Positions 1-64,000 of a stretch of DNA of 64,000 nucleotides are shown piece by piece. How positions within the stretch are numbered: position 1 is the first letter of the stretch; each line of letters begins with the position of its first letter. The notes under the pieces were generated by a model, which was not told the DNA's origin, searched no databases, and saw nothing but the letters and a program-made list of their open reading frames with translations. Made by a program: the position numbers and the translations under genes. This stretch comes from Streptomyces sp. DT2A-34 (GTDB lineage Bacteria > Actinomycetota > Actinomycetes > Streptomycetales > Streptomycetaceae), in assembly GCF_030499515.1 (NCBI RefSeq), contig NZ_JASTWJ010000001.1, positions 1,984,001-2,048,000 on the forward strand, given 5' to 3'.

Positions 1-735
1 CAGGCCGAGGTCCTCGAACATGCCCTGCGGCGCGATGAAGTCCTTGAGGCCCTTCTTGGCGCCGTGCAGGGTCTCGTAGAGCGGCTTGCCGACGACCGGC
101 GTGCGGTCGAGGATCTCCTTGGTGCGGGTGAGGAAGCGCTCGTAGCCGTCGGTCGTGCGCAGCGTCGCCAGGTGGTTCGCGAGGCCGCCGATCGTCGGCG
201 CGTACGACCGCTCGTTGTCGTTGACGACGATGACGAGCGGGCGGTCCTTGGCCTCGGCGATGTTGTTCAGCGCCTCCCAGGCCATACCGCCGGTCAGCGC
301 GCCGTCACCGATGACGGCCACGACATGGTCGTCGCGTTCGCGCAGCTGGTTGGCTTTGGCGAGGCCGTCGGCCCAGCCGAGGACGGTCGAGGCGTGCGAG
401 TTCTCGATGACGTCGTGCTCGGACTCCGCCTGCGAGGGGTAGCCGGACAGACCACCCTTCATCTTCAGCTTGCTGAAGTCCTGGCGGCCGGTGAGCAGCT
501 TGTGGACGTAGGACTGGTGGCCGGTGTCCCAGAGCACCTTGTCCTTGGGCGAGTCGAAGACCCGGTGCAGGGCGATGGTCAGCTCCACCACACCGAGGTT
601 GGGGCCGAGGTGGCCGCCGGTCTTGGACACCGCTTCGACGAGGAAGGTCCGGATCTCCTCTGCCAGCTGGTCCAGCTGCTCAGGGCTGAGCCGGTCCAGA
701 TCGCGCGGTCCCGTGATGCGGGTCAGCAGCGGCAC
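1..735 (-). CDS. dxs: 1-deoxy-D-xylulose-5-phosphate synthase, N-terminal part (runs off the window)
   Basis: Thiamine-diphosphate enzyme that condenses pyruvate with glyceraldehyde 3-phosphate, the first step of the MEP isoprenoid pathway. The reverse strand reads 245 codons without a stop. It begins [16 protein letters not shown] and contains the DXS segments [28 protein letters not shown], the ThDP-binding [16 protein letters not shown], and [15 protein letters not shown]. The start is GTG at 735-733, chosen because AAGGAGG (plus 741-747, read in reverse) sits about 7 bases upstream and the alignment with the family begins here. The C-terminal pyrimidine-binding and transketolase C domains lie outside the window. 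In S. coelicolor a dxs gene lies beside the xylFGH/rok7B7 locus, so the position agrees with the identity. Confidence 0.95.
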
Positions 736-824
736 CCGTGCCTCCTTGCAGTAGAGCTGTTCGAGCTGTTGCCGGGCTTGTGAAGTCTAATGTTCCGCCT
801 TCGCGGCCGACGCCCGGGCGGTGC

Positions 825-854
825 GTCATAGGTCACGCGAACGGCTGTACCCAA
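825..854 (-). promoter_or_regulatory. Candidate promoter for dxs
   Basis: Reading leftward, TTGGGT (-35-like) is followed after 18 bases by TATGAC (-10-like), about 90 bases before the dxs GTG. This is a visual match only, and Streptomyces promoters are variable. Confidence 0.28.
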
Positions 855-877
855 GTTGTGGCGTTCCTACGACATGA

Positions 878-911
878 CTGTGCCCGGCACCGCCATGGGT
901 GCCGGGCACAG
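878..911 (-). terminator. Terminator hairpin after the xylose ABC operon
   Basis: A perfect 13-bp inverted repeat, CTGTGCCCGGCAC and its complement, encloses an 8-base loop. It begins 19 bases beyond the stop codon of the permease gene (stop at 932-930) and separates that operon from the dxs promoter region. No U-tract is evident, as is common in Streptomyces. Confidence 0.8.
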
Positions 912-929
912 GGTCGGTGCGCGGTGCCG

Positions 930-2222
930 CTACGCGCGACCGGCGGTCTTCTGCGTCTTGCGGGTGATCGAGTCGATCACGACCGTCGTCAGCAGAACAC
1001 CCGCGGTGATCATGTACTTCACCGGCTCGGCGATCGACTCCAGCTGGAGCCCGTACTGGATCGAGACGATCACCAGCACACCGAGCAGCGCGTTCCACGT
1101 ACGACCGCGACCGCCGAACAGCGACGTACCACCGATGACGGCCGCCGCGATGGCGTTCATCAGCAGGTCACCCGTACCGGCGCTCTGGTTGGCGGAAGCG
1201 ATCTTCGAGGCCAGGAACAGACCACCGATCGCGGCGAAGCCACCCGAGATCGCGAACACGGAGATCCGCACCGCGGTGACGTTGATACCGGCACGGCGCG
1301 ACGCCTCGACGCTGCCGCCGAGCGCGAAGACCTTGCGCCCGTACGAGGTACGCCGCAGCACGAAATCCGTGCCGACCAGGAAGACCAGGAAGATCACCGT
1401 GGCCAGCGGCAGGCCCTTGTACTGGTTGTACATGATCGCCGCGGCGAAGGAGACCACGCCCAGCAGCACCGTGCGCAGGATGGTGTCGCTCAGCGGACGG
1501 GACGGGATCCCGGCGGCCTCACGGCGGCGGTTGCTCAGGAACGAGGTGATGAAGAACACCGCGGTCATGAACGCCGCCAGGCCGTACGCCGCCGCGACAT
1601 CCGTGAAGAAGTACGTCGTCAGGTTGCCGATCAGACCGTCGCTGTCGAGGTTGATCGTGCCGTTCTCGCCCAGCGTCTGGAGCATGAAGCCGAGCCAGAA
1701 GAGCAGACCGGCCAGCGTGACGGCGAACGCCGGCGCGCCCAGCACCGCGAAGAAGAAGCCGTGCGCCGCCCCGATGACGACACCCGCCGCGACGGCGAAG
1801 AGCACGGCCGCCCACTCGGGCCAGCCCTGGTTGACCGCGAGGACGGCCGCGATGGCGCTGGAGGCGCCGCTGACCGAGCCGACGGACAGGTCGATCTCGC
1901 CGAGCAGCAGCACGAAGACGATGCCGACGGAGATCATGCCCGTGCCGACCATCGTGACGGTGATGTCGTTGATGTTCTGCGCGGACAGGAAGGCGGAGTT
2001 CAGGCTCTGGAAGATGATGCAGATGGCGACCAGGCCGAGGATGACCGGCAGGGAGCCCAGCTCACCGGCCTTCATCTTGCGCTTGAACTCGCCGAGGTAG
2101 CCGGCCAGGCCCTGCTCCTGCACCAGCAGGCGCGGGTCGACCGCGGTCACCGCGGCCGCGGCGGCCTCGGTGTTGACGACCTCGTGGTCCTGCGCCGTCG
2201 CGGAGGTCTTGTCGATGCTCAC
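930..2222 (-). CDS. xylH: Xylose-type sugar ABC transporter permease
   Basis: Integral membrane permease of the ribose/xylose (RbsC/XylH) branch of sugar ABC transporters, 430 aa. It has many hydrophobic helices and the family segment LLGEIDLSVGSVSG near residue 120. Also typical are the C-terminal GRKVFALGGSVEASRRAGI and AAAVIGGTSLFGGRGR. The frame is open much further upstream, but that part is only a shadow of the ATPase gene. The start chosen is GTG at 2222-2220 (MSIDKTSATAQD), which overlaps the ATPase stop as GTGA. It is the last gene of xylFGH and is followed by a strong hairpin. In S. coelicolor the matching locus is SCO6009-6011, whose xylose role has been reported; substrate here is inferred from that synteny. 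Confidence 0.88.
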   Translation of the reverse strand: MSIDKTSATAQDHEVVNTEAAAAAVTAVDPRLLVQEQGLAGYLGEFKRKMKAGELGSLPVILGLVAICIIFQSLNSAFLSAQNINDITVTMVGTGMISVGIVFVLLLGEIDLSVGSVSGASSAIAAVLAVNQGWPEWAAVLFAVAAGVVIGAAHGFFFAVLGAPAFAVTLAGLLFWLGFMLQTLGENGTINLDSDGLIGNLTTYFFTDVAAAYGLAAFMTAVFFITSFLSNRRREAAGIPSRPLSDTILRTVLLGVVSFAAAIMYNQYKGLPLATVIFLVFLVGTDFVLRRTSYGRKVFALGGSVEASRRAGINVTAVRISVFAISGGFAAIGGLFLASKIASANQSAGTGDLLMNAIAAAVIGGTSLFGGRGRTWNALLGVLVIVSIQYGLQLESIAEPVKYMITAGVLLTTVVIDSITRKTQKTAGRA

Positions 2223-3001
2223 TTGGAAACCTCCCCGGTCGTGCGCGCCGCACGGCGGGTCACGGCGTTGTCGGTGGCGCCGGTGATGGCGGAGATGATC
2301 TCCTCCTGCGAGGTCGTCCTGACCTCGAAGACGCCGTTGTTGCGGCCGAGGCGCAGCACGGCGACCTTGTCCGCGACGGCCTTGACGTCGGCCATGTTGT
2401 GGCTGATGAGGATCACGGCGTGCCCGCGCTCGCGCAGCCGCTCCACGAGGTCGAGGACCTGGGCGGTCTGCTCGACGCCGAGGGCGGCGGTGGGCTCGTC
2501 GAGGATGACCAGCTTGGGCTCGCCGAGCATGGAGCGGGCGATGGCCACGGTCTGGCGCTGACCGCCGGAGAGCGAGGCGATCGGGATACGCACGCTGGGG
2601 ATGCGGATCGACAGGGTCTGCAGCAGCTCGCGCGAGCGGCGCTCCATCTCGACCTCGTCGAGCACGCCCCATTTGCGGACCTCACGGCCCAGGTAGAGGT
2701 TGCCGACGACGTCGATGTTGTCGCACAGCGCGAGATCCTGGTAGACCGTCGCGATGCCCAGGCTCTGGGCGTCGTGCGGCCGGTTGATCGAAACGGCCTT
2801 GCCTTCCCACTCGATGACGCCCTCATCGATGGGGTGCACGCCGGCGATCGTCTTCACCAGCGTGGACTTTCCGGCGCCGTTGTCGCCCACCAGGGCGACC
2901 ACTTCACCGGCGTGGACCTCAAGCTCTACGTCGGTGAGCGCCTGGACGGCACCGAATCGCTTGGAGACCCCGCGCAACGCCAGCACGGGCGTAGCGGACA
3001 C
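2219..3001 (-). CDS. xylG: Xylose-type sugar ABC transporter ATP-binding protein
   Basis: Cytoplasmic ATPase that powers the xylose-type importer. It shows Walker A GDNGAGKST, Q-loop VYQDLAL, signature LSGGQRQ, Walker B LVILDEPTAALG and a switch His in LISHN. It is about 260 aa with one nucleotide-binding domain, whereas E. coli XylG/RbsA carry two, so the domain presumably works as a dimer, as in its actinobacterial relatives. An ATG at 3010 is in frame, but the GGAG ribosome site (reverse of 3011-3016) abuts it directly. GTG at 3001-2999 has about 9 bases of spacing and is preferred. The stop overlaps the permease GTG. Confidence 0.88.
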   Translation of the reverse strand: MSATPVLALRGVSKRFGAVQALTDVELEVHAGEVVALVGDNGAGKSTLVKTIAGVHPIDEGVIEWEGKAVSINRPHDAQSLGIATVYQDLALCDNIDVVGNLYLGREVRKWGVLDEVEMERRSRELLQTLSIRIPSVRIPIASLSGGQRQTVAIARSMLGEPKLVILDEPTAALGVEQTAQVLDLVERLRERGHAVILISHNMADVKAVADKVAVLRLGRNNGVFEVRTTSQEEIISAITGATDNAVTRRAARTTGEVSK

Positions 3002-3064
3002 GTGAACCATCTCCTTCGCCGCCTGACCCGGCGGAAGGTAGTGCAGAAAAGTTGGGGGGGTCCG

Positions 3065-3117
3065 TCCGGCGCCCCGCGCCGAGCTTTGCGGGGCTGTCTG
3101 ATGCGCGGGGCGCCGGA
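3065..3117 (-). terminator. Intercistronic hairpin between xylF and xylG
   Basis: A 15-bp inverted repeat (3065-3079 with 3103-3117, core GGCGCCCCGCG) with a 23-base loop lies in the 180-base gap between xylF and xylG. Hairpins at this place commonly keep binding-protein mRNA more abundant than transporter mRNA. Confidence 0.65.
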
Positions 3118-3140
3118 GGAGTCTGGAGCAGTCATGTCCC

Positions 3141-3170
3141 GTGCGGGAATTCGAGGACGAATCCCCGCAC
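3141..3170 (-). terminator. Second hairpin immediately after xylF
   Basis: Arms GTGCGGGAATTCG and CGAATCCCCGCAC (13 bp, one non-Watson-Crick position) enclose a 4-base loop. It lies 17 bases past the xylF stop and probably stabilises or attenuates the upstream message together with the larger hairpin at 3065-3117. Confidence 0.5.
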
Positions 3171-3187
3171 CTGGAAAGGGACCTGAC

Positions 3188-4303
3188 TCAGCCGATGTTG
3201 AGCTTCTCGCAGGCGGCCTTGTACTTGCCGGTGCAGATCTCGTCGGCCGTGTAGACGCCGTCCTTGATGACGGTGTCGTTGATGTTGTCCTTCGTCAGCG
3301 ACGTGACGTCGACGAGCACGGACGGGACGTCCTTCGCGCTGTCGCTGCTGACCTTGTCCTTGGCGATGGAGTCGAGCGACTTGCCCTGGGCGAGCGCTAC
3401 GGCCATCTCGGCGGCGGCCTCGGCCTCGGGGGCGTACGGCTTGTAGACGCTCATGTACTGCTCACCGGCGACGATGCGCTGCACGGCGGCGAGCTCGGCG
3501 TCCTGGCCGGTGACCGGGATGTCGGCGATGCCCGCGGCCTTGAGGGCGGTGATGATACCGCCGGCCATGCCGTCGTTGGCGGAGTAGACGCCCGCGATGT
3601 TGTTCTTGCCGACCGCCGAGATCGCCGCCTCCATCTCGGAGTTGGCGTTTTCCGGCTTCCACTCCTTGGTGTCGTACTCCTTGGCGATGGTGACCTTGCC
3701 GTCGAGTGCGGAGTGGGCGCCTTCCTTGAACTGCGCGGCGTTCGGGTCGGTGACCGAGCCGTTGATCATGACGATCTTGGAGTCCTTGGTGGCCTTGTCA
3801 CCCAGCGCCGTCAGCAGGGCCTCGCCCTGGGTCTTGCCGACCGCGACGTTGTCGAACGAGGTGTAGGCGCTGATCGGGCCCTCGGCCAGACGGTCGTAGG
3901 CGACGACCTTGATGCCCTGGTCCACGGCCTTCTGCACGGAGTTCTTGATCGCCTTGGCGTCGACGGCGTCCAGGATCAGGACGTCCACCCTGTTGGTGAT
4001 CATGGTGTCGACCTGCTGCGCCTGCAGGTTGGCGTCCTGCTTGGCGTTGTTGTAGTCGATCGTCGCCTTGCCGTTCGTCAGCTCCTTGATCTTCTGCTCG
4101 ATCAGGGGCCGGTCGAACTTCTCGTAGCGCGCGGTCTGGTTCTCCGGGAGCAGGAGACCGACCTTGATGTCGTCACCCTTGGCCGCGGTGGCGGTGGCCT
4201 CGTCGTTGCCACCGGCTTCCTCGGCGCTGCCACAGGCAGCCAGCGAGATGGCCATCGCACCAAGGGCAACGGCTACGGCGGCACGACGCATACGCGTGTT
4301 CAC
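3188..4303 (-). CDS. xylF: Xylose-type ABC transporter substrate-binding lipoprotein
   Basis: Extracytoplasmic sugar-binding lipoprotein of the periplasmic-binding-protein type I fold, 371 aa. The signal peptide has the lipobox LAAC with Cys24 as the lipidated residue, followed by a Glu/Asp/Thr-rich spacer. The mature part starts KGDDIKVGLLLPENQTARYEKFDRP and contains VDVLILDAVDA, VVAYDRL and VYSANDGMAGG, all characteristic of XylF/ChvE-like proteins. It is first in the xylFGH operon and lies 121 bases downstream of rok7B7 in the same direction. The family knowledge points to xylose. The S. coelicolor homologue is under Rok7B7 control, so the same regulation is expected but not shown here. 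Confidence 0.9.
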   Translation of the reverse strand: MNTRMRRAAVAVALGAMAISLAACGSAEEAGGNDEATATAAKGDDIKVGLLLPENQTARYEKFDRPLIEQKIKELTNGKATIDYNNAKQDANLQAQQVDTMITNRVDVLILDAVDAKAIKNSVQKAVDQGIKVVAYDRLAEGPISAYTSFDNVAVGKTQGEALLTALGDKATKDSKIVMINGSVTDPNAAQFKEGAHSALDGKVTIAKEYDTKEWKPENANSEMEAAISAVGKNNIAGVYSANDGMAGGIITALKAAGIADIPVTGQDAELAAVQRIVAGEQYMSVYKPYAPEAEAAAEMAVALAQGKSLDSIAKDKVSSDSAKDVPSVLVDVTSLTKDNINDTVIKDGVYTADEICTGKYKAACEKLNIG

Positions 4304-4424
4304 TTCAGAAACCTCCCTGACGAGGCCGCGACGTTGCGGCCGAGGTGGCTGGAAGTCAACTCGGCCACACGTGCGACGTCAAGAAGTAAATCCTTAACGG
4401 GTTGGCAACGGTGCCATCCGTTCT

Positions 4425-5624
4425 CTAAGTGAAGGCAGGGGTGGCCGCATGCAGGGTGCTGTCCAAAAGGGTTGAATCGCCCATCTCGCTGAGCGCGAGC
4501 GCCAGCGCTCCGAGCACCTCCGCACGACCGCCAAGTGCCCCGGGGAGAACGGACAGTTGGCGCGCCGCGCTGGGGATGGCATAGCGGCCGACGGACTCCC
4601 GGATCGGCCCGAGCACCAGCTCACCGGCCTCGGCGAGATCGCCGCCCAGGACCACGCGGCTCGGGTTCAGGAGATTGCAGAGATTGGCGACTCCGCTGCC
4701 GATGTGGCGGCCGACGTCGGCGATCACCCGACGGCAGCCCGGGTCTCCGTCCCTGGCCAGCCGTACGACACCCTCCATGGTCAGATCGGTGCCATGGCTG
4801 GACTGGAGCAGCGGGAGCACATAGCGCGCGGCCGCGAAGGTCTCCAGGCAGCCCCGGTTTCCGCAGCGGCAGACAGGCCCGGACTCATCAAGAGTAATAT
4901 GCCCGATTTCCCCCGCTGTGCCACCCGGGCCCCGGTAGATCTTGCCGCTGATGACCAGACCGGCGCCGACACCGCTGGCGACCTTGATGTACGCCAGGTC
5001 CCGCACACCCCGCCCGCTGCCCCAGACCAGCTCACCCAGGGCGCCCAGGTTGGCGTCGTTGTCCACGTGCACGGGCACGCCGAGCCGGCCGCGCAGCTCC
5101 TCGGCGGGCTTGGTGCCGGTCCAGCCGGGCAGGATGGCGGTCGAGCCGAGGGTGCCGGACTCGACGTCGATCGGGCCGGGTACGCCGAGACCGACGCCGG
5201 CGATCTTGGAGCGGTCGACGCCGGTCGACGCGATCAGCCGGTTGACCAGCTCCTCGGCCCGGTCGAAGCCCTGCGTCGAGGAGGCGTCCACGTCCAGCGG
5301 CTCGGACTCCTCGGCCAGCACCTGGTGGGCGAGGTTCCCGACCGCGACGCGCAAGTGCGTATGGCCGAAGTCGACCCCTATGACGATCCCGGCATCCCCG
5401 CTCAGCGAAACGCTGCGGGCCCGGCGGCCACCCGCCGAGGTGGGCGTGACCTCGACCGTTCCGCCGTCCTTGAGCTCTCGGACGATATTGGAGACCGTCG
5501 CCGCGGACAGACCCGTCGTCCTCGCGATCTCCGCCTGGGTGAGGGATCCGGCCAGCCGGACGGCCCGTACGACCCGCTCCAGGTTGGCTCGGTGCAGCGA
5601 CGACTGCGACCCCGGAGTCTCCAC
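4425..5624 (-). CDS. rok7B7: ROK-family transcriptional regulator Rok7B7
   Basis: ROK regulator, 399 aa. An N-terminal winged helix (about residues 10-65, with LTQAEIARTTGLSAATVSNIVREL) is followed by a sugar-kinase-like ROK domain. That domain has the phosphate-binding GVDFGHTH, GVGLGVPGPID, and the zinc motif CRCGNRGCLETF. The open frame extends to 5756, but GTG at 5624-5622 (METPGSQSSLHRANLERV) has AGGAGG 5 bases upstream and starts where the family does. In S. coelicolor, Rok7B7 affects xylose uptake, carbon catabolite repression and antibiotic production. Here it sits between xylFGH and ngcEFG exactly as in that species. Which sugar it senses cannot be read from the sequence. Confidence 0.9.
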   Translation of the reverse strand: METPGSQSSLHRANLERVVRAVRLAGSLTQAEIARTTGLSAATVSNIVRELKDGGTVEVTPTSAGGRRARSVSLSGDAGIVIGVDFGHTHLRVAVGNLAHQVLAEESEPLDVDASSTQGFDRAEELVNRLIASTGVDRSKIAGVGLGVPGPIDVESGTLGSTAILPGWTGTKPAEELRGRLGVPVHVDNDANLGALGELVWGSGRGVRDLAYIKVASGVGAGLVISGKIYRGPGGTAGEIGHITLDESGPVCRCGNRGCLETFAAARYVLPLLQSSHGTDLTMEGVVRLARDGDPGCRRVIADVGRHIGSGVANLCNLLNPSRVVLGGDLAEAGELVLGPIRESVGRYAIPSAARQLSVLPGALGGRAEVLGALALALSEMGDSTLLDSTLHAATPAFT

Positions 5625-5752
5625 GACGACCTCCTGCGCGCGGGACCGCTTCGATGGGGCCCCGCTACGTGTCCAACTAGTGAACTCTAAGCTGAGCCGT
5701 TCGGGTTGCCTCCCGTCAAGAGGTTGAACCGGATCCGGGAGTGTGTACGCGC

Positions 5753-5789
5753 ACACGTGAGCCGCCCCGGGGCGAGGCGGCTCATGTGT
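5753..5789 (-). terminator. Terminator hairpin after ngcEFG
   Basis: Arms of 14 bases (5753-5766 and 5776-5789, core TGAGCCGCC/GGCGGCTCA with one G-T position) and a 9-base loop lie 46 bases beyond the ngcG stop, between it and the rok7B7 promoter region. Confidence 0.7.
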
Positions 5790-5834
5790 GACGTGGGGTG
5801 ACTCGGCGCTTACGGTGCGGCCAACAGAGAGCGT

Positions 5835-6767
5835 TTACTTCAGCGCGCCGGCCGTCAGACCCGCCTGCACCTGCCGTTGGAAGATGAAGTAGACGATCAG
5901 CACCGGCAGCATCGCGATCATCATGCCGGCCATCAGGGCGCCCCAGTCGTTCTCGTAGCCCTGCTGGAGGGCGATCATCGCCAGGCCCTGGGTGAGGACG
6001 TACTTGTCCTCGTTCTGGTTGAGGACCATCGGCAGCAGGTACTGGTTCCACTGCCCCAGGAAGTTGAAGATGCCGATGCTGATCAGACCCGGCTTGGCCA
6101 TCGGCAGCATCACCTGGAAGAACGTCCGCGTGTGCGAGGCGCCGTCGATCAGCGCGGCCTCCGCGACCGACGTCGGCAGCGTGCGGAAGAACGCGGTCAT
6201 GAAGAAGACCGTGAACGGCAGCGAATAGGCGATGTAGACCAGGATCAGTCCCTGGTACGTCGCGAGCAGCGAGCTTCCGGGGAAGTCCCGCAGCACGAAG
6301 AACAGCGGGATGACCAGCATGAACACCGGGAAGGACATGCCGGCCACGAACATGAAGTAGATGAACCGGTTGCCCGGGAAGGTGAACCGGGCCAGCACGT
6401 ACGCGGCCATGGAGCCCAGCACCATCGTGCCGACCACCGAACCGCCCACCACGATCGCGGTGTTGAGGAAGTACTGGCCCATGTTCGCCTTGTTCCAGGC
6501 GTTGGCCCAGTTCTCGAAGTGCAGCGAGGTCGGCAGCCCCCACGGGTCGGAGAGGATGCCGTTGCTCGTCTTGAAGGAGCTCCACAGCACCCACAGCAGC
6601 GGTACGCCGACCATCAGCGCCCACACGACGAGCATGCCGTGCGAGAAGACGTGCAGGATGCCGCCCTCGGAGCTGCGGCCGTCGGTCGGGCCGAGCTTCG
6701 TGGTGACCCTCGGCCGGTCCGCCTCGTCCGTCTTGGTGACCGTGCCCGTGTTCGTGTCCGTCGTCAT
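5835..6767 (-). CDS. ngcG: N-acetylglucosamine/chitobiose-type ABC transporter permease 2
   Basis: Inner-membrane permease of the carbohydrate uptake 1 (MalG-like) family, about 310 aa with six predicted helices. The EAA loop EAALIDGASHTRTFFQVMLPMAKPG contacts the shared ATPase, probably MsiK encoded elsewhere, because no ATPase gene is present in this operon. An upstream GTG inside ngcF (6800) keeps the frame open but has no ribosome site. ATG at 6767 (MTTDTNTGTV) begins after the ngcF stop and is preferred. Gene order and protein resemblance match NgcEFG of S. olivaceoviridis and S. coelicolor. Confidence 0.85.
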   Translation of the reverse strand: MTTDTNTGTVTKTDEADRPRVTTKLGPTDGRSSEGGILHVFSHGMLVVWALMVGVPLLWVLWSSFKTSNGILSDPWGLPTSLHFENWANAWNKANMGQYFLNTAIVVGGSVVGTMVLGSMAAYVLARFTFPGNRFIYFMFVAGMSFPVFMLVIPLFFVLRDFPGSSLLATYQGLILVYIAYSLPFTVFFMTAFFRTLPTSVAEAALIDGASHTRTFFQVMLPMAKPGLISIGIFNFLGQWNQYLLPMVLNQNEDKYVLTQGLAMIALQQGYENDWGALMAGMMIAMLPVLIVYFIFQRQVQAGLTAGALK

Positions 6768-6780
6768 GTCGCCCGTACCC

Positions 6781-7704
6781 CTAGAACTCGATCCGCTCAC
6801 GCCGCGCGAAGCGCATGGTGAGCACTGCGAACGTCATGGTGACGATGAGCATCGCGACGCCCATCGCGGACGCGTAGCCGAACTGGCTGTCGCGGAAGGC
6901 CGTCAGGTACAGGCGCAGCGGCATGACGTCCGTGGCGCCGTTGGGGCCGCCCATGTTGACCGACATGATCTGCACCAGGGCGAAGCCGTCCAGGGCGATG
7001 ATGCCCATGTACACCCAGCCGGTCTGCACGGTGTCCCACAGCAGCGGCAGGGTGATCCGGAAGAAGGTGGGGAAGCGGCCCGCGCCGTCGAGCAGCGCCG
7101 CCTCGTAGATGTCCCGCGGAATGGACGCCATCGCCGCCGAGAACAGCACGACGTAGAAGCCCACATGGGACCAGATCATCACCGCCATGATGCACAGCAG
7201 GGCGAGGCTCTTCTCCCCCAGCCAGGCGTTCTGCCAGCTGTCCAGACCGACCGCGCCCAGCAGGGAGTTGAGCATGCCGTCCTGCGGGTCCGGGTTGTAG
7301 ATGTTGAACCAGATGACGGCGATGATGGTGATGGAGATGACCTGCGGGAAGAAGAAGACGAATCGGTAGAACTTCGAGCCGACGACACCGGTGATGACTT
7401 CGTTCTTACGGCGCTTTCCGCCGACATTGAGCATGAAGGCGAAGAACAGGCCGAGTCCCAGCGTCACGATCGGCACCGCGATCAGCATGTAGACGTTGTG
7501 CCACAGCGCGTTCCAGAAGTCCTCGTTGTCCCACAGCTTTTCGAAGTTCTCGAATCCGACGAACTTCGCCGTGCCGACAAGCCCCGACCAGTCGGTCAGC
7601 GAGATCTGGAACGCCTGGACGAACGGCGAGATCACGAAGACCGCGTAGACGATGACGGGCAGGGCCAGGAAGCCCACGATGAATCGGTATTTGCCGTGTT
7701 GCAT
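6781..7704 (-). CDS. ngcF: N-acetylglucosamine/chitobiose-type ABC transporter permease 1
   Basis: MalF-like permease of 307 aa. It starts MQHGKYRFIVGFLALPVIVY and has six hydrophobic segments and the EAA loop EAALLDGAGRFPTFFRITLPLL. It lies between the binding protein (66 bases upstream) and the second permease (13 bases downstream) on the same strand, so the three form one operon. The substrate, GlcNAc or chitobiose, is inferred from homology of the whole ngcEFG set. Confidence 0.87.
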   Translation of the reverse strand: MQHGKYRFIVGFLALPVIVYAVFVISPFVQAFQISLTDWSGLVGTAKFVGFENFEKLWDNEDFWNALWHNVYMLIAVPIVTLGLGLFFAFMLNVGGKRRKNEVITGVVGSKFYRFVFFFPQVISITIIAVIWFNIYNPDPQDGMLNSLLGAVGLDSWQNAWLGEKSLALLCIMAVMIWSHVGFYVVLFSAAMASIPRDIYEAALLDGAGRFPTFFRITLPLLWDTVQTGWVYMGIIALDGFALVQIMSVNMGGPNGATDVMPLRLYLTAFRDSQFGYASAMGVAMLIVTMTFAVLTMRFARRERIEF

Positions 7705-7770
7705 GGTGCTTCCCGGCCCTTCCCCTTGAGTGCCGTTGTACCTGACCGGACTCTGCGCCTGACCGGATGC

Positions 7771-9237
7771 CTACTTCTCGCGCTTGAACTTCTTCACGGA
7801 GTCGTCCTTCGCCACGGCGTCGGCGTATTGCTGCGTCTTCTTGATCCAGTCGGCCGCCTTCATCTCACCGGTGAGCAGCTGCCCGGTGAGACCGCCGATC
7901 TTCTCGTCCGTGAGCGAGGGGTACCACTCCTGGAGCTGGAGGCTGATGATGTTGTCGCCGGCCCCCTTGAACGCCTTGCTCGCCGAGGCGAGGCCCGGCG
8001 AGAGACTCATGCCCTCGGTGGCGTCGACGACACAGGTCAGCGACTTCACCAGCTTGGCGAAATTCTGCGCGTGCTTCTTGGACAGCATGATGCGCAGCAG
8101 TTCCATACCGCCGGCCGGGTTCTTGCCCTTGCTCGCCACGATGTACGGCTCGCTGGGCTCGGCGCGGAGCGTTCCGTGCGGCATCTTGTCGCCGCTGCCG
8201 CCGTCGAAGAGGGCGCCCACGGACATCTGGAAGTCCTTGGGCGTGGTCGGGGCCGCCTCGTTCTCCACCCAGGAGCCGTTCGGGATGAAGATGGCTTTGC
8301 CCTTGTTCCAGGCGGTCTGCGACTGAATGTGCGTCAGGCCCTGGCTGCCCTCCAGGAAGTACTTCTTGGCGGCCAGCTCCTCATAGTGCTCGACGACCGT
8401 CTTCACCGCGTCGTTGCTGGTCCAGGCGTTGGGCTCCAGGTTGTCGATGGCGATCCAGCCGTCCATGCCGCCGATCTTGGCGATCTGTGCGAACAGGTTG
8501 AAGTGGACGTAGTACGGATACTTTCCGGCGTACGTCCAGGGCGCGATGCCCTTCTTCTTGATCTCGCCGCACAGCTTGACCATCTCGTCGAGGGTCTTGG
8601 GGTATTCCCAGCCGTTGTCGTCGAGGGCCTTCTGCGAATACCAGGTGCCGTAGATGGTGAAGGCGTAATAGAGCACGTCGAAGGTGTCGCCGTGCTTGCC
8701 CTTCTCGATGGTGCTCGGGTGGATGACCTCCGAGATCTTCTTGCTCGAGTCGTCCATCGAGGGGGCGTCGAGCAGCGCCTGGAGGTCCTGGAGCTGGCCC
8801 TGGGTGGACAGCTTGTTCATGTCCAGGTGGTCGGCGCCGGAGTTGTCGATGACGTCCGGCGGGTTGCCGCCGGCGAAGCGCGGGGTCAGCTTCGGCCCGA
8901 CCTGCTGGGTGCCGGTGTGCTTGACCGGGGCGCCGTACGTGGCCTTGTAGTCGGCCTCCGCGTCCTTGGCGTACTGGTCGCCCAGGCCGCCCTTGAAGAT
9001 GAACGCCTCCAGGGCGACGCCCTTCTCGACGCCGAGCGGGTTGGTGGCGGACTTCGCGCCGCCGGGCGCCTTGCTCTCCTTCTCCTCGCCGCCGCCACCG
9101 CCGGTGGCGCACGCGGACAGGAAACTCATCGTCGGTACGGCAATCAGACCCAGCGCGGCGGACCGCTTGATCAGATCGCGGCGTCCGACGCCTGCGGAGC
9201 CGTTCTTCTCAGGGTTCTCGGCGGAAGTGGATCCCAT
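7771..9237 (-). CDS. ngcE: N-acetylglucosamine/chitobiose-type ABC transporter binding lipoprotein
   Basis: Extracellular solute-binding protein (family 1), 488 aa. It has a twin-arginine signal (GVGRRDLIKRSAALG, Arg19-Arg20) and a lipobox ending at Cys43 (SFLSAC), followed by a Gly/Glu/Lys-rich linker, so it is probably Tat-exported and membrane-anchored. The N terminus MGSTSAENPEKNGSAGVGRR closely resembles NgcE of S. olivaceoviridis as I recall it. ATG at 9237 is preferred to a TTG two codons upstream, because GAGG lies 8 bases before the ATG. It binds GlcNAc/chitobiose in the family. A DasR-like site lies about 110 bases upstream. Confidence 0.88.
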   Translation of the reverse strand: MGSTSAENPEKNGSAGVGRRDLIKRSAALGLIAVPTMSFLSACATGGGGGEEKESKAPGGAKSATNPLGVEKGVALEAFIFKGGLGDQYAKDAEADYKATYGAPVKHTGTQQVGPKLTPRFAGGNPPDVIDNSGADHLDMNKLSTQGQLQDLQALLDAPSMDDSSKKISEVIHPSTIEKGKHGDTFDVLYYAFTIYGTWYSQKALDDNGWEYPKTLDEMVKLCGEIKKKGIAPWTYAGKYPYYVHFNLFAQIAKIGGMDGWIAIDNLEPNAWTSNDAVKTVVEHYEELAAKKYFLEGSQGLTHIQSQTAWNKGKAIFIPNGSWVENEAAPTTPKDFQMSVGALFDGGSGDKMPHGTLRAEPSEPYIVASKGKNPAGGMELLRIMLSKKHAQNFAKLVKSLTCVVDATEGMSLSPGLASASKAFKGAGDNIISLQLQEWYPSLTDEKIGGLTGQLLTGEMKAADWIKKTQQYADAVAKDDSVKKFKREK

Positions 9238-9348
9238 GCTCAAGTCCTCGCCTTCTCCAGGACTCAGGCGGTGAACCGGAGCCTCCCCGGCACCGCGATC
9301 GGGTCAAGCTGGGGTCGTGCAGGAAGTGCGGAATCATGTGAAGTGTCG

Positions 9349-9364
9349 ACAGGTATAGTCCACT
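9349..9364 (-). promoter_or_regulatory. DasR dre-like operator upstream of ngcE
   Basis: Read leftward the site is AGTGGACTATACCTGT, which matches the idealised DasR responsive element AGTGGTCTAGACCACT at 12 of 16 positions. DasR is the GntR-family repressor of N-acetylglucosamine metabolism, so a site before a GlcNAc transporter is sensible. The match is by eye and DasR binding has not been shown here. Confidence 0.5.
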
Positions 9365-9554
9365 TCCCGTCAGCGGAGCAAGATCGAATGCAAGGTTGGC
9401 CGATGGTCTTTTCCGAGTTGAGACCTCGCGGAAATATGAACGGCCTGTGGGCGGCTTGCCGGAAAAATCCGCGACATAGGCCCCGAATGCCGCAGGCAAC
9501 ACCCTTGACAATACTTGGCACTTGAGCCACAACTGATCCTTGCGCAGCGAAGTT

Positions 9555-9566
9555 GACAACGTTGTC
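9555..9566 (+). promoter_or_regulatory. Perfect palindrome upstream of the GH92 gene
   Basis: GACAACGTTGTC is a perfect 12-base palindrome 25 bases before the GH92 ATG. It overlaps a TTGACA hexamer at 9553-9558. Its form suits a LacI- or GntR-type repressor site, but I cannot assign the regulator. Confidence 0.5.
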
Positions 9567-9591
9567 CCGTGCGCAGGGAGGGTACCGGCTT

Positions 9592-12500
9592 ATGCAGCAG
9601 AGAGCTCGGCACAGATGGGGTAAGGCGGTCGTGTCGGCGGCCGCCTTTTGTTTGGCCGTGGGCTCGCAGGGCGCGGCGGTCGCCCTGCCTCAGGCGCCCG
9701 CGACGGCCGACCGGGAGTTCGCGTCCTCGTTCGAAGCGGGCGATCCGGCACCCGACTGGCTCAATACCGTGGACACCGCGCCGGACGGCGGCAAGCGGGC
9801 CTCGGGCGTCGACGGCGGCTACAGCAGCGGCATTCCGGGCAATGTGACCGACCATGTCACGGACGTACGGGCGAGCGGCGAGAACACCGGCGGCGGGGAG
9901 GTGAAGGAGAACCTCGCCGACGGGGAGCCGAGCAGCAAATGGCTGGTCTTCGAACCCACCGGGTGGGTGGAGTTCGACCTGGACAAACCGGTGAAGGTCG
10001 CTGAATACGCGCTCACCTCGGCCAATGACCATGCCGAGCGCGACCCGCGGGACTGGACCCTGAAGGGCTCCGCGGACGGCAAGGACTGGAAGACCCTCGA
10101 CACCCGCTCCGGAGAGACGTTCGCCGAACGGTTCCAGACAAAGGCGTACGACATAGCGGAACCGGCCGAGTACCGGCATCTCCGGCTGGAGGTCTCCGAG
10201 AACAACGGCGCCCCCGACATTCTGCAAGTCGCCGACGTCCAGTTCTCGACCGGCGGCAGCGACGGCCCCGTCCCGCAGGACATGCTCTCCCTCGTCGACC
10301 GCGGCCCGAGCGGCTCGCCGACCGCGAAGGCGGGCGCGGGCTTCACCGGCAAGCGGGCCCTCAGGTACGCCGGACGTCATACGGCGGACGGGCGGGCGTA
10401 CTCGTACAACAAGGTCTACGACGTGAACGTGGCCGTCGGCCGCGACACCCGGCTGTCGTACCGCGTCTTCCCGTCGATGGCGGACGGCGACCTCGACTAC
10501 GACGCCACGAACGTCGCGGTCGACCTGGCCTTCACCGACGGCACCTCTCTGAGTGGCCTCGGCGCCACCGACCAGCACGGCTTCCCGCTGTCGCCGCGCG
10601 GGCAGGGCGCGGCGAAGGTGCTGTACGTCAACCAGTGGAACAACGTGGTCTCGCGGATCGGGTCGGTCGCGGCGGGCAAGACCGTCGACCGGATCCTCGT
10701 GGCGTACGACTCCCCCAAGGGCCCGGCGAAGTTCCGGGGCTGGCTGGACGACATCACGCTGAAGGCCGTGGCGCCCGAGAAGCCGAAGGCCCACCCCTCC
10801 GACTACGCGCTCACCACCCGCGGCACCCTCTCCAGCGGCGGCTTCTCGCGCGGCAACAACTTCCCGGCGACCGCCGTGCCGCACGGCTTCAACTTCTGGA
10901 CGCCGGTGACGAACGCGGGCTCGCTGAGCTGGCTGTACGACTACGCACGCGCGAACAACGCCGACAACCTGCCGACGATCCAGGCGTTCAGCGCCAGTCA
11001 CGAGCCCAGCCCCTGGATGGGTGACCGGCAGACCTTCCAGGTGATGCCGTCGGCCGCCTCCGGCACCCCGGACACCGGGCGTGAGGCACGCGAGCTCGCC
11101 TTCCGGCACGAGAACGAGACCGCGCGGCCGTACTACTACGGGGTGCGGTTCGAGAACGGGCTGAAGGCGGAGATGGCGCCGACCGATCACGCGGCGGTGC
11201 TGCGCTTCACCTACCCGGGCGACGACGCGAGCGTCCTCTTCGACAACGTGACCGATCAGGCCGGGCTCACGCTCGACAAGGAGAACGGGATCGTCGCCGG
11301 CTACTCGGACGTGAAGTCCGGGCTGTCGACGGGTGCGACACGGTTGTTCGTGTACGGCGAGTTCGACAAGCCCGTGACCGAGGGCTCCGCCGGCGGAGTG
11401 AAGGGCTACCTCCGCTTCGACGCCGGATCCGACCGGACCGTCACCCTCCGCCTCGCGACCTCGCTCATCGGCCTCGACCAGGCGAAGGACAACCTCCGCC
11501 AGGAGATCCCCGACGGCACCTCCTTCGACACGGTGAAGGCGCGCGCCCAGCGCCAGTGGGACCGGCTGCTCGGCAAGGTCGAGGTGGAGGGCGCGACGCA
11601 GGACCAGCTGACCACGCTGTACTCCAGCCTGTACCGGCTGTACCTGTATCCCAACTCCGGCTTCGAGAAGGTGGGTTCGAAGTACCAGTACGCGTCACCG
11701 ATCTCACCCATGCCGGGTCCCGACACGCCGACGCACACCGGCGCGAAGATCGTGGACGGCAAGGTCTACGTGAACAACGGCTTCTGGGACACCTATCGGA
11801 CGACGTGGCCCGCGTACTCGCTCCTGACGCCCCGTCAGGCGGGCGAGATGGTCGACGGGTTCGTGCAGCAGTACAAGGACGGCGGCTGGACCTCCCGCTG
11901 GTCCTCCCCCGGCTACGCCGACCTCATGACCGGCACCTCCTCGGACGTCGCCTTCGCCGACGCGTACGTCAAGGGCGTCGACTTCGACGCGAAGTCGGCG
12001 TACGACGCGGCCGTGAAGAACGCGACGGTGGTGCCCCCGTCGTCGGGCGTGGGCCGCAAGGGCATGGCGACCTCGCCCTTCCTCGGTTACACGAGCACCG
12101 AGACGCACGAGGGCCTGTCGTGGGCGCTGGAGGGCTACCTCAACGACTACGGCATCGCACGGATGGGCCAGGCGCTGCACCGGGAGACGGGCGAGAAGCG
12201 GTACAAGGAGGAGGCGGAGTACTTGCTCAACCGCGCCCGGGACTACGTGAACCTGTTCGACGGGAAGGCCGGCTTCTTCCAGGGCCGGGACGAGAAGGGC
12301 GACTGGCGCGTCGAGTCGTCCCAGTACGACCCGCGGGTGTGGGGGTACGACTACACGGAGACGAACGGCTGGGGGTACGCCTTCACGGCGCCCCAGGACA
12401 GCCGGGGCCTGGCCAACCTCTACGGCGGCCGCAGCGGCCTGGCTGACAAGCTCGACGAGTACTTCGCCACCCCGGAGACGGCCTCCCCCGAATTCGTCGG

Positions 12501-13395
12501 CTCCTACGGGGGCGTCATCCATGAGATGACGGAGGCGCGGGACGTGCGGATGGGCATGTACGGGCACTCCAACCAGGTCGCCCACCACGCCGTCTACATG
12601 TACGACGCGGCCGGGCAGCCCTGGAAGGCGCAGAAGAACGTCCGCGAGGTGCTGTCGCGGCTGTACGTCGGCAGCGAGATCGGGCAGGGCTACCACGGTG
12701 ACGAGGACAACGGCGAGCAGTCGGCCTGGTTCCTCTTCTCCGCGCTGGGCTTCTATCCGCTGGTGATGGGCAGTGGCGAGTACGCCATCGGGTCGCCCTT
12801 GTTCACCAAGGCGACGGTCCGTCTGGAGAACGGCCGGGAGCTGGTCGTCAAGGCGCCGAGGAACAGCGCGCGCAATGTGTACGTACAGGGCCTGAAGGTC
12901 AACGGCGTTCCCTGGAGGTCGACTTCGCTCCCCCACTCGCTGATCGCGAAGGGCGGGGTCCTGGAGTTCGACATGGGGCCGCGGCCCTCCTCGTGGGGCA
13001 CCGGCGGGAACGCGGCGCCGGTGTCGATCACCAAGGACGACGAGGTGCCGGTGCCGCGGGCGGATGTACTGGAGGGTGAAGGGGCCCTGTTCGACAACAC
13101 CTCGGCGACTCAGGCGAGTGTCACTTCGGTGGATCTGCCGGTGTCCGAGGCCGCCAGGACGGTGCAGTACACCCTCACATCGCCCTCGGACCGGACGAAG
13201 GCGCCGACCGGCTGGACGCTCCAGGGATCCGACGACGGGACCACGTGGCGGACCCTCGACAAGCGCTCCGGGGAGTCCTTCGCCTGGGACCGGCAGACAC
13301 GGGCGTTCTCCGTGGGGTCTCCGGGTACGTACGGGAAGTACCGCCTGGTGTTCGACGGTGAGGCGGTCGTGTCGGAAGTCGAACTGCTCGCCTGA
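9592..13395 (+). CDS. Secreted GH92 alpha-mannosidase with discoidin-type domains
   Basis: Calcium-dependent exo-alpha-mannosidase family, 1,267 aa. It has a Sec signal peptide (MQQRARHRWGKAVVSAAAF, ending near ALPQAPATA). An N-terminal discoidin/CBM32-like domain covers about residues 85-205. The GH92 catalytic region (about 400-1130) has GFNFWTPVTNAGSLSWLY, NNGFWDTYRTTWPAYSLL, and the hallmark GYHGDEDNGEQSAWFLFSALG that carries conserved acidic active-site residues. A second half discoidin-like segment ends the protein. An in-frame TTG at 9553 lies inside the palindrome; ATG 9592 has GGGAGG upstream and begins the signal peptide. The probable role is trimming of mannose from mannans or N-glycans outside the cell. 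The alpha-glucuronidase gene follows 20 bases later and may be cotranscribed. Confidence 0.9.
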   Translation: MQQRARHRWGKAVVSAAAFCLAVGSQGAAVALPQAPATADREFASSFEAGDPAPDWLNTVDTAPDGGKRASGVDGGYSSGIPGNVTDHVTDVRASGENTGGGEVKENLADGEPSSKWLVFEPTGWVEFDLDKPVKVAEYALTSANDHAERDPRDWTLKGSADGKDWKTLDTRSGETFAERFQTKAYDIAEPAEYRHLRLEVSENNGAPDILQVADVQFSTGGSDGPVPQDMLSLVDRGPSGSPTAKAGAGFTGKRALRYAGRHTADGRAYSYNKVYDVNVAVGRDTRLSYRVFPSMADGDLDYDATNVAVDLAFTDGTSLSGLGATDQHGFPLSPRGQGAAKVLYVNQWNNVVSRIGSVAAGKTVDRILVAYDSPKGPAKFRGWLDDITLKAVAPEKPKAHPSDYALTTRGTLSSGGFSRGNNFPATAVPHGFNFWTPVTNAGSLSWLYDYARANNADNLPTIQAFSASHEPSPWMGDRQTFQVMPSAASGTPDTGREARELAFRHENETARPYYYGVRFENGLKAEMAPTDHAAVLRFTYPGDDASVLFDNVTDQAGLTLDKENGIVAGYSDVKSGLSTGATRLFVYGEFDKPVTEGSAGGVKGYLRFDAGSDRTVTLRLATSLIGLDQAKDNLRQEIPDGTSFDTVKARAQRQWDRLLGKVEVEGATQDQLTTLYSSLYRLYLYPNSGFEKVGSKYQYASPISPMPGPDTPTHTGAKIVDGKVYVNNGFWDTYRTTWPAYSLLTPRQAGEMVDGFVQQYKDGGWTSRWSSPGYADLMTGTSSDVAFADAYVKGVDFDAKSAYDAAVKNATVVPPSSGVGRKGMATSPFLGYTSTETHEGLSWALEGYLNDYGIARMGQALHRETGEKRYKEEAEYLLNRARDYVNLFDGKAGFFQGRDEKGDWRVESSQYDPRVWGYDYTETNGWGYAFTAPQDSRGLANLYGGRSGLADKLDEYFATPETASPEFVGSYGGVIHEMTEARDVRMGMYGHSNQVAHHAVYMYDAAGQPWKAQKNVREVLSRLYVGSEIGQGYHGDEDNGEQSAWFLFSALGFYPLVMGSGEYAIGSPLFTKATVRLENGRELVVKAPRNSARNVYVQGLKVNGVPWRSTSLPHSLIAKGGVLEFDMGPRPSSWGTGGNAAPVSITKDDEVPVPRADVLEGEGALFDNTSATQASVTSVDLPVSEAARTVQYTLTSPSDRTKAPTGWTLQGSDDGTTWRTLDKRSGESFAWDRQTRAFSVGSPGTYGKYRLVFDGEAVVSEVELLA

Positions 13396-13415
13396 GCAGG
13401 TGCATTGGGGGTCTC

Positions 13416-15353
13416 ATGCAGGGTGTCGATCCGGCCTGGCTGCCGGACGAGGCGTTCCGGCCGATCGGCACCCGGCGGACGCTGATCCGTGGTTCGGGTC
13501 CGCTGGTGGACACGGTGCACGGTGAGGTGGCGCAGGCCTGCGAGCGGTTCGGGGGCAGCGTCTCGCGTGAACCCGGCTTGTATGACCTGGTGTTCGAACT
13601 GACCGGTGACGACGGCTACGAGGGGTTCACGTACGAGTGCGGTGACGGCTGTACGACCGTCACCGCGTCCGGCGCGCGCGGGCTGCTGTACGGCTTCTTC
13701 CACGTCGTCCGGCTCGGGGAGGCCGCCTTCGTTCGTGAGGTACAACGGGAGGAGCACCGGCCCGAGTGGGCCCTGCGCATGCTCGACCACTGGGACAACG
13801 TGGCCGTGCACCCGGTCATGGGCCAGGTGGAGCGCGGATACGCCGGCGGGTCGCTGTTCTGGGATGACGGTCGGGCGCGCGGGGAGTTGGAACGGGTGCG
13901 GGCGTACGGCAGGCTGCTTGCGGCCTGCGGGATCAATGCCCTGGCCGTGAACAACGTCAACGTGCACGCGACCGAGGCGCGTCTGCTGACCGACCGGCTC
14001 GGTGAAGTGGCCGACATCGCGGGTGCGTTGCGGCCGTACGGCATCCGGACGCATCTTTCGGTCAACTTCGCCGCGCCCGTCCTGCTGGGCGGGCTGCCGA
14101 CGGCCGATCCGCTCGACGAGTCGGTGCGGGCGTGGTGGGCCGAGACGACCGCGCGGGTGTATGAGGCGATCCCCGACTTCGGCGGGTTCGTGGTCAAGGC
14201 GGACTCGGAAGGCCGGCCCGGCCCCTTCGCGTACGAGCGCAGTCATGCGGACGGCGCGAACATGCTCGCCGCCGCGCTCGCGCCGCACGGCGGTACGGTC
14301 CACTGGCGGGCGTTCGTCTACAACCACCGGCAGGACTGGCGGGACCGGACGACGGACCGGGCGCGGGCCGCGTACGACCATTTCGTGCCGCTGGACGGCG
14401 AGTTCGCCGACAACGCCGTCCTCCAGGTGAAGCACGGGCCGATGGACTTCCAGGTGCGCGAGCCGGTCTCGCCGCTGATCGGCGCGATGCCGCGCACCCG
14501 GCTGGCGGTGGAGTTGCAGGCCACGCAGGAGTACACCGGGCAGCAGCGGCATGTGTGCTGGCTGGGGCCGATGTGGAGCGAGGTGCTGCGGTTCCAGGTC
14601 GACGGGGTGTCCTGTGTCGGGGAGTTGGCGCGAGGCGGCCTCGTCGCCGTGTCCAACGTCGGCGACGACCCGTTCTGGACGGGCCATCCGCTGGCGCAGG
14701 CGAACCTGTATGCCTTCGGGCGGCTGGCCTGGCAGCCGGACGCGGATCCGGGCGGGATCCTCGACGAGTGGATCCGGCTCACCTTCGGGGCGGAACCCGC
14801 GGCGGGGTTGCACGCGATCATGGACGGTTCGTGGCGGACGTACGAGAAGTACACCGCGCCGCTCGGGGTGGGCTTCATGGTGCAGCCGGGGCACCACTAC
14901 GGGCCGAGCGTGGACGGGTACGAGTACAGCCCTTGGGGGACGTATCACTTCGCCGATCGGGACGGAGTGGGGGTGGACCGCAGCTGCGCCACCGGTACGG
15001 GGTACGCGGGGCAGTACGCCAAGCCGTGGGCCGAGGTGTACGAGTCACCGGAGACCTGTCCGGACGAGCTGCTGCTGTTCTTCCACCACGTGTCGTACGG
15101 GCACATACTGCACAGCGGCAAGACGGTGATCCAGCACATATATGACACGCACTTCGAGGGCGTCGAGGAGGTGGAGGCGGCCGGCGCGGTGTGGGCCTCG
15201 CTGGCCGGCTCCGTGGACCCGGCTCGCCACGCGCGGGGGACGGAGCGGCTGGAGGAACAGCTCCGCAGTGCTCGCGAGTGGCGGGATCAGGTCAACAGCT
15301 ACTTCTTCCGGAAGTCGGGTGTGCCCGACGCACATGGACGGCGCATCCACTGA
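13416..15353 (+). CDS. GH67 alpha-glucuronidase
   Basis: Intracellular alpha-glucuronidase, 645 aa, removing 4-O-methylglucuronic acid from the end of xylooligosaccharides. GH67 signatures are visible. The acid-containing VVKADSEGRPGP lies near residue 265, MDFQVREPVSPL carries a catalytic Asp, and AVELQATQEYTGQQ carries a catalytic Glu. HDYxGRxxA-like domain features and a helical C-terminal domain match the family length of about 650-700 aa. No signal peptide is seen. ATG at 13416 follows GGGGG. It lies directly behind the GH92 gene and is followed by a hairpin at 15385-15408. Together with the CE7 esterase and the xylose transporter it points to glucuronoxylan use. Confidence 0.92.
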   Translation: MQGVDPAWLPDEAFRPIGTRRTLIRGSGPLVDTVHGEVAQACERFGGSVSREPGLYDLVFELTGDDGYEGFTYECGDGCTTVTASGARGLLYGFFHVVRLGEAAFVREVQREEHRPEWALRMLDHWDNVAVHPVMGQVERGYAGGSLFWDDGRARGELERVRAYGRLLAACGINALAVNNVNVHATEARLLTDRLGEVADIAGALRPYGIRTHLSVNFAAPVLLGGLPTADPLDESVRAWWAETTARVYEAIPDFGGFVVKADSEGRPGPFAYERSHADGANMLAAALAPHGGTVHWRAFVYNHRQDWRDRTTDRARAAYDHFVPLDGEFADNAVLQVKHGPMDFQVREPVSPLIGAMPRTRLAVELQATQEYTGQQRHVCWLGPMWSEVLRFQVDGVSCVGELARGGLVAVSNVGDDPFWTGHPLAQANLYAFGRLAWQPDADPGGILDEWIRLTFGAEPAAGLHAIMDGSWRTYEKYTAPLGVGFMVQPGHHYGPSVDGYEYSPWGTYHFADRDGVGVDRSCATGTGYAGQYAKPWAEVYESPETCPDELLLFFHHVSYGHILHSGKTVIQHIYDTHFEGVEEVEAAGAVWASLAGSVDPARHARGTERLEEQLRSAREWRDQVNSYFFRKSGVPDAHGRRIH

Positions 15354-15384
15354 AGAGCCGGTCCGCTGAACGGCCCCTATCGCG

Positions 15385-15408
15385 GGCGTATCGAAAATCG
15401 CATACGCC
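15385..15408 (+). terminator. Hairpin after the GH67 gene
   Basis: GGCGTATCGA pairs with TCGCATACGCC (one bulged base) across a three-base A-rich loop, 31 bases beyond the GH67 stop. Confidence 0.5.
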
Positions 15409-15440
15409 ACCGCAACGGCCCTCCGTTTCCCATGGGGGGC

Positions 15441-16151
15441 ATGAATCACGACGCATCCCTGTCAGTACCGCCCCGCCGCGCGCGCAGGGTCGTGTTCCTC
15501 GGCCTGGCGATCCTCGGCGTGGCGAGCGCCGTGTTCGTCGTGCGGGGGCCGCTCATGATGTCCGCTCCGAGGTGCATGGCCGGGCGGTGGCACGGCTGCT
15601 TCGACACGTTCAACGGCGTGGTGCTCATGACGTTGGTCGCGCTGCCGTTGGCCGCGCTGGTGGTGTGGGCTCTGGCGGGGCGTCGGCGTGCCGCCGGCGT
15701 CATGTCGGCGTGGCGGATGTCGCTGGCCGAGGTGGGCATGGCGCACGGGACGGTGCCGTTCCTGTGGATGACCCTGATGCCGGGCGCCGGGGCCGGCATC
15801 GTGCCCGCCCGGGTGAGCCTGGTACCGCTGCGGGACCTGGTCACGATGGGGCCGCTCGGGATCGTCGGCAACCTGCTGGTCTTCGCGGCGCTGGGGTTCT
15901 TCGCCCCGATGCGGTGCGCGGCGCTGGCGTCCGTGCCGCGGATCCTGGCGCTCGGGGCGGGCTGTTCGCTCCTGGTCGAAACAGCACAGTACGTCCTGCG
16001 GCTGGACCGGGTGTCCTCCGTGGACGACGTACTGGTCAACGCCACCGGCGCCGTGCTGGCAGCGCTGGCCTCGCGCCGCTGGTGGCGCACGGAGGCGCAA
16101 GCGCCGTCGGACCAGCCTCGTCCCGCGCCGGCGCCGACATCGGCAGGCTGA
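15441..16151 (+). CDS. VanZ-like membrane protein
   Basis: Membrane protein of about 236 aa with four to five hydrophobic segments and the VanZ-family motif region LVETAQYVLRLDRVSSVDDVLVNATG near residues 180-205. VanZ itself lowers teicoplanin binding, but most actinobacterial VanZ-like proteins have no known function. An ATG nine bases upstream (15432) is in frame. ATG 15441 is preferred because the GGGGGG run at 15434-15439 can then serve as part of its ribosome site. Some 110 bases downstream lies a two-component system on the same strand, which may control or be coexpressed with it. Confidence 0.75.
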   Translation: MNHDASLSVPPRRARRVVFLGLAILGVASAVFVVRGPLMMSAPRCMAGRWHGCFDTFNGVVLMTLVALPLAALVVWALAGRRRAAGVMSAWRMSLAEVGMAHGTVPFLWMTLMPGAGAGIVPARVSLVPLRDLVTMGPLGIVGNLLVFAALGFFAPMRCAALASVPRILALGAGCSLLVETAQYVLRLDRVSSVDDVLVNATGAVLAALASRRWWRTEAQAPSDQPRPAPAPTSAG

Positions 16152-16177
16152 GTCGCGTGTCCGGGGTGCACGTCCTT

Positions 16178-16232
16178 GCACACGTCTTTGCACATGTCTC
16201 GCACACCTCTCGGCACATGTCCTGCATACGTC
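16178..16232 (+). repeat. Helically phased direct repeats upstream of a response regulator
   Basis: Five copies of a nonamer close to GCACAYGTC start at 16178, 16190, 16201, 16213 and 16224, so spacings are 12, 11, 12 and 11 bases. A shorter GCACGTC copy at 16168 may be a sixth. The array ends 31 bases before the response-regulator ATG. OmpR-family regulators commonly bind direct repeats about one helical turn apart, so this is a likely autoregulatory site. Confidence 0.65.
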
Positions 16233-16263
16233 GGCGATATGTGGTGCTGCTTAGGCTTCCGAC

Positions 16264-16959
16264 ATGCGCGTACTGATCGTGGAGGACGAGCCCTACCTGG
16301 CCGAAGCCGTCCGTGACGGTCTGCGGCTGGAGGCGATCGCCGCCGACATCGCCGGGGACGGCGACCGCGCCCTGGAACTGCTCAGCGTCAACTCCTACGA
16401 CCTCGCGGTCCTCGACCGCGACATCCCGGGCCCCTCCGGTGACGAGGTCGCCCGGCGCATCGTCGCCTCCGGCAGCGGCATCCCGATCCTGATGCTCACC
16501 GCCGCCGACCGGATCGACGACAAGGCGTCCGGGTTCGAGCTCGGTGCCGACGACTACCTCACCAAGCCGTTCGAGCTGCGGGAGCTCGTCCTGCGGCTGA
16601 GGGCGCTCGACCGCAGGCGCGCGTATGCCCGGCCCCCGGTCCGCGAGATCGCGGGCCTGCGCCTCGACCCGTTCCGCCGGGAGGTCTTCCGCGACGGGCG
16701 CTACGTCGCGCTCACCCGCAAGCAGTTCGCCGTGCTCGAAGTCCTCGTCGCCGCCGAAGGCGGGGTCGTCAGCACCGAAGAGCTGCTGGAGCGGGCCTGG
16801 GACGAGAACGCCGACCCCTTCACCAACGCCGTGCGCATCACGGTCTCCGCATTGCGCAAACGGCTCGGCGAACCATGGATCATCGCCACGGTGCCGGGTG
16901 TCGGCTACCGCATCGACACCGGCCCCGGCACCACCCGCCCCGGCAGTACACATGCGTAG
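16264..16959 (+). CDS. OmpR-family response regulator
   Basis: Two-component response regulator, 231 aa. The receiver domain (about 1-115) has acidic residues E8-D9, phospho-acceptor Asp51 in DLAVLDRDIPG, and the conserved Lys in DDYLTKPFE. The C-terminal winged-helix DNA-binding domain (about 125-220) has LTRKQFAVLEVLVAAEGGVVS and the recognition region NAVRITVSALRKRLG, ending GVGYRID. The ATG start is confirmed by the canonical MRVLIVEDEP. It overlaps the kinase gene by 8 bases, and phased repeats lie directly upstream. The target is unknown; the VanZ-like gene in front is one candidate. Confidence 0.93.
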   Translation: MRVLIVEDEPYLAEAVRDGLRLEAIAADIAGDGDRALELLSVNSYDLAVLDRDIPGPSGDEVARRIVASGSGIPILMLTAADRIDDKASGFELGADDYLTKPFELRELVLRLRALDRRRAYARPPVREIAGLRLDPFRREVFRDGRYVALTRKQFAVLEVLVAAEGGVVSTEELLERAWDENADPFTNAVRITVSALRKRLGEPWIIATVPGVGYRIDTGPGTTRPGSTHA

Positions 16960-18031
16960 ACGCCCAGGGCTCAGCGCCCGACTGAAACTGACCCTCAGCT
17001 ACGCCGGGTTCCTCGCCGTCGCCGGCGCTCTCCTGCTGGCCGTGGTGTGGGGGTTCCTGCTGCGCTACGTACCCGACAACTCCCAGGGCCTCCTCGGGAT
17101 CTCGCCCAACCGCTACCTCCTTGGGCGCACCTTCTTCCCCGCCGCGGCCGTGGCGATGGCCTTCCTGCTCGTGTTCGGCCTCGTCGGGGGATGGCTCCTC
17201 GCCGGCCGGATGCTCGCCCCGCTCACACGGATCACGGCCGCGGCACGGATGGCCGGGAACGGCTCGCTGTCCCACCGGATCCGCATGGAAGCCCGCGAGG
17301 ACGAGTTCCGTGAACTCGCCGACACGTTCGACACCATGCTCGAACAACTCGAGTCGCACGTCGCCGAGCAGCAGAGGTTCGCCGCGAACGCCTCCCACGA
17401 ACTGCGCACCCCGCTGGCCATCTCGCAGACGCTGCTCGACGTCGCCCGCAAGGACCCCACGCGGGACCCGGGGGAACTCATCGCACGCCTGCAGGCTGTC
17501 AATACGCGCGCGATCGACCTCACCGAGGCCCTCCTGCTGCTCAGCCGCAGCGACCGCGGGAACTTCAGCCGCGAGAGCGTCGACCTCTCCCTCGTCGCCG
17601 AAGAGGCCGCCGAAACCCTGCTCCCCCTCGCCGAACAGCGCGGCATCACGCTCGACGTCACCGGCGCGGCGACACGGACCAGCGGCTCCGCGGAGCTCCT
17701 GCCGCGGATGGTGACGAACCTCGTCCAGAACGCCATCGTCCACAACCTCCCCGCCGGCGGCACCGTGACGGTCCACACCGAAGCGCAGGGCTGCGCGAGC
17801 GTGCTGCGGGTCGAGAACACGGGCCATCCGCTCCCACCCGAACTGGTGCCGACCCTCACCGAACCCTTCCGGCGCGGAACGGAACGCGTACGCACCGACG
17901 AGCACGCCGGCGTCGGCCTCGGCCTGGCCATCGTGCACAGCATCGTCCGCGCCCATGACGGGACCCTCGACCTCGTCCCCCGCCCCGCCGGCGGTCTCCT
18001 CGTCACGGTCCGGCTTCCCGGCACGCCGTAG
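16952..18031 (+). CDS. Sensor histidine kinase
   Basis: Membrane histidine kinase of 359 aa. Two transmembrane helices (about residues 10-35 and 60-85) enclose a very short extracytoplasmic loop. A HAMP domain, a dimerisation/phosphoacceptor domain with His149 in NASHELRTPLAIS, and an ATPase domain with N-box NLVQNAIVHN and GVGLGLAIVHS follow. The start is ATG at 16952 (MRRRPGLSARLKLTLSYAGF), overlapping the response-regulator stop; longer open frame upstream is a shadow of that gene. The tiny external loop suggests sensing within or at the membrane, as in cell-envelope stress kinases. That is inference. Confidence 0.92.
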   Translation: MRRRPGLSARLKLTLSYAGFLAVAGALLLAVVWGFLLRYVPDNSQGLLGISPNRYLLGRTFFPAAAVAMAFLLVFGLVGGWLLAGRMLAPLTRITAAARMAGNGSLSHRIRMEAREDEFRELADTFDTMLEQLESHVAEQQRFAANASHELRTPLAISQTLLDVARKDPTRDPGELIARLQAVNTRAIDLTEALLLLSRSDRGNFSRESVDLSLVAEEAAETLLPLAEQRGITLDVTGAATRTSGSAELLPRMVTNLVQNAIVHNLPAGGTVTVHTEAQGCASVLRVENTGHPLPPELVPTLTEPFRRGTERVRTDEHAGVGLGLAIVHSIVRAHDGTLDLVPRPAGGLLVTVRLPGTP

Positions 18032-18047
18032 GCATCGTCCCCGTGCG

Positions 18048-20072
18048 CTACGAGAGGCTCAGGATCGCCACGCCCAGCGGATCGAGGGTCAGGAGCTCAC
18101 CCTCCTCGACCCCCTTGCCGGTCAGCAGGTCGGTGGCGGTGGTGTGGGCCGTCAGGTGGGCCGGTTCGGGGGCGTGGTTGAGGAGGAAGAGGAGGCGGGT
18201 GCCGTCGGGGGCGACTCGGATCGCCGTCTCGACGGTCGGCTGGTCGGCGTACGGGCCGAGCAGGTCGTGGCGGGCGAGGAGCATGCGGACGACCTTGGCG
18301 ACGCCGGGCTGGTCCAGGGCGGTGGCGACGTACCAGCCCTCGCCGCCGCTCTCGCCGAAGCGGTTGCGGGTCACCGCCGGGGTGCCCGCGTAGAAGTCGG
18401 CGCCGTAGGTGCCGACCGGCTCGGCGCCGCGCGGCAGCACGATCTCGAAGACCAGCCGGGCTTCGCAGGTCAGCTGCCCCAGCTGGACCGGCTGGACGAC
18501 CTCCGGAGACCGCGCGTCCCATTCGTCGACGCGGACGCCCATGAGGGGCGCGAGCGGGCCGGGTACGTCGGTGAGGAAGGCCCGGTCGTGTTCGTCGACG
18601 CGCCCCGAGAGGAAGGTCGTCAGGACGGTGCCGCCCCGGGTGGCGACGGCCTCCAGGCGGGTGGCCAGGTCGCCCTTGACCATGTGCAGGGCGGGAGCGA
18701 GGACCACGTCGTACGCCGTGAGGTCGGCCGTGACCGGGACGACGTCCACGTCCGCGCCGGCCTCGCGGGCGGCCCGGTAGTAGGCGTGGACCACCTCCTG
18801 GTACTTGACCAGCCGGGAGGGGCCGTCGGAGATCTCCAGCGCCCACCAGCTGTCCCAGTCGAAGAGCAGGGCGGTGCGGGCCGGGGTGCGGGCGCCGAGG
18901 GTCACATCGCCGAGGGCCGTCAACTCCCGCCCCAGGCCGGCCACTTCACGGAACACACGCGTGTCGTCACGGCCCGCGTGGCCGATGACCGCGCCGTGGT
19001 ACTTCTCGCAGGCGCCGCGGGAGGCGCGCATCTGGAAGTAGAGGGCGGCGTCGGCGCCGTGGGCGACGGCCTGGAAGGTGGCGAGGCGGAGTTCGCCGGG
19101 GCGCCGCAGCGGGTTGACGTCGCGGCAGGCCGTCGTGGACGGGGTCTGCTCCATCAGCCAGAACGGGGCGCCCTCCTTGAGGCCTCGCATCAGGTCGTGG
19201 GCGAGGGCGGGCCAGGTGGGCGGGGCGTCGAGGGGCGGGTAGCTGTCCCAGGAGGCGAAGTCGAGGTGGGGCGCCCAGCGGTGGTAGTCGAGGGGGCGAA
19301 ACATGCCCATGAAGTTGGTGGTGACGGGCGTGTGCGGGTCGTGGGCGCGGATCACCTCCTTCTCGGCGAGGAAGCAGCCGAGGAGGGCGTCGGTGATGAA
19401 GCGGGAGTAGTCGAGGGTGATGCCCTGGAACGCGGTGTGGTCGGGGCCGCGCCAGTGCTCGGTGAGGGCGTTCGGGGGCTCGATCTCGGCCCAGTCGGTG
19501 TAGCGGTGGGACCAGAAGGTCGTCCACCAGGCGTCGTTGAGGGCGTCGAGGGTGCCGTACTTGTCCTTCAGCCACTCCCGGAACGCCTCGGCGCACAGGT
19601 GGCAGTAACAGGTGCCGCCGTACTCGTTGTTGATGTGCCACGCGAGCAGCGCCGGGTGGTCCGCGTAGCGTTCGGCGAGGCGGGCCGCCATCGCTGTGGC
19701 GTGGCTGCGGTACGCCGGGGAGCTGGGGCAGAAGTTGTGGCGCTGGCCGTAGCGGTGGCGGCGGCCCTCGAAGTCGGTGCGGTTGACCTCGGGGTGCCGC
19801 TTCGCGAGCCAGGGCGGGAGGGCCGCGGTGCCGGTGGCCAGGCAGATCTGGCGGTGCTCGGCGGCGGCGCGGTCGAGGATGCGGTCGAGGACCGTGAAGT
19901 CGTAGGTGTCCGGGGCCGGTTGGGTGAGGGACCAGGAGAAGACGCCGACGGTGAGGGTGTCGATGCGGGCCTCGGTGAACAGGCGGTGGTCGTCGTCCCA
20001 CACCGGCTCCGGCCACTGCTCGGGGTTGTAGTCGCCGCCGTACGGGATCCTCGGGGTGCGCGGCCCGGTCAT
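18048..20072 (-). CDS. GH42 beta-galactosidase
   Basis: Beta-galactosidase family GH42, 674 aa, with domains A (TIM barrel), B and C. It starts MTGPRTPRIPYGGDYNPEQWP, the usual family N terminus. The acid/base Glu lies in HINNEYGG (about residue 149), followed by the zinc-ligand cluster CYCHLC. The nucleophile Glu is in FWLMEQTPS (about residue 310). No signal peptide is present, so it should act on imported oligosaccharides. It is the last gene of a five-gene leftward operon with an ABC transporter, overlapping the preceding membrane-protein gene as ATGA. GH42 enzymes may also take alpha-L-arabinosides; given the xylan-type operators, galactose side chains of hemicellulose are a plausible substrate. 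Confidence 0.92.
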   Translation of the reverse strand: MTGPRTPRIPYGGDYNPEQWPEPVWDDDHRLFTEARIDTLTVGVFSWSLTQPAPDTYDFTVLDRILDRAAAEHRQICLATGTAALPPWLAKRHPEVNRTDFEGRRHRYGQRHNFCPSSPAYRSHATAMAARLAERYADHPALLAWHINNEYGGTCYCHLCAEAFREWLKDKYGTLDALNDAWWTTFWSHRYTDWAEIEPPNALTEHWRGPDHTAFQGITLDYSRFITDALLGCFLAEKEVIRAHDPHTPVTTNFMGMFRPLDYHRWAPHLDFASWDSYPPLDAPPTWPALAHDLMRGLKEGAPFWLMEQTPSTTACRDVNPLRRPGELRLATFQAVAHGADAALYFQMRASRGACEKYHGAVIGHAGRDDTRVFREVAGLGRELTALGDVTLGARTPARTALLFDWDSWWALEISDGPSRLVKYQEVVHAYYRAAREAGADVDVVPVTADLTAYDVVLAPALHMVKGDLATRLEAVATRGGTVLTTFLSGRVDEHDRAFLTDVPGPLAPLMGVRVDEWDARSPEVVQPVQLGQLTCEARLVFEIVLPRGAEPVGTYGADFYAGTPAVTRNRFGESGGEGWYVATALDQPGVAKVVRMLLARHDLLGPYADQPTVETAIRVAPDGTRLLFLLNHAPEPAHLTAHTTATDLLTGKGVEEGELLTLDPLGVAILSLS

Positions 20073-20755
20073 GCGGTGAAGTCCTCCTGGGTCTCGGCGA
20101 TCACCGGGCGGCTGCTGTGCAGCAGGGAGAGCAGCAGCGGGGCGGCCACCAGGGCGGGCAGGGCCTCGGTCAGCAGGGCGGTCGACGCGGCCACCAGTAC
20201 GAGCAGGGAGGCGGCGGCGAGGGTGGCGCGGGCGTGCCGGAAGAGGAAGTACGCGGCGAGGCGGGCGGTGTCACGGCCGCGGAAGGCGAACAGTGAGGTG
20301 AGGACCAGCGCGTGCGCGCCCCACAGCAGGGAGCCGGCGCCGATCGCACCGAGCAGCACCGCCCACCAGCCGGGCAGGCCGGTGGTGGAGAAGTGGGTGA
20401 GGGTGAAGGCGATGACGGTCAGCCAGGCGAGCAGGGGCGCCCAGAGCTTCAGCGCCGGAAGGGCGTTGAGGCGCCAGCCGCGCGCATAGGTGCGGGCCGG
20501 GTGCAGGTCGGTGAGGTCGCGGCTGCGGTGGTGCAGGGCGTACAGCGCGGCGGACAGGGCCGGGCCGAGCGGGAGGAGGCATACGGCGGCCAGCGGCAGG
20601 TTGCCGGGGTCGGGGCCGAGGAGGAGCAGTCCGGCGAGTCCGGGCGCGGCGGTGAAGAGCAGCAGCGCCTGCACGGTGACGACGGTGTGGATCAGGCCGG
20701 CGGCACGGGAGAGGACTCCGGTGCCGAAGTCGGCTGCGCTTACGCCGCTGCTCAC
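20069..20755 (-). CDS. DUF624/YesL-like membrane protein
   Basis: Membrane protein of 228 aa with about five hydrophobic helices. It resembles in size and layout the DUF624 (YesL) proteins that accompany LplA/YtcQ-type oligosaccharide transporters. The open frame continues to 21238, but that extension is a shadow of the binding-protein gene. GTG at 20755-20753 overlaps the preceding stop as GTGA and gives MSSGVSAADFGTGVLSRA. Function is not established; it may assist transporter assembly or sugar uptake. Confidence 0.7.
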   Translation of the reverse strand: MSSGVSAADFGTGVLSRAAGLIHTVVTVQALLLFTAAPGLAGLLLLGPDPGNLPLAAVCLLPLGPALSAALYALHHRSRDLTDLHPARTYARGWRLNALPALKLWAPLLAWLTVIAFTLTHFSTTGLPGWWAVLLGAIGAGSLLWGAHALVLTSLFAFRGRDTARLAAYFLFRHARATLAAASLLVLVAASTALLTEALPALVAAPLLLSLLHSSRPVIAETQEDFTA

Positions 20756-22416
20756 CCGTTCTCCTTCTTGTACCGCTCGTACGCCTTGTTGTGCAGGTCG
20801 ACGAACTGCTGCATGTTCTTCGCCTTCAACTCGGCGACGTAGGCGTTCCATTCGGACAGCGGGCGCTTGCCGAGGGCGAACTTGAGGGTGTTCTGCGTGA
20901 CGTGGTCCCTGAGGGGTGTCTCCCACAGGGAGGCCTGTTCCTGCTCGAAGGACTGCAGCGGGTGGGCGGGGCCGATGGGCGTCTGTTCGCGCTGGGACAT
21001 GGCGTCCTGGAACTTCTTCTCGTCGGGACTGAACATGGAGGAGACGAGCTCCCAGCTGCCGCCGTAGGCGAAGACGCCGTTGTAGAAGCCGTAGTCCTTC
21101 TGCATGTCCTTCGGGGCGTCCGGGTCGGAGCCCATGAGGCTGATGCCGTCCTTGATCTTGTACTGGCCGCCGGAGCGGGTGTGGGTGACGCCCTCGACGC
21201 CCCAGCGGGCGAACCGCTGGCCCTCGTCCGAGTACCACAGCCAGTCCACGAACTGCATCATCGCGACGAAGCTGTCGCTCTCGAGCGCCTTGCTGGAGAT
21301 CATGACGCCGTTCTCCAGGCGGACGCCGCCCAGCACCACCGGGCCGGCGGGCCCGAGCGGCACCGGAATCATCTCGATCTCCGCGCCCTTGACCTGCTTC
21401 TGCAGGTTGTACCGGTATTCCTGCACCAGCACCTGCGGGTTGGCACTGATCGCGAACGACTTCTCGCCCAGCAGCTTCTGCGTGGCCTCGTCGTCGGTCT
21501 GGGTGAAGCTCTCCGGGTCCACCAGCTTCTCGGCGACCAGCTGCCGCACGTACTCGATCATCTGCCGGAAGGCGTCCGTCGCTCCGGTGAAGACGTACTT
21601 CTGCGCGTCGGCGTCCCAGCTGATGTTGTCGTACGTCCAGCCGGCCCGGACACCGTACGCCTGGCCGAGATAGCTGAAGAGGGCGGCGGCCGGGTAGGGC
21701 GTGTTCTTGCTCCAGCGGTCGGAGAACGGGTAGCGGTCCGGGTACTCCTGCTTGATCGCCTTGAAGACCTCGTACACGTCGTCCCAGGTGCCGGGCAGGC
21801 TCAGACCGAGCCGGTCGAGGACGTCCGTGCGCAGCGCCAGTGAGTAGCCGGATCTGGGCTTCTCGTGCAGGCCGGGCAGCAGGTACAACTTGCCGTCGGA
21901 CTGCCGGTAGGAGTCGATCTCCGGCTCCAGCTTCCAGCGCTTGACCTTGTCCTGGAAGTTCGGCATCAGGTGCACGTAGTCGCTGACGGGGAGGATCGCG
22001 CCCGACGACACGAACGCGACCTCGGAGGGGTGGTACGTCTTGGGGATCAGGAACGGGGCGTCGCCCGAGCCGATGAGGACGCTGCGCTTCTTCTCGTAGT
22101 CGACCAGGGGGACGGCGACGGGCTCGAAGGTGACGCCGGTGCGCTTGCCGAGCTCCTTCCAGAAGAGCCAGCCGTCCTTCATCGGGTAGACCGGGTTGTT
22201 GTTGTGCAGGACGGAGAACGACAGCGGCTTGGTCGCCTTGAACTGCTGGCCGACGCGGTACTCCTTCATCGCGCCGTTCCGCTTCTTCGAGAGGTCCTTG
22301 GAGTCCCCTCCGTCGTCGCCGCTGCCGCAGCCGGTGAGGGTGGCGAGGCCGATGAAACCTGCGGCGGCGAGTATCTGACGCCGCGACAGCTGTCCTGCGT
22401 TGTTCACGGATGACAC
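20752..22416 (-). CDS. LplA-type oligosaccharide ABC transporter binding lipoprotein
   Basis: Extracellular solute-binding protein of the large LplA/YtcQ class, about 554 aa. The signal has a twin-arginine (SRRQILAAAG) and a lipobox LTGC ending at Cys30, followed by a Gly/Asp-rich linker. The start chosen is GTG at 22416-22414 (MSSVNNAGQLSRRQ), with AGGAG 5 bases upstream. An in-frame GTG at 22422 leaves no room for that ribosome site. It is followed by DUF624 and GH42 genes with overlapping codons. Two permease genes precede it, so the operon encodes uptake of an oligosaccharide cleaved by the GH42 enzyme. Confidence 0.87.
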   Translation of the reverse strand: MSSVNNAGQLSRRQILAAAGFIGLATLTGCGSGDDGGDSKDLSKKRNGAMKEYRVGQQFKATKPLSFSVLHNNNPVYPMKDGWLFWKELGKRTGVTFEPVAVPLVDYEKKRSVLIGSGDAPFLIPKTYHPSEVAFVSSGAILPVSDYVHLMPNFQDKVKRWKLEPEIDSYRQSDGKLYLLPGLHEKPRSGYSLALRTDVLDRLGLSLPGTWDDVYEVFKAIKQEYPDRYPFSDRWSKNTPYPAAALFSYLGQAYGVRAGWTYDNISWDADAQKYVFTGATDAFRQMIEYVRQLVAEKLVDPESFTQTDDEATQKLLGEKSFAISANPQVLVQEYRYNLQKQVKGAEIEMIPVPLGPAGPVVLGGVRLENGVMISSKALESDSFVAMMQFVDWLWYSDEGQRFARWGVEGVTHTRSGGQYKIKDGISLMGSDPDAPKDMQKDYGFYNGVFAYGGSWELVSSMFSPDEKKFQDAMSQREQTPIGPAHPLQSFEQEQASLWETPLRDHVTQNTLKFALGKRPLSEWNAYVAELKAKNMQQFVDLHNKAYERYKKENG

Positions 22417-22429
22417 GGGCACTCCTTTG

Positions 22430-23299
22430 TCAGCCCTTGACCGCGCCGAGCATCACGCCCGAGACGAAGTAGCGCTGGACGAACGGATAGACACAGAGGA
22501 TGGGCAGCGAGGTCAGCACGATCGTGACCGCCTGGATGTTCGCCCCCACCTGGCTGAGCTGTGCGTCGGCGGCACCGGCGTTGCCGCCCGTGGTGGCGCC
22601 GGAGATGAGGTTGCGCAGATAGACGGTGACCGGCATCAGCTCGGACTTGTCCAGGTAGAGGAAGGCGCTGAACCAGGAGTTCCAGAAGGACACCGAGTAG
22701 AACAGCACCATCGTCGCGACGACCGCCTTCGACAGGGGCAGCACGATCCGCAGCAGGATGCCGTACGTACTCAGGCCGTCGATCTGCGCGGCCTCCTCCA
22801 GTTCGGTCGGCAGGCTCTCGAAGAAGGCCTTCATCACCAGGAGGTTGAACACGCTGATCGCGTTGGGAAGCGCGATGGCCCAGACGCTGTTCTTCAGGCC
22901 GAGGCTGGTGACCAGGACGTAGTTGGGGATCAGGCCGCCGGTGAAGAACATGGTGAACACGGCGATGCCGACGAGTACGCCGCGTCCCTTGAGGTGCTTC
23001 TTCGACAGGACGTAGGCGTAACAGGTGGTCAGGATCATGGCGACGGTGGTGGCGACCACCGTGTACAGCACGGTGTTGCCGTAGTTCCGCCAGAACATCG
23101 AGTCCTGGAACACGATCTTGTACGTGGTGAGGTTGAACCCCTCGGGCCACAGCGTCACTTCACCGGCCCGGATCTGCCGCTCGGAACTGAACGAGCGGGC
23201 GATGATGTTGGCGAACGGGTACAGGGTGACGAGCACGACCAGGGTGAGGATGATGCCGTTGACGCCCTGGAAGACGCGGTAGGAACGGCTCGGCTTCAC
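22430..23299 (-). CDS. LplC-type sugar ABC transporter permease
   Basis: MalG/LplC-like permease, 289 aa, six predicted helices, EAA loop EAAQIDGLSTYGILLRIVLPLSKA, and C terminus YFVSGVMLGAVKG typical of LplC. The GTG start at 23299-23297 (MKPSRSYRVFQGVNG) overlaps the upstream permease stop as GTGA; a much longer open frame upstream is not coding. No ATPase gene is present in the operon, so a shared ATPase such as MsiK is expected. Confidence 0.87.
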   Translation of the reverse strand: MKPSRSYRVFQGVNGIILTLVVLVTLYPFANIIARSFSSERQIRAGEVTLWPEGFNLTTYKIVFQDSMFWRNYGNTVLYTVVATTVAMILTTCYAYVLSKKHLKGRGVLVGIAVFTMFFTGGLIPNYVLVTSLGLKNSVWAIALPNAISVFNLLVMKAFFESLPTELEEAAQIDGLSTYGILLRIVLPLSKAVVATMVLFYSVSFWNSWFSAFLYLDKSELMPVTVYLRNLISGATTGGNAGAADAQLSQVGANIQAVTIVLTSLPILCVYPFVQRYFVSGVMLGAVKG

Positions 23300-24288
23300 C
23301 ACAGGCTCGTCCCCACTGTGCGGCGTGAGAGCTGGTTGGCGGACGTGATCAGCACCAGGCCGATGATCGCCTCGAAGAGCCCGATGGCGGCGGCGTAGCT
23401 GAAGCTGTTGGACTCGACGCCCGCGCGGTACAGATACGTCGAGATCACGTCGGCGGTCGGATAGGTCAGCGGGTTGTACAGCAGCAGGACCTTCTCGAAG
23501 CCGACCGCCATGAACGTGCCGATGTTGAGGATCAGCAGCGTGATCATGGTGGGGCGGATGCCGGGCAGGGTGACGTGCCAGATCTGCTGCCAGCGGTTTG
23601 CGCCGTCGATGCGGGCGGCCTCGTACAGGTCCTCGTCGATGGTGGTGAGCGCGGCGAGGTACAGGATCGTGCCCCAGCCGGCGGTCTGCCAGATCTCCGA
23701 GCCGACGTAGACCGTGCGGAACCACTCGGGTTCCTGGATGAACCGGATCGGGTCGTGCCCGAGCCACCCCAGGACGTGGTTGACCGGCCCGTCCGTGGCG
23801 AGCATCTGCATGGTGATGCCGGCGACGATCACGATCGACAGGAAGTGCGGCAGATACGACACCGACTGCACGAACCGTTTCAGCGCACGCCGGCGCACCT
23901 CGTTGAGCAGCAGCGCGAGCACGATCGGGATCGGGAAGCAGAAGACGAGCGTGAGTCCGCCGAGCCACAGGGTGTTGCGGAACACCTGCCAGAAGGTCGG
24001 GTCGTTGAGGAACATCTGGACATAGCGCAGCCCCACCCACTCCTCGCCGAAGATCGAACCGCCCGGCTCGAAGCGCCGGAAGGCGATCACGTTTCCGATC
24101 ATCGGCAGATAGCGGAAGACCAGGAAGAACAGCAGCGGCAGCACGGCCAGCGAGTACAGCTGCCAGTCCCGGCGCAGCGCCCGCCGCCAGCCGGTACGCG
24201 CCGCCCGCCGCCCCCGGGGTGGGGTCTTCGTCAGCGGCGGCGCTTTTGTGCCGGGCGGTGGAGCCGACGTGGTGGAGGTGCTGCTCAT
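23296..24288 (-). CDS. LplB-type sugar ABC transporter permease
   Basis: First gene of the GH42 operon: a LplB-like permease of 330 aa with a Pro/Thr/Ser-rich cytoplasmic N terminus, six helices, and EAA loop EAARIDGANRWQQIWHVTLPGIRP. ATG at 24288 (MSSTSTTSAPPPG) has GGAGG 6 bases upstream and is preferred to the start at 24309, which lies inside the operator palindrome. The promoter region contains a CGAAAGTTTCG element. Confidence 0.87.
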   Translation of the reverse strand: MSSTSTTSAPPPGTKAPPLTKTPPRGRRAARTGWRRALRRDWQLYSLAVLPLLFFLVFRYLPMIGNVIAFRRFEPGGSIFGEEWVGLRYVQMFLNDPTFWQVFRNTLWLGGLTLVFCFPIPIVLALLLNEVRRRALKRFVQSVSYLPHFLSIVIVAGITMQMLATDGPVNHVLGWLGHDPIRFIQEPEWFRTVYVGSEIWQTAGWGTILYLAALTTIDEDLYEAARIDGANRWQQIWHVTLPGIRPTMITLLILNIGTFMAVGFEKVLLLYNPLTYPTADVISTYLYRAGVESNSFSYAAAIGLFEAIIGLVLITSANQLSRRTVGTSLW

Positions 24289-24308
24289 GCGGTGGCCTCC
24301 CGGTGGCA

Positions 24309-24321
24309 CCGAAAGTTTCGG
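24309..24321. promoter_or_regulatory. Xylanase-type operator CGAAAGTTTCG
   Basis: CCGAAAGTTTCGG is a perfect palindrome around its centre base. Its core equals, in reverse complement, the CGAAACTTTCG element described upstream of Streptomyces xylanase genes. A weaker relative with the AACTTT core lies at 24331-24343, 22 bases away centre to centre. CGAAACATTCT (9 of 11) lies at 24432-24442, nearer the esterase. The elements sit between the divergent GH42 operon and the CE7 gene, so one repressor could control both. Confidence 0.6.
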
Positions 24322-24473
24322 AGTCGTACCGGCAACTTTGCGGCGAGGTTAGGGGCGGGTGTAATGGCTGTCAATGGGGCTGACAGGGAAGGCCGGTCGG
24401 GGAGGCTGTTACCAGGGCGAGCCAGGGACTACGAAACATTCTGCTGTAGAGGCGCAACAATCGGAGGCCGCCG

Positions 24474-25478
24474 TTGCCCGCGTTCGATCTGCCGCTCAAG
24501 GAACTGGAGCACTACCGTCCGGACCCCCAGGAGCCCGCCGACTTCGACGAGTTCTGGCACGACACCCTCAAGGAGGCCGCGCAGCCGGAGGTGTTGGTGT
24601 CGGCGCACCCGGTGGAGACCGGCCTGCGGCTGACCGAGACGTGGGATGTGACGTTCCGAGGGTTCGGCGGCGATCCGGTGCGGGCCTGGTTCAGCAGACC
24701 GGCCGGGGTGCGCGGTCGGCTGCCCGCCGTCGTCGAGTACGCGGGCTACGGCCGCGGACGGGGCCTCCCGCACGAGCGGCTGACCTGGGTGAACGCCGGG
24801 TACGCGCATCTGCTGATGGACAACCGGGGCCAGGGCGACCAGTACGGCAACGGCGGGGCCACCCCGGACCCGCACGCCACGGCGCCGGGCGGCCCGGGTC
24901 CGGCGGTGCGCGGCCTGCTGTCCCCGCGGGACCACCACTACCGCCGCCTGATCACGGACGCCGTACGCGCGGTCGCGGCACTGCGCGCCCTGCCGGGCGT
25001 GGACGCCGCACGCATCGCCGCCGTCGGCAACAGCCAGGGCGGCGGGCTCGCCCTGGCCGTCGCGGGACTCGTCCCCGACCTCGCGGCGGTCCTGGTCACC
25101 GCCCCGTTCCTGTGCGGCATCCGGCGCGCACTCGACCTCACCGACGCCTCGCCCTACGGCGAGATCGCCGCGTACCTCTCCGTGCACCGGGGCGCCGAGC
25201 GGGCCGCGTACGACACGCTGTCCTACCTGGAGGGGATCGCCTTCGCCCGGCGCGCCCACGCACCGGCCCATTTCGGGGTCGGCCTGCGCGACACGGTGTG
25301 CCCGCCGAGCGGGGCGTACGGCGCGTTCAACCGCTATGCGGAGCTGTCGGGCGCCGATCCGCGCAAGGAGATCCACGCCTATCCGTTCAACGGCCACGAA
25401 GGCGGCGACGCGGTGCATGTGCGCCGCCAACTGGACTGGCTGGCGGCCGTGTCGGGCTTCAGCGCACAGCAAACGTGA
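24474..25478 (+). CDS. CE7 acetyl xylan esterase / cephalosporin-C deacetylase
   Basis: Cytoplasmic alpha/beta-hydrolase of carbohydrate esterase family 7, 334 aa, removing acetyl groups from xylooligosaccharides. The N terminus MPAFDLPLKELEHYRPDPQE is diagnostic. The oxyanion/RGQ motif appears as DNRGQGDQ, the nucleophile Ser in GNSQGGG, the Asp in GLRDTVCPPS, and the His in FNGHEGG. The start codon is TTG at 24474, with CGGAGG 6 bases upstream; no better ATG or GTG is available near the family N terminus. It is transcribed divergently from the GH42 operon across CGAAAGTTTCG-type operators and ends at a two-way hairpin. Confidence 0.92.
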   Translation: MPAFDLPLKELEHYRPDPQEPADFDEFWHDTLKEAAQPEVLVSAHPVETGLRLTETWDVTFRGFGGDPVRAWFSRPAGVRGRLPAVVEYAGYGRGRGLPHERLTWVNAGYAHLLMDNRGQGDQYGNGGATPDPHATAPGGPGPAVRGLLSPRDHHYRRLITDAVRAVAALRALPGVDAARIAAVGNSQGGGLALAVAGLVPDLAAVLVTAPFLCGIRRALDLTDASPYGEIAAYLSVHRGAERAAYDTLSYLEGIAFARRAHAPAHFGVGLRDTVCPPSGAYGAFNRYAELSGADPRKEIHAYPFNGHEGGDAVHVRRQLDWLAAVSGFSAQQT

Positions 25479-25547
25479 AGAGGTGGACGGCGGTGTCGTC
25501 CGGCAGCTTCACGCTTGCGATTTCCCCCTCGGGCTCGTCCGGCTCGC

Positions 25548-25585
25548 GGACCCGGTGGGCGACGGCTCACCGCCCCACCGGGTCC
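25548..25585. terminator. Bidirectional terminator between CE7 and the following leftward gene
   Basis: A perfect 11-bp stem GGACCCGGTGG / CCACCGGGTCC with a 16-base loop separates two convergent genes. Its sequence is closely related to the hairpin at 27828-27862. Confidence 0.75.
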
Positions 25586-25600
25586 GCCCGAGAACGGACC

Positions 25601-26473
25601 TCACGCCGTCGCGGCCGTCACCTCGACAGAGAGTTCGTTGTCGACCGTGTAGTAGGGACGCACGGTGGCATCGCCGACCACGGCGGTCGGATAGACGAAG
25701 ATGTCCTTGCGGTCCGCCACGTCGTCCAGCAGTCGGCCGATCCGGATCACCGGGGCTTCCGCATCGGGGCCGGGCTGGACGGAGAGGTCCCAGACGCGGG
25801 TTCCGGCGCCGGGGCCCGGGCCGTGGCCGGTGGCCAACTCCTCGTGGTCCACGGTGAAGGAGAACGCCCGGCCGTCGCTCTCGGCCCGCGGCTCCAGCGT
25901 CCGTACGACACCGTCACCGCCCCGCAGGCGCAGCCGTACGGCGGCTGCCTCGGTGAGCGGGGCGCCGTGCAGCCGGGCCCTGACCGTCATCGACCGGTCC
26001 CTGACGTCGATGCCCTCGACCTCCGCATGGGCGGTGCGCAGCCAGGCCCGCACCGCGAGGTAGCCGTCCTTGGTGGTGTACGGCACGCGCACGGCCACCG
26101 GTGACGGCCGGTCACGGGTGTGTCCGTCGACGAGGGCACGCTGGTCACGCAGGCCGGGGCGCATGCGCTGCCGTGCCGCTCCGGGTTCGGGGAGCAGGTA
26201 CACGTCCCACCGGCCCTCGGCGAGAGCGGGCTGTGGCTCCAGGACGGCGCGCAGGCGGCCGTCGTCCATGGGCTCCAGATCGAGCGCCTGCAGGAGCTTC
26301 TCGGGTTGGCCCTTCTTGGGGCGCAGCCGCAGCAGCAACTGGGGCGACAGGGCGGCGGTGTTCGCCGGTCGCTGAAGGAGGAAAGTGATCCGGCCGTCCG
26401 CGTCGGTCGTGCAGTGGACCCGAAGGTGGGTGTCCCCGGTGGTATCGCGTGTCATGTCGGGTTCGGTGTTCAT
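25601..26473 (-). CDS. Uncharacterised protein paired with a GT4 glycosyltransferase
   Basis: Protein of 290 aa that I do not recognise. It has no signal peptide or transmembrane helix and looks beta-rich, with two repeated-looking halves built of strands. It contains WDVYLLPEPG, VRVPYTTKDGYLAVRAW and PYYTVDNELSVEV. Its ATG overlaps the glycosyltransferase stop as ATGA, so the two are cotranscribed and probably act together. Similar genes next to GT4 enzymes are annotated only as transferase-associated proteins as far as I recall. A role in polysaccharide or glycoconjugate assembly is inferred from context alone. Confidence 0.65.
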   Translation of the reverse strand: MNTEPDMTRDTTGDTHLRVHCTTDADGRITFLLQRPANTAALSPQLLLRLRPKKGQPEKLLQALDLEPMDDGRLRAVLEPQPALAEGRWDVYLLPEPGAARQRMRPGLRDQRALVDGHTRDRPSPVAVRVPYTTKDGYLAVRAWLRTAHAEVEGIDVRDRSMTVRARLHGAPLTEAAAVRLRLRGGDGVVRTLEPRAESDGRAFSFTVDHEELATGHGPGPGAGTRVWDLSVQPGPDAEAPVIRIGRLLDDVADRKDIFVYPTAVVGDATVRPYYTVDNELSVEVTAATA

Positions 26474-27735
26474 CGACGCCCCCTCCGTACCGCGCGCAGG
26501 GCGCCGGAGGCCGCCGCATACGCGGCGTCGCGTGCGGCGAAACCCTGGCTGACCAGGGCTCGATGTATTCGGCCGGTTTGCGGTGCGACCGGTTGCCCGG
26601 CCCCGCGGGCCGAGATCGCCTCGTCGATCAGGCGCTCCGCCTGCTCCACGACCGGGACCGGGGCGAACCGTCGCGCGTTCTCCATCGCCGTACGCCCCAT
26701 CAGCCGGCGTCGCTCGTCGTCGCGGACCAGGTCCAGCAGCGCGGCGCCCAGCGCGTCACGGTCCCCGACCGGGACCAGCCGGCCGTCGACGCCGTCGTCG
26801 ATGATCTCGCCGGGTCCGTACGGGCAGTCGGTGCTCACCACCGGCAGGCCGCAGCGCATCGCCTCGACGATGGTCATGCCGAACGGCTCGAAGTTGGACG
26901 CGGCCGCGCCGATCGAGCCCTTGACCCACTCCGCCTCCATGGGGGCGGCGGCGCCCATCAGGAAGACGTTCTCGCTCAGGCCGAGACCGTGGACGAGCTG
27001 CCGCAGCCGGGCGTGCTCCTCTCCCTTGCCGTAGATGCGCAGGCGCCAGTCCGGGTGTTCGGCGGCGACCAGGGCGAAGGCCTCGATGAGCAGGTCGTAA
27101 CGTTTCACCGGGACCAGCCGGCCGGCCGCGACCACCACCTTCGCGGTGCCGTCCGCCGCGGGCAGCACCGGATCGGGGACGCTGTTCGGGAGCGCCGCCA
27201 CCCGGACGCCGGGCAGCCGCATCTTGCGCCGGTAGGCGGCGGCGTCGGCCTCGGTGACCGTGGTGAGCACGTCGAGCCGGCGGTACGCCCGGCGCAGGGT
27301 GGTGCGCAGCCGGGGCGGGTGGTTGTCGAGGGTGAGGTGCTCCTGCCCGACGCGGACGACGCGCTCCGGGGCCTGGAGCGCGAGGTGCACATTGAGGCCC
27401 GGCCGGGTGCCGATGACGACGTCGGCGTCGATCGCCGCCAGACACTCCCCGATCCGCTGGTCGGTCAGCTCGCTGTACTGCTGGTAGCGGTACTCGGCGA
27501 CAGGAAACACTCTTGCCGGTCTCAGATGCAGGGGATGTTCCTTCTCGTGGCGCAGATCCACCAGGGGCCTTAAGGACACTCTCGGGTCCAGGGTGAAGTT
27601 CGGGCGTTCCCGGTGGCGCAGCACGGAGACGATCTCCACCTCGTGCCGCTCGGCCAGCGCCTGGGCCAGATTGAACGTGGTGGTGATCGTGCCTCCGATC
27701 CCGTAGGCGTTGTGCAGCAGGAAAGAGATCTTCAT
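26470..27735 (-). CDS. Family 4 glycosyltransferase
   Basis: GT-B fold retaining glycosyltransferase, 421 aa. The N-terminal domain begins MKISFLLHNAYGIGGTITTTFNLAQAL with the GGT acceptor loop. The C-terminal nucleotide-sugar domain has VVAAGRLVPVKRYDLLIEAF, the GEEHARLR segment, and the family motif FEPFGMTIVEAMRCGLPVVSTDCPYGPGE carrying the EX7E glutamates. It resembles teichoic-acid or capsule type transferases. The donor and acceptor cannot be read from the sequence. It is first in a two-gene leftward unit. Confidence 0.85.
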   Translation of the reverse strand: MKISFLLHNAYGIGGTITTTFNLAQALAERHEVEIVSVLRHRERPNFTLDPRVSLRPLVDLRHEKEHPLHLRPARVFPVAEYRYQQYSELTDQRIGECLAAIDADVVIGTRPGLNVHLALQAPERVVRVGQEHLTLDNHPPRLRTTLRRAYRRLDVLTTVTEADAAAYRRKMRLPGVRVAALPNSVPDPVLPAADGTAKVVVAAGRLVPVKRYDLLIEAFALVAAEHPDWRLRIYGKGEEHARLRQLVHGLGLSENVFLMGAAAPMEAEWVKGSIGAAASNFEPFGMTIVEAMRCGLPVVSTDCPYGPGEIIDDGVDGRLVPVGDRDALGAALLDLVRDDERRRLMGRTAMENARRFAPVPVVEQAERLIDEAISARGAGQPVAPQTGRIHRALVSQGFAARDAAYAAASGALRAVRRGRR

Positions 27736-27827
27736 GGCGGACTAGACCTCGCCCGCCTCCTTCGGGTTGCCTGCCGTTACCGCTTTGTTCTCCGGTCAAT
27801 CACCCCTTTGACAGGCCTCGGGCGACA

Positions 27828-27862
27828 GGCCCGGTGGACGACGGCTCAGCGCCCACCGGGCC
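27828..27862 (-). terminator. Terminator hairpin after the AA10 gene
   Basis: A perfect 10-bp stem GGCCCGGTGG / CCACCGGGCC with a 15-base loop starts 17 bases beyond the AA10 stop. Stem and loop (GACGGCTCA) resemble the hairpin at 25548-25585. Confidence 0.75.
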
Positions 27863-27878
27863 CGCCCCGAACAGCGGT

Positions 27879-28973
27879 TCAGCCCACCCGGCAGGGCAGG
27901 GTCGCCGTACTGTCTCCGCCCGAGCCGGAGACGACGTACCCGAACGTCGTGCTCTGACCAGGACTCAACGACCCGTTCCAGTCGGCGTTGTGGACCATCA
28001 CCGCCTGGCCGTTGTAGGTCGCGCTGCCGCTCCACAGGCTGTCGACCTTCTGGCCGGCGGGGAGCGTCCAGTCCACCATCCAGCCGAGCATCGGGACGTC
28101 GCCGGTGTTGGTGACGGTCACCTCGGACTGGTAGCCACCGTTCCAACTGCCGGTCGTACGGCGGGTGGCGGAGCACTCGCCGGGCACCGGGTCGGTCGGG
28201 TTGCCGGGCTCCTTGATGCCGGTCACCTCGCCGTTGCCGCCGTCGAAGACGATGTCGGAGCAGGAGTAGAAGGTTTCCTGACTGTCGGAGCGCTGCCAGA
28301 CCATGTAGATGATGTGGCGGCCCGACTTGTTGTCAGGAAGCTTTCCTGTCCAGGCGTAGTTGGCCTCGACCGTGCCCGGGGAGCCGTTGAGCGGCGGGTG
28401 GTCGACCGAGAGGAAGGGCTGCTCCTCCATGTCGTCCCAGGTGAGGGTCTGGGTCGGGTCGAAGCCGTCCTTGGTGATGTAGACGTAGAACCAACCCGGG
28501 TGCGCGGCCCAGGCGTTGTAGGAGAAGTCGACCGTCGCCCCCGAGGTGAGGTGGGTGAGCGGCCAGTCGTCGCGCGGCACGTTGAAGCCGGTGAAGTTGG
28601 TGTTGCCACCGCTGCACAGCTCGCCGTCGGGCACGAAGCCACGGGTGCGGCCAGCGCCGTCGGAGCGGAGCACCGAGAACCAGTTGTAGAACGGCGTTGT
28701 GCCGCTGATCTGTTGGGCCGCCTTGCAGGCCGGGTTGACCGGCTTGATCTCACCGGTGTCGGTGAGGCCGTCCTGCCAGCACAGGAAGGTGCGGCTGCCC
28801 GGTTTCATGGGGGTGCCGTGGGCCTCCGCCTCGCCGCCGGTACTCATGACGAGGGCGACGGCCGGGATGGTCGCGAGCAGGGAGACCAGGACGAGGAAGA
28901 GGGCTCTGGCGCGGGTGGGGAGAGTTAATCGGCGGGGCGGCGGCGCGGTCGCCCCTGAGTTTGTCAGGATCAT
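27879..28973 (-). CDS. Secreted AA10 lytic polysaccharide monooxygenase with CBM2
   Basis: Copper monooxygenase that oxidatively cleaves crystalline cellulose or chitin, 364 aa. The signal peptide is followed by the expected cleavage EAEA|HGTP, which makes His52 the N-terminal copper-binding residue (His brace). The second His is in NAWAAHPGW (about residue 158). A Pro/Gly linker (KEPGNPTDPVPGE) leads to a C-terminal family 2 carbohydrate-binding module with Trp residues in LGWMVDWTLP, SLWSGS and NADWNG, and a Cys pair at its ends. The CebR-type box 120 bases upstream and the CBM2 argue for cellulose. The ATG at 28973 is the only start that leaves an intact signal peptide, although its GGA site is rather distant. 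Confidence 0.93.
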   Translation of the reverse strand: MILTNSGATAPPPRRLTLPTRARALFLVLVSLLATIPAVALVMSTGGEAEAHGTPMKPGSRTFLCWQDGLTDTGEIKPVNPACKAAQQISGTTPFYNWFSVLRSDGAGRTRGFVPDGELCSGGNTNFTGFNVPRDDWPLTHLTSGATVDFSYNAWAAHPGWFYVYITKDGFDPTQTLTWDDMEEQPFLSVDHPPLNGSPGTVEANYAWTGKLPDNKSGRHIIYMVWQRSDSQETFYSCSDIVFDGGNGEVTGIKEPGNPTDPVPGECSATRRTTGSWNGGYQSEVTVTNTGDVPMLGWMVDWTLPAGQKVDSLWSGSATYNGQAVMVHNADWNGSLSPGQSTTFGYVVSGSGGDSTATLPCRVG

Positions 28974-29092
28974 GACACTCAGTCCGTTCCTTCAGGCACG
29001 GGCCGTGCGGATGTGTGTGGGGGTGTGCGGGTGTGCGTGCGGATGCGCGGGGCGGGAGCGGGTCCGGGATGGCGGGTTCCGGTCCACCATCA

Positions 29093-29106
29093 TGGGAGCG
29101 CTCCCA
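29093..29106 (-). promoter_or_regulatory. CebR-type operator upstream of the AA10 gene
   Basis: TGGGAGCGCTCCCA is a perfect 14-base palindrome identical to the canonical CebR (LacI-family cellobiose/cellotriose repressor) box of Streptomyces. It lies 120 bases upstream of the AA10 start, in an otherwise gene-free stretch of 325 bases (28974-29298) that also holds the tandem repeats described at 29201-29315. Confidence 0.88.
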
Positions 29107-29200
29107 CCCCGTCTGCTGCGGAAGGTAGCGCCGTGGGGCGTGGATGTAAACGCCTTGCGCACGGGGACCGCACCGAGGGTGGTGCGGTCCTGTGGGAGCG

Positions 29201-29315
29201 GTCAGGGGTTGCGCGGCCGGTCACGGGTCGCGGGACCGCCAGAGGTTTGCGGGACCGTCAGAGGTCTTGCGGGACCGTCAGAGGTTTTGCGGGACCAGTC
29301 AGGGTTTCCGGGCGA
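29201..29315. repeat. Tandem repeats of about 20 bases at the 3' end of a kinase gene
   Basis: Five to six imperfect copies of a unit close to GTCAGAGGTTTTGCGGGACC occupy this stretch. The two best, 29257-29276 and 29277-29296, differ by one base. The last copy overlaps the stop codon region of the sensor kinase gene, so the array looks like stepwise duplication of that gene's 3' end. Confidence 0.8.
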
Positions 29316-30852
29316 GCACAGGCCTGGACGGCACCGGGGTCGGCACGGACGGGCCCGACACCGTGTCGAGGAGCGGCGGTTCGGCTCCCACGGGCGGCAG
29401 TTCGATGGTGAACTCCGTACGGCCCGGCTCGCTCGCCACGTCGATATGACCGCCGTGCGCGGAGACGGTCGCCGCCACGATGGCGAGGCCGAGACCGGAC
29501 CCGCCGTCGTACGGGCCGCTGCGCGCCCGGGAGGTGTCGGCGCGGGTGAAGCGGTCGAAGACCTGGGGGAGGAGCCCGGCCGGAATGCCGGGGCCGTCGT
29601 CCCTCACCCGGATCACGCAGCGGTCGGGGGCGGCCTCGACGGAAGCGACCACTGTCGTGCCCTCGGGGGTGTGGACCCGGGCGTTGGCCAGCAGGTTGAC
29701 CACCACCTGGTGGAGCCGGGCATCGTCACCGAGGACCAGCGCCGGGGCGTCCAGGCGGAGTTCGAGTTGCCAGTCGTGCCCGTCCCCGGCGGCCCGCGCG
29801 TCCCACACCGCCTCGGCGACCAGCGCCGCCATGTCCACCTCCGTGGACTGCAGCGGGCGCCCCTCGTCCAGCCGGGCCAGCAGGAGCAGGTCCTCGACCA
29901 GACCCGTCATACGGGCCGACTCGGCGGAGACCCGGCGCCAGGCGAGCACCGGCTCGATCCGGTCGGTGCCGCGGTTCATGAGTTCGGCGTAACCGGCGAT
30001 CGAGGCGAGCGGGGTGCGCAGTTCGTGGCTGGCGTCGGCGAGGAAGCGGCGCATGCGTTCCTCGGTGCGCCGGCGGGCGGTGAGGGAGGACTCGACGTGG
30101 TCGATCATGCGGTTGAGCGCGGCGCCGACCTGGCCGGCCTCGCTGGCGGGGTCGGTGTCTCCGGCCGGGACGCGGGTGAGGCCGGTGACCTCGCCGCGGT
30201 CGAGCGGCACGCGGGAGACCTCGGCGGCGGTGGCGGCGACCCGGCCGAGGGGGCGCAGCTGGCGTCGTATGACGACGGCGCACACACAGCCCGCGACGGT
30301 GAGCCCGGCGCCCGCGACGACCGCCTCCACCACGACCAGGCCGCTGATCATGTCCTGTACATCGTCCATCGGCAGCCCGGTCAGCACCCGCACGCCGTCG
30401 CTGTCGAGCGCGGTGATGCGGTAGATGCCGAGGCCGGGCACGGTCCGGGTGTGCTTGCGGCCGTCGGCCTCGATGCCGGTGAGGGCCGCGCGCTGGGCGT
30501 CGGTCAGGTTCCGCGGGGCCGCGTCCTGGCTGACGACCTCGGCGGAGAGGATGTCGCCGTCGTCGTCGAACCGGGCGGCGAGCAGGCCGGCCGGATGCCC
30601 GTTCTCGTTGAGGAAGCCCAGGTCGTTCGCGAGCTCCGGGTCGAGCAGGGCCCCGCCCAGGCTGCGCTCGGCGGCGTTGGTGACCCGGTCGTCCAGGTTG
30701 CCCAGCAGATAGGCACGTTGGACGAACACGGTGGTGAGCGCCATCGCGGCGCACACGGCGACGAGGGTGGCGCCGATGAAGAGGAGCAGCCGGGTGCGCA
30801 TCGAGCGGGTGCGCGGCCTCGGCCACGGCTTGCGGGAAGTCACCGCGCTCAT
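29299..30852 (-). CDS. Sensor histidine kinase
   Basis: Membrane histidine kinase, 517 aa. Helices at about 20-45 and 165-190 flank an extracytoplasmic domain of about 120 residues. HAMP (about 190-255), HisKA with His276 in LADASHELRTPLAS, and HATPase with NLLANARVHT, DDGPGIP and GSGLGLAIV follow. The ATG at 30852 overlaps the response-regulator stop as ATGA. The frame stays open to 32001, but upstream it is only the shadow of the regulator and of a transposase remnant, so it is not a fusion. The C-terminal tail (PVLARKP) is the segment duplicated in the adjacent tandem repeats. Confidence 0.92.
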   Translation of the reverse strand: MSAVTSRKPWPRPRTRSMRTRLLLFIGATLVAVCAAMALTTVFVQRAYLLGNLDDRVTNAAERSLGGALLDPELANDLGFLNENGHPAGLLAARFDDDGDILSAEVVSQDAAPRNLTDAQRAALTGIEADGRKHTRTVPGLGIYRITALDSDGVRVLTGLPMDDVQDMISGLVVVEAVVAGAGLTVAGCVCAVVIRRQLRPLGRVAATAAEVSRVPLDRGEVTGLTRVPAGDTDPASEAGQVGAALNRMIDHVESSLTARRRTEERMRRFLADASHELRTPLASIAGYAELMNRGTDRIEPVLAWRRVSAESARMTGLVEDLLLLARLDEGRPLQSTEVDMAALVAEAVWDARAAGDGHDWQLELRLDAPALVLGDDARLHQVVVNLLANARVHTPEGTTVVASVEAAPDRCVIRVRDDGPGIPAGLLPQVFDRFTRADTSRARSGPYDGGSGLGLAIVAATVSAHGGHIDVASEPGRTEFTIELPPVGAEPPLLDTVSGPSVPTPVPSRPVLARKP

Positions 30853-31574
30853 CTCCCGTCCTCCACCGGCTTGATGGCGTACCCGAGCCCGCGCACCGCA
30901 TGGATCATCGGCACCCGGCCCTTGTCGATCTTGCGGCGCAGGCTGGAGATGTAGACCTCGACCAGGTTGCCGCCGCCGTCGAAGGAGCTGCTCCAGACGT
31001 GGTCGGGGATCTGGGTCTTGCCGAGCACCTGCCGCGGATGGCCCATCATCAGGCTGAGCAGGTCGAGCTCCTTGGCGGTGAGCTGGACGGGCACGCCCGC
31101 CCGGTGCACCTCGCGGGTCTCCTCGGTCAGCACGAGGTCGCCGAGGACGCGCACGGAGGTGTCGGTCCGGGTCTGCCCGGATCCGGCCCGGCGCAGCAGT
31201 CCGCGCAGCCGTACGACGACCTCCTCCAGGGAGAAGGGCTTGGTCACATGGTCGTCGGCGCCCGCCTCGAGCCCGTCGAGCCGGTGCTCCAGGGCGTCGC
31301 GGGCGGTGAGCATGAGGACGGGCAGCTCCGGGTTCTCGTACCTGAGGCGGCGCAGCACCTGCAGGCCGTCCAGGTCGGGCAGCATCCCGTCCAGCACGAC
31401 GGCGTGCGGCGGGCAGCCGCACGCGATCTCCAGCGCGCGCTGTCCGTCGAGTGCCGGATGGGCCCGTCGGCCCGCCTCCTCGACGGCCACGGAGAGCACG
31501 TCGGTGAGCGCGGGCTCGTCGTCGACGATGAGCACACGGACGCGGCCGTTTCGGAACCCGGTGGTGGCGGTCAT
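30849..31574 (-). CDS. OmpR-family response regulator
   Basis: Response regulator of 241 aa with a receiver domain (phospho-acceptor Asp62 in VVLDGMLPDLDG, Lys in DHVTKPFS) and a C-terminal winged helix. The winged helix shows LTAKELDLLSLMMGHPRQVL and NLVEVYISSLRRKID and ends GLGYAIKP. ATG 31574 (MTATTGFRNGRVRVLIVDDEP) has AGGA 7 bases upstream. It forms an operon with the kinase behind it and resembles the TcrA/CutR group. The stimulus is unknown. It is the last intact gene before the transposase remnant and the peptide cluster. Confidence 0.92.
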   Translation of the reverse strand: MTATTGFRNGRVRVLIVDDEPALTDVLSVAVEEAGRRAHPALDGQRALEIACGCPPHAVVLDGMLPDLDGLQVLRRLRYENPELPVLMLTARDALEHRLDGLEAGADDHVTKPFSLEEVVVRLRGLLRRAGSGQTRTDTSVRVLGDLVLTEETREVHRAGVPVQLTAKELDLLSLMMGHPRQVLGKTQIPDHVWSSSFDGGGNLVEVYISSLRRKIDKGRVPMIHAVRGLGYAIKPVEDGR

Positions 31575-31612
31575 GTCCCGATCCTGCACCCCCGTCACCG
31601 GGGGCGCGGCCC

Positions 31613-32001
31613 CGCCCCAACTTGGTTTTTCCCTGGCCCAGGCGCAGCACCAGCGCCCGGATCGAGTGCACGGTGCGGGGCCGGCCTCCGCGCTTCGGCC
31701 GGGACTGGGAAGCGTGTCGGCGGGCGATGACGTTGCGGTGCCGGCGCAGTACCGTGTCCGGCCGCCCCAGCAGCCGCATCCGGCGCAGCGCTTCCCATGG
31801 CAGGCCATGGAGGAGGGACGCCGAAAACGCCCGGTCGCTCGCGTGGAACCGGAGCTGCTGCCCGTTCAGCTGCCGTTCCAGAACGCCGATCTGGTGGCGC
31901 AAGGCCAGGATCTCGACATCTTTCTCCCGGTCGCTCATCGGCAGCAGTCGCAGCATCGCGAACGCGTTCGTCACACCCAGGTACGCCAGTCTCAGCAGCA
32001 C
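31613..32001 (-). pseudogene. Truncated transposase/integrase remnant
   Basis: The reverse strand reads MLLRLAYLGVTNAFAMLRLL, then DVEILALRHQIGVLERQL, RPDTVLRRHRNVIARRHA and GGRPRTVHSIRALVLRL. This is the N-terminal part of a common actinobacterial IS-encoded integrase-core transposase. After ALVLRL the homology continues one frame away (WAREKPSWG), showing a frameshift near 31,640, and then stops. The catalytic DDE domain is missing. No terminal inverted repeats were found. In the gene-free stretch 31575-32153 the remaining bases (32002-32153) show nothing I recognise. The remnant marks the left edge of the peptide cluster. Confidence 0.8.
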
Positions 32002-32153
32002 GATCGATCATCATGCCGCGCCAACCGGCGCCGCGCGATACCGGCGACTCGATCGGCCCCGGCCAACGCCGAAACCCGATCCCACCTGCGTGGATGAGGT
32101 ATTCGGCAAGGGCACCGCCGCCCGATCCGCGACCGGCAACCCGCCCCAGGACG

Positions 32154-35100
32154 CTAGGACTTGTCGGGCGGCGGCAGCAACCCGGCCGTGACGAAGTAGG
32201 AGAAGCACCGTTCGAGGATCTCGGGACCGACGGCCGGGAAGTCCCAGCCGGCGTCGGCGAGCCCCGCGAGGAGGTTGCGTCGGTCGTAGCGTGTGGGGAG
32301 GTTGCCCGGCGCGGTGTCAGACCCGCTGCTGAGGAGGGCGACGGCGTGGAGGGAGCCGATCCGGGAGACGGGGGTGTCGGCGGCGGCGTTCTCCACCCGT
32401 TTCCGCCATACGGACGGGGAGACCCGTTCCATGGGGTACCCGAACTCCTGCGCGTAGTCGAGCACGGCGTCCGCGGCGGTGCTCGCGGGGGCGGCGATGT
32501 TGTAGGTCCGGCCGTCGGGCCGCTGTGTGAGGGCCAGATGGACGAAGGCGCGCGCGGCGAAGTCCACCGGCACCAGGTTCTGCCGCTCGACGGTGCCGTC
32601 GTCGCGCACGGGCCGGGCCCCGATCTCGGCGCAGGCCCGCACCTTGTGCCAGAACGCGTCGTCGGGCCCCATGGCCCCGGTCTCGGTGTGGCCGCTGATC
32701 CGGGCCAGCCGGTACGTCGCGGTCGGGATGCCGCGCTCGCGAGCCAGCCGGCCGATGGCTTCCCCGACCCACTTGGTGCACACGTAGCCGTTGGTCCCGA
32801 TGGCGTCCGGAGGGCTCAGCCAGTCCTCCGGCAGCGTGTCGGGGTCCTGGCCGGGAGCGGCGGCCAGGGTGCCGACCGTCGAGATCTGGTGCACGGGCTT
32901 GATCCGGTGGCGGGCCGCGAAGCGGAACACCTCCTGGACGCCCGAGACGTTCGCGGCGCGCAACTGGCCATAGGGCTCAAGGTGGTTGACCCGAGCTCCG
33001 TTGTGGTAGACCGCGTCGATCCGGCGGGCGAGGTCGTCGAAACGGTCGGCGGGCAGTCCGAGCAGCGGCTCGGCCAGGTCGCCGGGAACGGGCACGATCC
33101 GGGCGCCGAACCGGTCGTCCCACAGGCCGTAGCGTTCCTGGCTGCGCCGCAGTCGCGCCAGCGCGTCGGCCGGGGTGCCGGCTCGTACCAGGCAGTAGAC
33201 GTCGGCGGAGGTGCGTTCCAGGACCTCCCGGAGGATGAACGACCCCACGAACCCGGTGGCCCCGGTCAGCAGGACGGCGGCTGGCGCGGCGAAGTCCGGG
33301 CCGTCGTAGCCGCCTTGCGCGGTGATCGACGGGTCGAGGGAGACCTCGGCGGCGAGGTCCGGCAGCGCCTGCCCCTCGGCCCCGGTCTCCTCGTCCGTGC
33401 CGTCCGCTCCGAGCAGGGCGTCCAGCGCTGCCGGCGTCTCGTGCTCGAAGATCACGTTCAGGGGAAGGGCCGTGCCGAAGCGCTGGTTGACCGCGCGGGC
33501 CAGGCGGACCGTGAGGAGCGAGTGTCCGCCGAGCGCGAAGAATCCGTCGTCGAGGCCGATCTCCCGCACCCCCAGGGTCTCCGCGAAGAGTTCGCACAGC
33601 GTCTGCTGCCGTGCGGTGAGCGGTTGCTCCCGCGGTGTCCGGGCGCTTCCCCGAGCCTCTGGTTCCGGCGCCGGCAGCGCGTCGCGGTCCACCTTTCCGT
33701 TGGGTGTCAGGGGCAGCCGGTCCAGCACCACGATCGCCGACGGCACCAGGTACTCCGGCAGGCGCTCCTGCACATAAACGCGTACGTCGTCGGTCACCGC
33801 GGTGGTTTCCCCCGAATCGGAGGCGGCCACGACGTAGGCGACGAGCCGTTGGTCGTCGGGCCGGTCCTGACGGACGATCACCTTCGCCTGCGCAAGCCGG
33901 GGATGGGCCGCGAGGACCGCCTCGATCTCACCCGGCTCGATCCGGAAGCCCCGTACCTTGACCTGCTCATCGGCGCGCCCGAGGAACTCCAGCTCTCCGT
34001 CACGCCGCCACCGCACCACGTCGCCCGTGCGGTACATCCGCGACCCCGCCAGGCCGTACGGGCCTGCGACGAACCGCTCGGCGGTCAGACCCGGCCGGCC
34101 GAGGTACCCGCGCGCCAGCCCCGGTCCGGCCACGTACAGCTCCCCGGCCACCCCGGTCGGCACCGGCCGCAGGCCGGCGTCCAGCACGAAGGCGTGCGTG
34201 TTCGCGATCGGCCGGCCGATCGGCGGCGGCGTCGGGCTGAGCGCTGAGAGCGGCTCGCTCAGGGTGGCGCACACCGTGGCCTCGGTCGGGCCGTACGCGT
34301 TGATCAGCCGGCGGCCGACCGACCACCGTTCCACCAGGCCGGGCGGGCATGCCTCGCCGCCGACCACCAGCGTCGTCGACGGCGGGACGTCGTCCTCGGC
34401 CACGGCGGCCAGGACCGACGGGGGCACCAGGGCGTGTGTCACCGCGAGCCGCCGGTCGGTGAGGGCGGCCAGCGGTTCGGTGGCCGGGGCCAGGACCAGG
34501 GTGGCGCCGGACAGCAGGGCGTTGGTGATGTCCCAGAACGACGCGTCGAAGCTCAGCGAGGCGAACTGGAGGATGCGGCTGCCGTCGTCGATGGCCAGCC
34601 GTTCGACGGTGGCCGCGTGGAGGGCACCGACGCCCGCGTAGCTGACCACCACCCCTTTCGGCCGGCCGGTCGAGCCCGACGTGTAGATCACGTACGCGGG
34701 CTGCCGGGCATCCACCGGCACCTCGGGGTCGGTCTCCGGATACGCCTGCGTCTCCCGCACGGTCCGCGGATCGTCCACGATCAGCGAGGGGCGGGCGTCG
34801 CTCAGCATGAACTCGATCCGCGACCGCGGGTACTCCGGGTCCACCGGCAAGTAGGCCGCCCCCGCCTTGAGGACGCCCAGCACCGCCACGACGAGTTCGG
34901 GCGAGCGCGGCAGGACGAGGGCGACGATCTGCTCGGCGCCCACGCCGCGCTCCCTCAGCAGGTGCGCGAACCGGTTGGCCCGGCGATTCAGTTCCGCGTA
35001 GGTGAGCGACAGGTCCCCGGCCGCCACCGCGACTGCGTCCGGTGCCATGGCCACCCGCGCCTCGAACGCCTTCGGGACGATGTCCTCGGCCCCCTCCGTC

Positions 35101-38100
35101 ACGCCGTCCGCACCGCCGCTCAGCAGCCGCGCGCGCTCGTCGCCGGAGAGCACGTCGACGCGGTCCACCGGCGTGTCGGGATCCGCGACCACGGCTTCGA
35201 GCAGGCGCGTCCAGCGGGCGACCAGCGTTTCGACGGTGGCGGGGTCGAACAGGTCGGTGGCGTACTCGACGGCGCCGGTCACTCCGCCGAAGCCGCCGTC
35301 GGGCCGGTACCGCTCCCGCAGGTTGAAGACGAGGTCGAACTTGGCGGTCCTGACGGGCATCGGCAGGGTGGACACGTGCAGCCCCGGCAGGTCGAACTCG
35401 CCGAGCGGCACGTTCTGCAGCGCCAGGATCGTCTGGAAGAGCGGGTTGTACGACAGGGTCCGCGCCGGGTTGAGGACCTCGACGAGGCTCTCGAACGGCA
35501 TGTCCTGATGGGTGAACGCCGCGAGCGCGTTCTCCCGGACGCGGCCCAGCAGTTCGCTGAACGTCGGGTCGCCCGAGGTGTCGGTGCGCAGTACCAGGGT
35601 GTTGACGAAGCAGCCGACCAGTTCGTCGAGTTCCTGGTCGGTGCGGCCGGCGATGGGGCTGCCGATGGAGATGTCGGTGCCCGCGCCGAGCCGGGTGAAC
35701 AACGCGGCGAGCGCGGCCTGCAGGACCATGAACATGCTGCTGCCGGTGCGCCGGCACATGTCCGCCAGCCCGGCGTGCAGTTCCGGGCTCAGCTCGACCC
35801 TGACGATGTCGCCGCGGTGCGAGGCCACCGGCGGCCGGGGCCGGTCGGCCGGCAGTCGCAGGTGCTCCGGCAGTCCGGCCAGCTGCCGTGTCCAGTAGGC
35901 CAGTTGCCGGGCGAACAGGCTGCCGTCGTCGGACTCCTCGCCCAGCAGCTCGCGCTGCCACAGCGTGTAGTCCGCGTACTGCACGGGCAGGTCCGGCCAG
36001 TCCGGCTCCAACCCCTGGCAGCGTGCCGCGTACGCGGCGGCCAGGTCGCGGGCGAGCGGTGTCATGGACCAGCCGTCGCCGGCGATGTGGTGCACCAACA
36101 CCTGGAGGACCTGTTCGTCGGGGGCCAGCGTGAACAGCTCGGCCCTCAGCGGCATTTCGGCGCCCAGGTCGAAGCGGTACTCCGTCGCCTCGGTCAGCCG
36201 CGCGTCCAGCCCCGCCGCGTCGGTCTCGCTCACCCTCAGCTCGGGACGCGCCTGCCCAGCGTCCAGAATGCGCTGGAAGGGCACGCCGGCCACCTCGGCG
36301 AACACCGTCCGCAGGCTTTCGTGCCGGCCCACCACATCCGCGAGGGCCGCCTCCAGAGCCGCCCGGTCCAGTCGGCCGGACAGCCGCAGCGTGAGCGGAA
36401 CGTTGTAGGTGGTGCTCGGGCCTTCCAGCTGGTATAGGAACCACAGGCGGCGCTGGGCGAACGACAGCGGCACCCGCTCCGGGCGCCGCACCGCCTTCAG
36501 GACCGGACGCACCGAGTCGTCCCGGTCGAGGAGCTGGGCGAGACCGGCGACCGTCGGCGCCTTGAAGACGTCCCGCGCGGACAGCTCCGCGCCCAGCAGT
36601 GCCCGTGTCCTCGCCACGAGCCGCATGACCAGCAGCGACTGGCCCCCGAGCGCGAAGAAGTCGTCGTCGACTCCCACGCGCGGCAGGCCGAGCAGTTCGG
36701 CGAACACCCCGCACAGCACTTCTTCCTGGGGTGTGCGCGGCGGGCGCAGCGTCACCAGGGCCGAGTCGGGCGCGGGCAGCGCACGCCGGTCCAGCTTCCC
36801 GTTGGCCGTCAGCGGGAGGGCCTTCAGGACGACGAACGCCGTCGGGACCATGTAGTCGGGCAGCGCCCTCATCGCGAAGTCCCGCACGGACGCCGTGTCC
36901 AGGTGCGCGGTGTGCGCCCCGGCTCCGGCGGGCGCGGCCGGGACGAGGTAGGCGACCAGGTTCCGGCCGGAGCCGGGCCGGTCCTCCCGGACGACGACCG
37001 CCGTCTGCCGCACTTCCGGGTGCCGCAGCAGGGCCGTTTCGATCTCGCCCGGCTCGATGCGGAAGCCGCGGATCTTGACCTGGTCGTCGGCCCGGCCCAG
37101 GTATTCCAGCTGGCCGTCCGGGCGCCGCCGCACGAGGTCCCCGGTCCGGTACATCCGCTGCCCGCCGGGTTCGAACGGGCACGCCACGAACCGGCCGGCG
37201 GTCAGCCCCGCGCGCCCTGCGTACCCGCGCGCGAGGCCCGCGCCCGCGACGTACAGCTCGCCCGTCGCTCCCGCCGGTACCAGCCGCAGTGCCGTGTCGA
37301 CCACGTACAGGCGGGTGTTCGCCACCGGCCGGCCGATCGGCACGCCGTCGTCGGTGTCCGCGAACACCCGGCCGCCGGTGGCGTCCACGGTGACCTCGGT
37401 CGGGCCGTACAGGTTGTAGACCTCCACGGGCAGCAGCCGCGTCACGCGGTCGATCACGTCCTGGGGCAGCGCCTCACCGCCGCACAGCACCTGCCGCAGG
37501 CTCGTGCAGTGTGCCACGTCCGGCTCGTCGACGAACACGTCCAGCATCGACGGGACGAACTGGACGCACGTCACCTGCTCGCCGGCGATCACCTCGGTGA
37601 GGTAGTGCGCGTCCTGGTGCCCGCCGGGCCTGGCCAGCACCAGGCTCGCGCCCACCGTCAGCGGCCAGAACAGCTCGATCACCGATCCGTCGAACGTCAC
37701 CGGCGTCTTCAGCAGCACCCGGTCGTCCAAAGTCAGCCGGCACGTCCGCTGCAGCCAGCTCACGTAGTTGGCCAGGCCGCGGTGGGGTACGACCACGCCC
37801 TTGGGGCCGCCGGTGGACCCGGAGGTGAAGATGATGTACGCGGGGTGGGTGTCGCGCAGGGGGCTGGTGCGGTCCTCGTCGGTGGGGCGCGTCGCCGGCA
37901 GCGTGGCCAGGGCGTCGGTCGTCGGCGGTTCGTCGAGGACGGTGACCGTGACACCGGCGACCGCGGGCAGGGACTCGGCGGTCGCGGCGGTGACGAGCGC
38001 GAGCCGGGGTCGCACGTCCTGAAGCATGGAGGTGATCCGGTCGGCGGGATGGTCCGGGTCGACCGGCAGATACGCCGCGCCGGCCTTCAGGACCGCGAGC

Positions 38101-39689
38101 GTGGCGACCATCATCCGTATGCCGCGCGGGACGGCGATCGCGACGATGTCCTCCGGGCCCACCGCCCGGCCGATCATCCAGTGCGCGAGCCGGTTCGCGC
38201 GCTCGTCCAGCTCCCGGTAGGTCAGCGGCCCTTCGTCCTCGTCGGGGCTGATCAGCGCCACCGCGTCCGGGGTGCGTTCCACCTGGGCCTGGAACAGTTC
38301 CACCCAGCCGCCGTCGTGCAGGTCGTCCACGGAGCCGGTCCGCTCCGTCAGCAGCAGGCGGCGTTCGTCCTCGCCGAGCAGGTCCAGTTGCCCGGCCCGT
38401 GCCTGCGGGTCGGCGACGGCCTGCTCCACGAGGCGCTCCAGCCGTGCCGCGAGTTCCGCCACCGCCGTCTCGTCGAACAGGTCGGCGCGGTGGTCCAGGC
38501 GGAGCAGGAGCGCGGACTCCGGTACGACGATGAGGGCCAGGGAGTAGTGCGGGGAGTCTCCTCCCGTGGTGGCGACGGTGAGGTGCGCGGCCGGGGTGGA
38601 GTACTGCTGACCGGCGTGCGGATAGTTCTGGAAGACCATCACCGTGTCGAAGAGGTCGCCGCCGGTGTCGGTGTCGGCGAGGCGCTGGATGTGGGAGAGG
38701 CCGAGGTGCTGGTGGGGCAGGAGGGCCGCCTGTTCGCCCTGGATCCGTGCCGCGAGGTCGCCGACCGGCTCGTCGGCGCGCAGCCTCACCCTGAGGGGGA
38801 GGGTGTTGATGAACAGGCCGACCATCGAGTCGACGTCGGCGAGTTCGGCGGGCCGGCCCGAGACGGTGATGCCGAAAACCACGTCCTCCCGTCCCGTCAT
38901 GCCGGACAGCAGCAGCGCCCAGCACATCTGCATCACGGTGTTGACCGTCACGCCCCGCGCGCGCGCCCAGTCCCCCAGCCGGCTGGTCAGGGCCTCGGGG
39001 AACCGGTGGGTCACCACACCGCGCCGGACCGCGCTGCGGACGACCTCGTGCCCCGGCGCGAGCAGTGACGGCGCCGACAGGCCCGCCATCGCCTCCCGCC
39101 ACGCCGCCAGCGCCGCGTCGCGGTCCTGCCCGGCCAGCCATGCCACGTAAGAACGGTAGGAGGCGGCGGGCGCCAGCCCCGTGTCCTCCCCGCCCCGCTC
39201 GTACAGCGCCACCAGCTCCCGCACCAGCAGAGGCAGCGACCAGCCGTCCCACAGGATGTGGTGGTTGGTCAGCACCAAGCGGTACCGGCGCTCGCCGAGC
39301 CGCAGCAGGACGAACCTGACCAGAGGCGGTCTGGCCATGTCGAACCTGGTCCGGTACTCCTCCTGCGCCACGGCGCGCGCCCGCTTCTCGGCCGTCTCCG
39401 CGCTCTCGTCCGAGACGTCGACCTCACGCCACGGCACCGTGACGTCATTCGCCACCACCTGCACGGGGCCGCTCGCGCCCATGGTCAGGAATCCGGCCCG
39501 CAGATTGGGGTGGCGCCGCAGCAGCGTCACGGCCGCCGCGTGCAGGGCCGCCGGGTCGACCTCCCCTTCCAGGTGGAGGCTCATCTGCCGGTTGTAGACG
39601 TCACCTCCGTCGGCCTCGTACTCCGCGTGGAACAACAGCCCTTCCTGCAGCGGCGCGAGCGGCCAGACGTCCTCGATCCCGAATTCCAT
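32154..39689 (-). CDS. Non-ribosomal peptide synthetase NrpsA, C-A-T-C-A-T-R (terminal reductase)
   Basis: Two-module synthetase of 2,511 aa, probably the last in the assembly line. C1 (about 1-440) has an intact HHILWDG (catalytic His144) and begins [15 protein letters not shown], the style of C domains that follow an epimerase. A1 spans about 470-960, T1 has phosphopantetheine Ser1018, C2 has HHIAGDG, A2 spans about 1500-1980, and T2 has Ser2057. A thioester reductase follows (about 2130-2511) with TGATGFVGS and the YxxxK motif in GYVCTKW, instead of a thioesterase. Pocket codes read by eye against GrsA are A1 DGIQLGLVD(K) and A2 DAWLVGAVC(K). A2 looks hydrophobic/aromatic; A1 is unassigned. 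Release as an aldehyde or alcohol is expected. The ATG lies 42 bases behind nrpsB. Confidence 0.93.
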
Positions 39690-39731
39690 GTCCAGGTTCC
39701 TTTCGTGGGAGAGGGGGGTGCGCGGGCGCCG

Positions 39732-42700
39732 TCAGTTCCTGGAGTTCAGCGCGCGCCAGACGCTTTCGAGATCGTCGATCTGCTGCTGGTCGAGCGAGAC
39801 GAGCGGCACGTCGGACGGGGTCCGGCCGCCGGCGTCGGGCCGGCTCGCGCCGGTGACGACCGTGGTGAGCGCGGTGCGCCACAGGGCGGCCAGGCGGCCG
39901 AGGTCCTCGGCTCCGAGCGTGCCGCCGGGAGCGGAGAGGGTGGCCTGGAGCACGGGTCCGCCGCCGTCCTCGTTGGCCACGGCGTTGATCTCGACGCCGC
40001 CGCTCGCGGTTGCCCCGGACGACTCGGCCGCGAGGCCGTGCGCCTCCGGGGCGCGGGTCCACGGAGTGGTCGCCCCGGCGGCTCTGGTGACGCGGCCCAG
40101 GTAGTTGAACGTGATCTGCGGGTGGGGCAGTGCGGCGAGGCGCGGGGCGGTCTCGGGATTGAGGTAGCGCAGCAGTCCGTAGCCGAGGCCCTTGTCGGGG
40201 GCCCGGCGCACCAGTTCCTTGACGTGCTTGACGGCCTGGCCGACCGCCGCGCCCGCGAGGACGTCCCGTGTGGCGTCCAGCGAGCCGAGGTCGAGCCGGA
40301 CCGGGCGGCACACGGTGAACCAGCCGACCGTGCGGGAGAGGTCAATACCGCGCGGCATGCTGTCGACGGCCTGCCGGCCGTGGCTCTCCAGCCCGACGAC
40401 CAACGGGCCTCCCCCGCCCGCGCGCGGCCCGCGCCAGCGCTGGAACGCCATGGTCAGGGCGGTGAGCAGGACGTCCTCGACGGTGGCATGGAAGGCCGCC
40501 GGTATGTCGGTGAGCAGCGGGAGCGTCTCCTCACGCGGCAGGGTCACCGTGACGGAGGACGCCGGGCCCGTGCCCGCCTCCCTCACGCCCGGCAGGGGTT
40601 CGACGTCGCTCAGGACGGCGGACCAGTGCGGGAGTTCGGCGGCCCGAGCGGGCCGGCCGGCCTCGGCCGTGAGGGCGCGGGCCCAGGTGCGGAACGAGGT
40701 GGCGACCCGGTCGAGCGACCGGACACCGTCGCGGTCGGCGTCGGCGTCGGCGGCCAGGTCCCAGGCGCGGGCCAGGTCCGGCAGGAGAACGCCCCAGGAC
40801 ACGGCGTCGACGGCGAGGTGGTGGATCACCAGCAGCAGCCGGCCCGGCTCCCGCGGACCGGCGTCGAACCAGACGGCCTGGACGACACGGCCGGAGTACG
40901 GGTCCAGACGTCCGCGCGCGGCCTCGGCCTCGGCCCGGACGACCCTCTGCCGCTCCTCGCTCCAGGGGCCCGAGGCAGTGCCCTGGGCGTCGCCGTGCGG
41001 GCCGGTGACGTCGACGCGGGTGAGGCAGGCCGCGGGGTCGGCCGAGCCGCGCGGCGCGATGTCCAGTTCCCAGGGCTGCGACGGCCCGGTGGTGATCCGC
41101 AGCCGCAGTGTGTCGTGGTGGTCGAGCAGGAGACCCAGCGCGGCGGCGAGGCGGGCCTCGTCCGCGTCCGGCGGGACCACCAGCAGCAGGGTCTGGTTGA
41201 ACTCCTCGACGGGGCCGCCGCGTTGCAGGCGCTCGTGCATGACGGCGGTCAGCGGGACCGCTCCGGTTCCGTCGTCGGCGCTCCCGGCGTGCTCCTCCTC
41301 GTCCGCGACGTCCGCGGCCACGGCGGCGAGCCGGGCCGGTGTCTTTTGCTCGAAGACGTCCCGTACCGAGATCGCCAGGCCCTGTGCCCGAGCCCTGCTG
41401 ACGAGCTGGATCGACAGGATGCTGTCCCCGCCGACGGTGAAGAAGTCGTCGTCGACGCCGACGCAGGGCAGCGCGAGGAGGTCGGCGAACAGCCCGCACA
41501 GCACCTCCTCGCGCGGGGTCCGGGGTGCGCGGCCGGCCGTCGTGGTGAAGTCCGGCGCGGGCAGCGCCCGCCGGTCCAGCTTCCCGTTCGGCGACAGCGG
41601 CAGTCCGGGGAGGGCGACGCACACGGCGGGCACCAGGGAGTCCGGCAGCAGCCCGGCGACGAACCGCCGGACCTCCGCCACGTCCAGCGCGTCGGACGCC
41701 CTGCCGGGGCCGGCGGCGGGCACGAGGTAGCCGACCAGCCGCCTGGTGCCCACGGAGTCCTCGTGCACCGTCACGGCCGCCTGGCCGACGGCCTCGTGGC
41801 GCAGCAGGGCGGCCTCGACCTCGCCGGGCTCGATGCGCACCCCGCGGATCTTGACCTGCTCGTCCGTCCGTCCCAGGTGCTCCAGCTGTCCGTCGCCGCG
41901 CCGGCGCACCACGTCCCCGGTCCGGTACATGCGCTCCCCGGAGCCGAACGGGCAGGCCACGAAGCGTTCGGCGGTCAGCGCGGCGCGGCCGGCGTAGCCG
42001 CGCGCGAGCCCCTCGGCGGCGACGTACAACTCCCCCGCGACCCCCGGCGGTACCGGTCGCAGCGCCGGGTCCAGCACGTACAGGCGGGTGTTGGACACGG
42101 GCCGGCCGACGGTCACCGCCTCGCCCGGCAGCGCCTGGCAGGCGGAGACGAAGACGGTGGTCTCAGTGGGGCCGTAGGTGTTGTGGACCGGGATCCCCAG
42201 CAGCTCGGTCGCGGCGGTGACGGTCGCCGCGGGCAGTGCCTCGCCGCCGCACATCACCCACTTCAGCCCCGTGCAGCGGGCGGCGGCCGGCTCCTGCGTG
42301 AACACCTCCAGCATCGACGGCACGAAATGCACGGCGGACACGGCCTCGGCGGCGATGACCTCCGCGATGTACCGCGGGTCCTGCTGGCCGCCGGGCCGCG
42401 CCAGCACGACGGCCGCGCCCGTCGTCAGCGGCCACAGCAGCTCGATCACCGACGCGTCGAAGGTGACCGGCGACTTGTGCAGCATCCGGTCGTCGGGCGC
42501 CAGCCGGTACTCCCGCTGCAGCCACTGCGCGAAGTCGACCAGCCCCCGGCGGTGGATCACCACGCCCTTGGGGCGGCCGGTCGAGCCCGAGGTGTGGACG
42601 ACATAGGCGGGGTGGGCCGGCAGCAGCGGACGCGGCCGGTCCCCGGCGGTGGGATCGCTACCCGGCAGCGCGTTCAGCTCCCGCACGACGTCCGGGGCGT

Positions 42701-45700
42701 CGACGGCCGCGACGCTCACCCCGTCGACGGCCGGGAGCCTCCCGGCGGTGGCGGCGGTGGCGAGCAGCAGCCCGGGACGTCCGTCCCGCAGCAGGTAGGC
42801 CACGCGCTCGGCGGGATGGTCGGGGTCGACCGGCAGATAGGCGGCGCCCGCCTTGAGCACGGCGAGGATCGCGACCACCATGCGCACCCCGCGCGGCACG
42901 GCGACGGCGACGACGTCCTCGGGGCCCGTGCCGCGGCGCAGCAGCCAGTGGGCGAGCCGGTTGGCCTCCTCGTTCAACGCCCCGTACGACACCGGGGCGT
43001 CGCCTTCGTCGGGGCTCACCAGGGCCACCGCGTCCGGGGTCCCGGCCGCCCGTTCCTCGAAGAGCCCGGTCCAGTCGGTGTCCGGTATCGGGTACGCGGA
43101 GTCGTTCCAGCCGTCCAGGAGGCGCAGTTCGTCGGCGCCGAGAAGCTCGGTAGCCGCGAGCCGGGTGCCGGGGGCGGCCACGACCTGGCTCAGGAAGCGC
43201 TCCAGGCGGTCGGCGAACGCCCTCGCCGTGGACTCCTCGAACAGGTCGGTGCGGTAGTGCAGCGTTCCGCGGATCCCGGCGGGCGCACCGCGGCCGTCGC
43301 CGTCACGGGTCTCGGCGAAGTTGAAGGACAGGTCGAACTTGGCCTCGGTGGAAAGGACGTTCTCGTACCGGGACTCGACTCCGGGGAAGGACAGCGGCGG
43401 GCGGGAGGTGTTGTCGACGGCCAGCATCACCTGGAAGACCGGGTGGTGGGCGAGGCTGCGGGTGGGGCTGAGCAGGTCGACGAGGCGCTCGAAGGGCAGG
43501 TCCTGGTGGGCGTAGGCGTCGAGGTCGGCGTCGCGGACGCGGCGCAGCAGGTCGCGGAAGGCGGGGTTGCCGCTGGTGTCGGTGCGCAGGGCGAGCGTGT
43601 TGACGAAGAACCCGATGAGCCCGTCGAGAGCGTCCTGGCCCCGCCCGGCGACGGGCGCGCCCAGCACGATGTCCTCTCCCGCGCCGAGCCGGGTCAGGAC
43701 GGCCGCGAGCGCGGCCTGCAGCACCATGAAGACGCTGGCGCCGCTCTCGCGGGCGAGTTCCGTGATCCCCTGGTGCAGCGTGGGCGGCCAGCGCAGCTCC
43801 AGCACCGCCCCGTCCCGGCCGGCCGTGGCGGGGCGAGGCCGGTCGCAGGGCAGGTCGATGCACTCGGGGGCCCCGGCCAGCACACGCCGCCAGAAGTCCG
43901 CCTGTTCCTGTCCGGGCCCGGCGACGGGCGCGCCGTCCTGAGCCTGCGAGCCGAGGAACCCGTGCTGCCACAGGGTGTAGTCCGCGTACTGGACCGGCAG
44001 CGGCTGCCACTGCGGTGCGCTCCCCTCAAGGCGTGCCCGGTAGGCCGTGTTGAGCTCACGGATCAGGACGCCCAGGGACCAGCCGTCCGCGGCGATGTGG
44101 TGCAGCAGGATCAGCAGGACGTGCTCGTCGGCGGCCGTCCGCAGCAGGCGCGCCCGCAGGGGGATCTCCCGAGCGAGGTCGAAGGGCCGCGCGACCTCGT
44201 CGGCCAGGAGCTGCCTGACGGCATCGGCGTCCACGTCCGAGACCGTCAGCCGCGGACGTGCCCGGTCCGCCGGGAGGACCCGCTGCCAGGGATTGCCGCC
44301 GTCGTCGGGGGACACCGTCCGCAGGATCTCGTGCCGGTCCGTCACGTCGGCGAGCGCGGCCTCCAGGGCCGCCGGGCTCAGCTCGCCCTTCAGCCGCACG
44401 GCCAGCGGGATGTGGTACGCGCTGCCGGAGCCGTCCAGGTTGTCCAGGAACCACAGCCGGTTCTGCGCGAACGACAGCGGTATCCGCTCCGGCCGCGCCA
44501 TCGCCGTCAGCGCCGGGCGCTGCGGGAGGCCCCGTCTGGTCAGCGCGGCCAGCCCGGCGGGGGTGGGGGTCTGGAAGATGTCGCGGATGGTGATGTCGGT
44601 GCCGAGTTGGGTCTGGGCGCGTGCGGCGAGGCGGATGGCGAGGAGGGAGTCGCCGCCGAGCGTGAAGAGGTTGTCGTCGATGCCGATACCGGGGACGCCG
44701 AGGAGGTCGGCGAACAGGGCGCGCAGTGCTTCCTCGTGAGGGGTGCGGGCCGGGCGTGAGGTGGCGAGTGTGGTGAAGTCGGCTGCGGGCAGTGCCCGCC
44801 GGTCCAGCTTCCCGTTCGGCAACAGGGGCAGTTCGTCCAGGACTGTGCAGGCGGCGGGGACCATGTACTCGGGCAGCCGGCGGGCGGTGAACTCGCGTAC
44901 GGACACCGGGTCCAGTGCGGCGGGGTGGGCGGGGACGAGGTAGGCGGCCAGACGGGGCGGGCCGGTGGGGTTCTCGTGCACGGTGACCGCGGCCTGCGCT
45001 ATGTCGGGGTGGCGGCAGAGCACGGCCTCGATCTCGCCGGGCTCGATGCGGAACCCGCGGATCTTGACCTGGTCGTCCGCCCGCCCGAGGTAGTCCAGGC
45101 GGCCGTCGCGTCGCCGACGCACAATGTCACCGGTGCGGTACATCCGCTCACCCGGCTCGAACGGACAGGCCACGAACCGCCCTGCGGTCAGCCCCGCACG
45201 CCGGGAATACCCACGCGCCAGCCCCTCACCCGCCAGGTACAGCTCGCCCGCCGTGCCCGGCGGCACCAGACGCAACGTCGAATCCAGCACGTACAAGCGC
45301 GTATTCGCTACAGGCAGACCGATCGGCACCGGACCGTCCGCAGTCACATCGCGGCAGACAGTCACCTCCACGGATGCTTCGGTGGGGCCGTAGAGGTTGT
45401 GGATGGGAACGTCCAGGCGGGCGGCCAGCTGTGTCACCGCGGACGGGGACAGTGCCTCCCCGCTGCACATCACCCACCGCAGACCGGTGCAGGCGGCGGC
45501 TGCGGGCTCCTGCGCGAACACCTCCAGCATCGAGGGCACGAAATGCGTCCCCGTCACCCGCTCCGCCCTGATCAGCCCGGCGATATAACGCGCGTCCCGC
45601 TGCCCGTCCGGCCGGGCCAGTACCAGCGCCGCACCCACCGCCAACGGCCACAACAGCTCACGCACCGACACATCGAACGTCACCGGCGTCTTGTGCAGCA

Positions 45701-47669
45701 GCCTCTCCCCCGGCCCGATCCCGAACTCCGCCTGCAACCAGGACACATAGTTCACAACACCCCGGTGCGGAACCACCACACCCTTCGGCCGGCCCGTCGA
45801 CCCCGACGTATACATGACGTAAGCCGGATGATCCGCCCGCAGCCCCACACCCTCCAGAATCAGGTCGGCCGCCGGCCGCGCGGCCACCTCGACGCCGACA
45901 GGACCGTCCAGCGCCACCGTGTGTACTCCCGCCACCACCGGCAGCCCGTCCGCCACCGCGGTCGTGGTCAGTACCAGGCCGGGACGCGTCTCCTCCAGCA
46001 TGAACGTGATCCGCTCCGCCGGATGCTCCAGGTCCAGCGGCAGATACGCCGCCCCCGCCCTCAGCACCCCCAGGATCGCCACCACCATGCCCACACCCCG
46101 GGGCACCGCCACGCCCACCACACCCTCCGGGCCTGCCCCCTGCTCCCTCAGCCAGTGCGCCAGCCGGTTCACCCGCGCATCCAACTCCGTATACGACAGC
46201 GGCCCTTCGTCCTCGTCCGGACTCACCACCGCCACCGCGTCCGGGGTCCGCGCCACCTGCGCCCGCCACAGCTCCACCCAACTACCCCCCGGCACGACAC
46301 ACGCCGTGTCGTTCCACCCCTCCAGCCGCTCACGCTCCCCCTCCACCAGCAGATCCACCGACCCCACACACATCCCCGGATCCGCAACCACCTGCTCCAA
46401 CACCCGCAAAAACCGCTCCTGATGCCCCTCCAGACTCGCCCCATCCCACAACTCGGGATTAGCGCCGAGGAAGAAGGCGATGCGATCGGCATCGACGGAC
46501 TGGAACCTCATCGACAGGTCCTCGGGGCGGGCGAAGGTGATCTCCCGCTCCGTCCGGTGGCCGTCGAACTCCAGGTCGCCGCCTGCGGCGATAATGTTGA
46601 CCAGCACACCCCGCCGCACCTGACCGTGTGCGGGTGCCCCCGCCCCCGCCTCGCGTGCCAGAAACTCCGCCCGGAAACGCTGGTGCTCGACGGCCTCCCT
46701 GATCAGTTCCGCCACTTGCCGGGCGAGGTCGGCGAACGACTCCCGACGGTCGACGCGGACACGTACCGGGAGGATGTTCGCCAGCACGCCGGGCGTGGTC
46801 CGGCCGACGGGCCCGGTGCGGGCGCCGACAGGGAGGTTGACAACCACCTCGCTCTCGGCGGTGACCACGCTGAGGTACGCGGCCACGGCGGCGAAGATCA
46901 CTGCGGAGCGCCGTACCCCCGCCGCGTCGGCCGCGCGGTTCAGCCCGGCGACCTCGATCGTCGTGTGCCGGGTCCACAGACTGCCGCGCACGACGTCAGG
47001 ACCGCGGGGGTCCGGCCGCGTGCCACTCTCTCGGTCGAGAACGGACGGGACCAGGCCGCCAGCCGCCCTGTCGAGCCAGTACGCACGGTCCCGGGCGAAC
47101 TCCTCGGAGGTGAGGTAGTCCGTTTCCTCGTCGGCCAGGGCCGCGAGCGAGCCGTAGGACGAGGGCCCGGCCAGCTCTCCGCGTGTGAGCCGCCGGTAGA
47201 CCTCCTCCACTCGCCGCTCCACCAGTGAGGCGCCGACGGCGTCGCCGATCAGATGGTGGTACTGCTGATGCCACAGGAAGCGGTCCGGGCCGAGCCGGAA
47301 CAGCGCGTACGCGAACAGCGGCCCGCGCGTGATGTCGTAAGAGCGCTCCCAGTGGCGGTCGATCCAGTCGTCGGCCGCCGCGCGCGGGTCGACCGCGTCG
47401 GAAAGGTCGACGAAGGCCGGCTCCCACTCCAGCGACGGATTCGGGATCTGTCGCACCTGCCCGTCCTCGGTCACGAAGCGTGTATGCAGGGCGTCCGTTT
47501 CCGCGACGACCTGCCGCAACGCCCTTGCGAACAACGGCGGATCCATCGGCCCGAAGATTTCACGCTGCATCGAGAACACAGGGGCGACTCCGCGGATCTG
47601 CGCTGAGAGCCAGATCTCCAGTTGTGCGGCTGTCAGGGGCAGGGCGGAACGCTGGCTGTGCTCGGACAT
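39732..47669 (-). CDS. Non-ribosomal peptide synthetase NrpsB, C-A-T-C-A-T-E
   Basis: Two-module synthetase of 2,645 aa. C1 is EntF-like ([15 protein letters not shown]) with HHLIGDA, catalytic His139 kept and the motif Gly changed to Ala. T1 Ser1008, C2 HHIAADG (His1191), A2, and T2 Ser2083 follow. An epimerisation domain with [10 protein letters not shown] (His2284) and RTVGWFT ends the protein, so the second residue added here should become D. Codes read by eye are A1 DVRHMSLVE(K) and A2 DAIHMGTVF(K). A1 resembles the serine code with Arg in place of Trp239. A2 shares its beginning with some hydroxyphenylglycine codes, but not the rest. The whole first module is closely related to NrpsC. 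It lies between ccr and nrpsA on one strand. Confidence 0.93.
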
Positions 47670-47773
47670 GTCACCACGTCTCTTCCGATGAGGATCCGGT
47701 CGCTTCGCGGGCGGCCGCGGCGGCCTCCGCGGCCCGGCGGGGCAAGAAAGGGGGAAGGGGAGTCGGCCCTCTG

Positions 47774-49111
47774 TCAGCGGAAGCGGTTGATGGCGTCCAG
47801 ATGCCGGTCACGCGTATCCGGGTCGGTGATGCCGAGCCCTTCATGCGGCGCCAGGCACAGCACGCCCACCTTGCCCTGGTGCAGGTTGCGGTGGACCTCG
47901 TGCACGGCCTCGCCGACGTCCGGCAGCGGGAATACCTTCGACAGGGTGGGGTGGATCCTGCCCTTGCACACCAGGCGGTTGGCCTCCCATGCCTCCCGGT
48001 AGTTGGCGAAGTGCGTGCCGACGATCCGCTTCAGGGACATCCACAGGTAGCGGTTGTCGTATTCGTGGGTGTAGCCGGAGGTAGAGGCGCAGGTCACGAT
48101 CGTGCCGCCCTTGCGGGCGACGTACACGCTGGCTCCGAACGTCTCACGTCCGGGGTGTTCGAAGACGATGTCGATGTCCTCACCCCCCGTCAGTTCGCGG
48201 ATGCGCGTGCCGAAGCGCCGCCACTCCTTCGGGTCCTGGGTGTATTCGTCCTTCCAGAACCGGTAGCCCTCGGCGCCGCGGTCGATGACCGCCTCTGCGC
48301 CCATCGCGCGGCAGATCTCCGCCTTCTGAGGGGAGGAGACCACGCACACCGGGAAGGCGCCGCCGGCCAGCGCGAGCTGGGTCGCGAAGGAGCCGAGTCC
48401 GCCGCTGGCGCCCCAGATGAGGACGTTGTCGCCCTGCTTCATCCCGGCGCCGTTGCGTGAGACCAGCTGCCGGTAGGCAGTGGAGTTGACCAGGCCGGGT
48501 GAGGCGGACTCCTCCCAGCTGAGGTGGCGTGCCTTCGGCATCAGCTGGTTCGCCTTGACCAAGGCCAGTTCGGCCAGGCCCCCGAAGTTCGTCTCGAAGC
48601 CCCAGATCCGCTGCTGCGGATCGAGCAGGGTGTCCCCGTGCCCCTCGGCGCTCTCCAGCTCGACGGACAGGCAGTGCGCGACCACCCGGTCGCCGGGCGC
48701 CCAGGAGCTAACCCCCGGGCCGGTGCGCAAGACAACACCGGCGAGGTCGGAGCCGATGACGTGGTATGGCAGGTCGTGCCGGCGGGCCTGGTCGTGGAGC
48801 CTGCCGTAGCGCTCCAGGAAGTGGAAGGTCGGCATCGGCTCGAAGATCGAGGACCACACGGTGTTGTAGTTCACCGAGCTGGCCATGACCGCGACCAGCA
48901 CTTCGCCGAGGCCGGGTTCGGGCGTCGGGACGTCCTGTACGTGGAGGGTTTTGCGCGGATCCTTGTCGGCCGTCGCCATTCCCTCGAAAGCATCGGTGTC
49001 GGATTTACGGACGACAGCTCCCCGATAGCTCTCCGGAATTTGAATTCCGGCGAAATCGGCGCCTGACGCGTCGTCGGAGAGAGCAGCACTGACTATTTCC
49101 TGCACAACCAC
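47774..49111 (-). CDS. ccr: Crotonyl-CoA carboxylase/reductase
   Basis: NADPH-dependent enzyme of the medium-chain dehydrogenase family that reduces and carboxylates crotonyl-CoA or related enoyl-CoAs to alkylmalonyl-CoA; about 445 aa, the usual length. It has [31 protein letters not shown], the nucleotide fold WGASGGLGS, and [20 protein letters not shown]. These carry the counterparts of the Asn, Phe-Glu and His that hold CO2 in characterised enzymes. GTG at 49111 is chosen because AGGAG lies 10 bases upstream; the frame is open to 49192. It heads the leftward nrpsB-nrpsA unit. No polyketide synthase is present in the window, so its product must serve another step or a synthase outside. Confidence 0.9.
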
Positions 49112-49304
49112 TCGTTTCTCACTCCTGCGGAGCGACTCTGCGGCATGCCCGCTGTGCTGGGATTTCGGCAGTCTAGGGTCGGGCCGGTGCATCGCCGCAT
49201 CACCAGCCTTGGTAGTGGTCGCCGACTACTCACTCAGGTGATGTGTGGTGCCGGCGGCCCGTGCCACTGTCGGTCCGGTAGGCACGCGAAAGAGACGAGG
49301 TGCC
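49112..49304. promoter_or_regulatory. Divergent promoter region of the peptide cluster
   Basis: All leftward (ccr-nrpsB-nrpsA) and rightward (nrpsC onward) core genes diverge from here. An imperfect palindrome AGTGGTCG-C-CGACTACT lies at 49214-49230 with one mismatch and could be an operator. I cannot place -10/-35 elements confidently. Confidence 0.4.
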
Positions 49305-52300
49305 ATGCCTGAGCTGGACAAGCACACCGCCTTGCCCCTGACCGCCGCGCAACTGGAGATCTGGCTCTCGTTGCAGATCCTGGGAAATCCCCGCATCGCG
49401 TCGGTGGAGCGGGAGATATTCGGCCCGCTGAAGCTGTGGGCGTTCGAGGCCGCGCTGCGGCGGGTGGTCTCGGAGACGGACTCCTTGCACACGTACTTCG
49501 TCTCCGACGGCCCGCTGGTGCGGCAGGTGGCGGATCCGTCGCTCGCATGGGATCTGACGGTCGTCGACCTGCGCGGCGCGGACGATCCGCGCGCGGCGGC
49601 CGACGCCTGGGTCGACACCCACTGGAACCGTGCCTATCCCACCGACCGTGGGCCGCTGTTCCACTACGCGCTGCTCGTCCTCGGCCCGGACCACTTCCGG
49701 TGGCATCAGCAGTATCACCAGATCATGGGCGACATCTCGGCGTTCTCCCTCGTCGAGCGGCGGGTCGCGGAGGTCTACCGCGCCCTGGTGCGCGGCGAGG
49801 CGGTGCCGGACCCCGGATACGGCTCCCTCGCCGGCCTGGTCGACGAGGAGCTGGCGTACCAGGAGTCCGACGAGTACGCCGCCGACCGGCGGTTCTGGCT
49901 GGAGCGGGCCGAGGAGGGCCTCAGCCCGTCCCTGCTGACCGGCGGGCCGGGCGTCGGCTGGGACGCGGCCGAGGTGACCCGCGGCTGTGTGCGCGCCGAC
50001 CAGGTGAGCATCGGGCTGGCCGGGCTGAACCGGGCGGCCGACGCGGCCGGGGTGCGGCGCTCCGCCGTGCTCATCGCGACGATGGCGGCGTACGTCGGCG
50101 CGATGAACGGCACGGCGGACGTCGTGCTGAACCTGCCGGTGAGCGCCCGCGTGGGCCCCGTCGCCCAGGCCACTCCGGGCGTGCTGTCGAACATCCTGCC
50201 CCTGCGTCTGCGCATCGACAGCCAGGCACCGTTCACCGCACTCGCCCGGCAAGCCGCAGAGGAGGTACGCCGGGTGATGCGCCACCAGCGTTTCCGCAAC
50301 GAACACCTCGTGCGCGAGATCGGCACGACCTCGGCGGGCCAGGAGCTGCCGGGCATCACCGTGAACATCATCTCCGGCGGCGACCTGGACTTCGACGGCC
50401 CTCGCACGGAGCGGGAGATCTTCTTCGCCTGCCCGGTCGACCTGATGACGGGTTTCTGCGTCAGCGGCGACCGAGTACTGGTGTCGTTCCTCGCCAATCC
50501 CGAGCTGTGGGACGGGGTGGGTGTGAGGGGGCATCAGGAGCGGTTCCTGCGGGTGCTGGAGCAGGTGGTGGCTGATCCGGGGATGCGGGTGGGGTCGGTG
50601 GACCTGCTGGTGGAGGGTGAGCATGAGCGGCTTGAGGGGTGGAACAACACGGAGTGCGAGGTGCCGGGGGGCAGCTGGGTGGAGTTGTGGCGGGCCCAGG
50701 TCGCGTCGACGCCGGACGCGGTGGCAGTGGTGAGTCCGGACGAGGACGAAGAGCCGCTGACCTACGCGGAATTGGACGCGCGGGCGAGCCGGCTGGCGCA
50801 CTGGCTGCGGGGGCGGGGTGTGGGTCCGGAGGGGGTGGTGGCGATCGCCGTCCCGCGGAGTGTGGAGATGGTGGTGGCAATCCTGGGGGTGCTGAAGGCG
50901 GGGGCGTCGTATCTGCCGCTGGACCTCGCGTATCCGGCGGAGCGGACGGCGTTCATGTTGGAGGACTCCCGTCCCGCGCTGGTCCTGACCACGACCGCCG
51001 CCGCGGACGAACTGCCCGTGCGGGCGGTGGCGTTGGACGGTCCCGCGGCCACCGAGATCGCCGCACAGCCGGCCGCGGAGGTCTCGGTGGCGGTACGGCC
51101 GGAGCATCCCGCCTACGTCATCTACACCTCGGGGTCGACAGGCCGGCCGAAGGGTGTGGTGGTTCCGCACCGAGGGGTCGTGAACTACGTGTCGTGGTTG
51201 CAGGCCGAGTTCCCCGTCGGGCCCGGGGACCGGTTGCTGCACAAGACGCCGGTCACGTTCGACGTGTCCGTGCGGGAGTTGCTGTGGCCGCTGGCTGCGG
51301 GCGCGGCGGTGGTACTCGCACGGCCCGGCGGGCAGGGTGACGCTCGCTACATCGCCGAGCTGATCACCGCCGAAGGGGTGACGGGGGCGCATTTCGTGCC
51401 CTCGATGCTGGAGGTCTTCGCCCAGGAACCGACGGCTGCCGGGTGTACGAGTCTGCGGTGGGTGATGTGCAGCGGGGAAGCCCTGTCCGCGTCCACCGTG
51501 GGCCGGCTGACCGCGATGGTGGATGTGCCGGTCCACAACCTCTACGGCCCGACCGAGGCGTCCGTGGACGTGACGGTGTGCCGTGACGTCACCCCTCAGG
51601 GCCCGGTCCCGATCGGCGGGCCCGTGGCCAACACCCGCCTGTACGTCCTGGACTCCGCTCTGCGTCTCGTCCCGCCGGGTGTGCCCGGCAAGCTGTACCT
51701 GGCCGGCGCGGGGCTCGCCCGCGGATACGCCCGGCGACCAGCACTGACCGCTCAGCGGTTCGTGGCCTGTCCCTTCGCACCGGGCGAGCGCATGTACCGC
51801 ACAGGGGACGTGGTGCGCAGGCGGCGGGATGGGCTGCTGGACTACCTGGGGCGGGCGGACGACCAGGTCAAGATCCGCGGGTTCCGCATCGAACCCGGCG
51901 AAATCGAAGCCACGTTGCTACGCCATCCGGAGGTCGCGCAGGCCGCCGTCACCGTCCACGAGGAACCCACCGGCCCCCGCCGACTGACCGCCTACCTCAC
52001 CCCCGCCCAGGGCACCGCCGCGCTGGACGGTGTGGAGGTGCGGGAGTTCGCGGCTGGCCGGCTGCCCGAGTACATGGTCCCGGCGGTGTGTGTGGTCCTG
52101 GACGCACTCCCGCTGACCCCGAACGGGAAACTCGACCGGCGGGCCTTGCCCGCTCCCGACTTCACCGCCCTCACCACCTCTCGCCCCGCCCGCACCCCAC
52201 AGGAGGAGGCGCTGTGCAGCATGTTCGCCGACCTCCTCGGTGTCCCCGGTGTCGGGATCGACGACAACCTGTTCACGCTCGGCGGGGACTCCCTCCTCGC

Positions 52301-52424
52301 CGTCCGGCTCGCGGCCCGCGCCCAGACCGAGCTCGGCACCCACATCACCCTCCGCGACGTCTTCCACACCCCCACCCCCGTCGGCCTGGCCCGTGTGCAC
52401 GCAGACCGGCTCGGTCCGGCGTGA
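49305..52424 (+). CDS. Non-ribosomal peptide synthetase NrpsC, C-A-T with degenerate C domain
   Basis: Single-module synthetase of 1,039 aa. ATG 49305 ([20 protein letters not shown]) has GAGG upstream; the frame is open from 49245. The C domain (about 8-420) is EntF-like, but its active-site motif reads YHQIMGD, so Gln139 stands where NrpsB has catalytic His139. Condensation is therefore doubtful. The A domain (about 450-930) has [11 protein letters not shown] and [16 protein letters not shown] and the by-eye code DVRHMSLVD(K), nearly identical to NrpsB A1. The carrier domain has Ser996 in LGGDSLLA. There is no TE, E or docking domain that I can recognise. It probably loads the first residue and heads the rightward operon. 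Confidence 0.92.
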
Positions 52425-52469
52425 GCGCGGCGGCCTCTCCCTCGACCACACCGCACCCGAGCGAGGACC

Positions 52470-53294
52470 ATGTCTGAGATCCACGATCTGCGAGACGCCG
52501 TGGCGAAGCTGATCCACGACGGCGACACCGTCGCCCTGGAGGGCTTCACGCACCTGATCCCCTTTCGCGCCGCGCACGAGATCATCCGCCAGGGTATGAC
52601 CGACCTCACGCTGGTGCGCATGACCCCGGACCTCCTCTACGACCAGCTCATCGGCGTGGGGGCGGCCCAAAAGCTCGTCTTCTCCTGGGGCGGCAGTCCC
52701 GGTGTGGGTTCGCTGCACCGGTTCCGCGACGCGGTGGAGAACGGCTGGCCGCGCCCGCTGGAACTGGACGAGCACAGCCACGCCGGCATGGTGAACCGCT
52801 ATGTCGCGGGCGCCTCACGGCTGCCGTTCGCCGTCCTGCGCGGTTACCGGGGCAACGACATCGCCGGCCGCACCGAGTCCGTCGCCCCCGTCGTCTGTCC
52901 GTTCACCGGCGAGGAGCTGACCGCGGTCGCCGCCCTCAACCCGGATGTGACCGTCATCCACGCCCAGCGGGCCGACCGGGCCGGCAACGTCCAGCTCTGG
53001 GGTCTGCTCGGGGTGCAGAAGGAGGCGGTCCTCGCGGCCGACCGGGTGCTGGTCACGGTGGAGGAGCTGGTCGACCGCCTCACTCCGGTTCCGGGCGCGA
53101 TCACCCTGCCCGCCTGGGTCGTCGACGCCGTCGCGGTCGTCCCCGGCGGCGCCCACCCGTCGTACGCCGCCGGATACAGCAGCCGCGACAACGACTACTA
53201 CCGGGCGTGGAGCGAGGTGTCCCGAGACCGCGCGGTCTTCGGGAACTGGGTCGAGGAGAACATCCTGCGCACGGAGGGGGCGACCGCTCGATGA
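52470..53294 (+). CDS. CoA-transferase family protein, subunit A (IpdA/GctA-like)
   Basis: Family I CoA-transferase alpha-type subunit, 274 aa. It begins MSEIHDLRDAVAKLIHDGDTVALEGF, with a GGSPGVGSLHRFR loop, HSHAGMVNRYVAGASRLPF, and VTVIHAQRADRAGNVQLWG, a family hallmark. It resembles glutaconate CoA-transferase A and the mycobacterial cholesterol-ring hydrolase IpdA more than the succinyl-CoA:3-oxoacid type. GAGG lies 5 bases before the ATG. It overlaps the B subunit gene and sits between nrpsC and mbtH. It could move CoA between acids, or hydrolyse a carbon-carbon bond in a CoA ester. The link to Ccr through acyl-CoA chemistry is inference. Confidence 0.82.
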   Translation: MSEIHDLRDAVAKLIHDGDTVALEGFTHLIPFRAAHEIIRQGMTDLTLVRMTPDLLYDQLIGVGAAQKLVFSWGGSPGVGSLHRFRDAVENGWPRPLELDEHSHAGMVNRYVAGASRLPFAVLRGYRGNDIAGRTESVAPVVCPFTGEELTAVAALNPDVTVIHAQRADRAGNVQLWGLLGVQKEAVLAADRVLVTVEELVDRLTPVPGAITLPAWVVDAVAVVPGGAHPSYAAGYSSRDNDYYRAWSEVSRDRAVFGNWVEENILRTEGATAR

Positions 53295-54082
53295 CCGGGA
53301 CATCGACCGCTGAGCAGACCCACGTCACCGGGGACGAGCTGATGGAGGTCTGCGCCGCCCGAGCGCTGGCCGGGGCCAGGACCTGTCTGGCGGGCGTCGG
53401 CATCCCCAGCACGGCGGCCAACCTCGCCCGCCGGACGTACCATCCGGATCTCGTCGTGATCTACGAGTCGGGCGTCATCGGCTCCAAGCCCAGCCGGCTG
53501 CCGCTCTCCATCGCCGACGGCGAACTCGCGGAGACCGCGGACCTGGTGATCCCGATGCCGGAGATGTTCAACTACTGGATCCAGGGCGGCCGCATCGACA
53601 TCGGCTTCCTGGGCGCCGCCCAGGTGGACCGGTTCGCCAACATCAACAGCACCGCCGTGGACCGCGGGCCGGAGCTGCCCGAGAAACGCCTCCCCGGCGC
53701 CGGCGGCGCGCCCGAGATCGCCGCGCACTGCGGCGGTGTACTGATCGTGGTGCGGCACACCACCCGCAACTTCGTGGCGAAGGCGGACTTCGTGACGACC
53801 TTCGGCCACGGCTCGGGACCCGGTGACCGCAAGAGGTTCGGGCTGCCCGGCGCCGGGCCGGTCGCCGTCATCACCGACCTGGGCGTCCTGCGGCCGGATC
53901 CGGCCACGGCGGAACTCGTCCTCACCGAGGTGCATCCCGGAGTGACGGTCGACCAGGTACGGGCCGCGACGGGCTGGGACCTCCGCGTCGCCGACCCCCT
54001 GGGCGTCACCGAACCGCCCACCCGCGAGGAACTCGCCGCGCTGCGCGCCCTGAAGAACGCGGACGGCGCCGCGAAGCGCTGA
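53291..54082 (+). CDS. CoA-transferase family protein, subunit B (IpdB/GctB-like)
   Basis: Beta-type partner, 263 aa, starting at ATG 53291, which overlaps the alpha-subunit stop (ATGA). It contains [38 protein letters not shown] (Glu in the position where CoA-transferases have the catalytic ENG/E-G-G motif), [16 protein letters not shown], and [13 protein letters not shown]. The retained Glu in YESGVIG allows real transferase activity, but the IpdB-like surroundings also allow a hydrolase role. The two subunits should form an A2B2 complex. Confidence 0.82.
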
Positions 54083-54114
54083 AGGACCTCACCCTCCGGA
54101 GAAAGGAAAACGCT

Positions 54115-54345
54115 GTGGCCGACAACCCCTTCGACGACGAGGACAGCACGTTCCTCGTACTGGTCAACGACGAGAACCAGCACTCGCTCTGGCCCCTTTT
54201 CGCCGACGTCCCGGCGGGCTGGAGCACCGTGCACGGCCCGGCTCCCCGCGCCGCGTGCCTGGACTACATCGAGCGTGAGTGGACCGACATGCGTCCCGCG
54301 AGCCTCGTACGCGCCATGAGCGCGGCCGCCGAGGGCGACCGGTAG
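54115..54345 (+). CDS. MbtH-like protein
   Basis: Small NRPS accessory protein, 76 aa, that binds and activates adenylation domains. It carries the family signature: [31 protein letters not shown], and EREWTDMRP with the conserved Trp residues. The start is GTG at 54115, with AAAGGA about 8 bases upstream. It lies 32 bases behind the CoA-transferase genes and 49 before hmaS, inside the biosynthetic operon. Confidence 0.97.
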
Positions 54346-54394
54346 CGGTCGCGGCCCCCGGCCGACGCAGCCCCCCACAACGTACGGAGACCCC

Positions 54395-55417
54395 ATGACT
54401 GTTCACGGCATCGCGTATCTCGACCTCTACACACAGGACCGGGCGTCCACGACCGACTACTTCGCCGGCCTGGGCTTCACGCCGATCGCGGAGTCCCAGG
54501 GCGACGATCGCAGCTCCACCCTGCTCCGGCAGGGCGACCTGCGGCTCGCCGTGACGTCGGGACCGGCGGTGCGGGACTTCCTGGACAAGCACGGGGACGG
54601 TGTCGCGGACATAGCCCTGACCTGTGACGACGTCTCGGCGGCCGTGGGGCGCGCGGTGGCGGCCGGTGCGGCCGACCTCGGTTCCCCCTACAGCGCGCCC
54701 GTCGTGTCGGGGTTCGGGGACGTACGGCACACCCTGCTGCCCGTGGCCGAGGGCGACCCCGGCCGGACTCCGCCCACCGGCCGCTGGATGCCGGTCGCGG
54801 CCTCCGTCCCGCGGCCGCCGCAGACCGTCCGGCTGCTGGACCACATCGCGGTCTGCGTCGAGGGCGGCCGACTCGGCGAGTACGCCGACTTCTACCGGGA
54901 CGCCTTCGCCTTCACGCACTACTCGGCCGAGTACGTGGCGCTCGGCGGGCAGGCCATGGACTCCGTCGTGGTGCGCAGCGCGTCGGAGAACGTCACCTTC
55001 ACCCTGGTCGCACCCGACCCCGGCAAGGAGGCCGGCCAGCTCGAAGCCTTCCTGGAGCGCAACGGGGGGCCCGGAGTGCAGCATCTGGCGTTCCTCGTCG
55101 ACGACATCGTCTCCGCGGTGCGCCGGTTCCGGGAGGACGGGGGCGTGGAGTTCCTGAGCACGCCGGACAGCTACTACGACATGCTCAGCGACCGGCTGCC
55201 CGACCTGGCGGACCGGATCGAGGACCTACAGGACGCGCAGGTGCTGGCCGACAGCGACGAGTGGGGGCATCTGATGCAGTTGTTCACCAAGTCACCGTAC
55301 GAACGCAACACCCTCTTCTTCGAGCTGATTCAGCGTCAGGGCTCGCGAGGGTTCGGCAGCGCGAACATCCGGGCCCTGTACGAGGCCGTCGAGCGCGACC
55401 GGCTCGCCGCCTCGTGA
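54395..55417 (+). CDS. hmaS: 4-hydroxymandelate synthase
   Basis: Non-haem Fe(II) dioxygenase, 340 aa, converting 4-hydroxyphenylpyruvate to (S)-4-hydroxymandelate, the first step to 4-hydroxyphenylglycine. The three iron ligands are His150 (LLDHIAV), His230 (GVQHLAF) and Glu310 (LFFELI), with the same spacing as in known HmaS. It is related to hydroxyphenylpyruvate dioxygenase; the ending GFGSANIRALYEAVERD and the gene neighbours Hmo and HpgT mark it as HmaS rather than HPPD. GGAG lies 6 bases before the ATG. The stop overlaps the next gene's GTG. Confidence 0.95.
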   Translation: MTVHGIAYLDLYTQDRASTTDYFAGLGFTPIAESQGDDRSSTLLRQGDLRLAVTSGPAVRDFLDKHGDGVADIALTCDDVSAAVGRAVAAGAADLGSPYSAPVVSGFGDVRHTLLPVAEGDPGRTPPTGRWMPVAASVPRPPQTVRLLDHIAVCVEGGRLGEYADFYRDAFAFTHYSAEYVALGGQAMDSVVVRSASENVTFTLVAPDPGKEAGQLEAFLERNGGPGVQHLAFLVDDIVSAVRRFREDGGVEFLSTPDSYYDMLSDRLPDLADRIEDLQDAQVLADSDEWGHLMQLFTKSPYERNTLFFELIQRQGSRGFGSANIRALYEAVERDRLAAS

Positions 55418-57942
55418 CCGCCTCTGCCGGTCGCGCCACAGCCGTGAACATGTTCACCCTGACCGACTACGCCGGACAGGCCCGCACGATGCTGCCGGGG
55501 AGTGTCTGGGACTTCATCGAGGGCGGCGCCGGCGAGGAACGGACGCTCGCCGCCAACCGGGCGGCCTTCGACCGGGTACGGCTGTTCCCGCGAGCGCTGT
55601 CCGGCACGGACCGGCCCTCCCTCGCGACCACGGTCCTCGGCCGCACCTGGCGGACCCCCTTTGCCGTCGCCCCCATGGCCTACCACCGGCTGGCCCACCC
55701 GGCCGGCGAGGTCGCGACCGCGCAGGCCGCCGGGGCCGCCGGAGTGCCCCTGGTGGTGAGCACGTTCGCGAGCCGCACCTTCGAGGACATCAAGGCGGCG
55801 GCCGGCGGCCCGCTGTGGCTCCAGGTGTACTGCTTCCAGGACCGCTCCCTGACGCGGGACCTCGTCGCACGCGCCGAGAGCGCCGGCTTCGAAGCCCTGG
55901 TCCTGACCGTCGACGCCCCCATCCTGGGCAGCCGTCACCGGGACCTGCGCAACCGTTTCCGGCTCCCCGAGGACATCGGGCCCGTCAACCTTCCCGACGG
56001 CGAGTTCTCCTCGCCCGGCGACCACGCGCGCGCCGAGTTCGCCCCCGCTCTCGACTGGTCGGTCGTCGAGTGGCTGCGGGGCGTCAGCGCGCTGCCGGTG
56101 CTGGTCAAGGGGGTGCTCACCGCGTCCGACGCCCGGCTGGCGCTGGCCGCGGGGGCCACCGGCGTCGTGGTGTCCAACCACGGCGGACGGCAGCTGGACG
56201 GCGCCCCGGCCACGCTGGACGTGCTGCCCGAGATCGCGGCGGCGGTCGCGGGCGCCTGCCCGGTGCTCCTGGACAGCGGCGTGCGCCGCGGGTCCGACAT
56301 CCTGGCGGCTCTGGCGTCCGGTGCCGACGGGGTGCTGGTGGGGCGGCCCGTCCTGCACGGCCTGACCGTGGCGCGCGAGGTCGGCGCCCAGCATGTGCTG
56401 GACATCCTGGCGAGTGAGCTGGCGGAAGCGATGATCCTCACCGGCACGTCCTCGACCGGCGAGGTGGCTCCGGCCCTGCTCGGCCCGCAGAGCGAGGTGG
56501 CTCCGGCCCTGCTCGGCCCGCGTGCCCCTGCCACGCCACCCCATATGTCCGGCTCCACCGCCTCGGACCCCGCGCTTCCCGGCCCGCGCGCCAACTCCGT
56601 CCCGCCCCCGCCCGCTCCGCAATCCGCTCACGACCTGCGGAAGGCGGATCTGCACGGCAGTCTGCGGGACCCGCTGCTCGACACGATGACCTTCCTCAAC
56701 GAGATCACCGACCGCTACCCCGCGGCGGTCTCGTTCGCTCCGGGCCGTCCCTACGACGGCTTCTTCGACACCGAGGACGTCTTCAAGAGCCTGCGCCGCT
56801 ACCTCGACCACCTGGAGGCCGGCGGTGCCTCGCCCGGCCAGGTGCGCTCCGCTCTCTTCCAGTACGGCCCCACGGCCGGCCAGATCCGCGAGGTAATCGC
56901 CGACTGGCTGCGCGAACACGAGGGCATCGACATCCCGGCGGAGTCCGTCGTCGTGACGGTCGGCTGCCAGGAGGCGATCCTCCTGGCGATCCGCGCCCTC
57001 ATCTCGGCTCCCGAGGACGTCCTGCTCGTCTCCAGTCCCTGCTACGTCGGCGCCACCGGCGCGGCACGGCTGCTCGACGCCGAGGTGACCGCGGTCCCCG
57101 AGGGCCCGGAGGGACTGCGCTGCGCCGACCTGAGGGCGGTCGTCCGACGGGAGCGGGCGCGTGGACGCCGGCCCCGCGCCTTCTACCTGGTCCCCGACCA
57201 CGCCAACCCGTCCGGGGCGACGCTGCCCCTCGCCACGCGACGGGAACTGCTCGACCTGGCGGCCCAAGAGGACATCCTCCTCCTGGAGGACAGCCCCTAC
57301 CGGCTGGTGAGCCCTGGCGAGCGGCTGCCGACTCTCAAGTCCCTCGACCGCGACCGGCGGGTCGTGCACCTGGGCTCGCTGGCCAAGACTCTCTTTCCGG
57401 GTGCCCGAGTCGGCTTCGCCGTCGCGGACCAGACCGTCGTGGACGAGACGACGGGTGCGCGCGTGCTGCTGGCGGACGAACTCGCCAAGCTCAAGAGCAT
57501 GGTGACGGTGAACACGTCACCGGTGACGCAGGCCGTCGTCGCGGGCATGCTGCTCGCCGAGGGCGGCCGTGCCACGGAGCACGGCGTAGAGGCGGCGGCC
57601 CGTTACGGCGACGCGATGCGGACCGTGCTGGAGCAGCTCGACGCGGCCTTCCCCTTGCCGGAGCGGACCGCGCTGGGTGTCAGCTGGAACAGGCCCTCGG
57701 GCGGTTTCTTCCTGACCGTGACGGTGCCCTTCGCAGCCGACGAAGCGGCTTTGGCCCGCTCCGCGGAGAAGTTCGGTGTCATCTGGACGCCTATGTCCTA
57801 TTTCTATCCGGACGGCGGCGGGGAGAATGCGCTGCGGCTTTCGGTGAGTTACCTCTCGCCGCCGGACATTGTCGAAGGGGTCGCCCGTCTCGCGCGATTC
57901 ATCACGTCGTGCCGCGCCGTTCCGGCCGTTTCGGAAATCTGA
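55414..57942 (+). CDS. hmo-hpgT: Fused 4-hydroxymandelate oxidase and 4-hydroxyphenylglycine aminotransferase
   Basis: Bifunctional protein of 842 aa. Residues 1-345 are an FMN-dependent alpha-hydroxy acid oxidase (Hmo) with WDFIEGGAGEERT, WLQVYCFQD, VKGVLTASDA, and catalytic His256 and Arg259 in SNHGGRQLDG. Residues about 410-842 are a fold-type I PLP aminotransferase (HpgT) with DHANPSG and PLP-binding Lys658 in GSLAKTLFPGARVGF. Together they turn 4-hydroxymandelate into 4-hydroxyphenylglyoxylate and then Hpg. The Pro/Ala/Ser-rich linker includes an 11-residue unit in tandem duplicate. GTG 55414 overlaps the hmaS stop; the open frame upstream is a shadow. In CDA-type clusters these are separate genes. 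Confidence 0.94.
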   Translation: MTASAGRATAVNMFTLTDYAGQARTMLPGSVWDFIEGGAGEERTLAANRAAFDRVRLFPRALSGTDRPSLATTVLGRTWRTPFAVAPMAYHRLAHPAGEVATAQAAGAAGVPLVVSTFASRTFEDIKAAAGGPLWLQVYCFQDRSLTRDLVARAESAGFEALVLTVDAPILGSRHRDLRNRFRLPEDIGPVNLPDGEFSSPGDHARAEFAPALDWSVVEWLRGVSALPVLVKGVLTASDARLALAAGATGVVVSNHGGRQLDGAPATLDVLPEIAAAVAGACPVLLDSGVRRGSDILAALASGADGVLVGRPVLHGLTVAREVGAQHVLDILASELAEAMILTGTSSTGEVAPALLGPQSEVAPALLGPRAPATPPHMSGSTASDPALPGPRANSVPPPPAPQSAHDLRKADLHGSLRDPLLDTMTFLNEITDRYPAAVSFAPGRPYDGFFDTEDVFKSLRRYLDHLEAGGASPGQVRSALFQYGPTAGQIREVIADWLREHEGIDIPAESVVVTVGCQEAILLAIRALISAPEDVLLVSSPCYVGATGAARLLDAEVTAVPEGPEGLRCADLRAVVRRERARGRRPRAFYLVPDHANPSGATLPLATRRELLDLAAQEDILLLEDSPYRLVSPGERLPTLKSLDRDRRVVHLGSLAKTLFPGARVGFAVADQTVVDETTGARVLLADELAKLKSMVTVNTSPVTQAVVAGMLLAEGGRATEHGVEAAARYGDAMRTVLEQLDAAFPLPERTALGVSWNRPSGGFFLTVTVPFAADEAALARSAEKFGVIWTPMSYFYPDGGGENALRLSVSYLSPPDIVEGVARLARFITSCRAVPAVSEI
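56459..56521 (+). repeat. Perfect 30-base tandem repeat in the Hmo-HpgT linker
   Basis: Thirty bases (56459-56488) recur unchanged at 56492-56521, a period of 33 bases or 11 codons. They encode EVAPALLGP twice within the interdomain linker. The period keeps the reading frame, so the linker has grown by duplication without harm. Confidence 0.9.
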
Positions 57943-57952
57943 GGGCAACCGC

Positions 57953-59160
57953 ATGGAACACGACATCAGTTCACTCGTAGAAGGCGCGACCTACAAAACC
58001 GGCAACCCTTTCGAGGTCTGGCTGTGGATGCGCGAGAACGCCCCGTCGTCCACCACGATGCCGGACAGTTCGGCGCGATCTGGTCTCTGACGCGGTTCGC
58101 CGACATCAAGGCCGTTCTCCGCGACGCGGACACGTTCACCTCGTCGTCCGGGATCCTGCTCCGGCCGGTGGCGCAAGGCGGCGATCCGGGCGGCGACAAG
58201 ACCCTCGCGCTGTCCGACGACGCAGCGGCACACCACCCTGCGTTCCGCGGTCGCCGGCTGGTTCGCTCCTCGCAATCTCCGGTTGCTGACGGAGTCGATG
58301 GAGGCCGCCGCACGCGGCATCGTGTCCGACGCCGTATCGAATTCCCGTGTCGACTTCGTCACCGAGGTCGCGGCGAGACTTCCGCTGGAAGTGGTGTGGA
58401 CCTTCTTCGACATCCCCGCGAACGACCGGGCCGCGGTCACCGGTTGGTCGATGGACGCCTTCTGCGCGACGACCGCGGTCGAGCGCACTATCGCGCACCT
58501 GGAGATCCTCGAATACTGCAGTTCCCTCGCGAAGAAGCGCCGGGAGCAACCGGGCGACGACCTGGTGAGTGTGCTGGCCGGAATCGAGTTCGAGGGACGG
58601 CTCCTCCCGATGGAAGAGGTGGTGCTGAACTGCGACAACCTGTTGGTCGGCGGCACGAGAACGTCCGCCTCGCGCTGGCCGGCGGCATTCACTCCCTGAT
58701 CGACCACCCGGACCAGTGGGCCCTGCTCCGGGACGATTTCAGCCGGGTGATTCCCACCGCCGTGGACGAGATCCTGAGGTGGACGGCCAGCGCCACGCAC
58801 CTGGTGCGGACCGCGCGCCAGGACACGGTGATCGGCGGGCAGCGGATCCGCCGCGGTGACCGTGTGGTGCTGTGGCTGCCCTCGGCCAACCGGGATCCGG
58901 ACGAGTTCACCGACGCGGACAGGTTCGACCTGACCAGGACGCCGAACCGGCACCTCTCGCTCGGCAGCGGGCCCCATCACTGCATCGGCGTCCAGCTCGC
59001 CAAGCTGGAGATCCGGGCCGTGCTCCAGGAGCTGACCGGCCAGGTGCACCGGATCGTCCAGTACGAGCAGGCCGAACGCCTGGACTCCATCGTCGTCAAT
59101 GGATTCCGTACGCTGCCGGTCCAGTTGGAGCCGCGCGCGTCGGTGCGTGTCCTGGAGTGA
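57953..59160 (+). pseudogene. Cytochrome P450, reading frame broken at three points
   Basis: The translated pieces join into one bacterial P450 of about 400 aa: MEHDISSLVEGATYKTGNPF, then SLTRFADIKAVLRDADTF, WTFFDIPANDRAAVTGW, NLLVGG-ENVRLALAGG (I helix), EILRWTASATHLVRTA (ExxR-like region) and the haem loop LSLGSGPHHCIG. The frame changes at about 58041-58044 (one base missing in a C run), about 58226-58228 (one base extra) and about 58654-58657 (one base missing). The longest continuous piece runs from there to 59160. It lies 10 bases behind hmo-hpgT and resembles P450s that hydroxylate or cross-link carrier-bound residues, but the substrate is unknown. Either a decaying gene or uncorrected sequencing errors would explain the shifts. 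Confidence 0.85.
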
Positions 59161-59235
59161 GCGTTCCTTGGGATGTGAAAGGGCAGGACGGCGATCCCGG
59201 TGTACGCGTGATCCGCACAGAGGCAAGGTGAGTTG

Positions 59236-60618
59236 ATGTCCCGGCGCACCTCGGGACCCCAGCCGGGGCTGTGGCGGAACGCGGACTTCCGCAACCTCTG
59301 GTTCGGGCTGACGGCGTCGCTCTTCGGCGCCAAGATCACCGCGATCGCCGTGCCTCTGATCGCGAGCCGCACGCTGCACGCCACACCGCTGGAGATGGGC
59401 TCGCTCGTGGCGATGGAGTACCTGCCCTACCTGGTCATCAGCCTGGCCGCCGGCGTCTGGCTCGACCGCCGGTCAGAGCTGCCCCTGCTGATCGCGAGTG
59501 ACATCGCCCGCGCCGGTCTGCTCATGGCCGTTCCGGTGGTCTGGTTCCTCGACGTCCTGTCGGTCCCCCTGCTCCTCGCCGTGGCGCTCCTCATCGGGTG
59601 CTGCACCGTCGTCTCGGACATCGGCAGTACGTCGTACCTGCCCTCGCTCGTCGGCCGCGACCAACTGATCGAGGGCAACAGCAAGCTGGAGCTGAGCAGT
59701 TCCGCCTCCAACATCGGCGGCAACGCGCTGGGCGGAGTGGTGCTCCAACTGGTCTCAGCGCCCCTGACGCTGATGTTCAACTCGGCGGCGTACCTGCTGT
59801 CCGCCGCGTTCACCTTCCGCATCCGGCACCGGGAGCCGGAGCGGCAGGTTCACGACCGGCGGCCGGGCATGTTCCAGGAGGTACGCGAGGGCGTCCAGGC
59901 GGTCTTCGGGCACCCCACCATCCGCAGGATCGTCCTGGCCACCATGATCTTCAACTTCTTCACCTTCGTCATCGAGCCGGTCCTGCTGCTCTTCCTCACC
60001 CGGACCCTGGACCTGCCGGCCTTCTCCATCGGCCTGGTCTTCTCCGCGTCCGGTGCCGGGGCCCTCACCGGGGCGCTGATCGCCGGACGGGTGAGCCGCC
60101 GCCTCGGCCTGGGCCGCACGCTCGTCGGCTCGCTGCTCTCGGCAGGTGTGGCCGCGCTGCTGATCCCCGCCACTGCCCTGGTTCCCTCCTGGTCCGCCCC
60201 CTTCATCATCGTCATCGTGTACTTCGTCAACTCCGTGATAGTGATCGTCTACAACGTCAACCAGCGCAGTCTGCGCGCCGCCCTGACTCCCGACCGGCTC
60301 CAGGGCCGGATGAACGCGTCGATCCGCATGGTGGTCATGGGCGTGGCACCCGCCGGAGCCTTCCTCGGCGGCGCACTCGGCAACTGGCTCGGCACCCTGC
60401 CGGTCCTCGTCCTCGGCGCCGCCGGAATCATGCTGGCCAGTTGCTCCCTGCTCCTCTCCCACGTCCGGACGGTCGCCGCGCTCCCGGTCCTGGCGGACGC
60501 CGCCTCCTCGACCGCGCCCCCGGTGAGAGGCCGCCGGACCGGAGAGGCCCATGAAGAGCGGGGTACGCCTGGGTCACGGGTCGGCCACGGACCGTTCGAA
60601 AGGGTGGATTCCGGGTGA
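59236..60618 (+). CDS. MFS transporter, probable product exporter
   Basis: Major facilitator of the EntS/MFS_3 type, 460 aa with 10-12 helices. It starts MSRRTSGPQPGLWRNADFRNLWFGL and has GVWLDRRSELPLL between helices 2 and 3. ATG 59236 is preferred to TTG 59233, with AGGTGAG upstream. Relatives export siderophores and peptides. It sits directly behind the P450 in the operon, so it probably exports the peptide product. The hydrophilic C-terminal tail of about 40 residues overlaps nothing known. Confidence 0.88.
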   Translation: MSRRTSGPQPGLWRNADFRNLWFGLTASLFGAKITAIAVPLIASRTLHATPLEMGSLVAMEYLPYLVISLAAGVWLDRRSELPLLIASDIARAGLLMAVPVVWFLDVLSVPLLLAVALLIGCCTVVSDIGSTSYLPSLVGRDQLIEGNSKLELSSSASNIGGNALGGVVLQLVSAPLTLMFNSAAYLLSAAFTFRIRHREPERQVHDRRPGMFQEVREGVQAVFGHPTIRRIVLATMIFNFFTFVIEPVLLLFLTRTLDLPAFSIGLVFSASGAGALTGALIAGRVSRRLGLGRTLVGSLLSAGVAALLIPATALVPSWSAPFIIVIVYFVNSVIVIVYNVNQRSLRAALTPDRLQGRMNASIRMVVMGVAPAGAFLGGALGNWLGTLPVLVLGAAGIMLASCSLLLSHVRTVAALPVLADAASSTAPPVRGRRTGEAHEERGTPGSRVGHGPFERVDSG

Positions 60619-60628
60619 TCGTCGAGCC

Positions 60629-60937
60629 ATGCCCGAACGTGCCGACGGAAACAGTGCTCTCACCGGAGGTTGTCTCCTGTTCCTCATACTGGTGGCGGAC
60701 GTCGCGGCCGCGCTGCTGGCCGCCATCGTGATCGCCGCTCGGAGACTGGGCCGGACGAACGCCTACTCCGGCACGCCGTCCCCGGACTGGACGCCGGTGC
60801 TGGGCTTCGGCGCCCTGACCCTGGCACTCGGCGTGACGGCCGTCGTGCTGCTGCGGATCGGGCACGGCGGCATCGGGGCGCTGCAACTGACGCTCTGCGG
60901 TTTCCTGGCGGTCCACACACTGGAGTACTGGCCCTGA
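60629..60937 (+). CDS. Small membrane protein of unknown function
   Basis: About 102 aa from ATG 60629 (MPERADGNSALTGGCLLFLI) with two to three hydrophobic segments (about 13-38, 52-72 and 80-98). I do not recognise a family with certainty. An ATG at 60551 is also in frame but overlaps the MFS gene. The spacing of 10 bases after the MFS stop suggests cotranscription. The ribosome site is weak, so the start is uncertain. Confidence 0.55.
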   Translation: MPERADGNSALTGGCLLFLILVADVAAALLAAIVIAARRLGRTNAYSGTPSPDWTPVLGFGALTLALGVTAVVLLRIGHGGIGALQLTLCGFLAVHTLEYWP

Positions 60938-61007
60938 GCTTCCGCGTCTCCCTGGTGCCCCTCTTCGACAAGGTGGTCATGGCGGCCTGATCGGACACAC
61001 TGGTTCG

Positions 61008-61790
61008 GTGCAGCATGCCGAAGAACAGCCGTTGTCCGGCGGCAACGTCAGCGACGGTGTCGTTCGAGTCGAAGACACCGTCCGCCGTCCAGCCGGACTG
61101 TGGACTCCCGCAGTGCATGCCCTGCTCACCCACCTGCACGAGGTGGGATTCCATGCGGCACCCCGTCCTTTGGGCATCGACGACCAGGGCCGCGAGGCCC
61201 TGACCTTCGTGCCGGGGCATGTGGTCTGGCCCGACCGGTTCTCTCTGCTGGAACCCGCTCGGCAACTGGCCCGCGTGGCACGGCTGATCCGGGACTTCCA
61301 CGATGCGGTGCAGGGCTTCACGGCCCCGCCCGACGCTCACTGGCAGGTGCTGATCCCCGCCGAGGGCTGCGACATCATCGCCCATCACGATCTGGCCCCG
61401 TGGAACCTGGTGGTCGCGGACGAGTCCCCGTGGGCCTTCATCGACTGGGACGCCGCCGGCCCCGGTTCCCGCCTGTGGGACGTCGCGTATGCCCTGCACG
61501 GTGTCGTGCCGTTGTCCGCGCATCCTGACTGGCAACGCCGCGACGCGGCAGCCCGACTGCGGGTCTTCGCCGACGCCTACGGCCTCGATGAAGCCGAACG
61601 CCGTCGGCTGGTCCCTCTGCTGGGGCGCCGGACACGTTCCATGCACGACTTCCTGCGCGACCAGGTCGCCCAGGGTGTCCAGCCCTGGGCGACTCTGTGG
61701 GCTTCAGGCCACGGCGACGCGTGGCAAAGCGACGCCGAGTACATCGAGCGACGCGAAGACCAGTGGGCGCACGCCCTGCTCGCCGGCTGA
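61008..61790 (+). CDS. APH-type phosphotransferase
   Basis: Kinase-like phosphotransferase of the aminoglycoside phosphotransferase superfamily, 260 aa. The catalytic loop is IIAHHDLAPWNLVV (HxDxxxxN) and the metal-binding motif is FIDWDAAGPG. The usual nucleotide-binding N-terminal lobe is short and atypical, beginning MQHAEEQPLSGGNVSDGVVRVED. GTG 61008 is the likely start. Proteins like this may phosphorylate a small molecule or be unrelated housekeeping kinases. Its place after the exporter allows a self-protection role, but its end is only 7 bases from the convergent thioesterase gene and cluster membership is unproven. Confidence 0.78.
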   Translation: MQHAEEQPLSGGNVSDGVVRVEDTVRRPAGLWTPAVHALLTHLHEVGFHAAPRPLGIDDQGREALTFVPGHVVWPDRFSLLEPARQLARVARLIRDFHDAVQGFTAPPDAHWQVLIPAEGCDIIAHHDLAPWNLVVADESPWAFIDWDAAGPGSRLWDVAYALHGVVPLSAHPDWQRRDAAARLRVFADAYGLDEAERRRLVPLLGRRTRSMHDFLRDQVAQGVQPWATLWASGHGDAWQSDAEYIERREDQWAHALLAG

Positions 61791-61797
61791 GGCGGCG

Positions 61798-62556
61798 TCA
61801 GCGATCATCGGGCTGGATTCTCGCCAAGACAGCCTCGGCGACTGCCGATACCTGATCACCGATGTAGAAGTGACCTCCGGGGAATCCCCTCAATTCGAAA
61901 TCGCCAGCAGTGTGGTCCCGCCACGCCTCCAGATCATCACGTGTCAAATCTGTGTCCTGGTCACCGAAGAAGGTGAAAATGGGACAGGTGAGCGCGGAAC
62001 CAGGCGCACAGGAATACGTCTCACTGGCTGTGAAGTCGCTTCGGATGGCCGGAAGGAAAAGGCTCAGTACGCTGTCGTCGGCAAGAACCTCGGAGTCCGT
62101 CCCGTTCAATCTCCTGATCTCCTTGAGCAAATCGATGTCGCTCAGGAGGTGAAACCGCTCTGCACGCGGTCGCGAAGGGGCACGGCGCGCGGAGACAAAG
62201 AGGGCGGATGGTGCATCACCTTGGGCTTCGAGACGCCTGGCGATCTCGAATGCGAGCGCCGCGCCCATACTGTGCCCGAACAACACCAGACGACGACCCC
62301 GCAGCGAAGAAATCGCGTCAACGATTTGATCGGCCAACGCCTCCAGACTGTTCACTGCGCTCTCATTGAGGCGTTCCCCGCGCCCTGGATACTGCACAGC
62401 ACAGACCTCTACGGAGGAAGACAGGGCCGCAGACAGCGGAAAAAAGTAACTGGCCGATCCGCCCGCATGGGGAAGACAGAGCACACGGGTACGCGCTTCC
62501 GGCGCCGGATGGAAACGCCGTATCCACGCATCATGCTCCGGCTTGGCAGTCGACAT
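61798..62556 (-). CDS. Type II thioesterase
   Basis: Discrete alpha/beta-hydrolase of 252 aa that hydrolyses wrong or stalled acyl groups from NRPS carrier proteins. It shows LCLPHAGGSASYFFPL, YPGRGERL, the nucleophile elbow GHSMGA with Ser96, the Asp region FFGDQDTDLT, and the catalytic His229 in PGGHFYIG. The synthetases here have no integral thioesterase, so this is the only thioesterase seen in the cluster. It lies 33 bases behind the luxR gene on the same strand. Base composition is clearly lower in GC than the synthetase genes. Confidence 0.93.
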   Translation of the reverse strand: MSTAKPEHDAWIRRFHPAPEARTRVLCLPHAGGSASYFFPLSAALSSSVEVCAVQYPGRGERLNESAVNSLEALADQIVDAISSLRGRRLVLFGHSMGAALAFEIARRLEAQGDAPSALFVSARRAPSRPRAERFHLLSDIDLLKEIRRLNGTDSEVLADDSVLSLFLPAIRSDFTASETYSCAPGSALTCPIFTFFGDQDTDLTRDDLEAWRDHTAGDFELRGFPGGHFYIGDQVSAVAEAVLARIQPDDR

Positions 62557-62589
62557 GCCCGCTCATCTCCTTTTCGTCGACGATTTCCC

Positions 62590-63873
62590 TCAGCGAGCGA
62601 CGGTGTCGTCCCAGACCCGGACGAGCTCTATGCGCGAGGTGACGCTCATCTTGAGAAAGACCTTCCGCAGGTGGAAGGCCACGGTGTGGCGAGAGAGGGA
62701 AAGCTGTGAGGCGACCTGGCTGTTGGTGAGTCCCTGAGCCACCAGTTCGGCGACCGCGGTCTCGGACCTGGTCAGGTTCTTGACCTCGCTGCTGGGGAGA
62801 GTCGGCCAACGAGAAGTGCGGCTCCTTACGCCGAGATTCCAGAGGCGGTTCTTGACGCGCAGGACGTCACGGAATGCGCCCACCGCGAGATAGGCGTCGC
62901 CGCTCCGTTCCAGAACCGGGGCGATGTCCTCCACGCCCTGTCGCCGGCGGTGCAGAAGTACAGCGATGTCCTCCAGAGCGGACGCCCGCGCCCACGGGTC
63001 CTTGTGCGTTTCGACAGCGCGCCACAAGTAATCCGGGTTCTGGGCATCCAGTCCCTTCGCATGCGAGGCCGCCGCGACCAGCGACCGGAACTGCGGGTTG
63101 TCCCTGCCCAGCCGCTGCGCCGCCTCCGCTCCCTGCCGAGCCAGCGCCTTCTGGTCGGTTTTCAGAGCCAACCGCACAAGCCATGCCGCGGCATCGGGCT
63201 GAGAGACGAGCACTCTTCGGCTGACCGGACCGAAGTCGACGAGTTCCTCGACGAGCGGCGCCGCGGCCGCGGCACCGTATTTCGCTTCCCGTACTTGCGC
63301 GGTCGCCCAGGCGATATAACCTACCCAGCCACAGGTTCGCCCCATGAGCGCGTCATCGGTGAGTTCCTTGACGTACGACGACGTGGCCTTCAGATCACCG
63401 TTGCGCAGACTGATCAAGGTGAGCAGGAAATGCGCAAAAGTCGACGACGGGCAGGGCTGCTTGATGCGCTCCAGCATCCTTCTGCTCAGCACGGCCGCGA
63501 CGTCAGTTTCCCCGCTCGCGTAGGCGAGCAGGGACCGTGCTGCCATAATTTGCACCAGGCCGCTCTCCTGGTCATGCGGGCTGCGCAAAACCTGGCCGTA
63601 CAGAATTTTCCACGCCCGGTCCAACTCCCGAATGTCCGCGAAACCAAAGGCAAGCAATATCTTGAGGTTCACTTCACAGTTGCATGCGGGGCTTCTTGAC
63701 GCTCCCCCGAGGGAGTTGGTCAGCATATCGAAGCCGCGTCCAGGTCGCCCTTCCGTCCATTCGAAAGTAGCTTGCTTAATGCGTTGATAAAGATCACAAC
63801 CGCTACCGGCCGAACCACCAGAGAGGCATCGGAAAGGAACCGAGGCGAGATCACTCAAAGAAGTAAAAAGCAT
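62590..63873 (-). CDS. LuxR-family transcriptional regulator with TPR-like region
   Basis: Regulator of about 427 aa. The first 340 residues are helical and TPR-like (for example AWKILYGQVLRSPHD and ALARQGAEAAQRLGRD), as in the C-terminal part of LAL regulators, but no ATP-binding P-loop is seen. The C-terminal LuxR helix-turn-helix is LTRSETAVAELVAQGLTNSQVASQLSLSRHTVAFHLRKVF, given here only as its known limits at about residues 365-405. ATG 63873 is chosen with AGGA about 9 bases upstream; the frame is open to a TTG at 63972. It is probably the pathway activator and is cotranscribed with the thioesterase. GC content is lower than that of the core cluster. Bases 63874-64000 hold no other gene that I can see. 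Confidence 0.82.
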   Translation of the reverse strand: MLFTSLSDLASVPFRCLSGGSAGSGCDLYQRIKQATFEWTEGRPGRGFDMLTNSLGGASRSPACNCEVNLKILLAFGFADIRELDRAWKILYGQVLRSPHDQESGLVQIMAARSLLAYASGETDVAAVLSRRMLERIKQPCPSSTFAHFLLTLISLRNGDLKATSSYVKELTDDALMGRTCGWVGYIAWATAQVREAKYGAAAAAPLVEELVDFGPVSRRVLVSQPDAAAWLVRLALKTDQKALARQGAEAAQRLGRDNPQFRSLVAAASHAKGLDAQNPDYLWRAVETHKDPWARASALEDIAVLLHRRRQGVEDIAPVLERSGDAYLAVGAFRDVLRVKNRLWNLGVRSRTSRWPTLPSSEVKNLTRSETAVAELVAQGLTNSQVASQLSLSRHTVAFHLRKVFLKMSVTSRIELVRVWDDTVAR

Positions 63874-64000
63874 GCCGACTCGTCCTGACTTTTGAAGAGG
63901 GGAGGAAGCAGCCAGAGGCCACCGAAGGCGTGATGTCGATTGCCGGTCGGCACAGCAGGGTGGCATCTCCAAAAGGAGACAAGCAGGGACACGGCGTCTC

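What the first reader, a model, noticed from the sequence alone, without database searches (positions are those of the whole stretch)
32154..62556. Orphan five-module NRPS cluster combining Hpg supply, acyl-CoA chemistry and reductive release
Seen: three synthetases (C-A-T; C-A-T-C-A-T-E; C-A-T-C-A-T-R), complete HmaS/Hmo/HpgT, MbtH, Ccr, a CoA-transferase pair, P450, exporter, type II TE and LuxR regulator. Known: HmaS/Hmo/HpgT make 4-hydroxyphenylglycine, and terminal R domains release aldehydes or alcohols. Inferred: a short Hpg-containing peptide aldehyde, alcohol or cyclic imine whose extra building block comes from CoA-ester chemistry. I recall no characterised pathway with this set of genes.
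Basis: partly seen in the sequence, partly recalled or inferred. Interest (0 to 1): 0.8.

Follow-up and report, generated by a model that had tools for sequence, protein, structure and literature searches.

The report
Orphan hydroxyphenylglycine peptide gene cluster
A Streptomyces genome carries an uncharacterised assembly line that probably makes a short peptide aldehyde or alcohol containing hydroxyphenylglycine, and nearly the same gene set is found in three other Streptomyces genomes.

Summary
The cluster is real and a unit of its own. The synthetases are C-A-T, C-A-T-C-A-T-E and C-A-T-C-A-T-R. Synthetases, Ccr, CoA-transferase pair, MbtH, HmaS and Hmo-HpgT recur in S. ipomoeae, partly assembled in S. 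niveiscabiei, and in unnamed Streptomyces G014. A second Hpg gene set lies in a CDA-like cluster of the same genome. (2) Hmo and HpgT are fused, a known arrangement. (3) No A domain has the known Hpg signature; A1-A4 form one cluster-specific clade near mostly Ser-type domains, with signatures seen only in this cluster among 337 domains. (4) Two proteins begin with an initiation-type C domain, and in C-A-T the catalytic His is replaced in all 4 copies compared, so a linear five-module order is unproven. (5) The CoA-transferase is PcaIJ-like and keeps its Glu. Best reading: a reductively released Hpg peptide with a CoA-derived cap. No described pathway was found in the searches made; MIBiG was not available.

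The parts
32154..39689 (-). NRPS-R, 2511 aa, C-A4-T-C-A5-T-R; A4 signature DGIQLGLVD, A5 DAWLVGAVC; terminal thioester reductase
   Evidence: Pfam; NCBIfam TIGR01746 277 bits (cut-off 213); signatures; R motifs; MxaA best PDB match
39732..47669 (-). NRPS-E, 2645 aa, C(initiation type)-A2-T-C-A3-T-E; A2 DVRHMSLVE, A3 DAIHMGTVF; E domain expected to epimerise the A3 residue
   Evidence: Pfam; signatures; C and E motifs; first C domain 59% to that of C-A-T
47774..49192 (-). crotonyl-CoA carboxylase/reductase (Ccr), 472 aa; recalled CO2-pocket residues kept
   Evidence: TIGR01751 587 bits; PDB CCRs; motifs and orthologues at 92-93%
49305..52424 (+). C-A1-T protein, 1039 aa; initiation-type C domain with HQIMGDI in place of HHxxxDG; A1 DVRHMSLVD
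   Evidence: Pfam; motif the same in all 4 copies compared; PDB relatives; homologues
52470..53294 (+). CoA-transferase subunit A (PcaI/GctA-like)
   Evidence: PF01144; glutaconate CoA-transferase 1poi_A best
53291..54082 (+). CoA-transferase subunit B (PcaJ/GctB-like), start inferred; Glu of YESG kept
   Evidence: PF01144; 1poi_B best; Glu; tree
54115..54345 (+). MbtH-like protein
   Evidence: PF03621 (no NCBIfam match)
54395..55417 (+). 4-hydroxymandelate synthase HmaS (HPPD family; reading rests on kinship and neighbours)
   Evidence: Passes the HPPD model TIGR01263 (315 bits, cut-off 277); 53% to the HmaS of the second Hpg cluster against 38% to the third family copy of this genome; best PDB match 3zgj is labelled HPPD, second is 2r5v (recalled as HmaS)
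55414..57942 (+). fused Hmo-HpgT (4-hydroxymandelate oxidase + hydroxyphenylglycine aminotransferase), start inferred
   Evidence: FMN_dh and Aminotran_1_2 in one ORF; 4-hydroxymandelate oxidase structures among best
57953..59160 (+). cytochrome P450, broken (frame lost more than once); open copies exist in S. ipomoeae (L169) and G014 (L108)
59233..60618 (+). MFS exporter
   Evidence: PF07690; 93% in S. ipomoeae
61798..62556 (-). type II thioesterase
   Evidence: PF00975; 88% in S. ipomoeae
62590..63972 (-). LuxR-type regulator, start inferred
   Evidence: PF00196; 81% in S. ipomoeae

Best explanation
An orphan biosynthetic cluster for a short (four or five residue) nonribosomal peptide that contains 4-hydroxyphenylglycine and is released by a reductase domain as a C-terminal aldehyde or amino alcohol. 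Shown: domain order; intact E, R, Ccr and CoA-transferase motifs; an Hpg gene set; recurrence of the set in three other Streptomyces genomes. Inferred: HmaS and Hmo-HpgT make L-Hpg. A3, the enlarged-pocket domain followed by E, loads it (D-Hpg in the product). A1 and A2 load one and the same Ser-like or acidic polar amino acid (Arg at pocket position 239). A5 loads an aromatic residue that becomes the aldehyde or alcohol. The CoA-transferase and Ccr make a short branched or dicarboxylic CoA ester (ethylmalonyl type), used as the N-terminal cap by the initiation-type C domain of NRPS-E. The C-A-T protein, whose C domain has lost its catalytic His, acts as a loading partner.
For: Architecture. 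Same set in S. ipomoeae, S. niveiscabiei (partly assembled) and G014. Own Hpg genes, apart from the CDA-like cluster. Ccr is one of four in the genome and 92-93% identical in the orthologous clusters against 74-77% to the two paralogues of this genome compared. CoA-transferase Glu kept; the window, S. ipomoeae and S. niveiscabiei copies branch apart from 29 others; kept in S. ipomoeae, whose assembly has no PcaH over cut-off. Best solved relatives of the C-A-T C domain include CDA synthetase I and EntF. Precedent: R-domain release to an alcohol in rotihibin (PMC8552735, passages).
Against: No A domain has the Hpg signature DIYHLGLLC/DVYHLGLLC; the assignment to A3 rests on pocket reasoning only. 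The protein read as HmaS passes the HPPD model and its best PDB match is labelled HPPD. No ketosynthase, ACP or acyl ligase was seen, but only the main ORFs of 15.4-64 kb and 3 ORFs of the 20-kb right flank were scanned, so the fate of ethylmalonyl-CoA is open. Two initiation-type C domains make the order unsure. The P450 is broken in this strain. The G014 CoA-transferase is not placed securely with the other BGC copies.
Confidence: 0.5

Rival explanations
1. The Hpg is not taken by A3 but by A4 (or by both), and the product has internal Hpg next to the reduced aromatic residue.
For: A4 (DGIQLGLVD) has an even more opened pocket (G236, I239, G301) than A3 and, like A3, lies in the clade near Ser-type domains.
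Against: A4 lacks the H278 seen in Hpg signatures and shares Q278-L299-G301-L322 with the signature DILQLGLIW found in this genome (read as Gly from recall).
Confidence: 0.25
2. The C-A-T protein forms a ureido link or other non-peptide bond between two copies of the same amino acid (A1 = A2), as single-module C-A-T proteins do in syringolin-type pathways (recalled), with the CoA genes serving something else.
For: A1 and A2 carry near-identical signatures (domains 79% identical), and both proteins start with the same type of C domain (59% identical).
Against: The C domain of the C-A-T protein has lost the catalytic His in all 4 copies compared. No test of ureido chemistry was possible.
Confidence: 0.12
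3. The CoA-transferase pair is a catabolic pcaIJ (3-oxoadipate) pair that happens to lie here and has nothing to do with the peptide.
For: Its nearest relatives in the genus (32 of 392 genomes at 68% identity or more, own and G014 included) look, where I read the neighbours, like pca-operon genes; for G165 a PcaH over cut-off lies about 1.4 kb downstream. This genome has a PcaH over cut-off but no second CoA-transferase B at E <= 1e-30.
Against: The pair lies between C-A-T and MbtH in the window, S. ipomoeae and S. niveiscabiei, and beside MbtH, TEII and HmaS in G014. The S. ipomoeae assembly keeps it while showing no PcaH over cut-off (best 64 bits against 296).
Confidence: 0.15
4. The cluster is decaying in this strain and makes nothing, or only a des-oxidised product, because its P450 is broken.
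For: The P450 reads in different frames along its length while two relatives have an open gene.
Against: The other genes from 32154 to 57942 (about 26 kb) are open. The P450 still matches the open relative closely in each frame, so the loss is recent or an assembly error.
Confidence: 0.2

Closest known systems
Rotihibin cluster of S. scabies (PMC8552735; passages seen)
   Same: Streptomyces NRPS with terminal R domain, MbtH and type II TE; R gives an amino alcohol (asparaginol); also listed for S. ipomoeae strains
   Different: One pentamodular NRPS plus a separate unimodular one, FAAL, ACP and acyl-CoA dehydrogenases; none of its listed genes is for Hpg, Ccr or a CoA-transferase
Hpg supply of enduracidin / epoxinnamide (PMC9321520; passages seen)
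   Same: HmaS plus a fused oxidase-aminotransferase protein
   Different: Epoxinnamide is a deca-depsipeptide from an NRPS with a TE, and its cluster has a prephenate dehydrogenase; none was identified among the cluster genes annotated here
Calcium-dependent antibiotic (CDA) type lipopeptides
   Same: Hpg genes and an acyl-initiation C domain (CDA synthetase I is among the best solved relatives of the C-A-T C domain)
   Different: Eleven residues (recalled); an Hpg domain with the usual signature; a CDA-like cluster is present separately in this genome
Myxochelin-type and MxaA reductase domains
   Same: NCBIfam MxcG matches NRPS-R through its last module and R domain, below that model's cut-off; MxaA 4u7w is the best solved R domain
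   Different: No aryl-acid starter gene seen; five A domains
PcaIJ / glutaconate CoA-transferases
   Same: Both subunits, with Glu in YESG aligned to that of GctB
   Different: Sits in an NRPS cluster; the copies of the window, S. ipomoeae and S. niveiscabiei form their own branch

Membership tests
Crotonyl-CoA carboxylase/reductase | TIGR01751 over its cut-off | tested here: met
   587 bits against 378.6
Crotonyl-CoA carboxylase/reductase | CO2-pocket residues (recalled: Asn, Phe-Glu, His) | tested here: met
   [22 protein letters not shown] here and the equivalents in the 8 other copies compared
Family I CoA-transferase (PcaIJ/Gct type) | Two subunits, Glu in subunit B | tested here: met
   below the NCBIfam cut-offs of the pcaI/pcaJ and acetate models
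AibAB-type decarboxylase / IpdAB-type hydrolase | CoA-transferase fold without the Glu (recalled) | tested here: not met
   Glu present; the three AibB rows printed have no Glu at that column (they may be variants there)
Hpg pathway | HmaS, Hmo and HpgT together | tested here: met
   HmaS as against HPPD is by kinship and neighbours; fusion known from enduracidin
Hpg-activating A domain | Signature like D[IV]YHLGLLC | tested here: not met
   None of the 5 A domains; reference signatures and the CDA-like cluster of the genome
NRPS terminal reductase (R) domain | Rossmann motif and Thr/Ser-Tyr-Lys residues | tested here: met
   [17 protein letters not shown] here and in G014; TIGR01746 over cut-off
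Catalytic condensation domain (HHxxxDG) | Second His of HHxxxDG in the C domain of the C-A-T protein | tested here: not met
   HQIMGDI in the window and 3 relatives
Acyl-initiation (starter) C domain | Sequence relation to CDA C1 / EntF type | tested here: met
   C-A-T C domain: best solved relatives 7c1k group, 4jn3, 5ja1; NRPS-E first C domain by 59% identity to it
Rotihibin-type cluster | FAAL, ACP, acyl-CoA dehydrogenases, one pentamodular NRPS | tested here: not met
   None among the cluster genes; gene list
A known product cluster | Same gene order in MIBiG | not testable with these tools
   MIBiG is not held; the text searches showed none

The most novel reading that the evidence does not exclude
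The cluster shows an A-domain family re-tooled inside one cluster: four of its five A domains descend from one Ser-activating domain and were diverted to Hpg and to a dicarboxylic or alkylmalonate-like unit made by Ccr plus a PcaIJ-type transferase, so that the peptide carries an ethylmalonyl-derived residue or cap joined by non-canonical (His-less) initiation C-domain chemistry.
Probability: 0.15. Interest if true: 0.75.

Novelty: new variant of a known kind. Interest (0 to 1): 0.45.

Why it matters
Orphan NRPS clusters are common, but this one combines Hpg supply, a reductive carboxylase and a CoA-transferase with reductive release, is found in at least four Streptomyces (both named species, S. 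ipomoeae and S. niveiscabiei, are known to me as plant pathogens), and uses A domains whose signatures I found in no paper searched. Working out what A1-A4 load would give a clean case of specificity drift from one ancestor, and would show what a Ccr does in an NRPS cluster in which no polyketide synthase was seen.

Tried and rejected
Thought of the CoA-transferase/Ccr set as an AibAB/AibC-like isovaleryl route (recalled): rejected, because the Glu is present and the reductase is a true CCR. Thought the Hpg genes might serve the other Hpg cluster: rejected, it has its own set. Thought the cluster might track thaxtomin production: rejected, the TxtE model is over cut-off in S. ipomoeae and S. 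niveiscabiei only, not in this genome or G014. Thought the near-equal contig length of Streptomyces sp. ST1015 (10,171,198 against 10,171,054) meant the same strain: rejected, its C-A-T is 86% identical with substitutions spread along it. The PHROG scan of the neighbouring response regulator was uninformative; that regulator showed no match in the G014 stretches beside NRPS-R.

Controls, samples and dropped rows: the 337 A domains come largely from loci chosen by similarity to the C-A-T protein, so Ser-type domains are over-represented. They include a duplicate stretch (L145/L156). Besides this cluster one further row showed Arg at 239, with a signature (VTRNMAGSV) that I take for a misalignment. 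The tree used 133 of the 337: those of the window, L001, L002, L156 and the own 7.3-Mb region, plus one per other signature. Clades outside A1-A4 have mixed support there (0.61 for the next fork, 0.91 for the group of 26). Of the 31 other genomes with a CoA-transferase B of at least 68% identity, loci of 29 with about 1.5-kb flanks were compared with the window genes (two rows had no locus), and only G014 showed further cluster genes; longer neighbourhoods were read for 5 of them (G014, G372, G165, G119, G384) and for G105 (56%), with gene names read by eye from N-termini, except PcaH of G165. An earlier count said 33 genomes and 'sit in pca clusters'; the recount is 32 and the wider statement is not shown.
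Full report
WHAT IS THERE. The window is G000:C1:1984001-2048000 of a 10.3-Mb genome in two contigs. That it is a Streptomyces is inferred: the nearest named relatives of the C-A-T protein are S. niveiscabiei, S. ipomoeae and Streptomyces sp. ST1015. Two divergent operons meet at about 49.2-49.3 kb. Leftward: Ccr, NRPS-E (C-A-T-C-A-T-E), NRPS-R (C-A-T-C-A-T-R). Rightward: C-A-T, CoA-transferase A and B, MbtH, HmaS, fused Hmo-HpgT, P450, MFS exporter; then, on the other strand, a LuxR regulator and a type II thioesterase. To the right of the window lie a gene with a DDE_3 transposase-like domain, then aconitase and argininosuccinate synthase, so I take the LuxR gene as the right border. The nearest other condensation-domain match of the genome outside the cluster is about 0.12 Mb away. 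No ketosynthase was seen among the ORFs scanned (main ORFs of 15.4-64 kb; 3 ORFs to the right); no separate ketosynthase search was made.

IT IS A CONSERVED UNIT. S. ipomoeae 91-03 has the N-terminal half of C-A-T (90%), Ccr 93%, NRPS-E 88-90% and the first 1717 residues of NRPS-R (93%) on one contig, and the C-A-T end, CoA-transferases (95-96%), MbtH, HmaS, Hmo-HpgT, P450, MFS, LuxR and TEII on another. S. niveiscabiei has the start of NRPS-E (79%), Ccr (93%) and C-A-T (87%) on one short contig and the C-A-T end, CoA-transferases (96%), MbtH, HmaS and part of Hmo on another; its NRPS-R was not looked for. An unnamed Streptomyces, G014, has NRPS-R 86%, NRPS-E 83-84%, Ccr 92% and both ends of C-A-T (86%, 83%) on broken contigs, with CoA-transferases (87%, 79%), MbtH 76%, HmaS 69%, Hmo-HpgT 74% and P450 in a changed order; its TEII (41%), MFS (33%) and LuxR (39%) may be other genes. 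In 30 CoA-transferase loci from the genus (own included), only those of this genome and G014 have further cluster genes beside them. In the protein search (7990 candidates scored, 120 of 279 listed) three clusters of C-A-T proteins stand at 85% identity or more: the window itself, a 7-member one named for Streptomyces sp. ST1015, and a 16-member S. ipomoeae one covering 58%. The next best is 53%.

HPG SUPPLY. The HmaS candidate is 53% identical to the HmaS of the second Hpg cluster of this genome and 38% to the third family copy. It passes the HPPD model, and its best PDB match is labelled HPPD, the second being 2r5v, so the HmaS reading rests on kinship and on standing beside Hmo-HpgT and MbtH. 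Hmo-HpgT is one ORF; after entries of about 720-736 aa labelled L-lactate oxidase, its first half matches solved 4-hydroxymandelate oxidases best. Such a fusion is described for enduracidin (PMC9321520, passages), so it is not new. At 7.26-7.31 Mb the genome has NRPSs with eleven A signatures in the order Ser, Thr, Trp, Asp, Asp, Hpg, Asp, Gly, Asn-like, unknown, Trp (readings recalled), which is the order I recall for CDA, with HmaS, Hmo and HpgT stretches beside it and an MbtH some 10 kb on. The window genes are therefore not needed there.

SPECIFICITY. Signatures (nine variable positions) are A1 DVRHMSLVD, A2 DVRHMSLVE, A3 DAIHMGTVF, A4 DGIQLGLVD, A5 DAWLVGAVC. The orthologous domains extracted agree (A1 in S. 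niveiscabiei; A2-A4 in S. ipomoeae; A2-A5 in G014), except that A2 reads ...VD in S. ipomoeae and G014. A1-A4 are 61-79% identical to each other and, in the best 25 matches, 52-62% to Ser-type domains. In a FastTree of 133 domains they and their orthologues form a clade with support 1.0, inside a larger group (26 rows, 0.91) of mostly Ser-type domains. The sample was drawn by similarity to C-A-T, so it favours Ser types. The CDA-like Hpg domain (DVYHLGLLC) ranks 144th to 202nd for A1-A4. A published Hpg signature is DIYHLGLLCK (PMC9113097, passage); a published Ser signature is DVWHFSLVDK (PMC3795760, passage). No paper of the held library contains the searched stretches of these signatures. 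Hpg is thus supplied, but by sequence no module is an ordinary Hpg module. A3 is my first choice: it keeps H278 and has G301, has lost the Ser-type W239 and S301, and is followed by an E domain. A5 is nearest to mixed, partly aromatic-type signatures (weak support beyond the first neighbour). All of this is inference.

INITIATION. The C domain of C-A-T and the first C domain of NRPS-E are 59% identical. The former's best solved relatives are 7c1k and kin (recalled as the rhizomide starter C domain), CDA synthetase I and EntF, that is, domains that take an acyl group from CoA or a carrier protein (recalled). In C-A-T the second His of HHxxxDG is Gln in all 4 copies compared; in NRPS-E the motif is HHLI(G/S)DA with both His kept. 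A plain collinear five-module reading is therefore not secure: NRPS-E may start the chain and C-A-T may load a partner residue.

COA CHEMISTRY. Ccr groups with crotonyl-CoA CCRs (829 bits to 3hzz; 486 to octenoyl-CoA CCR 4a0s; 231 to AntE), and its recalled CO2-pocket residues are kept. The genome has three more true Ccr copies at 76-77%, so a cluster copy is not strictly needed for ethylmalonyl-CoA. The CoA-transferase pair resembles glutaconate CoA-transferase in the PDB, and in the genus resembles pairs which, where I read the neighbours, stand in pca-type operons (PcaH confirmed for G165). The B-subunit tree puts 29 other copies on one side with support 99/99, and the window, S. ipomoeae and S. 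niveiscabiei copies together with 99/92; the G014 copy is not placed securely. The Glu is kept in the 4 BGC copies and in the 7 other close copies compared, and is absent from 2 distant relatives. The S. ipomoeae draft shows no PcaH over cut-off, while this genome, G014 and S. niveiscabiei do have one. I infer that the pair was recruited from a 3-oxoadipate-type transferase and now makes or breaks a short dicarboxylic CoA ester together with Ccr.

RELEASE. The R domain has an intact Rossmann motif, Thr and YxxxK, with MxaA as best solved relative. Aldehyde or alcohol release follows from the family; rotihibin gives the nearest precedent, an alcohol (PMC8552735, passages). Whether it is two- or four-electron reduction is not shown. 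G014 carries an aldo-keto reductase among these genes, which would fit further reduction there; the window has none in the cluster.

RESULTS AGAINST THE READING. The P450 is broken in this strain. No A domain matches Hpg. The HmaS candidate passes the HPPD model. No partner for ethylmalonyl-CoA is known. The cluster is not linked to thaxtomin: the TxtE model is under cut-off in this genome and G014, over it in S. ipomoeae and S. niveiscabiei.

LITERATURE. Ten searches of the held library listed no paper seen to treat this gene set; one search listed 15 of 3,345. Papers seen as passages only: PMC8552735, PMC9321520, PMC11355689, PMC9113097, PMC3795760. All others were seen in listings only. MIBiG and most subscription papers were not searched, so 'uncharacterised' is bounded by that.

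Noticed in passing
G000:C1:7262001-7362000 (L157-L161): A CDA-like NRPS cluster with HmaS, Hmo and HpgT stretches (whether fused was not checked) and an MbtH nearby, followed on the other strand by a further NRPS set with unusual signatures DAYHSGTAF and DAYHTGAAF.
   Followed up: partly
window 57953-59160: Cytochrome P450 that loses frame more than once; two relatives have an open copy. Recent loss or assembly error.
   Followed up: partly
window 60551-61790: Two weak ORFs between exporter and thioesterase; one (61008-61790) has a partial APH phosphotransferase-family match.
   Followed up: no
L167:814-2154 (genome 2048814-2050154); L169:3638-5083: DDE_3/transposase-like gene right next to the LuxR end of the cluster, and an ORF that looked like another transposase by eye between exporter and LuxR in S. 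ipomoeae: possible insertion traces.
   Followed up: partly
G000:C1:8988846, 1386187, 619322: Three further crotonyl-CoA carboxylase/reductase genes at 76-77% identity in the same genome.
   Followed up: no
window 15432-28973: Outside the cluster: VanZ-like protein, two-component system, beta-galactosidase, ABC transporter parts, acetyl xylan esterase, LPMO with a cellulose-binding domain, glycosyltransferase.
   Followed up: no
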